From assembly GCA_021803885.1 (NCBI GenBank), contig JAJZKY010000004.1:1-23861 (forward strand): DNA of 23,861 bases, in the 5' to 3' direction. This document shows, in pieces, positions 1 through 23,861 of this stretch. Origin of the DNA: Planctomycetota bacterium (GTDB lineage Bacteria; Planctomycetota; Phycisphaerae; WQYP01; JAJZKY01). Position numbers and translations under genes: made by a program. The notes under the pieces are model-generated. The model was not told where the DNA came from, ran no database searches, and saw only the letters and a list, made by a program, of their open reading frames with translations. Positions within the stretch are counted from its first letter, which is position 1. Every line of letters begins with the position of its first letter.

Positions 1-1
1 G

Positions 2-1036
2 CAGGTCACGGCGGTCGACAAGAACGGACACACGGTGTTGGATGACGACGACACCGTGGTCCTGACCATCACTGGCCAGAGCGCTGCCCTGGGCGACGTA
101 ACGCTGACCAACGGCACGGGCAGCGCAAACATTGTGCTGACGGCGGGAGGCGCGTATACCATTACGGCCACCGACACCACCACGCCCACCGTCGCCGGCA
201 TCTCAAACCTCATCACGGTCAACAAGCTCGCCACCACCACCACGCTCAGCGTCAACAATGGCTCCATCACCCCGGGCCAGAGCGTGACGCTGAAGGCTAC
301 GGTGACATCGTCCATCGGCACGCCCACCGGCACGGTGAACTTCTATGACAGTGGCGCGCTGCTGGGCCCAGGCACGCTGACAAACGGCGTGGCCATCCTG
401 AACACCACGGCACTGTCGGCAGGAGTCACCAACTCGCTGACGGCCACCTACGAAGGCAACACAACGTATCTGGCCAGCACCACCACGGCGCCGGTGACGG
501 TTGTTGTGGCGCCGCTGGACTTCACGCTTTCGGTCACCGGCGCGTCGATCGCCACCGTGGTGCCCGGCAAACCGGCGACCTTCACCATGACTGTCGATCC
601 CCTCTACGGCAGCTATGCCGGGCCGGTCGGCTTCAACGTCACCGGCCTGCCGTCGGGGGCCACCTACACCATCAGCCCGTCCACGGTGGCGGCCAACGCC
701 GGCAAACAGACGGTAACCTTGACCATCGTGACGGCGCCAACCACGGCCTCCATGCACAAGCCTCAGCCGCTGGGCCGCAAGATGGCGCCCATTGGGCTGG
801 CGCTGCTGCTGCTGCCATTCTTCGGCGCCGGGAGCATGCGACGACAGGGAAGACGCCTGAGCCGCCTGCTCTGCGTGCTGCTGGCGGTGGGCGCGCTGGG
901 CGCGGCCATTGGCCTCAGCGGCTGCAGTTCGCCGAGCGGCTTCTTTGCCCAGCAGGCCAAGGGCTACAACATGACGGTGACGGCCACGGCGGGCAGCCTG
1001 CAGCACACCACCACCGTAACGCTCAACATCGAGTAA
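2..1036 (+). CDS. Ig-like repeat surface protein, 3' end only
   Basis: The reading frame is open from the window edge, so the start lies upstream; the GTG at 35 is internal. The visible 344 residues hold the end of one Ig-like beta domain, a complete bacterial Ig-like domain (about residues 75-168, Thr/Val/Gly rich, with a TGTVNFYDSG motif near its middle) and a third beta-rich segment. Near the C-terminus are two hydrophobic stretches separated by a basic RRQGRR segment, followed by an LSGCSS motif and a short beta tail. Large Ig-repeat proteins with this hydrophobic-basic tail are common in Acidobacteria and are probably exported and surface-attached. The role (adhesion or wall scaffold) is inferred. 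The next gene follows within 20 bases, suggesting co-transcription. Confidence 0.85.
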   Translation, partial: QVTAVDKNGHTVLDDDDTVVLTITGQSAALGDVTLTNGTGSANIVLTAGGAYTITATDTTTPTVAGISNLITVNKLATTTTLSVNNGSITPGQSVTLKATVTSSIGTPTGTVNFYDSGALLGPGTLTNGVAILNTTALSAGVTNSLTATYEGNTTYLASTTTAPVTVVVAPLDFTLSVTGASIATVVPGKPATFTMTVDPLYGSYAGPVGFNVTGLPSGATYTISPSTVAANAGKQTVTLTIVTAPTTASMHKPQPLGRKMAPIGLALLLLPFFGAGSMRRQGRRLSRLLCVLLAVGALGAAIGLSGCSSPSGFFAQQAKGYNMTVTATAGSLQHTTTVTLNIE

Positions 1037-1054
1037 CCCATGAGGAGAATGGCA

Positions 1055-1645
1055 ATGCGGAGATTTCTTGGCAGTGTGCTCCTGATGGGAGCAATGATGG
1101 CGGCGCCGCTCATGGCGCAGGCGCGGCATGCGGCAACCAAAGCGGCGAGCAAAGATCCAAGCCGCTGCAGTGTGGCCTTCACCTACGATCCGGCGCACGC
1201 CAACACGGCGGGCGGCCAGGGCTTTGCCATGCAGGGCGCGGGCGCGCAGTTTCAGGTGCGCGTCTGGCGCGGCCTGGGGCTGATGGCCGACTTTGCCGGC
1301 CTGCACGCCGGCAACATCCACTCCAGCGGCGTAGGCCTGGACCTGACGACGTACACCTTCGGCCCGCGCTACACCTGGCGGCTGGGCAGGATGTCGCTTT
1401 ACATGCAGGGCCTGGTGGGCGGCGCGCATGGCTTCAACGGGCTGTTTCCGCACACCGGCGGCGCAACCACAATGGCGAACAGCGTAGCGGCGCTGGCCGG
1501 CGGCGGCGTCGATGTTGCATTGGCTCATCATGTGGCGCTGCGGCTTGTCGAAGCCGACTGGCTGCGCACCGATCTGCCTAACTCCACCAACAGTGCGCAA
1601 AACACCCTGCGCCTCGGCTTCGGCGTCGTCTGGCGCTTCCGCTGA
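1055..1645 (+). CDS. small secreted, outer-membrane-barrel-like protein
   Basis: The 196-residue product starts with a typical signal peptide (MRRFLGSVLLMGAMMAAPLM, then AQA). The mature part has alternating polar and hydrophobic strands, aromatic residues at strand ends and a terminal Phe-Arg (VVWRFR), all typical of a small outer-membrane beta-barrel. An in-frame ATG at 1040 is possible. I prefer 1055 because AGGAGA at 1043-1048 lies six bases before it and the signal peptide then begins correctly. It follows the Ig-domain gene by 18 bases and probably shares its transcript. Acidobacterial genomes often pair such barrels with Ig-repeat proteins; no specific function can be given. Confidence 0.8.
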   Translation: MRRFLGSVLLMGAMMAAPLMAQARHAATKAASKDPSRCSVAFTYDPAHANTAGGQGFAMQGAGAQFQVRVWRGLGLMADFAGLHAGNIHSSGVGLDLTTYTFGPRYTWRLGRMSLYMQGLVGGAHGFNGLFPHTGGATTMANSVAALAGGGVDVALAHHVALRLVEADWLRTDLPNSTNSAQNTLRLGFGVVWRFR

Positions 1646-1760
1646 GCCAGCTTCCGCAGCGTAGAGGGCAACTTGGCCGCAGTTGACATCGCAGTTTGAT
1701 TGCTTTTGCCGGGCGGTGGCCCACTCGCGTCTTTCACAGAGTCAGATCCACTACAAAATG

Positions 1761-1808
1761 GGGTGGCCCATCCATGACGCGTTTTTTGCGGCATGGGTGG
1801 GGTGACCC
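1761..1808. repeat. imperfect palindrome in intergenic repeat DNA
   Basis: GGGT...ACCC ends enclose two 14-base arms (1767-1780 and 1788-1801) that pair at 12 of 14 positions around a T-rich loop (1781-1787). The T-run is inside the loop and not after the stem, so this is not an intrinsic terminator. It looks like a REP-type unit of the kind scattered in acidobacterial intergenic DNA; that family membership is from memory. Confidence 0.5.
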
Positions 1809-1991
1809 AAAGACGGCCTACTCACCCGTGTTCTTCCCTCCCAGCTCCACCACCGCCCGGCGGGCGCCCCGGCCCAAACACGCGCGGACCCCATTCCCGA
1901 CAAATAAGGGTGCTCCGTCTGGCTCTGCTGGTCAGGGCGGGAGACCACGAATCCAACCCAGGGTGTCGTCCTGGCAAGACGATCAGCGAAG

Positions 1992-2269
1992 GTCAAGCCC
2001 CCTGCGCCTCAACCCCTGCGAATCCAGAGAGTTACGTTTGCAGGTAATTTCCGCTCCTCCACATACAATAGAACCATTGACGCTTCCACGGGCCAGCCCA
2101 GGCAGAACGCCGGCAGGACCGCGCCAATCCATTCCGTATCCTGCTCCGGGCTCGCAGAGCATGCTCCGCGAGCCCAAGCCGTCGAGCCGGAAAAGGGCTA
2201 CGCACCCACCCCCCTTAAAATATTTTCTTTTCCACAGAATTTCTTGCAGGTAATTTTCTTGCCAACCCC
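1992..2269 (+). repeat. dispersed intergenic repeat, copy A
   Basis: The two ends of this stretch match the reverse complement of 21854-22094. The left end (from GTCAAGCCCC through CGAATCCA to GCTTCCA) is clearly similar. The right end (from CGCACCCACC to GCCAACCCC) is nearly identical and includes a perfectly conserved 29-base core at 2221-2249 ending in CACAGAATTTCTTGCAG. The middle has diverged. No transposase or clear terminal inverted repeat is visible, so it resembles a non-autonomous or structural repeat family. Confidence 0.75.
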
Positions 2270-2389
2270 AAATGCATGGATCGGGCGCCCAAAAACCCGG
2301 GGCCCGCAGTGAGCGATCCGTTAACCCTGCTCGCTCCGCTTTCATCGCGCGCACAAGGCTTGAACTGTGGTCTGCAACCAATCGGACCA

Positions 2390-2419
2390 TTGGTGCAATG
2401 TCGGTCACTCGCTTATACT
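2390..2419 (+). promoter_or_regulatory. candidate promoter for ssb
   Basis: A strong -10 hexamer TATACT (2414-2419) is preceded after 18 bases by TTGGTG (2390-2395), a weak -35. It lies about 150 bases before the ssb start in otherwise non-coding DNA. It was recognised by eye only. Confidence 0.4.
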
Positions 2420-2570
2420 TCCGTCAGAGATCTGAGGAAAATGGAAGAAAGGAGCCTGGTCCCTGCCAATCTCGCCGCAAGCGGCTGAGTCCCAAAGACA
2501 GAAGGCGATTCCGGCGCTAAGTCTTACCACATGACACGTAAAATTGGCAGCAGACAGCAAACGCACAAAT

Positions 2571-3032
2571 ATGGCCAAGACTGTAAACAAGGTTTTTCTG
2601 TTGGGGAATGTGGGCAAAGACCCTGAAATCCGCTCGACCGGCGGCGGCACCATGGTGGCCAACTTCAGCATTGCCACCACTGAACGCTCCAAGGACCAGC
2701 AGGGTAACTGGCAGGACCGCACCGAGTGGCACAACGTTGTGGCCTATGGGCGGCTGGCCGAAATTGTGCGCGATTACGTCAAGAAGGGCTCGAAGCTTTT
2801 CGTCGAGGGGCGGCTGACCACGCGCAACTGGGAGGACAAGGAGTACGCCGGCAGAAAGGTCTATCGTACTGAGATCATCGTCAATGATCTGTCGCTGCTG
2901 TCGGGCCGCGACGAAGGCGGACGGCCCGCCGCATCCAGCGGCCCGGCGGCCAACTTTGACCAGCGTCCCGCCGCCGGACAGGATGAGTACGCCCAGTCGG
3001 CGGAAATCTCCGATGAGGATATTCCGTTCTGA
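2571..3032 (+). CDS. ssb: single-stranded DNA-binding protein
   Basis: The 153-residue protein coats single-stranded DNA as a tetramer during replication, recombination and repair. It begins MAKTVNKVFLLGNVGKDPEI, the standard SSB N-terminus. The OB-fold follows to about residue 115, with the conserved TEWHNVVAYGRLAEI and KGSKLFVEGRL segments. A flexible Gly/Pro/Gln-rich linker then leads to the acidic tip DEDIPF, which recruits partner proteins. I chose ATG 2571 because the protein aligns from there; an upstream in-frame TTG at 2544 would only add nonsense residues. No clear Shine-Dalgarno sequence precedes it. It is monocistronic as far as the window shows and is unrelated to the fluoride locus downstream. 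Confidence 0.97.
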   Translation: MAKTVNKVFLLGNVGKDPEIRSTGGGTMVANFSIATTERSKDQQGNWQDRTEWHNVVAYGRLAEIVRDYVKKGSKLFVEGRLTTRNWEDKEYAGRKVYRTEIIVNDLSLLSGRDEGGRPAASSGPAANFDQRPAAGQDEYAQSAEISDEDIPF

Positions 3033-3141
3033 GATATACCTGAAACAGGCTTTATAAAGATTTGCGGCGCCGCCCTGCACTCAGGGGCGGGACGAATCGT
3101 AGCTCCGCTTCTGTCGTCCAATCCCCGGAGGAGAGCCTGAG

Positions 3142-4119
3142 ATGCGAACCATTACCCTCGAGGAGCACGTCTCCACGCCCGCCTTGCTTCAGGCCGTGGA
3201 CGCGCGAAATCAGCATGACGTTGCCAATGAATACATCCGCAGAGTTCGCGAGAAGCTGGTAGATCTTGACGCAGGGCGCATCGCCGATATGGATGCCGCC
3301 CGCATCGACATGCAGGTGCTCTCTCTTGCCGGCGGCGATATGGACCGTCTCGACGCGCCCACCGCTACCGCCCTTGCAAGGGATGTGAACGACGCGATGG
3401 CTGCCGCGGTCCAGAAGCACCCCGCACGCTTTGCCGCCTTCGCCGCCGTGAACCTGCAGGATCCGGAATCCGCCGCGAGCGAGCTGGAGCGCTGCATCGG
3501 TCAACTGCGCTTTGTCGGCGTCATGGTCAATGGCACCACGCGCGGCGCATTTCTCGACCATCCCCGCTTCACGCCCTTTTGGGAGACCGTCCACGCACTC
3601 GATGTTCCGGTTTACCTGCACCCGGCTCCGCCGCCGCCGCCGGTCCGAGCGGCCTACTTCGGCGATCTCCCTCAGGACCTCGCCTTCATGCTCGCCACGG
3701 CTGGCTGGGGATGGCATGTCGAAACCGGCATGCACGCGCTGCGCCTGATGGCTTCCGGCCTCTTCGATCGGTTGCCGGGCCTCAAAATCATCATCGGCCA
3801 CATGGGAGAGAATCTGCCGTTCTCACTGGCCCGCGCCGACACTGTGCTCGCCCGCCGGCAGGGAAGCCGCTCCATTGCTGAAATCTTCCACCAGCATTTC
3901 CACATCACTACCAGCGGATACTTCACCCTGCCGCCGCTGCTGTGCGCGCTCGAAGTTGTGGGCGCCGACCGCATCCTGTTCTCAATCGACTATCCGTACA
4001 GCTCCACCGAAGTTGGCCGCCATTTTCTGGATTCGTGGCCGCTCAATCCTGCCGATACGCATAAAATCGCGCACGGCAATGCAGAGCGGCTTCTGAAGCT
4101 CCCGCCGGCCGCCGCATAA
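3142..4119 (+). CDS. amidohydrolase-2 family decarboxylase/hydrolase
   Basis: This 325-residue TIM-barrel enzyme belongs to the Amidohydro_2 family, which includes aminocarboxymuconate-semialdehyde and gamma-resorcylate/2,3-dihydroxybenzoate decarboxylases. The start is supported by GGAGGAGAG (3126-3134) seven bases before the ATG. Likely metal ligands are E7 and H9 of an LEEH motif (the E-x-H form known from resorcylate decarboxylases, in place of H-x-H), H160 in VYLHP, H220 in GHMGE and D283 in SIDYPY. The E-x-H form favours a decarboxylase-type member on an aromatic or related carboxylate, but the substrate cannot be told from sequence. It stands alone between ssb and the phosphoesterase operon, whose own promoter and riboswitch lie downstream. 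Confidence 0.88.
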   Translation: MRTITLEEHVSTPALLQAVDARNQHDVANEYIRRVREKLVDLDAGRIADMDAARIDMQVLSLAGGDMDRLDAPTATALARDVNDAMAAAVQKHPARFAAFAAVNLQDPESAASELERCIGQLRFVGVMVNGTTRGAFLDHPRFTPFWETVHALDVPVYLHPAPPPPPVRAAYFGDLPQDLAFMLATAGWGWHVETGMHALRLMASGLFDRLPGLKIIIGHMGENLPFSLARADTVLARRQGSRSIAEIFHQHFHITTSGYFTLPPLLCALEVVGADRILFSIDYPYSSTEVGRHFLDSWPLNPADTHKIAHGNAERLLKLPPAAA

Positions 4120-4175
4120 GGGACTGACCGGAAGCGTGTTGGGATCGATGGGAAAAGAGCGCCAGGGCAGTGAGC

Positions 4176-4202
4176 TTGAGCGGCTACGTCCCGCGATATA
4201 CT
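4176..4202 (+). promoter_or_regulatory. candidate promoter for phosphoesterase-HEAT-GTPase operon
   Basis: GATATACT places a good -10 hexamer (TATACT, 4197-4202). TTGAGC (4176-4181) is a possible -35 with a short 15-base spacer. Transcription would start near 4209, exactly where a 9-bp hairpin (4209-4232, one G-U pair) begins, just ahead of the riboswitch. Position relative to the riboswitch is the best support. Confidence 0.4.
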
Positions 4203-4233
4203 CAGGGTGTAGTTCCGTTGCAGCGGAATTACA

Positions 4234-4306
4234 GGGCGAAGGGGTTCGCCCCAACTACTGATCCATCCTTTGTGCCTGGACCTGGATGGGCAGATGATGA
4301 CCCCTG
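4234..4306 (+). ncRNA. fluoride (crcB-type) riboswitch aptamer, phosphoesterase operon
   Basis: The element begins with hairpin GGGCGA/TCGCCC (4234-4239 with 4246-4251) closing loop AGGGGT. A second stem follows: CTGATCCATCC (4258-4268) with GGATGGGCAG (4284-4293), one bulge. The 3' strand ATGATGACCCCT (4294-4305) can pair ACCCCT back to AGGGGT in the first loop, forming the pseudoknot that defines fluoride riboswitches. The GAUGACNCC signature agrees with the two other copies in the window. Expression platform: anti-Shine-Dalgarno at 4343-4351, annotated separately. Fluoride binding as the ligand is taken from the known family. Confidence 0.87.
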
Positions 4307-4342
4307 GTGAGTTTTCGCCGGGAGTTGCCTGCCCGGCCGGCT

Positions 4343-4404
4343 CGCCTCCATATTATGCGAATTTGCGCTTGATAGGCCCTGGCGGTGCTGTAACCATGGA
4401 GGCG
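4343..4404 (+). promoter_or_regulatory. anti-Shine-Dalgarno helix (expression platform)
   Basis: CGCCTCCAT (4343-4351) is perfectly complementary over 9 bases to ATGGAGGCG (4396-4404), which contains the only ribosome-binding site (GGAGG 4398-4402) of the phosphoesterase gene. GGTGAG (4306-4311), right after the aptamer, can pair with CTCGCC (4341-4346) and open that helix. A hairpin of 4302-4309 with 4316-4322 would instead occupy both GGTG and the pseudoknot strand. This gives a plausible translational ON switch; the mechanism is inferred. Confidence 0.6.
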
Positions 4405-4406
4405 CT

Positions 4407-5105
4407 GTGAAGATTGTCATCATCTCCGATATCCACGGAAATCTTGCCGCACTGGGCGCGCTTCCCGAGCGGGACTACGACGCGCTCTGGTGCATCGGCG
4501 ACCTGGTTGACTACGGGCCATGCCCGCACGAGGTGGTGCGGCAAATTCAAGCAAAGGCTGCCTTGTGCGTTCGCGGAAACCATGACAACGCGGCTGGGCT
4601 TTCGGTGGATCCGAACTGTTCGCCACCGTACAAACATCTGGCTGCAGAGACGCTGCGGTATACACAGCAAGTCTGCACCGAAGACGATGTGCTGTACCTG
4701 CGGAGTTTGCCGCTGCAATACCGGGTCATGACGGGCGGAGCGAAGTTCCATCTGGTCCATGCGATGCCCACGGATCCGCTCTTTGGCTACTGTCCGCAAG
4801 ACTCTGAGCTTTGGCGAGAGCAGGTGCGGGGCATCGATGCCGATGTACTGGTGGTGGGGCATACGCACACGCCATTTGTGCGGTTCGAGGACGGAACGGT
4901 CATCGTCAATCCGGGGAGTCTCGGCCAGCCGAAAACAGGCCGCCCGCAGGCCTGCTATGCGGTGTGGGAAGATGGGAAGATTTCTCTCAAGGAATACGAC
5001 TATCCGATTGACGAGACGATTCGCGGCATTCGAGGGATGCCGCTTGAAACGCATGATCAAGAGTCGCTGATCGCAGTGCTAAAGACCGGGAATCTGCCGG
5101 CCTGA
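4407..5105 (+). CDS. calcineurin-like metallophosphoesterase
   Basis: The 232-residue protein is a compact phosphodiesterase/phosphatase of the YfcE/MJ0936-like class. Metal-binding motifs are in order: DIH (D8, H10), GDLVDYG (D32), GNHD (N58, H59), H118, and GHTHTPF (H152, H154), followed by the conserved VNPGSLGQP. Start is GTG with GGAGG four bases upstream; a five-base-shifted mini-ORF (ATG 4396 to TGA 4410) overlaps it. It is the first gene of a (+) operon with a HEAT protein and a dynamin-like GTPase, under the riboswitch at 4234. Its substrate is unknown. Metal-dependent phosphatases are a class often inhibited by fluoride, so it may be a replacement or repair enzyme, but that is inference. 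Confidence 0.9.
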   Translation: MKIVIISDIHGNLAALGALPERDYDALWCIGDLVDYGPCPHEVVRQIQAKAALCVRGNHDNAAGLSVDPNCSPPYKHLAAETLRYTQQVCTEDDVLYLRSLPLQYRVMTGGAKFHLVHAMPTDPLFGYCPQDSELWREQVRGIDADVLVVGHTHTPFVRFEDGTVIVNPGSLGQPKTGRPQACYAVWEDGKISLKEYDYPIDETIRGIRGMPLETHDQESLIAVLKTGNLPA

Positions 5106-5168
5106 AGAGACTGGAATCGCCGGCCGGTACGCAACCGGGGCTGTGAGATTTGGAAGGGCAACAGAATC

Positions 5169-6122
5169 ATGAACAGTTCCCCATCTGCGACGCCTTCGAT
5201 CGAGCGGCTGGTGAGCCTGCTTGATTCGATGGTGGAAGGCGAGAGTGCTGTTGAACAACTTATCGCTCGCGGTCAACCGTCAGTTCCGTATCTCGAACGC
5301 TTTCTCCTGAGCTCGCCGCCAAGGTCGCTCGCGCTTCCGCGATGCCGCGCCGTGCGGGCGCTGGGAGAGCTTGGCGCTTATCCGGTATTGATCGCGTATT
5401 TCCGGTGCTACACGCGGCCTGACGACGCAGCCGTGCTTTTCGCCGAAGATGCCGTGCGAAGCGCGGCAGCTGAAGAACTTCTCCATTGCCGGGGCGAAGT
5501 TGTCTTTCCGGTGCTCCTCGACGCCGTTCGGCAACGCGCCACCGGCGGGTTGGTGCGCTCGCTAGGCGAGTTTCGGAGAGCGGAAGCAATTCCCGCGTTC
5601 TTCGAGCTGTTGGAGGACGATCTATGCCGGGAGGATGCAAAAGAGGCATTGCGAAAGAGCGCGGCGGCCGCGCATGCCTTTGCCGTGTTTTTGTTGCGTG
5701 GGCAGACAGCAGTCCCCTTTGCGGGGCCTGGCGCATCGCGCCGGCGGCGCGCGACGCTGCAACTGCTGGCGGAGTGGGGAGTGAGTGCGGCGGAGTGGCC
5801 GGAGTTGCGGGGATTTCTCTGGGATGACGACATGGATTGTGTGATTGCCGCTGCACGAGTCGGGATGCGCTTAGGTGAATCGCATCAGGAAGCGATTGCG
5901 GAGGCTTTGATCGAGGGCTCAGGAAGGATGAACTGGGCGCAGGAAACGGATGCTGTCGAGATGCTGGATTCGTGCGGTGAGATTGCGCGCGCTGTTGCAG
6001 CGAGAATTGCAGAGCACCGCAGGAGTCTTGGCGAAAAGCCGGAGTGGACTTCGCCATTTTGGCGAACTCTTCATCACCTGCTCGGAGGAAGTCTGCAAGC
6101 ACGGTTTGGCGGAGTTGCCTGA
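5169..6122 (+). CDS. HEAT-repeat-like helical protein
   Basis: The 317-residue protein has no catalytic motif that I recognise. It consists of successive amphipathic helix pairs with HEAT/PBS-lyase-like spacing: AVRALGELG near residue 60, AVRSAAAEELL near 97, LVRSLGEFRRAEAIPAFFELL near 130, and DAKEALRKSA near 160. These form a solenoid suited to protein binding. AAGGG lies about 12 bases before the ATG. It sits 63 bases after the phosphoesterase and about 30 bases before the GTPase gene, so one transcript is likely. A second, shorter HEAT protein follows the dynamin gene of the opposite operon (9943-10362), so a HEAT partner for each GTPase set may be part of the system. A scaffold or adaptor role is inferred. 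Confidence 0.75.
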   Translation: MNSSPSATPSIERLVSLLDSMVEGESAVEQLIARGQPSVPYLERFLLSSPPRSLALPRCRAVRALGELGAYPVLIAYFRCYTRPDDAAVLFAEDAVRSAAAEELLHCRGEVVFPVLLDAVRQRATGGLVRSLGEFRRAEAIPAFFELLEDDLCREDAKEALRKSAAAAHAFAVFLLRGQTAVPFAGPGASRRRRATLQLLAEWGVSAAEWPELRGFLWDDDMDCVIAAARVGMRLGESHQEAIAEALIEGSGRMNWAQETDAVEMLDSCGEIARAVAARIAEHRRSLGEKPEWTSPFWRTLHHLLGGSLQARFGGVA

Positions 6123-6152
6123 TTGCTCCATGATGCAAGATTGGTGACCGGA

Positions 6153-7847
6153 ATGGATCTGAAGCAGTACGAGCAAACAAAATTTGCGATGGCAGAGATT
6201 CTTCGCGCGGCTCAAGCCGTGGACACGAAGGATACCGGCCTGCAATCCAGTAGCCGCGATCTGCTTGCGCGTCTGGCGGACGACCGCTTCAATCTGATGG
6301 TTGTCGGGCGCTTCAATCGCGGCAAATCCACGCTGGTAAACGCTCTGCTGGGCGCGGCGCATCTGCCGACTGGAATCCTTCCACGCACGTCGGTGATCAC
6401 AACGGTACGATATGGCAGCCGGACGCAGGTTGTGCTGAACTTTGCCGGTTCGCGTCTGCGCCAGCCCGTGCCGCTTTCGCGCCTGCCCGAGTATGTGACG
6501 CAGCAATCGAATCCTGGCAACGTCAAGGGGGTGGAATGCGCGGAGATCGAACTGCCCGCCGAACTGCTGCGCCGCGGGCTCTTTTTCGTGGACAGCCCGG
6601 GGCTGGGATCGGCAATCGCCGCAAATACGCAGACGACGGAGCGATTCTTTCCCGAGGCGGACGCCTTTGTTCTGATCACGAGCTACGAAAGCCCGCTTTC
6701 CGAGGAGGAAGTTCGTGCGCTGAGGCGAATACGGGAAGCCGGCAAAGCGCTCTTTATCGCCGTGAACAAGCAGGATACGGCAGGAATGGAAGAGCGCAGC
6801 CAGGTCCTTGAATATGTGCAAATACGACTCAGCGAGTTCTCGTTTCCTCAAGAGCCGAAGATCTTCTCCATTTCGGCGCGTGAGGGCCTGGAAGGGAAAT
6901 TGATTCATAATGCGGATCTTGAGGCTCGGAGCGGCATTCCGCAGTTTGAAGAGGAGCTCTTGCGGTTTCTCACCGAGGAGCGCGCGGAAGCGTTCGTTCA
7001 AAATATGCGGCGGCGCACCGAGGATTTTCTTGCGCTGCGGCGGAACCTTGAAACCAAGGCAGAGAAGCGGGCGGCTTTCGAATCGCTATTGGAAAGGATG
7101 GGAGAGATCCAAGCAGAGTGCGGTCAGGGCGCGGCCGAGGCTCAACTTCAGACCGCGACAGCTCCGCGGCTCCAATTGGAGTTCGAGCAGCGCAGCGGAT
7201 GCACGATTTGCGGCGAGGTCCTGGATGCCGTGTTTCGCTTCCTGAGCAAGCACCAGTACGACTTGACGATTGACCGTGAAGTGCAGCGCGAACATGCCGC
7301 GCGGGGAGGATTCTGCTCTCTCCACACCTGGCAATATGAGAATCTCTCTTCGCCTTACGGCGTATGCGCGGCGTATCCGGTGCTGGCCCATCGCATCGCA
7401 GCCGATCTCCTGCAGGCCGCAAATGGAATGGCACGATTGGATGGAGATGGGGAAGAAGTTGACGGCTTGCTGGCATCGCCGGAAATATGCCGGGTATGTC
7501 AGGTCCGCATCGATGCCGAGCGGGAGGCTGTCAAACACGCCGCTGCTAAGGTGATTCAGGCAACAGGCTCCGCTGCTGGACGGCTGCCTGCATGCTGTCT
7601 GCCGCACCTCGCAATGACGCTGCGGACGCTGGACCGTGCGCAGCCCGCTGGACTACTGCTTCAGGCGCATTCCGAATTTCTCGAACGTCTGGCGGAGGAC
7701 GCGCAGCGCTACGCACTGCGGCACGATGCGCTGCGCCGGCATTTGACCAGCGAAGAAGAACGCCGCGCCGCGCAGCTTCTTTTGCTGATGCTGACAGGCC
7801 ACCGCAGCTTGTGCGCCCCGTGGCAGGTGGAGTGGATCGCCGGATAA
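6153..7847 (+). CDS. dynamin-like GTPase fused to tandem CxxC-CxxH modules
   Basis: The 564-residue protein has an N-terminal dynamin-family GTPase domain: P-loop GRFNRGKST (52-60), switch T79, DSPG (147-150) and NKQD (205-208). After residue 275 there is only a short helical connector, so the usual dynamin stalk with its membrane tip is missing. Instead comes a duplicated cysteine/histidine module: C350-C353 with C388-H391 (GFCSLH), and C446-C449 with C482-H485 (CLPH), then a helical tail. This pattern resembles DUF6062-type putative zinc-binding modules. The ATG at 6153 is chosen because upstream in-frame TTG 6123 and GTG 6144 would leave almost no gap to the HEAT gene; none has a strong ribosome site. 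The same module is free-standing at 13304-13869. It ends 18 bases from the converging ATPase gene. Confidence 0.88.
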   Translation: MDLKQYEQTKFAMAEILRAAQAVDTKDTGLQSSSRDLLARLADDRFNLMVVGRFNRGKSTLVNALLGAAHLPTGILPRTSVITTVRYGSRTQVVLNFAGSRLRQPVPLSRLPEYVTQQSNPGNVKGVECAEIELPAELLRRGLFFVDSPGLGSAIAANTQTTERFFPEADAFVLITSYESPLSEEEVRALRRIREAGKALFIAVNKQDTAGMEERSQVLEYVQIRLSEFSFPQEPKIFSISAREGLEGKLIHNADLEARSGIPQFEEELLRFLTEERAEAFVQNMRRRTEDFLALRRNLETKAEKRAAFESLLERMGEIQAECGQGAAEAQLQTATAPRLQLEFEQRSGCTICGEVLDAVFRFLSKHQYDLTIDREVQREHAARGGFCSLHTWQYENLSSPYGVCAAYPVLAHRIAADLLQAANGMARLDGDGEEVDGLLASPEICRVCQVRIDAEREAVKHAAAKVIQATGSAAGRLPACCLPHLAMTLRTLDRAQPAGLLLQAHSEFLERLAEDAQRYALRHDALRRHLTSEEERRAAQLLLLMLTGHRSLCAPWQVEWIAG

Positions 7848-7865
7848 CGGCTGCCGGTCAATCGA

Positions 7866-8621
7866 TTATTCGCGGCGGCCCATGCGGTAATCGAGATAGA
7901 GGACATGGACTTTGATCTGGTCGCCGGCATGGTACCTGGGAAGGTGGGCCATTTTGATCATTTGTATAATGCTGCCCGGGTTGCCGTTGCTCCACTCAAC
8001 GAGCGAGCGCAGTACATCGTCAAGATTTGACGCCCATAGCGCGGTGCTTTGCGCTTCTCTCCGCGCGAATTCAAGGGCCACGGGCGGCAGGAAGTCCTTC
8101 AGCTCAAGCCGTTCCGAGCGTCCCGCGCACATGGGCTGCAAGGCGCCGATGTCTTCCATGTGCGGTGTGCGCGCTACAAAGATGACAGGCGTGCGATCGA
8201 AGTAATTCAAGTCCTTGATCAGGCCGGTAACCACGCGTGATGGTCCGGCCACGTGATCGAGAGCGATCAGGAATGATTCCTGTGCCAGCGCCCGTTGGAC
8301 GACGCCCTTCAGGGAGCCTGTGTTCAGAGAGGCAACGTCGGTAGGCAAGTTGATCCCCGGCCCTGCGAGCCGGCGCAGCTCCGCGATGAGCGACATCAGA
8401 ATATCGCGCGGCGATTGTGCCCTGGGCACGTGCAGGATGCGCGGTTGCGTCTTGACGAAGGCTTGGAGGAGTCGCGTCTTGCCTACGCCTTCCGGCCCGA
8501 AGATGAGGAGCGACTTTTGCCGCTGCGCCTGGGCAAGCAGCCGTGCCATCTCCTCCGACCTGTCCACGGCGGCAAGAAACTGCTGGGCATCGACGGCGCT
8601 GTTGAGACCCGTGCCGGGCAT
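7866..8621 (-). CDS. AAA/STAND-like P-loop ATPase
   Basis: The 251-residue protein carries Walker A GPEGVGKT (42-49) and Walker B FLIALD (117-122). A later FVARTPHMEDIG segment (148-159) carries an arginine where sensor or ORC/STAND ATPases have one. It resembles the ATPase core of AAA_16/NACHT-like switch proteins but lacks any added sensor or effector domain. The ATG is preceded by AAGGAG (8627-8632) with five-base spacing; this site overlaps the ppa stop codon, so translation is coupled to ppa. It is the second and last gene of the ppa unit and would share that unit's fluoride riboswitch. It may act as a regulatory or remodelling ATPase; partners are unknown. Confidence 0.75.
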   Translation of the reverse strand: MPGTGLNSAVDAQQFLAAVDRSEEMARLLAQAQRQKSLLIFGPEGVGKTRLLQAFVKTQPRILHVPRAQSPRDILMSLIAELRRLAGPGINLPTDVASLNTGSLKGVVQRALAQESFLIALDHVAGPSRVVTGLIKDLNYFDRTPVIFVARTPHMEDIGALQPMCAGRSERLELKDFLPPVALEFARREAQSTALWASNLDDVLRSLVEWSNGNPGSIIQMIKMAHLPRYHAGDQIKVHVLYLDYRMGRRE

Positions 8622-8630
8622 TCGCGCTCC

Positions 8631-9164
8631 TTACGCTGCGACGGTCCTGCGCATAAACCTGTCGTGGCTCGACCGGATCACCTCGAACGCCGCGTCGCGA
8701 TCCTTCCAGCCGATCACCTTCGTCTGCTTCCCTTCGAGATCCTTGTACACGGAGAAGAAATGCTCGATCTCCAGCAGAATATGTTTCTGCACTTGTGTAT
8801 AAGAGTCGATCTCCCGGAATCGCGGATTGGCAGTCGCGTAGGAAAGAATCTTTTCGTCGCAAACGCCCTGGTCGAGCATCTCAAACAGGCCAATCGGCCT
8901 GGCGTTATACACGCAGCCGGGAAAGACAGGCGTATCGCCCAGCACGAGGATATCGAGAGGATCGTCGTCCTGAGCAATGGTTTGAGAAATAAATCCATAG
9001 TCGCCGGGAAAATGGACAGGGGAGTGCAGGGAACGGTCCAGTACGAAGACATTCAGATTGGGATCGTATTCGTATTTGTTGGTGCTGTCCTGTGGGACTT
9101 CGATGACTGCGGTTACAATTTCGGGCGATTTATTGCCAATGGGAAGTTCAAGATAACTATCCAT
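8631..9164 (-). CDS. ppa: inorganic pyrophosphatase, family I
   Basis: This cytoplasmic 177-residue enzyme hydrolyses pyrophosphate to two phosphates with Mg2+. Conserved elements are KYEYD, DYGFI, the metal-binding DDDPLDILV (three Asp in the D-x-D-P-x-D pattern), the LDQGVCDEK pair of Asp plus Lys, and VYKDLEGK. The start at 9164 has AAGGAG (9169-9174) four bases upstream; longer upstream frames run through the terminator and are rejected. Fluoride is a classical tight inhibitor of family I pyrophosphatases. Here the gene lies directly behind a fluoride riboswitch with an intrinsic terminator, so induction should supply fresh enzyme when fluoride enters the cell. It is co-transcribed with the ATPase gene nine bases downstream. 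Confidence 0.96.
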   Translation of the reverse strand: MDSYLELPIGNKSPEIVTAVIEVPQDSTNKYEYDPNLNVFVLDRSLHSPVHFPGDYGFISQTIAQDDDPLDILVLGDTPVFPGCVYNARPIGLFEMLDQGVCDEKILSYATANPRFREIDSYTQVQKHILLEIEHFFSVYKDLEGKQTKVIGWKDRDAAFEVIRSSHDRFMRRTVAA

Positions 9165-9195
9165 GAGGCTCCTTCGACCGCTGCGGCGCAAGAGC

Positions 9196-9224
9196 AAAAG
9201 AAAACCCCTGCGCGTAGCAGGAGT
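9196..9224 (-). terminator. intrinsic terminator / riboswitch expression platform before ppa
   Basis: On the minus strand ACTCCTGC (9224-9217) pairs with GCAGGGGT (9211-9204) across a 5-base loop, and is followed by TTTCTTTT (9203-9196). The 5' arm contains the bases (9222-9219) that the riboswitch needs for its pseudoknot, so the two folds exclude each other: a transcriptional ON switch for ppa. Confidence 0.92.
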
Positions 9225-9272
9225 CATCAGCCGGCCCATTTCGGGCGGCAATTAATGGCGGATTCCTTCGCC
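9214..9272 (-). ncRNA. fluoride (crcB-type) riboswitch aptamer, ppa
   Basis: The first hairpin is GGCGAAGGAATCCGCC (9272-9257; GGCG/CGCC stem). The second stem is GCCGCCC (9249-9243) with GGGCCGGC (9237-9230), one bulged C. The 3' strand CTGATGACTCCTGCTAC (9230-9214) matches the fluoride-riboswitch consensus end closely. TCCT (9222-9219) pairs with AGGA (9267-9264) in the first loop. The terminator that follows overlaps the pseudoknot strand, as in characterised fluoride ON switches. This is the clearest of the three copies in the window. Confidence 0.93.
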
Positions 9273-9278
9273 AATAAG

Positions 9279-9308
9279 AAGTTAGCACAGGTTCCAATCC
9301 TGCGGCAA
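9279..9308 (-). promoter_or_regulatory. candidate promoter for ppa unit
   Basis: TTGCCG (9308-9303) and TAACTT (9284-9279) are separated by 18 bases, and TG occurs in the extended -10 position. Transcription would start near 9272, the first base of the riboswitch. The hexamers are weak; placement gives most of the support. Confidence 0.4.
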
Positions 9309-9359
9309 CGGCAGAATACGTTGTCGCAGCCGGTGGATGCTTCCAGGCCAAGACGAAGA

Positions 9360-9632
9360 TCAATCGCATCTGCGATAGGCCTCGGCGAGGTCCGGGAAGC
9401 GGAGAAGCCAGGGGGTGAGATCGACGATGTGGCTGCGTTCAAGTGCCGTGTGCAGCCTCTGATTTTTCAGGCCTCGGGACAGGATAGCGCGAATCACTTC
9501 CTCTTCATCCAGCATTTCAAAGCAGACATTGAAGGCTCCCTCGTTTGCGATGCGGTCACACATGACGGTAGCGATTGCGTAGCGAATGCGATAGGAGCGC
9601 GCGTCGGGATCATAGAGCTTGGGGCGGTACAT
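9360..9632 (-). CDS. small hypothetical protein, GTPase operon end
   Basis: I do not recognise this 90-residue protein. It begins MYRPKLYDPDARSYR and contains mixed helical segments (TVMCDRIANEGAFNVCFEML, then EEEVIRAILSRGL), ending FPDLAEAYRRCD. No signal peptide, membrane segment or metal motif is seen. The ATG at 9632 is preceded by GAGGTG with suitable spacing; the frame continues upstream to 9764 but that part overlaps the preceding gene. It is the last gene before the ppa promoter and riboswitch and probably the last of the enolase-dynamin operon. Its position implies a role with the GTPase system; nothing more can be supported. Confidence 0.65.
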   Translation of the reverse strand: MYRPKLYDPDARSYRIRYAIATVMCDRIANEGAFNVCFEMLDEEEVIRAILSRGLKNQRLHTALERSHIVDLTPWLLRFPDLAEAYRRCD

Positions 9633-9678
9633 CGACACCTCGGATTGAAGAACATCAACGCGCCACAGACGATTGGCA

Positions 9679-9918
9679 TCAGTAGCCGTCCATGCGATAC
9701 ACTCCAAGCACTTTCCCTTGGTGGTCGTATGCGGTGAATTCGTGCCAGTCCTCACCGGTGTCACCGAGAAGGTAAACTATCCAAACGATCCGCTCGACTT
9801 TTTCGCAGATCTTTTCAGGCCACCAGGGCATCGGCTGAATGCACTTCCTGGCCAACGTGCCGGATCGAGCGATTTGCCGGGCCCGTTCTCCGGAAAATGT
9901 GCCTTGGGTATACGGCAT
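9679..9918 (-). CDS. small hypothetical protein
   Basis: The 79-residue product is unrecognised. It has a basic N-terminal half and a C-terminal beta-like segment (IVWIVYLLGDTGEDWHEFTA, then YDHQGKVLGVYRMDGY) that looks like genuine folded protein. There is no good Shine-Dalgarno sequence before ATG 9918. The reading frame is the same as that of the upstream zinc-ribbon/HEAT gene and is separated from its TAG stop (9943-9945) by only eight codons, so translational coupling, read-through or a former single gene are all possible. It lies in the same direction and spacing as the operon genes on both sides. Confidence 0.6.
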   Translation of the reverse strand: MPYTQGTFSGERARQIARSGTLARKCIQPMPWWPEKICEKVERIVWIVYLLGDTGEDWHEFTAYDHQGKVLGVYRMDGY

Positions 9919-9942
9919 ACGGTGATCCGTGAACTTGTCCCG

Positions 9943-10362
9943 CTAAGAATGAGTCTCTCGAACGCTCGACTTCGCTTGCGGCATGAAGGTGCCCAGGCTC
10001 TTCTTTGCGGCCTCTGCGAGAAAGCGATTTTCGCCCAAACTGATCGTGCGGAGTATCGCAACCGAACGGGGATCACCGAGCGTCCCCAGGCTCTCCAGCG
10101 CGGCTTTGCGAACGAAAAGGTCCGGGTCTTCTTCAGCTAAGCTGATCAAGTCTGGCACCGCATGGCGAATCTGATTTTCGCCAATCAGCCAGCAGATCCG
10201 CACCCTTGCTTCCGGCAAAGGATGCGCGAGCGCTCCGAGCAACTTTTCTTCGTACGTCCGATGGTCCAGCGTTAAATCTGCCTCACAACCGGGGCACACT
10301 TTGTCTTCTGATTTCACCTCACGCCAGCAACGGGTACAGTAGGCAATCATGTCGTAAGACAT
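9943..10362 (-). CDS. zinc-ribbon plus HEAT-repeat protein
   Basis: The 139-residue protein opens with a compact zinc ribbon, C9-x2-C12 and C23-x2-C26 (YCTRCWREV, VCPGCEADL). Two or three HEAT repeats follow (LLGALAHPLPEARVRICWLI; AVPDLISLAEEDPDLFVRKA; SVAILRTISLGENRFLAEAA). ATG 10362 has AAGGTG about seven bases upstream. It follows the dynamin gene by 18 bases. Zinc-ribbon-HEAT fusions act as small adaptor modules; no enzymatic residue is present. Together with the larger HEAT protein at 5169-6122 it suggests that helical-repeat adaptors accompany the GTPases. The in-frame continuation past its TAG stop into the next small gene is noted under findings. Confidence 0.82.
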   Translation of the reverse strand: MSYDMIAYCTRCWREVKSEDKVCPGCEADLTLDHRTYEEKLLGALAHPLPEARVRICWLIGENQIRHAVPDLISLAEEDPDLFVRKAALESLGTLGDPRSVAILRTISLGENRFLAEAAKKSLGTFMPQAKSSVRETHS

Positions 10363-10380
10363 GGGAGCACCTTCATGGGA

Positions 10381-12147
10381 TTACACAAGCGTCGAAAGCT
10401 CTTGTTCAAATGAGTTGAGCCGTTCAATCGCCGCCTGCACGGCGGGAGTGCCTTCTTCTTTGACTTTGCGCGCCCGGTCAAGTGCCTGTTCGGCAATGCG
10501 GCTGATCTCATGCAGCAGCTTGCGGATTTCAACCTCCAGGTGGCCACGACTTTCCTGAATACGATTGAAGACGTCATTTTGTACGCGCGCGCTGTTCACT
10601 TCCAGCAGATAATACAGAAACTCGCGCGCTTCATTGGTGATGAGTTTGCGCCCACCCACAAACGGCAAGAAAACGTCGGCGATCCAGCGCAGCGGCGACG
10701 GCGGTTGCGCAGTTCCGATGAAGTCCTCAAAAGTGAACCGGGAGCGCACGCGGAAGCCCTTTTCCGGATCGAGCGCATGCGGCATACGCGTCAGTTCGCT
10801 GAGGCCCGCATCGGCAAGCTTCTTCAGAAAGTTGTTTCCCATCTCCACGAAGCGAAGGGCCACGGCGCGATATTGGCGCTCGCCCTCTTCCTGCTCAGGT
10901 TTGAGCCAGGGCAAAACCTTATGGCGTGAAACGTCCTGGGCCAGACGCATCAGCCGGCGCCGATCATGGGGGCCAAAGCCGAGTTGTGTGGTGCGTAGCT
11001 CCTCAATAAACGCGGCTTGAGATTCTGTCCACGCGGAGCGGAAGAACCACCGGCGTCTTTCCAGGAAAAGATTGGAAATCCGCTGCTGCTCCGCCATGAA
11101 CAGGAAGTTCAGCTCGCGCATGGAGCGTTCGGCCTCGCTGATGGTTTCCTTCATCAGCGCAATGCGTCGCTCGGATTCTTCGATGGGCCTTTGCAACGCG
11201 TCGCGGTCCTCGCTGATGATGGCCAGCAGCTGTTCGCTGAGGCGCTGCAGGCCACGGCCGCAAGCGGCACGAACCAGATTTCTGCCGGAGTCTTCAACGA
11301 GGTGATGCAAACCTGCCAGCAGCTTTTCCCAATCCCGCAAGGGACCGCGGTTTTCCATTCGTTCGGCGGCGCTCACCTCAAAGACCTCGCCCATCGGGCG
11401 ATGCAGGCGCTTCTCCAGCATCTCACGGGTGAACTTGACTGCGGCTGCGCGCTCCGCATCGGTGGTGCGATCGGCCTTGTTGATAATCAGAATCAAGTCC
11501 TGAACCTGCTTGCCGACTGCCTCCACCAGTGCCAACTCTTCGCCCGCAATTGGCGGATCGGCTCCGACGACAACCAACGCCGCATCGATGTGCGGAATGA
11601 ACGCCTGTGTCGTTGCTGTGTTTCCACCAAAGACCGAGCCCAGGCCCGGCGTATCCACGAAACACATACCCGAAGACAACAAGGGGCTGGGCGCGAATAC
11701 TTCTGCGCCGTCCACGCCGTTTCTGTTTTCGGGGTTCAGTTCTTCGGTCACGTATTTCTTCAGGTCGCGCATGGCAATATCTCGCCAGGATCCGTCGCGC
11801 ATACGAACGCGCGCCTGAAGTCTGTCGCCAAAACGAATCACGGTTGGCACCGCCGTAACCGGAACAAAGCCGGTCGGTACCACTTCATGACCGACGAGAG
11901 CATTGAGCAAAGTGGATTTGCCGCGCTTAAACTGGCCGACACAAGCCACATAGAAACGGCCTTCGGAAACCCGTGCTGCCAGTTCCCGCGCTTCTTCGGC
12001 GACAGGCTCAGCTCCAAGCTCCGCAGCTAGATCGGCAAGCCGCATCAGACGCGAGGCGCCATCCACGGATGCGGATGTCTCCGTGGGAAGGCTGTCGTAA
12101 TCCTGCGCCGATTCGCTCATTTCGCAACCCCCTGGATCGGAGTTCAT
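10381..12147 (-). CDS. dynamin-like GTPase (588 aa)
   Basis: This is a full-length bacterial dynamin-like protein. It has P-loop GQFKRGKST (71-79), DTPG (165-168), NKAD (223-226), then a long helical region with alternating heptad-like segments that should form the neck and trunk. A hydrophobic patch near residue 490 (PLRWIADVFLPFVGG) is a possible membrane-contact paddle, and a terminal coiled coil returns toward the GTPase. Such proteins bend, fuse or protect membranes using GTP. The start ATG 12147 shares its A with the TGA stop of the DUF190 gene (TGATG), with GGGAGAG upstream, so the two are translationally coupled. An in-frame ATG at 12120 with AGGGGG is an alternative. It is the second GTPase of the minus-strand operon. 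Confidence 0.92.
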   Translation of the reverse strand: MNSDPGGCEMSESAQDYDSLPTETSASVDGASRLMRLADLAAELGAEPVAEEARELAARVSEGRFYVACVGQFKRGKSTLLNALVGHEVVPTGFVPVTAVPTVIRFGDRLQARVRMRDGSWRDIAMRDLKKYVTEELNPENRNGVDGAEVFAPSPLLSSGMCFVDTPGLGSVFGGNTATTQAFIPHIDAALVVVGADPPIAGEELALVEAVGKQVQDLILIINKADRTTDAERAAAVKFTREMLEKRLHRPMGEVFEVSAAERMENRGPLRDWEKLLAGLHHLVEDSGRNLVRAACGRGLQRLSEQLLAIISEDRDALQRPIEESERRIALMKETISEAERSMRELNFLFMAEQQRISNLFLERRRWFFRSAWTESQAAFIEELRTTQLGFGPHDRRRLMRLAQDVSRHKVLPWLKPEQEEGERQYRAVALRFVEMGNNFLKKLADAGLSELTRMPHALDPEKGFRVRSRFTFEDFIGTAQPPSPLRWIADVFLPFVGGRKLITNEAREFLYYLLEVNSARVQNDVFNRIQESRGHLEVEIRKLLHEISRIAEQALDRARKVKEEGTPAVQAAIERLNSFEQELSTLV

Positions 12148-12515
12148 CACGCTCTCCCGGAAGCGGTGTCCTGTTCCTTGCCGGCGGCCCGTGAGTAGCG
12201 GATTACCTCTACGCGCGACATTGCAATCAGGCCCTCTTCGATCATCTCGTCGAGATGCGGGATGAGCTTTGCGATCTGTTCTTCCTTATCGATGATGCTG
12301 AGCATGATCGGGGCATCTTTCGAAAGCTTCCAATGGCTGGCGTGCCGGATCCGGGTGCTGGTTCCATAGCCTTCGATGCCTTTGTAGACGATAGCTCCGG
12401 CCAAACCCAATTCCTGGCACTTGGCCAGGATCGCCTCGTGCAGCGGCGCTCCGTGCCAGGTGTCTGCTTCGCCGAAGTGAATACGCAGCATGTTTGCCTG
12501 AAACTGCTCTTTCAT
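12147..12515 (-). CDS. DUF190 (COG1993) protein
   Basis: The 122-residue protein is a single DUF190 domain with the characteristic LRIHFGEADTWHGAPLHEAI start, GAIVYKGIEGYG centre, DAPIMLSIIDKEE strand and GLIAMSRVEVIRY end. DUF190 proteins are small PII-like ferredoxin-fold proteins of unknown biochemistry that are frequently encoded beside crcB fluoride channels. ATG 12515 has GGAGG (12521-12525 region) at good spacing. The gene follows the tandem DUF190 gene by 27 bases and overlaps the dynamin start by one base. It could sense a ligand and control the GTPase, but that is inference from architecture and context. Confidence 0.93.
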   Translation of the reverse strand: MKEQFQANMLRIHFGEADTWHGAPLHEAILAKCQELGLAGAIVYKGIEGYGTSTRIRHASHWKLSKDAPIMLSIIDKEEQIAKLIPHLDEMIEEGLIAMSRVEVIRYSRAAGKEQDTASGRA

Positions 12516-12542
12516 TGTTCAGCCTCCGTTGACCGTGCCTGA

Positions 12543-13292
12543 TTACGCAGGTTCACCCGTCGTTGATCTCTGTGCCTCGCCTTCCTCTATCTGCATTGGG
12601 CGATACGAATACTTGATGATGTCTACATCCGACAGCACAACCAGGCCCTCCTCCACCATCTGTTCGACGATCGGAAGGAACGCCTTGAGCTTTTCCTCGC
12701 TGTCGATCACCGAGAGCATCACGGAGGAATCGTGCGAGAGGTGCAGCGCCTTGTCTCTGTGTACGCGGCGATGCGCTCCGTAGCCGAGAATCCCGCGATA
12801 GACCGTAACTCCCGCGATATCGTTGGCTCGCATGGCTTCGACCAAAGCGATGTGAAGCGGCTTGTCGCGCCAGCGGTCCGCTTCTCCGATGTAAATCCGC
12901 ATTAGCCTCGCCTTGCCCTCGATCTTGAGATGCGAGGGCGGCATTGTTTTCTTTGGCTTTGAGGCCTGAGCCGGCTTGGCCACCATGGTTTCCTGCACTT
13001 CGATCATCCCGGTGCCGGCCAGCTCCTCCAGCTTTCCAAGAAGCTCATTCACCTTTTCGGGAGTCTCGATGAATTCGATTTTGACGGGCATGCGGTCGGA
13101 GATCTCGACGCCGCTGGCCGTGTGCATGTGATGATCCGCCCCGAACCCGGCCACACCCCTCAGGACCGTAGCGCCGGAAACGCGGCGATAGAGCAGAAAA
13201 TCCAGGATGCTCGAATATGCGGGAACTCCGTGGCGCGTTGCTCCTTCGCTGACGTAGATGGAAACTTTGAGCGCTTTTCCAGCTTTCAACAT
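12543..13292 (-). CDS. tandem DUF190 (COG1993) protein
   Basis: The 249-residue product contains two DUF190 domains. The first spans about residues 6-105 (VSIYVSEGATRHGVPAYSSI, TVLRGVAGFG, MPVKIEFIETPEK). A Lys/Pro-rich linker follows, then the second domain at about 128-230 (MRIYIGEADRWRDKPLHIAL, TVYRGILGYG, SSVMLSVIDSEEK). The second is closer to the single-domain protein next door. ATG 13292 is preceded by AAGGGAGAAGAAG; an in-frame extension to 13430 has no ribosome site and runs into the gene upstream. It lies 11 bases after the Cys-rich gene. With the neighbour it gives three DUF190 domains in one operon, enough for a trimer-like assembly if these behave as PII relatives. Confidence 0.93.
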   Translation of the reverse strand: MLKAGKALKVSIYVSEGATRHGVPAYSSILDFLLYRRVSGATVLRGVAGFGADHHMHTASGVEISDRMPVKIEFIETPEKVNELLGKLEELAGTGMIEVQETMVAKPAQASKPKKTMPPSHLKIEGKARLMRIYIGEADRWRDKPLHIALVEAMRANDIAGVTVYRGILGYGAHRRVHRDKALHLSHDSSVMLSVIDSEEKLKAFLPIVEQMVEEGLVVLSDVDIIKYSYRPMQIEEGEAQRSTTGEPA

Positions 13293-13303
13293 CTTCTTCT
13301 CCC

Positions 13304-13869
13304 TTATGTCTTGAGCCCTTGCTGGGCCACCAGAAATTCTGCCGCGCGGCCAAGGGCGCCCCAACCAGCGCGGTCCGGTCCCGGCTTGCTGCGAAGCTGA
13401 CTCAGTTCTACCGTCAGCCGCTGACGGCAACGAATAATGATGCCATCAATCCGTGGCGTCAGGGCAAGCGGAACCTTGTTGCGCAACTTCATCGCGTGAG
13501 GCACGCACAAAACCACGTCCAATCGCAGCCGATGCAAAACTTCCGCACGCTCAATACTACTTACAAATTCCCGCATTCGCAGTTGTTCTTCCGCCGCAAC
13601 CTCGCTACAAATGCCGCATTCGGAAGTTCCGTTTGACGCCGCGGCCGCATTATTCACCAGCTTCATAGAGGCTTCCGCCGCGGCCGGCGCATCCTGAACT
13701 GCGGCCAACCCCCAAGCATGAAAGCTGCACAGCCGGTGAAGCTCGCCCCCCGAATGATACTGGAGCCGAAGCGTCTAAACTCTTTCAGAAACCGGCAAAA
13801 CGGACACCCGGGCTCATGCAGGGTCTGAAGGATCGGGTGATAGACCACGAGTTGACGATGTGTTCTCAC
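13304..13869 (-). pseudogene. free-standing tandem CxxC-CxxH module protein, frameshifted
   Basis: Two overlapping minus-strand frames together encode one protein of about 188 residues. The first frame, from GTG 13869 (AGGGGT upstream), carries CPFC. The second carries LCSFH, then CGIC and LCVPH, and ends at 13304. The frames join if the run of six G (13746-13751 on the plus strand as C) had seven, giving CPFC-x22-CSFH-...-CGIC-x33-CVPH. The arrangement and the helical tail match the C-terminal half of the GTPase at 6153-7847. The defect may be a sequencing or assembly error, a true mutation, or a slippery site used for programmed frameshifting. It lies in a tight operon between the 711-aa GTPase and the tandem DUF190 gene. 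Confidence 0.8.
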
Positions 13870-13917
13870 GAGAATACACCCCTGTCACAAGAGAATCGCT
13901 CCGCAATGCTCCTCTTT

Positions 13918-16053
13918 TCACGTTCTTTGTTGTGCCTCGTCGTGCGATTCGGTCGCAAGCCTGTGCATTAGATGATCGAGATCGCGTTCAATTTCGGCGG
14001 AACTAACGGAATTCCCGGTTGCTCCACAAATCCGGTTGAGCTGCGCGCGGTAGTCATCGGCATAGGAGTTGATCATTGTTTCGAGCTTGCGAGACACCTG
14101 CTCGTTCCACAGCCGCAGGACCTGCTCATAACGATGCAACCTCTCCGTAAGCAGTGGGCCGATCCTCTGGCCCAGGGCGCTTTTCACAATTGCGAACAGA
14201 AGCTTGCGGCCCAGCCATTTCCAGTGCTCTGGATGTATTTCCACGGGCGGATCGCCAAGCTCAAATCGTGGTGCGTCGCGCAAGAACCCTTCGGCATCCT
14301 CCAGCGAAGGCACATCAGATCGGGACATCTCCAGGCCGATCTTCTGCAACATTTCAACCGCGTCCCTGGCTGACGATCGAGCATCTCCAAGAAGCCGATC
14401 GACACGCTCCTGCACCACCCGGTTGGCCCATTCAGAAAGACTGGCTCGATCAAGTGCGCCGTCCTTATTTGCAGAAATCCGTTCAGTGACCACATCCGCC
14501 AAAGCCTGCACGACAACTGCAGGACGTTCGGCAAGCTCCAGGAAACCGCGATCGAGAATCGTTCGTTGCTCCCCAATGCGGCCGCTGATCTGACGCAGGC
14601 GTTCTTCGATGCCGGTTGCATCCTGTTCGGTCATCGCTGTCTTTCGCCGATGCAGTTGATCGAGTGACGTTTGCAGAGCAGAGATGACCGATTCGCGAAG
14701 GGCCCCAACCTTGCGGGCGACAGAGGATTCACGCAAGCTACGCCCCTGATCGAAACGAGGAAGCATCTCGCGCTCGAAAAAGCTGTCGAGAAGCGCGGAG
14801 CGCTGCGGTAACGTGCTCACGGGATGTACGTCGATCTTTAACCCGAGATTCTGCTCAATCTGGCTCTCAATATAGGCAGCCACGCGATAGAGATCCTGAT
14901 TGTGCAGCAGGTCCGCTTTGCTGAGCAACAGCAGAGCGGGGATTCCGGCTTCGTAGAGCAGACGTAAGGTGCCGAGATCTTCCTCGTTGAGTGCGGTGCC
15001 CGCATCGATCAATAGGAGCGCCAGATCGCACGCCGGCAGATAGGCCATCGTTTCGGCTGCGCCTCGCTGGGCAAGTGAGCCGAGCCCTGGCGTATCAACT
15101 AGCGCGATGCCTTGCCTGAGCCGCGGTGAAGGGACTTCAACGACTGCGCGCACCACATTGCGCTGGTTGCCCGGATTGCCTTCCTCCGTAATCAGGCTGC
15201 GGAAATCCGCGACGGTGACGAGCTCATCCGTACCGCTGCCAAATGCCACTGTCGCGCGCAGTTCCGATCCGTAGCGGAGTTTCGTCGGTACAGCCGTGAT
15301 CGGATTCACGCCCACAGGAAGAACATCTGTTCCGAGTAGCGCGTTCAGCAGCGAGGACTTTCCGCTGTTCACGCGTCCGAAGAGCGCCACTTCCAGGTTG
15401 TTTTCCGCAAGGCGCGAGGCAAGTGAGGCAATACGCGGCCGGAACTCGACCAGGCCGTGCCGGGTGACGATCTCCTCGATCTCTCGAATCAGCCTCACAT
15501 CGTGCCCCGCCTTTTCCAACTGCTGCAGGCGCGCTTGGAGGTTCGCTCCAAATTCCTGGCGGATGTAGCGCTCCATGCCTTGGACGACGGAACGCAATTC
15601 ATGCACCACGCCGTTCAATTCGTCCGCGGCATTTTCCAAAACAGCTCCGGACCCGCGCATGTAGCTGGGCTTGAGCTCCTCAATAGCGATGTCGACAAAC
15701 GCCAGATGCGAAAGGATGGCGCGCGTGGCGGGAATATCGGGCGGATCGGGATGCAGGCCCTGCCATGCCAGGGCGCGCAAGAGCTGCTCGCGAACCCGGC
15801 GAATATAGTCCTCCAGCACCCGGGTTTGAGCGGGCGTCACATTGACAACATGGCGCGGAAATGGAGATTTCGATGCAGCCTCGTGCAGAATCCGCTCAAC
15901 ATCGCCAAGCAGCTTGTCGATGTGCTGGCAGGTTATGCTCAGCCGCCGCTGTTGAGCCTCGTTCAATTGGCCCGTCGGTTGCATTTTGCTCATCTCCACC
16001 AGCCGTCTGGAGATGGCTCCTCCCGCTGTATGTCCAGAGGAGCCATCGTTCAT
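13918..16053 (-). CDS. large dynamin-like GTPase (711 aa)
   Basis: The protein has a helical N-terminal region of about 215 residues, rich in heptad-like segments, then a dynamin-type GTPase domain: P-loop GRVNSGKSS (226-234), DTPG (320-323) and SKAD (378-381, in place of NKxD). A long helical trunk follows to the C-terminus, including HPEHWKWLGRKLLFAIVKSA, a possible membrane-contact segment. Such a helix-GTPase-helix order is that of full-length bacterial dynamin-like proteins. The ATG at 16053 is only weakly supported by AAGGGAA some 14 bases upstream; ATG 15993 or 15984 behind GGTGGAG are alternatives. It follows enolase by 34 bases and is followed by the Cys-rich gene after 48. It may pair with the 588-aa GTPase, as bacterial dynamins often work in pairs. 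Confidence 0.92.
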   Translation of the reverse strand: MNDGSSGHTAGGAISRRLVEMSKMQPTGQLNEAQQRRLSITCQHIDKLLGDVERILHEAASKSPFPRHVVNVTPAQTRVLEDYIRRVREQLLRALAWQGLHPDPPDIPATRAILSHLAFVDIAIEELKPSYMRGSGAVLENAADELNGVVHELRSVVQGMERYIRQEFGANLQARLQQLEKAGHDVRLIREIEEIVTRHGLVEFRPRIASLASRLAENNLEVALFGRVNSGKSSLLNALLGTDVLPVGVNPITAVPTKLRYGSELRATVAFGSGTDELVTVADFRSLITEEGNPGNQRNVVRAVVEVPSPRLRQGIALVDTPGLGSLAQRGAAETMAYLPACDLALLLIDAGTALNEEDLGTLRLLYEAGIPALLLLSKADLLHNQDLYRVAAYIESQIEQNLGLKIDVHPVSTLPQRSALLDSFFEREMLPRFDQGRSLRESSVARKVGALRESVISALQTSLDQLHRRKTAMTEQDATGIEERLRQISGRIGEQRTILDRGFLELAERPAVVVQALADVVTERISANKDGALDRASLSEWANRVVQERVDRLLGDARSSARDAVEMLQKIGLEMSRSDVPSLEDAEGFLRDAPRFELGDPPVEIHPEHWKWLGRKLLFAIVKSALGQRIGPLLTERLHRYEQVLRLWNEQVSRKLETMINSYADDYRAQLNRICGATGNSVSSAEIERDLDHLMHRLATESHDEAQQRT

Positions 16054-16087
16054 TGAACCGGCAAGCTTCCCTTCAACTGCAGGTACA

Positions 16088-17392
16088 TTACGCTTTCACG
16101 GGCTTCTTCCAGCGGTCATAGATGCTGGCGCCCGCGTAACGAGCCTTGCTCCCCAGCTCACGCTCGATTTCGAGCAGGCGGTTGTACTTCGCAATGCGCT
16201 CGCCGCGGCAGGCCGAGCCGGTTTTGATCTGTCCCATTCCGGCCGCAACCGCCAGGTCCGCGATGCTGGTGTCGTCTGTCTCTCCCGAGCGGTGCGAGAT
16301 CACCGCGCCATAGCCGTTCTCGCGCGCCATCTGAATGCAATCGAGCGTCTCAGTCACGGTGCCGATCTGGTTCAGCTTGATCAGAATGGCATTGGCAACC
16401 CCGTTCTTGATGCCCTGACGGAAAAGCGCTGGATTGGTCACAAAATTGTCGTCCCCGACAAGCTGAATCTGATTTCCCAACTCAGCCGTGATCTGTTTCC
16501 AGCCGGCGGCATCGTCTTCGGCCACGCCGTCTTCAAGCGACCAGATCTCCGGATACTTCTTGAGCCAGCTCTGCCAAAGTGCAACCAGTTCTGCCGGGCT
16601 CTTCTTGCTCTTATCCGACTTGGCAAAGACGTAATTGCCTTCGTCGAAGAATTCGCTGGCTGCCGGATCGAGCATGATCACGATGTCTTTGCCCGGCTTG
16701 TAGCCCGCCTTCTGGATGGCTTCGAGGATCAATTCGATTGGCTCCTCGTTCGACTTCAACTGCGGAGCAAATCCGCCCTCGTCGCCAACGGCCGTGCTGT
16801 AACCCTTCTTGTGCAGCACGGCTTGCAGGGAATGAAATGTCTCGGCGGCCGCGCGCAGCGCCTCGCTGAAAGACGGAGCGCCTACAGGCGAGATCATGAA
16901 CTCCTGGAAGTCCACGTTGCTGTCGGCATGTTTGCCGCCATTCAGCACATTGAGGCCCGGAGTGGGCAACAGGTTGGCGGGCCGATCCACGATGGCCGCA
17001 TAAAGCGGAACTCCACGGTCCTTCGCCGTGGCATGGGCTGCCGCGAGCGATACGCCGAGGATCGCATTGGCGCCCAACCGGCCCTTGTTTGGTGTTCCGT
17101 CCAGTTCGCAGAGTCGCTTGTCCAAAGCCTTTTGGTCATTGGCGTCCATCCCGCGAACGGCGCCCTGAATTTCCCTTTCGACATGGCTCTTCGCCTTCAA
17201 TACGCCCTTGCCGCCATAGCGTGATTTGTCTCCATCACGGAGTTCAACCGCTTCGCGCTTGCCGGTCGAGGCGCCGGAGGGAACCTTTGCGGTCGCGGCG
17301 ACGCCGTTCGCAAGAGTGACAGTTACAGCGAGCGTGGGATTCCCACGCGAATCTAGAATCTCAAGTGCATCGAGCTTGGCAATTTCAGACAT
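16088..17392 (-). CDS. eno: enolase (divergent copy)
   Basis: This 434-residue enzyme converts 2-phosphoglycerate to phosphoenolpyruvate in glycolysis. Catalytic features are present: SGASTG loop, [33 protein letters not shown], the catalytic Lys in [17 protein letters not shown] and QIKTG. Several near-invariant positions differ from standard enolases: SGETDDT for SGETEDT, CRGER for CRSER, LEDG for IEDG. It may therefore be a second, specialised enolase and not the housekeeping one. Enolase is the textbook fluoride target, and this gene sits behind a fluoride riboswitch. The ATG has only a weak GGGAAAGTG site. It heads the minus-strand operon with two dynamin-like GTPases and DUF190 genes. 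Confidence 0.96.
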
Positions 17393-17698
17393 AGAAGTTC
17401 ACTTTCCCGGCTCATGCGGCCGAAAGGCTTGAAGCAAATGCAATGATTGCGACTGGAAGAGAGGACGTGCGAAGAGGGCGCGATCCGTTCAGGTATGATT
17501 TCTTATCCGGTTGTATCGCGAGCAAGGCGAGGGGGTTCGTTCGTGGCGCCGGAGCGCGCAGCAAGCCGTATGGCCATCGCGCGGCCGCAGCGAATCCGAT
17601 ACACAAAGTCAACAGATGCCAGGGATCTACCATGGAATCTCAATCCAACTTGTGATAGGGAATCGCGCCGCAGAGGTAGCTCCGTAACAGGATTCCCT
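17393..17698 (-). other. long eno 5' leader without gene
   Basis: About 300 bases separate the riboswitch from enolase. Next to the aptamer, AGGGAATC (17698-17691) can pair with GATTCCCT (17664-17657), enclosing a nested CTCC...GGAG/ACAGG...CCTGT alternative that begins in the aptamer's 3' strand. This may be the expression platform, but no T-run is visible. The remainder contains one 73-codon open frame (17633-17412) that I do not trust. Confidence 0.5.
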
Positions 17699-17762
17699 GT
17701 CAGGAGTCATTATCTGTCCTGCCTCTCGGATGGGACAGCGGTTAAAGGTGAACTCCCTCACC
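17699..17762 (-). ncRNA. fluoride (crcB-type) riboswitch aptamer, eno operon
   Basis: The first hairpin is GGTGAGGGAGTTCACC (17762-17747), stem GGTGA/TCACC. TTTAACCG follows, then stem CTGTCC (17738-17733) with GGACAG (17719-17714). The 3' strand ATAATGACTCCTGAC (17713-17699) pairs ACTCC back to GGAGT in the first loop (17756-17752). Order, spacing and the conserved AACCG and ATGACTCC segments fit the fluoride riboswitch. A promoter lies directly upstream (17778-17805), putting the aptamer at the very 5' end of the enolase operon transcript. Confidence 0.88.
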
Positions 17763-17777
17763 CCAACAACCTCTCAG

Positions 17778-17805
17778 TAGATACCGGAATTTGATGGGGT
17801 GTCAA
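17778..17805 (-). promoter_or_regulatory. candidate promoter for eno operon
   Basis: A perfect TTGACA (17805-17800) is followed after 16 bases by TATCTA (17783-17778). Predicted transcription start is near 17771, nine bases before the riboswitch begins. Confidence 0.55.
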
Positions 17806-17976
17806 GTGATCGCGCGCACGGCAGGATGCGCAAATGAACCAGAGTCGGAAGCGAGCCGGGACCACGTGCTCGATCGTGTTGCGTCATTTTTGGTGGTAGG
17901 ACCTCGTGCGTAGCCTTGCAATAATATATAGAACATGTCTGATCCAGAGGACGCTCGTATTTTCAAGGAGTCATTG

Positions 17977-19263
17977 ATGCGGAAATTCTCTCCCCTTTTG
18001 TTGCTTTCCACTTTTGCTGTCTGTGCGACTCTGCTTGCTGCAACACCGGCCGTTGCCGCGACCAGTGCGAACATCTGCAGCCCGCGTTCTTATGGCGCCA
18101 AAGGCAATGGCGTTACGAACGATGCTGCCGCCATTCAGCACGCGATCAATGCGTGCGAAGCCAAGGGCGGTGGCACGGTGCTGCTGACTCCGGGCACTTA
18201 TCTGAGCGGGCCGATTGTGCTTAAGAGCAACATTACTCTCGACCTCAAGAAAGGCGCCACGCTCCTCGGCTCTCCGGATTTCAAGGATTATCCGAAGATC
18301 AGCGAATTCCGCGCGCCCGGCCGGCAGGCGCTCGTCAGCGCCACGGATGCAAGTCATGTCAGCATTGTTGGCGGCGGTACGATCAATGGCAACGGCGTCG
18401 GCTGGTGGAAGGCTTTTCTTACGCATCTGGTCGCCGAAGGCAGAAACACGCATTTCACCCGCCCCCGCCTGATTGTCTTCGACCACTGCGACCATGTGCT
18501 CATCGAAGGCATCACGGCGGAGAACTCGCCCATGTGGCAGATCGTCCCCTACTACTCTGACTACGTGACTATCCGCAATGTTCGCGTTCTGGCGCCGGCT
18601 CACTCTGTCAACACCGATGCCATTGATCCGTTTGCTTCCCGGCATGTGCTCATTGAGCATGTCTACGCGAACGTTGGCGATGACGACGTGGCCATCAAGT
18701 CCGGTATGCCAAAGTCCGCTAACAACAGGGCCAGCCGCTATATTACCATCGAGGACTGCACGTTCGTGCACGGGCACGGGCTTTCTATCGGCAGCGAGAT
18801 TGCCGGAGGCGCGCAGCACATCTATGCCGACAACATTACCTTTGATGGAACCGGCAATGGTATTCGCATCAAGGCCAATCGCGACCGCGGGAACGACGTG
18901 AGCGACATTGTGTTCAAGAACATTCGCATGAAGAACGTTCCGAACGCGCTGATTATCAGTGAATTTTATCCGCACAAATTCCCGCCCAAGCCGGATCTGC
19001 CTGCGCCGGTCACGCCGCTGACGCCCCATTTCCATAACATCACCATCGAAAACCTGACAGCGATCAACAGCCGGAACGGGGCGGTCATTGCGGGCTTGCC
19101 TGAAGCGCCGATTCGTGACCTGGTGCTCGATCACGTCACGATTGACGCTCGAAAAGGGATGGTGATCAGCAACGCCCAGGTCATTGGCAAGGATCTTTTC
19201 GTGCATGCCAGTGAAGGGAAAGACATTACGACCCTGGCTGGCGCAAAGCTGTCGATGCACTGA
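17977..19263 (+). CDS. secreted GH28 family glycosidase (polygalacturonase-like)
   Basis: The 428-residue protein starts with a signal peptide (MRKFSPLLLLSTFAVCATLL, cleavage near AVA-AT) and folds as a right-handed parallel beta-helix. GH28 catalytic motifs are all present: NTD (212-214), GDDD (234-237, the DD pair), GHG (266-268, His 267) and RIK (297-299). The first motif reads NTDAIDPF where NTDGIDPD is usual. It would hydrolyse pectin-type galacturonan or rhamnogalacturonan outside the cytoplasm. ATG 17977 is set by AAGGAG (17965-17970) six bases upstream and by the signal peptide; the longer frame from 17935 is rejected. It is divergent from the enolase operon and functionally separate. 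The AT-rich run at 17921-17930 could hold its -10. Confidence 0.93.
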   Translation: MRKFSPLLLLSTFAVCATLLAATPAVAATSANICSPRSYGAKGNGVTNDAAAIQHAINACEAKGGGTVLLTPGTYLSGPIVLKSNITLDLKKGATLLGSPDFKDYPKISEFRAPGRQALVSATDASHVSIVGGGTINGNGVGWWKAFLTHLVAEGRNTHFTRPRLIVFDHCDHVLIEGITAENSPMWQIVPYYSDYVTIRNVRVLAPAHSVNTDAIDPFASRHVLIEHVYANVGDDDVAIKSGMPKSANNRASRYITIEDCTFVHGHGLSIGSEIAGGAQHIYADNITFDGTGNGIRIKANRDRGNDVSDIVFKNIRMKNVPNALIISEFYPHKFPPKPDLPAPVTPLTPHFHNITIENLTAINSRNGAVIAGLPEAPIRDLVLDHVTIDARKGMVISNAQVIGKDLFVHASEGKDITTLAGAKLSMH

Positions 19264-19951
19264 TCCTGGTGGCGAGCAAGAAGCGCCAAATGAAGGTGGA
19301 AGACCTTGGCTCCGAGGTGAGCGGCGTAATTTCCGCCGCATAATTCTGCGAAATAGCGGCCAAAGGGCGGGTCTTCCTTCCCGTGCGGCTTGGCTGGACG
19401 CCGGATTCTGGGGCTGGCGATCGTTGCGTCGAAAGCTGAAGTGTCCAAGCGGCCTTGTCAGGTGCTGAAATGAGATGGTGCTGTGTCGGGGAAACCGGGC
19501 GGAAGGGAATTGTGTCCTGCCAGCAGGAACGCGGGCAATAATCGCGTTAAATCCTCTATTTTCGCGTCGCTTGTCGTTAACCCTGCACAGTCTGCGGCTG
19601 CATGTGCAACCCCGGTAATGCGATGCGACATGGCTGCTGCGGCCGTGAGCGGTTGGACCGATCCCCATATTCTCAGATGGCGGGCGGACGGCATTGTGTG
19701 CAGTTCTCCATCGTATCTCGCTGACGTTTGCCTGTGATCCCGCTCACAGACACGGTGCTACCCCCGGCATTCATCATCCTTATGAGAACGACGTACGAAT
19801 TTGAAAGTGCCGGAATCAACGGCGTTCGCCCTTCTAAGCAAAAAATGCGCTTCCCATTGCTTTGTCAGCGTTTCGGATCTGGTGTGCAGACGATGCGCTA
19901 CCCGGCCTGAGCAAAGCAACAAGCATTGGCTTTTCGGCGAGGAGGTTCCCG
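19264..19951. other. intergenic stretch, no gene seen
   Basis: No convincing coding region or terminator is visible between the GH28 gene and the oxygenase. Open frames here lack ribosome sites and domain features. The only clear signal is the TGTGA/TCACA palindrome at 19732-19749. Confidence 0.6.
19732..19749. promoter_or_regulatory. perfect CRP/FNR-type operator palindrome
   Basis: CTGTGATCCCGCTCACAG has the exact TGTGA-N6-TCACA half-sites of a CRP consensus operator, extended by one pairing base each side. It lies about 200 bases before the oxygenase gene in non-coding DNA. A CRP/FNR-family regulator is plausible; chance occurrence cannot be excluded. Confidence 0.5.
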
Positions 19952-20695
19952 ATGCGGTATCTGAACCAGGATTGTCTGCAAAGAACTTCGAATGCGGAGT
20001 TTCGAGACCGGCGACCTTATCCGTGGGTTGCGCTTGAAGATTCTCTGACCCCGGAAGGCCACGAAGCCCTGCGTCAGAGTTTGCCCGATGTGGGGGGCTT
20101 TAATCGCATGGTCGGCATCAAGCGCGCTTACGGACAGGCCCCGCACGATCGCTACCTTCTTCATTACCGTCCGAGTCTGAATGTGTCCGCTCCCTGGGCC
20201 GAATTTATTGCGGAGCTTAAGGGCGCCCAGTACCAGTCTTTCCTGCGGCGCATGCTGGGGGCACACAACTTCATTCTTACCTTTGAGTGGTATTACGCAT
20301 GGGAAGGATGCGCCGTCTCGCCGCATTGCGATGCGGCCCGCAAGATTGCCACCCATATCTTCTACTTCAATACTGAGCAGGACTGGCAGCCTGCGTGGGG
20401 AGGCGAGATTCTGATTCTCGACAGCGGGCGGCGTTTTCGAACGCACTCCGCGCCGAGCTTTGACGATCTCGAGGTGGCGGCCAAGCTGGAGCCATGGGGT
20501 AATGAAAGCCTGTTCTTCCAGCGCACGCCTCACTCCTGGCATGGCGTGCGCCCGCTCCAATGCCCGCCGGGCAATCTGCGCAAGCTGTTCATTGTCACGG
20601 TCAACGTTCCCAATTTCCAGGTTTGGTGGCGGCAGGTACGGGGCAAGGATCCGGATGGCTTCCGGATCCGGCCGGAAAAAGCTGCCGCTGCTTGA
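19952..20695 (+). CDS. 2-oxoglutarate/Fe(II)-dependent oxygenase
   Basis: The 247-residue protein has the double-stranded beta-helix oxygenase signature: H125-x-D127 in SPHCDAARK, distal H197 in WHGVRPL, and R210 in LRKLFIVTVN for 2-oxoglutarate binding. AWGGEILIL is the typical strand before the distal histidine. The family hydroxylates or otherwise oxidises amino-acid, peptide or small-molecule substrates using Fe(II), O2 and 2-oxoglutarate. ATG 19952 is fixed by GGAGG (19941-19945) six bases upstream. It is followed after about 40 bases by the Rid-family gene in the same direction, so a two-gene unit is likely. The substrate is unknown. Confidence 0.85.
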   Translation: MRYLNQDCLQRTSNAEFRDRRPYPWVALEDSLTPEGHEALRQSLPDVGGFNRMVGIKRAYGQAPHDRYLLHYRPSLNVSAPWAEFIAELKGAQYQSFLRRMLGAHNFILTFEWYYAWEGCAVSPHCDAARKIATHIFYFNTEQDWQPAWGGEILILDSGRRFRTHSAPSFDDLEVAAKLEPWGNESLFFQRTPHSWHGVRPLQCPPGNLRKLFIVTVNVPNFQVWWRQVRGKDPDGFRIRPEKAAAA

Positions 20696-20734
20696 CAGAT
20701 AAACCTGGAATCAAAACCAAGGAGAGCGAGTTTT

Positions 20735-21247
20735 ATGAGTGTACAGGAGTCGATGGTGGAGAGCGCTCCTATCGAGCAAGCCGATGGAGAGATTTATAAA
20801 AAGGTAATCAGTGCTCCCAATGTTCTGAACGAAGCCTGGTGTTATCCGCGTCCGTCTTCATTTTCGCGTGGCCTGCGGTTGGACATCAAAGGCGTAACCA
20901 TTCTGCTGATTTCTGGCACCGCGAGCATTGATGAAAGCGGCCAGACCGTGCACCAGGGCGATTTTGGCGCCCAAACCCTGCGTACTTATCGCAATATCAC
21001 GGCACTGCTGGAAGCCGAAGGCGCGACTTGGAAAGACGTGGTGCGCACAACGTGCTACCTTCGCGATATCGAGCGGGACTATAACGCATTCAATGAGATT
21101 CGCACGCAATTCTTCGCCGAACAGGGCCTTGATCGACTTCCGGCCTCCACCGGCATCCAGGCGATTCTTTGCCGCCCGGACCTGCTGATCGAAATGGAGG
21201 CGATGGCGATCTTTGAATCGCGGTCTGCATTCGGTGGCTCGCGTTAA
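20735..21247 (+). CDS. Rid (YjgF/YER057c/UK114) family protein
   Basis: The 170-residue protein has the Rid fold: LLISGTASIDESGQTVHQGD, TYRNITALLEAEGATWKDVV, TCYLRDIERDYNAFNEIR and IEMEAMAIF. Classic RidA proteins deaminate enamine/imine intermediates using an arginine in LPARS. Here the segment reads LPASTG, without that arginine, so this is one of the other Rid subfamilies with uncertain activity. An N-terminal extension of about 35 residues is present. AAGGAG (20719-20724) lies ten bases before the ATG. Pairing with an oxygenase suggests a small catabolic or biosynthetic pathway in which a reactive intermediate is handled; that is inference. Confidence 0.88.
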   Translation: MSVQESMVESAPIEQADGEIYKKVISAPNVLNEAWCYPRPSSFSRGLRLDIKGVTILLISGTASIDESGQTVHQGDFGAQTLRTYRNITALLEAEGATWKDVVRTTCYLRDIERDYNAFNEIRTQFFAEQGLDRLPASTGIQAILCRPDLLIEMEAMAIFESRSAFGGSR

Positions 21248-21709
21248 GTGGGTGATGGGGTTCTTAGTGGGTTGATTCATGCGAAGAGCCCGGCACCGCC
21301 GATTATCACATTGATGGGATGAATAGGGATGGTGATTGCGGGGCAGTTCGGGGGATGGGCCTTAGTTAAGAAAGTCAAGCTTTCACACGCCGCTTCTACT
21401 TGTCTTGCAGGCAAGTGCAGGGATCAAGAAGGCCGCCCAAACACGTGCAAGTAGCAGCGACTGATCGTAGTCCGGAATGAGAAAGACCTTATCGCACACG
21501 CCTTAGAGCCGGAGGATGGGGTGGCTCCCTCGGCTGAGACAACCGAATAAGACACTGTTCGCCGTTCGCTGCAAATTACTCGACCGGCAGGACCACTGTA
21601 CAGCATTCTGACCGCAACCGGTGAAGCGGAAGCGGGCTCCGGTGGAGACCGACCCGCCGAGGAATTGCCGATGCCTTGGAAAACTCATGCGATAAGCTGC
21701 AGCGCAGCC
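21248..21709. other. intergenic stretch, decayed DNA
   Basis: Nothing recognisable is seen in this stretch after the Rid gene. Short frames are broken by frequent stops. It leads into the rhodanese remnant, so it may hold further decayed coding DNA, but I cannot identify it. Confidence 0.5.
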
Positions 21710-21848
21710 GCCTCCGTGTCTCGCCGGCGGGCGCAGTCAGCGGGCTGCCGAATATCTGAAGCAATCAGGCTACGATAAAGTCTCGAACCTGGCAGGCGGC
21801 ATTCGCGCGTGGGCCGAGCATATCGATCCCTCGATGCCGAAATACTAG
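21710..21848 (+). pseudogene. rhodanese domain remnant (C-terminal part)
   Basis: The plus-strand frame ending at TAG 21848 encodes CLAGGRSQRAAEYLKQSGYD and then KVSNLAGGIRAWAEHIDPSM with PKY. This is the active-site loop (C-x4-R-S) and C-terminus of a rhodanese sulfurtransferase domain, of the type also found at the end of MoeB/MoeZ-like adenylyltransferases. Upstream the frame is stopped by TAA (21693-21695). Another frame carries EELP-like residues that could be the preceding segment, which implies a frameshift. No start codon or ribosome site remains, so this is a decayed fragment. Confidence 0.75.
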
Positions 21849-21853
21849 CCGGC

Positions 21854-22094
21854 GGGGTTGGCAAGATAATAAACTGCAAGAAATTCTGTGGAAAAGAAAA
21901 TATTGATAGGGGGGTGGGTGCGCGCCAGAGCGGTGCGGACCGTGCATCCCCCTGACATTTTGCACCGGGGACCTGTCCGGCCCGGCAGTGAGGTGTATGG
22001 AAGCGGCCATGTTTTGATGGTACGCGGCGGGGCGGAAATTCCCTGCAACGGCAAGTTGATGGATTCGCGGGGGTTGGGGCGGATGGGGCTTGAC
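21854..22094 (-). repeat. dispersed intergenic repeat, copy B (inverted)
   Basis: The reverse complement matches 1992-2269 at both ends: near-identical from CGCACCCACC to GCCAACCCC (including the 29-base perfect core) and clearly similar from GTCAAGCCCC to GCTTCCA. The middle is diverged. This copy begins six bases after the stop of the rhodanese remnant. Confidence 0.75.
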
Positions 22095-22557
22095 AAATTT
22101 TTGGGGTGAACCCCTTGTGTGCTGTTTTGCGCACGTCTGCAAAGTACTGTGATCGACGCGCAGCAGGGCAAAACGACTGAGGGCGGGATGTGCGAGGTTG
22201 CATGGCGAAGCCTCCCGGCAACGAAAAAGGCCCGGCCACAGGCTGGACTGGGTTCGATGCCGTCATCACCGGTCCCCAACCGCGAGGGACCGGTGGCACC
22301 TTCAGCGTGATTTAGGAAGCTCTTGAGATCGATGGCCACCCGCCCACCTGCCCACCCTCATCATGGTTTGGAATCGTCACCGGGACCGGGGCCACCAGCC
22401 AACTGAATGTGATGAAATGCAGTGCGTCCGCCTGCTGGAACCGTTTCAAGCCGCTCGGCATGAACCCATCTTAGACCCATACCGCCCGCTCATCGCAAAG
22501 AACGCGATGAATGATTACATGACAGCGCCGGCTCCTTCAGCTGAGTAGACTGGTAGC
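22095..22557. other. intergenic stretch before the insertion sequence
   Basis: No gene is supported. A 61-codon frame (22363-22548) ends just before the insertion sequence but has no ribosome site and no recognisable motif. Confidence 0.5.
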
Positions 22558-22595
22558 TGCTAGACGACCGTGTAGCTCGGGAGAAGGAGCCGGGC

Positions 22596-23657
22596 ATGAT
22601 GATTATAGGCTGTGATTTTCATCCCAGTTTTCAGCAGATCGCGTATGTGGATCAGGAGACCGGGGAGTACGGTGAGAGGCGGTTGGGCCATCGGGAAGAA
22701 GCGGTAGGGTTTTACGGTTCGTTGGCGGGCAGGCAGGTGCGGGTAGGAGTGGAAGCCACGGGGAACGACCGCTGGTTTCGCAAGCTGCTCGGCGAGCTCG
22801 GGTTTGAGTTGTTGGTTGGCGACGCCAGCGCGATTCATGCTTCGGCGCCGCGCGAGCAGCGGACCGACAAGCGGGATGCGCGGCACATCCTGAAGCTGCT
22901 GGTGGAGAATCGATTTCCTTCTGTCTGGCAGCCATCTGCCGGCAACGAGGCGCAGCGGCAGTTGTTGATGCATCGTTGCCGCCTGGTGCGGATGCGGACG
23001 CGGCTGAAGAACCAGTTGGATTCGATCGCCAAGAGCGAAGGGCTGACGGGTTCGCGGAAGTGGTCGAGCAAGCGCCGTCAGCAGATCGAGGCGCTGCCGT
23101 TGACGGGCTGGTATGCGGCGCGGCGGGCAGATCTGCTCCTGTTGCTGGATGGGCTGGAGCAGCGGATCCAGCCGCTGGACAGGGCGGTGGAGGCCGCGGC
23201 CAGGCAAGATGCCGAAGCACGTCTTCTGATGACCCATCCGGGCGTGGGTCCGGTCATCTCGCTGGCTTACGTGCTGGTGATCGGCGACTGGAGACGGTTT
23301 CCGCGCGGCAAGCAGGTGGGCAGTTACCTGGGGCTGATTCCGTCGGAGGCCTCCAGCGGCAGGCGCCAGCAGCAGATGGGCCACATCACCAAGCAGGGCA
23401 ACACACTGCTTCGCTGGCTGCTGGTGGAGGCTGCGACGACAGCCCAGCGGCACGATGCAGGCTGGCATCGGCAGTACGTGCGGCTGTCGAGGACCAAGCA
23501 TCACGGTGTGGCCAAGGTGGCGATCGCGCACAAGCTGGCGGTGCGATTGTATTGGATGTTGCGCTCCGGGCAGGATTACGGACAGATGATGGAGCGCGGT
23601 TCGCATGCGAGGCAGTCCGAGTGCCCCGTTGGTCGCAGTAAGAGACCGATTGAATGA
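22596..23657 (+). CDS. IS110/IS1111 family transposase (DEDD recombinase)
   Basis: The 353-residue protein catalyses RNA-guided excision and insertion of the element. The N-terminal RuvC-like DEDD domain shows IGCDFHP (D7), VEATG (acidic residue of the second motif) and TDKRDARH (paired Asp). The C-terminal Transposase_20 domain shows HPGVGPVISLAYVLVIGDWR and the serine-bearing IPSEASSG motif, then MGHITKQGN. AAGGAG (22584-22589) lies six bases before ATG 22596. The frame is complete, with all catalytic motifs, so the element may be active. Confidence 0.95.
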   Translation: MMIIGCDFHPSFQQIAYVDQETGEYGERRLGHREEAVGFYGSLAGRQVRVGVEATGNDRWFRKLLGELGFELLVGDASAIHASAPREQRTDKRDARHILKLLVENRFPSVWQPSAGNEAQRQLLMHRCRLVRMRTRLKNQLDSIAKSEGLTGSRKWSSKRRQQIEALPLTGWYAARRADLLLLLDGLEQRIQPLDRAVEAAARQDAEARLLMTHPGVGPVISLAYVLVIGDWRRFPRGKQVGSYLGLIPSEASSGRRQQQMGHITKQGNTLLRWLLVEAATTAQRHDAGWHRQYVRLSRTKHHGVAKVAIAHKLAVRLYWMLRSGQDYGQMMERGSHARQSECPVGRSKRPIE

Positions 23658-23789
23658 TTGGACGCCTCGCCTCTTTCCGCGAGGGAAGAGTTTGAACAGG
23701 AAATCATGGTGCTGTACCAGGCCGAATACATGGTTGGTGGAACCTGAAGGTTGCCATCGAGAGTGATTGAGAATCAAGGTGCGAGCTTG
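23658..23789 (+). ncRNA. predicted bridge/seek RNA region of the IS
   Basis: This non-coding stretch between the transposase stop and the right inverted repeat contains a hairpin, CCTCGC (23668-23673) with GCGAGG (23682-23687). In IS1111-group elements the guide RNA is encoded in the 3' non-coding region. Assignment is by position and family knowledge; the guide loops are not resolved. Confidence 0.5.
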
Positions 23790-23824
23790 GGTCGTCTAGC
23801 AACGAAAGAACGGTTTCCAACTAT

Positions 23825-23861
23825 GGTTCGAATCTCGGAAAGAACGTTCGAGATTCGAACC
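23825..23861. repeat. perfect 13-bp inverted repeat at the window edge
   Basis: GGTTCGAATCTCG (23825-23837) and CGAGATTCGAACC (23849-23861) are exact reverse complements with an 11-base spacer. It lies 24 bases outside the right inverted repeat of the insertion sequence. The repeat may extend beyond the window. Confidence 0.85.

Follow-up and report, generated by a model that had tools for sequence, protein, structure and literature searches.

Dynamin-like GTPases in a predicted fluoride riboswitch regulon and their linkage to fluoride riboswitches across Acidobacteriota

Why would three genes for dynamin-like GTPases stand beside enolase and pyrophosphatase genes, behind leaders that resemble fluoride riboswitches? 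Known fluoride defence consists mainly of export, pH balance and the overproduction of inhibited enzymes. The question was raised by a 23,861-nucleotide stretch of contig JAJZKY010000004.1, analysed at its full length (hereafter the window; Table 1), in which an initial annotation had described two converging gene groups with three dynamin-like GTPases, HEAT proteins, duplicated CxxC-CxxH modules, three DUF190 domains, an ATPase, a phosphoesterase, enolase and pyrophosphatase. Pfam and NCBIfam models recovered this gene content as described, with a full Dynamin_N domain above the Pfam cut-off in all three GTPases (E 6e-27 to 2e-23). The arrangement in two converging groups with three units behind riboswitches was likewise confirmed. 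No crcB was present among the window ORFs, and the pairing of a riboswitch with a CrcB exporter gene that marks a crcB-type fluoride resistance operon was not found in the window.

Table 1. Coordinates, strand and supporting evidence of the features in the window.
Feature	Position	Strand	Evidence
Fluoride riboswitch aptamer, head of unit A, weak by Rfam	4226-4313	+	RF01734 20.0 bits
YfcE-family metallophosphoesterase	4407-5105	+	Pfam Metallophos_2 E 7.5e-23; NCBIfam TIGR00040 above cut-off
HEAT-repeat protein	5169-6122	+	HEAT_2 E 9e-6 (just below cut-off); HEAT_PBS E 7e-5 (above cut-off)
Dynamin-like GTPase 1, two C-terminal CxxC/CxxH modules	6153-7847 (ORF open from 6123)	+	Dynamin_N E 2e-23
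P-loop (AAA/STAND-like) ATPase	7866-8621	-	Pfam ATPase_2 E 3.6e-7; best Pfam models below cut-off
Inorganic pyrophosphatase (ppa)	8631-9167	-	PF00719 E 2.9e-52
Terminator-like hairpin and T-run; 5' arm formed by the pseudoknot strand of the aptamer	9203-9225	-	Leader sequence; layout recurs in relatives
Fluoride riboswitch aptamer, head of unit C (ppa-ATPase)	9211-9281	-	RF01734 41.9 bits, E 1.2e-8
HEAT protein, N-terminal zinc-ribbon-like motif	9943-10362	-	HEAT_2 E 1.1e-13; DZR E 7.6e-4, below cut-off
Dynamin-like GTPase 2	10381-12120 (ORF open from 12150)	-	Dynamin_N
DUF190 (PII-like) protein	12147-12515	-	Pfam DUF190 E 5e-33
Double DUF190 protein	12543-13292 (ORF open from 13430)	-	DUF190 E 1.3e-59, two stretches
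CxxC/CxxH module protein ORFY	13304-13870	-	CPFC in one frame; CSFH, CGIC, CVPH in another
Dynamin-like GTPase 3	13918-16053	-	Dynamin_N
Enolase (eno)	16088-17392	-	Pfam Enolase_C E 6e-115
Fluoride riboswitch aptamer, head of unit B (enolase to HEAT-zinc protein)	17694-17771	-	RF01734 35.3 bits, E 1.7e-6

A fluoride riboswitch had been proposed in the leader of every transcription unit, and covariance-model searches returned matches at all three, two of which (9281-9211 and 17771-17694) passed the RF01734 gathering score of 34 bits. The leader at 4226-4313 fell below it (E 0.0026 in a 381-base search) and was upheld by its retention in relatives, where an aptamer of this type precedes the same phosphoesterase gene at 11 loci in 10 related genomes. 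It scored 42.8 bits with model R1, the training set of which includes this leader itself. The P1 stem was retained, and the pseudoknot (GGGGU/ACCCC) was altered on both sides relative to the commoner GGAGU/ACUCC. Among 12 homologous phosphoesterase leaders (window included), all nine P1 and pseudoknot pairs were intact, the third aptamer being invariant within its own set. Compared with shuffled sequences, the two strong leaders folded with z-scores of -3.3 and -2.8, and the 4226 leader with -1.6, not clearly better than shuffles (13 of 200 equally good). The bare core motif matched three times against 0.83 expected, and 4 of 100 shuffles also reached three, which makes it weak evidence on its own. 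A weak Ms_IGR-2 match in the covariance search was taken as chance.

Pairing was examined across 28 aptamers. In the P1 and P3 stems and the long-range pseudoknot, 91.5% of the cells were paired and 30 cells had changed on both sides, a level reached by 0 of 500 shuffles; after sliding, at most 56.6% were paired. The number of pairs in which both sides had changed (5) and the number of further pair types (10) were not above shuffles (174/500 and 378/500, respectively). Judged from its sequence, the ppa aptamer overlaps the terminator-like hairpin as is usual for an on-switch, and the ppa leaders of relatives possessed the same hairpin/pseudoknot layout with matching changes on both arms. No T-run was found in the stretch examined of the eno and phosphoesterase leaders, and a search for sigma-70-like promoters between 4100 and 18000 found none (shuffles, 4.4). 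Each riboswitch-led unit is predicted to form one transcript. Fluoride control of these units is well supported by such sequence features, and the similarity of the RNAs suggests that fluoride would induce them.

The C-terminus of GTPase 1 and ORFY are homologous (hhalign probability 87, E 3.9e-6). In GTPase 1, the residues C350/C353/C388/H391 and C446/C449/C482/H485 were conserved in 21 or more of the 22 rows, a part of which came from overlapping loci. The first ORFY module is split over two frames in the window, the ORF at 13304-13708 carrying CGIC and CVPH only, and its homologues in relatives (16 distinct ORFs of 189-332 aa) possessed both modules in one frame. The start of the double DUF190 protein was set by the analyst at the ATG at 13292. 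Homologues of the ATPase adjoin dynamins in three genomes (G099, G508, G627).

All three GTPases possessed intact G1 and G4 motifs and a G3 motif of the form DTPG (DSPG in GTPase 1). For most of their length, the predicted models of GTPases 2 and 3 aligned with IniA and BDLP, with helical bundles of neck and trunk beyond the GTPase domain, and both are predicted to fold as full-length bacterial dynamin-like proteins. The best Foldseek match of both models, through neck and trunk, was mycobacterial IniA (6j72, 6j73), at 16-20% identity; fold matches to EF-Tu, EngB and Era are explained by the common G domain. Sequence matches to the window GTPases were also obtained with Nostoc BDLP (2j69) and Campylobacter Cj-DLP1/DLP2 (5owv), for which we know of no riboswitch context. 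Since none of the three GTPases has a transmembrane-like segment and the trunk tip of the GTPase 2 model (about 441-490) is of low confidence, their contact with lipid is only assumed. Membership of the DynA family (NF052648) was ruled out, with 61.2, 60.7 and 42 bits against a cut-off of 1600; the window GTPases are not fused double dynamins. The LeoABC models gave partial, weak matches (36-61 bits for LeoA, 17-26 bits for LeoBC).

Whether the association reaches beyond the window was investigated in 386 drawn Acidobacteriota genomes, with only three candidates scored per genome in the wider draw. Close dynamins of this type were found in 38 of them, and a fluoride riboswitch lay within 6 kb of the dynamin in 35 of these 38, directly upstream in 26. 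A set of 80 genomes included 16 with the dynamin, 15 of which had a riboswitch within 6 kb, compared with a riboswitch in 11 of the 64 others (Fisher p = 1.6e-8). Among 22 further genomes found through the GTPase alone, the riboswitch was within 6 kb in 20 and immediately upstream in 16. Over 15 genomes, a simple proximity null gave about 10^-33 (three aptamers were entered for genome G001, the listing of which has two). The linked/unlinked label required 2 changes on a tree of 42 rows (shuffled mean 8.3; 0 of 500 as low). As controls, five more distant Acidobacteriota dynamins and a dynamin pair on an Anabaena plasmid had no fluoride riboswitch in the stretches examined. In the fetched islands, the first gene behind the aptamer was GTPase 3 in 16 of 102 cases and ppa in another 16.

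In relatives, the gene set recurred with riboswitches, eno and ppa, and in several Acidobacteriaceae that kept the gene order, crcB separated GTPase 3 from the CxxC/DUF190 genes. Homologous loci lacking both riboswitch and eno/ppa, which would have spoken against a common system, were confined to single cases such as G732, where the 8.5-kb contig of the dynamin bears no recognised fluoride gene. The riboswitch of G666 is on a different contig from the dynamin; G567 and G669 have one within 6 kb, but their Rfam matches are not upstream of the dynamin. No riboswitch match was obtained in 2 of 25 genomes reached via GTPase 2, nor at 7 of 30 loci. Together, the covariance matches, the recurring gene set and the linked genomes strongly support the initial proposal of a single system under fluoride regulation, of which dynamin-like GTPases are a new member. 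The second part of that proposal, by which the GTPases might mend or seal membranes against HF or respond to metal-fluoride mimics, is an inference. As far as sequence can tell, such dynamins adjoin fluoride riboswitches throughout Acidobacteriota. The system is accessory, since most genomes of the phylum are without it: at three candidates scored per genome, 348 of the 386 had no dynamin match, including the same-genus G033, G595 and G769.

Outside the phylum, two Burkholderia plasmids possessed a riboswitch, an ORF and a dynamin in this order among eno, ppa and DUF190 genes, and on a Lichenicola plasmid a GTPase 1 relative is divergent from a riboswitch-crcB gene. The Burkholderia ORF has CxxC-like motifs but showed no homology to the CxxC/CxxH protein of the window in a profile comparison (E 0.11). 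A draw of non-Acidobacteriota genomes gave 0 of 299 (no positive control; at most three candidates scored per genome, so that distant members may escape), and a second, again with at most three candidates per genome, gave 1 of 398. This one (G106, locus L032) is a MAG labelled Parasulfuritortus, the protein of which shares 86% identity with GTPase 2 over its length, and it is probably mis-binned. By database protein names alone, members also come from Bradymonadales, Deltaproteobacteria and Planctomycetota. That the system also occurs on plasmids suggests that it can be transferred from one phylum to another.

The window resembles the fluoride (crcB) riboswitch regulon RF01734 in its aptamer, pseudoknot, terminator overlap and downstream eno and ppa, both of which are among the riboswitch-associated genes (PMC11139923), and differs from it by the added dynamin-like GTPases, HEAT and CxxC/CxxH proteins and by the lack of crcB. 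The fluoride resistance operon of Enterobacter cloacae FRM (ppaC, uspA, eno, gpmA, crcB, orf5249) likewise has riboswitch-led eno and pyrophosphatase genes; its six genes, as given in the accessible text, include no GTPase, and its pyrophosphatase is manganese-dependent, unlike the PF00719 enzyme of the window (PMC5533749). Conversely, the window has DUF190 genes and no crcB, and neither uspA nor gpmA was among the 19 window proteins scanned. IniA is drug-induced and membrane-acting, and the accessible text on it makes no link to fluoride (PMC6715688). Bacillus DynA shares dynamin domains and a membrane surveillance role (PMC8844932). Cj-DLP1 and Cj-DLP2 are a heterotypic pair encoded in one operon (PMC6104087), and the same is predicted for GTPases 3 and 2, which may form such a pair. 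A literature search found no link between fluoride riboswitches and dynamins, a mention in a 2012 list of riboswitch genes being possible, and the accessible text of PMC9331176 and PMC7266159 holds nothing on GTPases.

The reading favoured here, with middling confidence, is a predicted fluoride-switched regulon in which the three dynamin-like GTPases likely keep the cell membrane intact and tight under fluoride stress. HF would pass the membrane and free F- and H+ inside, and F- bound by the aptamers would release expression. Enolase and pyrophosphatase would relieve fluoride inhibition, and F- would be exported by CrcB. The crcB gene lies inside the locus in several relatives; the near-identical genome G001 has it on a separate contig, where a weak aptamer of its own precedes it. 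The GTPases, of which 2 and 3 may form a heterotypic pair, would gather on the membrane under stress and tether, fuse or reshape it, and the DUF190, HEAT, CxxC/CxxH and ATPase proteins may regulate them; the GTPases would thus form a fluoride-induced membrane-maintenance arm. Membrane action is supported by the alignment of the GTPase 2 and 3 models with IniA and BDLP, and by a cyclopropane-fatty-acid synthase gene that seven genomes have in the GTPase 1 operon, inserted after the phosphoesterase gene and before the HEAT gene (assigned by Pfam in one, with ORFs 60-62% identical in the six others); the window and five other phosphoesterase-bearing loci lack it. Stressed membranes are protected by IniA (PMC6715688) and by DynA (PMC8844932), and altered membrane structure and HF permeation are among the reviewed effects of fluoride (PMC11139923).

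An unlikely alternative is that the GTPases and DUF190 proteins regulate or organise CrcB, the PII-like DUF190 gating the channel and the GTPases clustering or placing it in the membrane. The position of crcB in the Acidobacteriaceae relatives, the order riboswitch-GTPase-crcB-DUF190 at L151 and a weak P-II score of DUF190 are consistent with it, and according to a 2024 review no such natural regulator of these channels is known so far (PMC11139923). However, 12 of the 38 dynamin genomes had no CrcB match (CrcB being the exporter type searched for), including three with a completeness of 96-100% (G545, G104 and G631); the GTPases are therefore not simply CrcB helpers, and a role as CrcB accessories only is weakened. 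Moreover, five loci (L154, L155, L157, L161, L162) have a dynamin directly behind the riboswitch and no crcB in the fetched stretch.

It is quite improbable that the GTPases themselves sense fluoride, with GDP and MgF3- or AlF4- mimicking the transition state and locking dimers, which would trigger assembly or drain fluoride-metal complexes. The G motifs would allow this, but any Ras-like GTPase could be trapped likewise, which leaves the choice of dynamins unexplained, and Cj-DLP crystals grown with GDP.AlF4 had no AlF4 density (PMC6104087). A bolder version, in which Acidobacteriota evolved a class of riboswitch-induced fluoride dynamins that are set off by fluoride itself, as GDP-magnesium-fluoride locks them in the active state, and that reseal or wall off the membrane where HF enters, is a speculation that we also rate as poorly probable; if true, fluoride defence would have a second line that does not depend on an exporter and has also spread to conjugative plasmids.

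About as improbable is a passive association, in which the fluoride riboswitch operons of the phylum gather general stress genes and the dynamins serve against a different stress (acid or phage, for instance). MutS-like, MFS, SAM synthetase and complex I-like genes are also present in the islands, the GTPases have weak PADLOC LeoA matches, and DynA protects against phage (PMC8844932). Against this, the riboswitch directly preceding the dynamin, often with no other fluoride gene adjoining, suggests selection for fluoride control of the dynamin gene. Chance co-location of ordinary genes and riboswitch-like leaders, for which the one leader under the Rfam cut-off might speak, has a negligible probability, being refuted by the pairing statistics, the proximity null and the replication in further genomes.

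As their pairing with the riboswitch recurs across Acidobacteriota, dynamin-like GTPases are likely an overlooked part of bacterial fluoride survival, and a phylum-wide riboswitch-tied dynamin family suggests that fluoride defence has a further arm in membrane remodelling. At E 1e-10 or less, 3417 GTPase 3-like and 4459 GTPase 2-like proteins were found (the sets may overlap; the 120 best of each were listed). For these thousands of GTPases, counted by sequence match, fluoride would offer a testable physiological trigger, and dynamins with a natural chemical inducer would give a handle on why bacteria need dynamins.

The initial annotation described two converging gene groups, and their claimed content was borne out by Pfam and NCBIfam domain assignments in the window (see table). 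Each of the three units is predicted to form one transcript; a promoter scan of the regulon region returned 0 sites vs 4.4 in shuffled sequences. The regulon was nearly identical in G001. In the window, the CxxC/CxxH gene was split over two frames near a G run (~13745-13751), a frameshift or sequencing error; relatives possessed a single ORF, and the ORF listed in G001 was also 134 aa long. Relatives carry the small ORF between the HEAT-zinc gene and the pyrophosphatase (ppa) aptamer in varying frame and length, and no Pfam match was found for it.

Coordinates of the units and other features in the window and in related loci (L numbers)
Sequence	Feature	Coordinates	Strand	Content
Window	Unit A	aptamer 4226-4313; GTPase 1 6153-7847	plus	aptamer, YfcE-type phosphoesterase, HEAT protein, GTPase 1
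Window	Unit B	aptamer 17771-17694; GTPase 3 13918-16053; GTPase 2 10381-12120	minus	aptamer, enolase, GTPase 3, CxxC/CxxH protein, double DUF190, single DUF190, GTPase 2, HEAT-zinc protein
Window	Unit C	aptamer 9281-9211	minus	aptamer, pyrophosphatase, P-loop ATPase
Window	Hairpin and T-run	9225-9203		ppa leader
Window	Small ORF	9360-9764
Window	Split gene	13304-13870		CxxC/CxxH protein
Window	Outside regulon	17935-23657		GH28 glycosidase, 2OG-Fe(II) oxygenase, RidA-like protein, IS110-family transposase (22596-23657)
L105	MutS domain V	17584-19119
L103	MutS domain V	15656-17200
L118	MutS domain V	9617-12831
L141	MutS domain V	10696-12285
L104	NADH dehydrogenase/Mrp-like cluster	348-9250
L103	SAM synthetase	14082-15251
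L179	SAM synthetase	6920

A fluoride-type riboswitch had been placed in the leader of every unit; two of the three scored above the Rfam cut-off (RF01734, 34 bits), while the third, heading unit A, fell below it (20.0 bits). Its pseudoknot is GGGGU/ACCCC, both strands being changed relative to the GGAGU/ACUCC of the majority of aligned aptamers. Across 28 aligned aptamers, 91.5% of P1, P3 and pseudoknot cells were paired and 30 cells were changed on both sides (0/500 shuffles as high in either case), pairing reaching at most 56.6% in a control with slid partners; two further counts were not above shuffles in this alignment. All nine P1 and pseudoknot pairs were kept in 12 phosphoesterase leaders (the window and 11 loci from 10 related genomes), a set that by itself carries no covariation because nothing varies within it. 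From these alignments, the third element is taken as a real but diverged aptamer.

A genome scan with GTPase 2 as sole seed yielded 30 loci, 29 of them in MAGs with acidobacterial labels. The exception, L032 (JARLJM010000080.1), had a GTPase 2 fragment (86% identical) in a MAG labelled Parasulfuritortus (G106) and probably represents an acidobacterial contig binned in error. Two draws centred on G106, of 299 and 398 genomes, gave no convincing member. When the 28 aptamers were made into a search model, it gave at least one match in 23 of the 30 loci, counts that lean towards a match because some of these contigs supplied model sequences; in five of the remaining seven, the gene lay ≤200 bases from the contig start. 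With Rfam's own model, 23 of the 25 GTPase 2-seeded genomes had an aptamer above cut-off, and the number of matches at E ≤0.01 reached 14 in a single genome. Gene maps revealed the same gene set with riboswitches in several other acidobacterial genomes, in whole or large part in the order riboswitch, enolase, riboswitch, GTPase 3, crcB, DUF190 genes (preceded by the CxxC/CxxH protein) and GTPase 2. The window has this order minus crcB and the second aptamer; in G001, crcB lies on a separate contig, preceded by an aptamer that scores 25.2 bits with the Rfam model. Other related loci lacked crcB, a DUF190 gene or GTPase 3. Four copies were eroded (L012, L015, L018, L030), with GTPase 3 truncated or absent and GTPase 2 intact, and the system therefore seems to decay in some lineages. 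The 102 distinct first genes behind island aptamers were headed by ppa (16) and GTPase 3 (16), followed by the phosphoesterase (12); other genes made up 43, and for three aptamers no gene lay within 600 bases. Since GTPase 2 or riboswitch matches determined which islands were retrieved, these counts do not amount to an unbiased survey.

The linkage was also examined across the phylum, assigned from the Acidobacteriaceae-like labels of relatives and from a source naming as "Acidobacteria bacterium" the GTPase of G029, a genome drawn as belonging to the phylum of G001. Eighty genomes, drawn evenly from the phylum, underwent independent searches for GTPase 3, RF01734 and any Dynamin_N; GTPase 3-like dynamins occurred in 16 genomes and riboswitches in 26. 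In 15 of these 16, a riboswitch lay no more than 6 kb from the dynamin, and in 10 it stood directly upstream, defined as on the same strand at a distance of at most 700 bases; in the sixteenth, G082, the dynamin gene begins at a contig end. Riboswitches occurred in 11 of the 64 genomes without such a dynamin (Fisher p = 1.6e-8). A GTPase 2-type query against 386 genomes matched 38, including the same 16; all 22 new genomes had a riboswitch (above cut-off in 21), within 6 kb in 20 and directly upstream in 16, giving totals of 35/38 and 26/38, respectively. Of the two new genomes with no riboswitch within 6 kb, G666 still had DUF190, enolase and dynamin in that order on its 4.8-kb contig, and the 8.5-kb dynamin contig of G732 had no recognised fluoride gene. 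In G567 and G669, none of the nearby Rfam matches preceded the dynamin; weak upstream matches (22.9 and 22.0 bits) were obtained there with the more sensitive model, and the G669 GTPase is interrupted by stops.

Among 23 strong Dynamin_N matches in the 80 genomes (E ≤4e-20), 19 were on contigs with a riboswitch nearby; the other four were on two contigs (G082:C108, G096:C105) whose first dynamin gene is at the contig start. Five weaker dynamins (G093, G055:C81, G067, G041, G080) had no riboswitch on their contigs or in fetched 3-7 kb stretches. On a tree of 42 dynamins, near copies included and both G096:C105 rows scored unlinked, 2 changes sufficed to explain the riboswitch-linked label, compared with a mean of 8.3 in shuffles (0/500 as low). 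Each GTPase fell within a well-supported group; L153, called GTPase 2 by search, was placed on the GTPase 3 side. Deep forks were weakly supported, and a single origin of linkage is neither shown nor excluded.

Outside the phylum, Burkholderia plasmid proteins adjoined GTPase 3 on the same tree (98/96) and a Lichenicola protein grouped with GTPase 1 (100/100). Two of the three Burkholderia plasmid records with a match were examined (L141, L142); each had four aptamers above cut-off, one heading an ORF and a dynamin, and the islands encoded two pyrophosphatases, an enolase, two DUF190, MutS-like, complex I-like and dynamin proteins. The B. cenocepacia plasmid was typed conjugative. In Lichenicola, an aptamer heads crcB, with the GTPase 1 relative divergent from that unit. 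Anabaena plasmid dynamins had no aptamer.

In the ppa leader, a hairpin with a T-run behind it uses the 3' strand of the pseudoknot as its 5' arm, a layout kept in relatives with matching changes on both arms. Terminator-like sites over the whole stretch were no commoner than in shuffles (14 vs 13.6), so the argument for this switch rests on position and conservation. Among 119 distinct aptamers examined (70 of them among those listed), 42 had a T-run within the examined stretch and 77 had none there; in 41 of the 42, the fold paired at least three of the six pseudoknot-strand bases, and some of the hairpins concerned were weak. In two relatives' GTPase 3 leaders (L127, L014), the pseudoknot strand can alternatively pair with GGAGGAG just before the GTPase 3 ATG, which would be translational control.

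MutS domain V proteins recurred in fluoride islands, some as adjacent pairs, and NADH dehydrogenase/Mrp-like membrane and 49/30-kDa-like subunit clusters, probably proton or ion pumps, lay in or beside riboswitch-led units (L104, L158, L160, L163). Cyclopropane lipids lower membrane permeability to acid; in seven genomes, the GTPase 1 operon has a cyclopropane-fatty-acid synthase gene inserted after that for the phosphoesterase and before that for the HEAT protein. SAM synthetase genes near fluoride riboswitches could feed this enzyme in related islands.

In review text on fluoride, HF is described as permeating the membrane, its main entry route, and dissociating inside; enolase and pyrophosphatase as fluoride-inhibited and often under riboswitch control; and membrane structure and integrity as altered by fluoride (PMC11139923). 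Passages on DynA report that it clusters upon exposure to nisin and is thought to move to damaged membrane (PMC8844932), and those on IniA report lipid binding via the trunk tip and membrane cutting in vitro (PMC6715688). Based on these descriptions and on the cyclopropane-fatty-acid synthase, the dynamin-like GTPases may form a fluoride-induced membrane-maintenance arm. Regulation by fluoride riboswitches is very probable from the sequence comparisons, while the membrane role has about even chances. The main rivals are that the GTPases sense metal fluorides, or that they organise the channel by acting on CrcB; as a general rule, the latter is opposed by the absence of a CrcB match in 12 of the 38 genomes with a dynamin. 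Each component is of a known kind. Their combination, in which fluoride riboswitches control a dynamin family as a rule across the phylum, was not encountered in the literature searched (most subscription papers, and the 2012 discovery paper and its tables, falling outside its scope).
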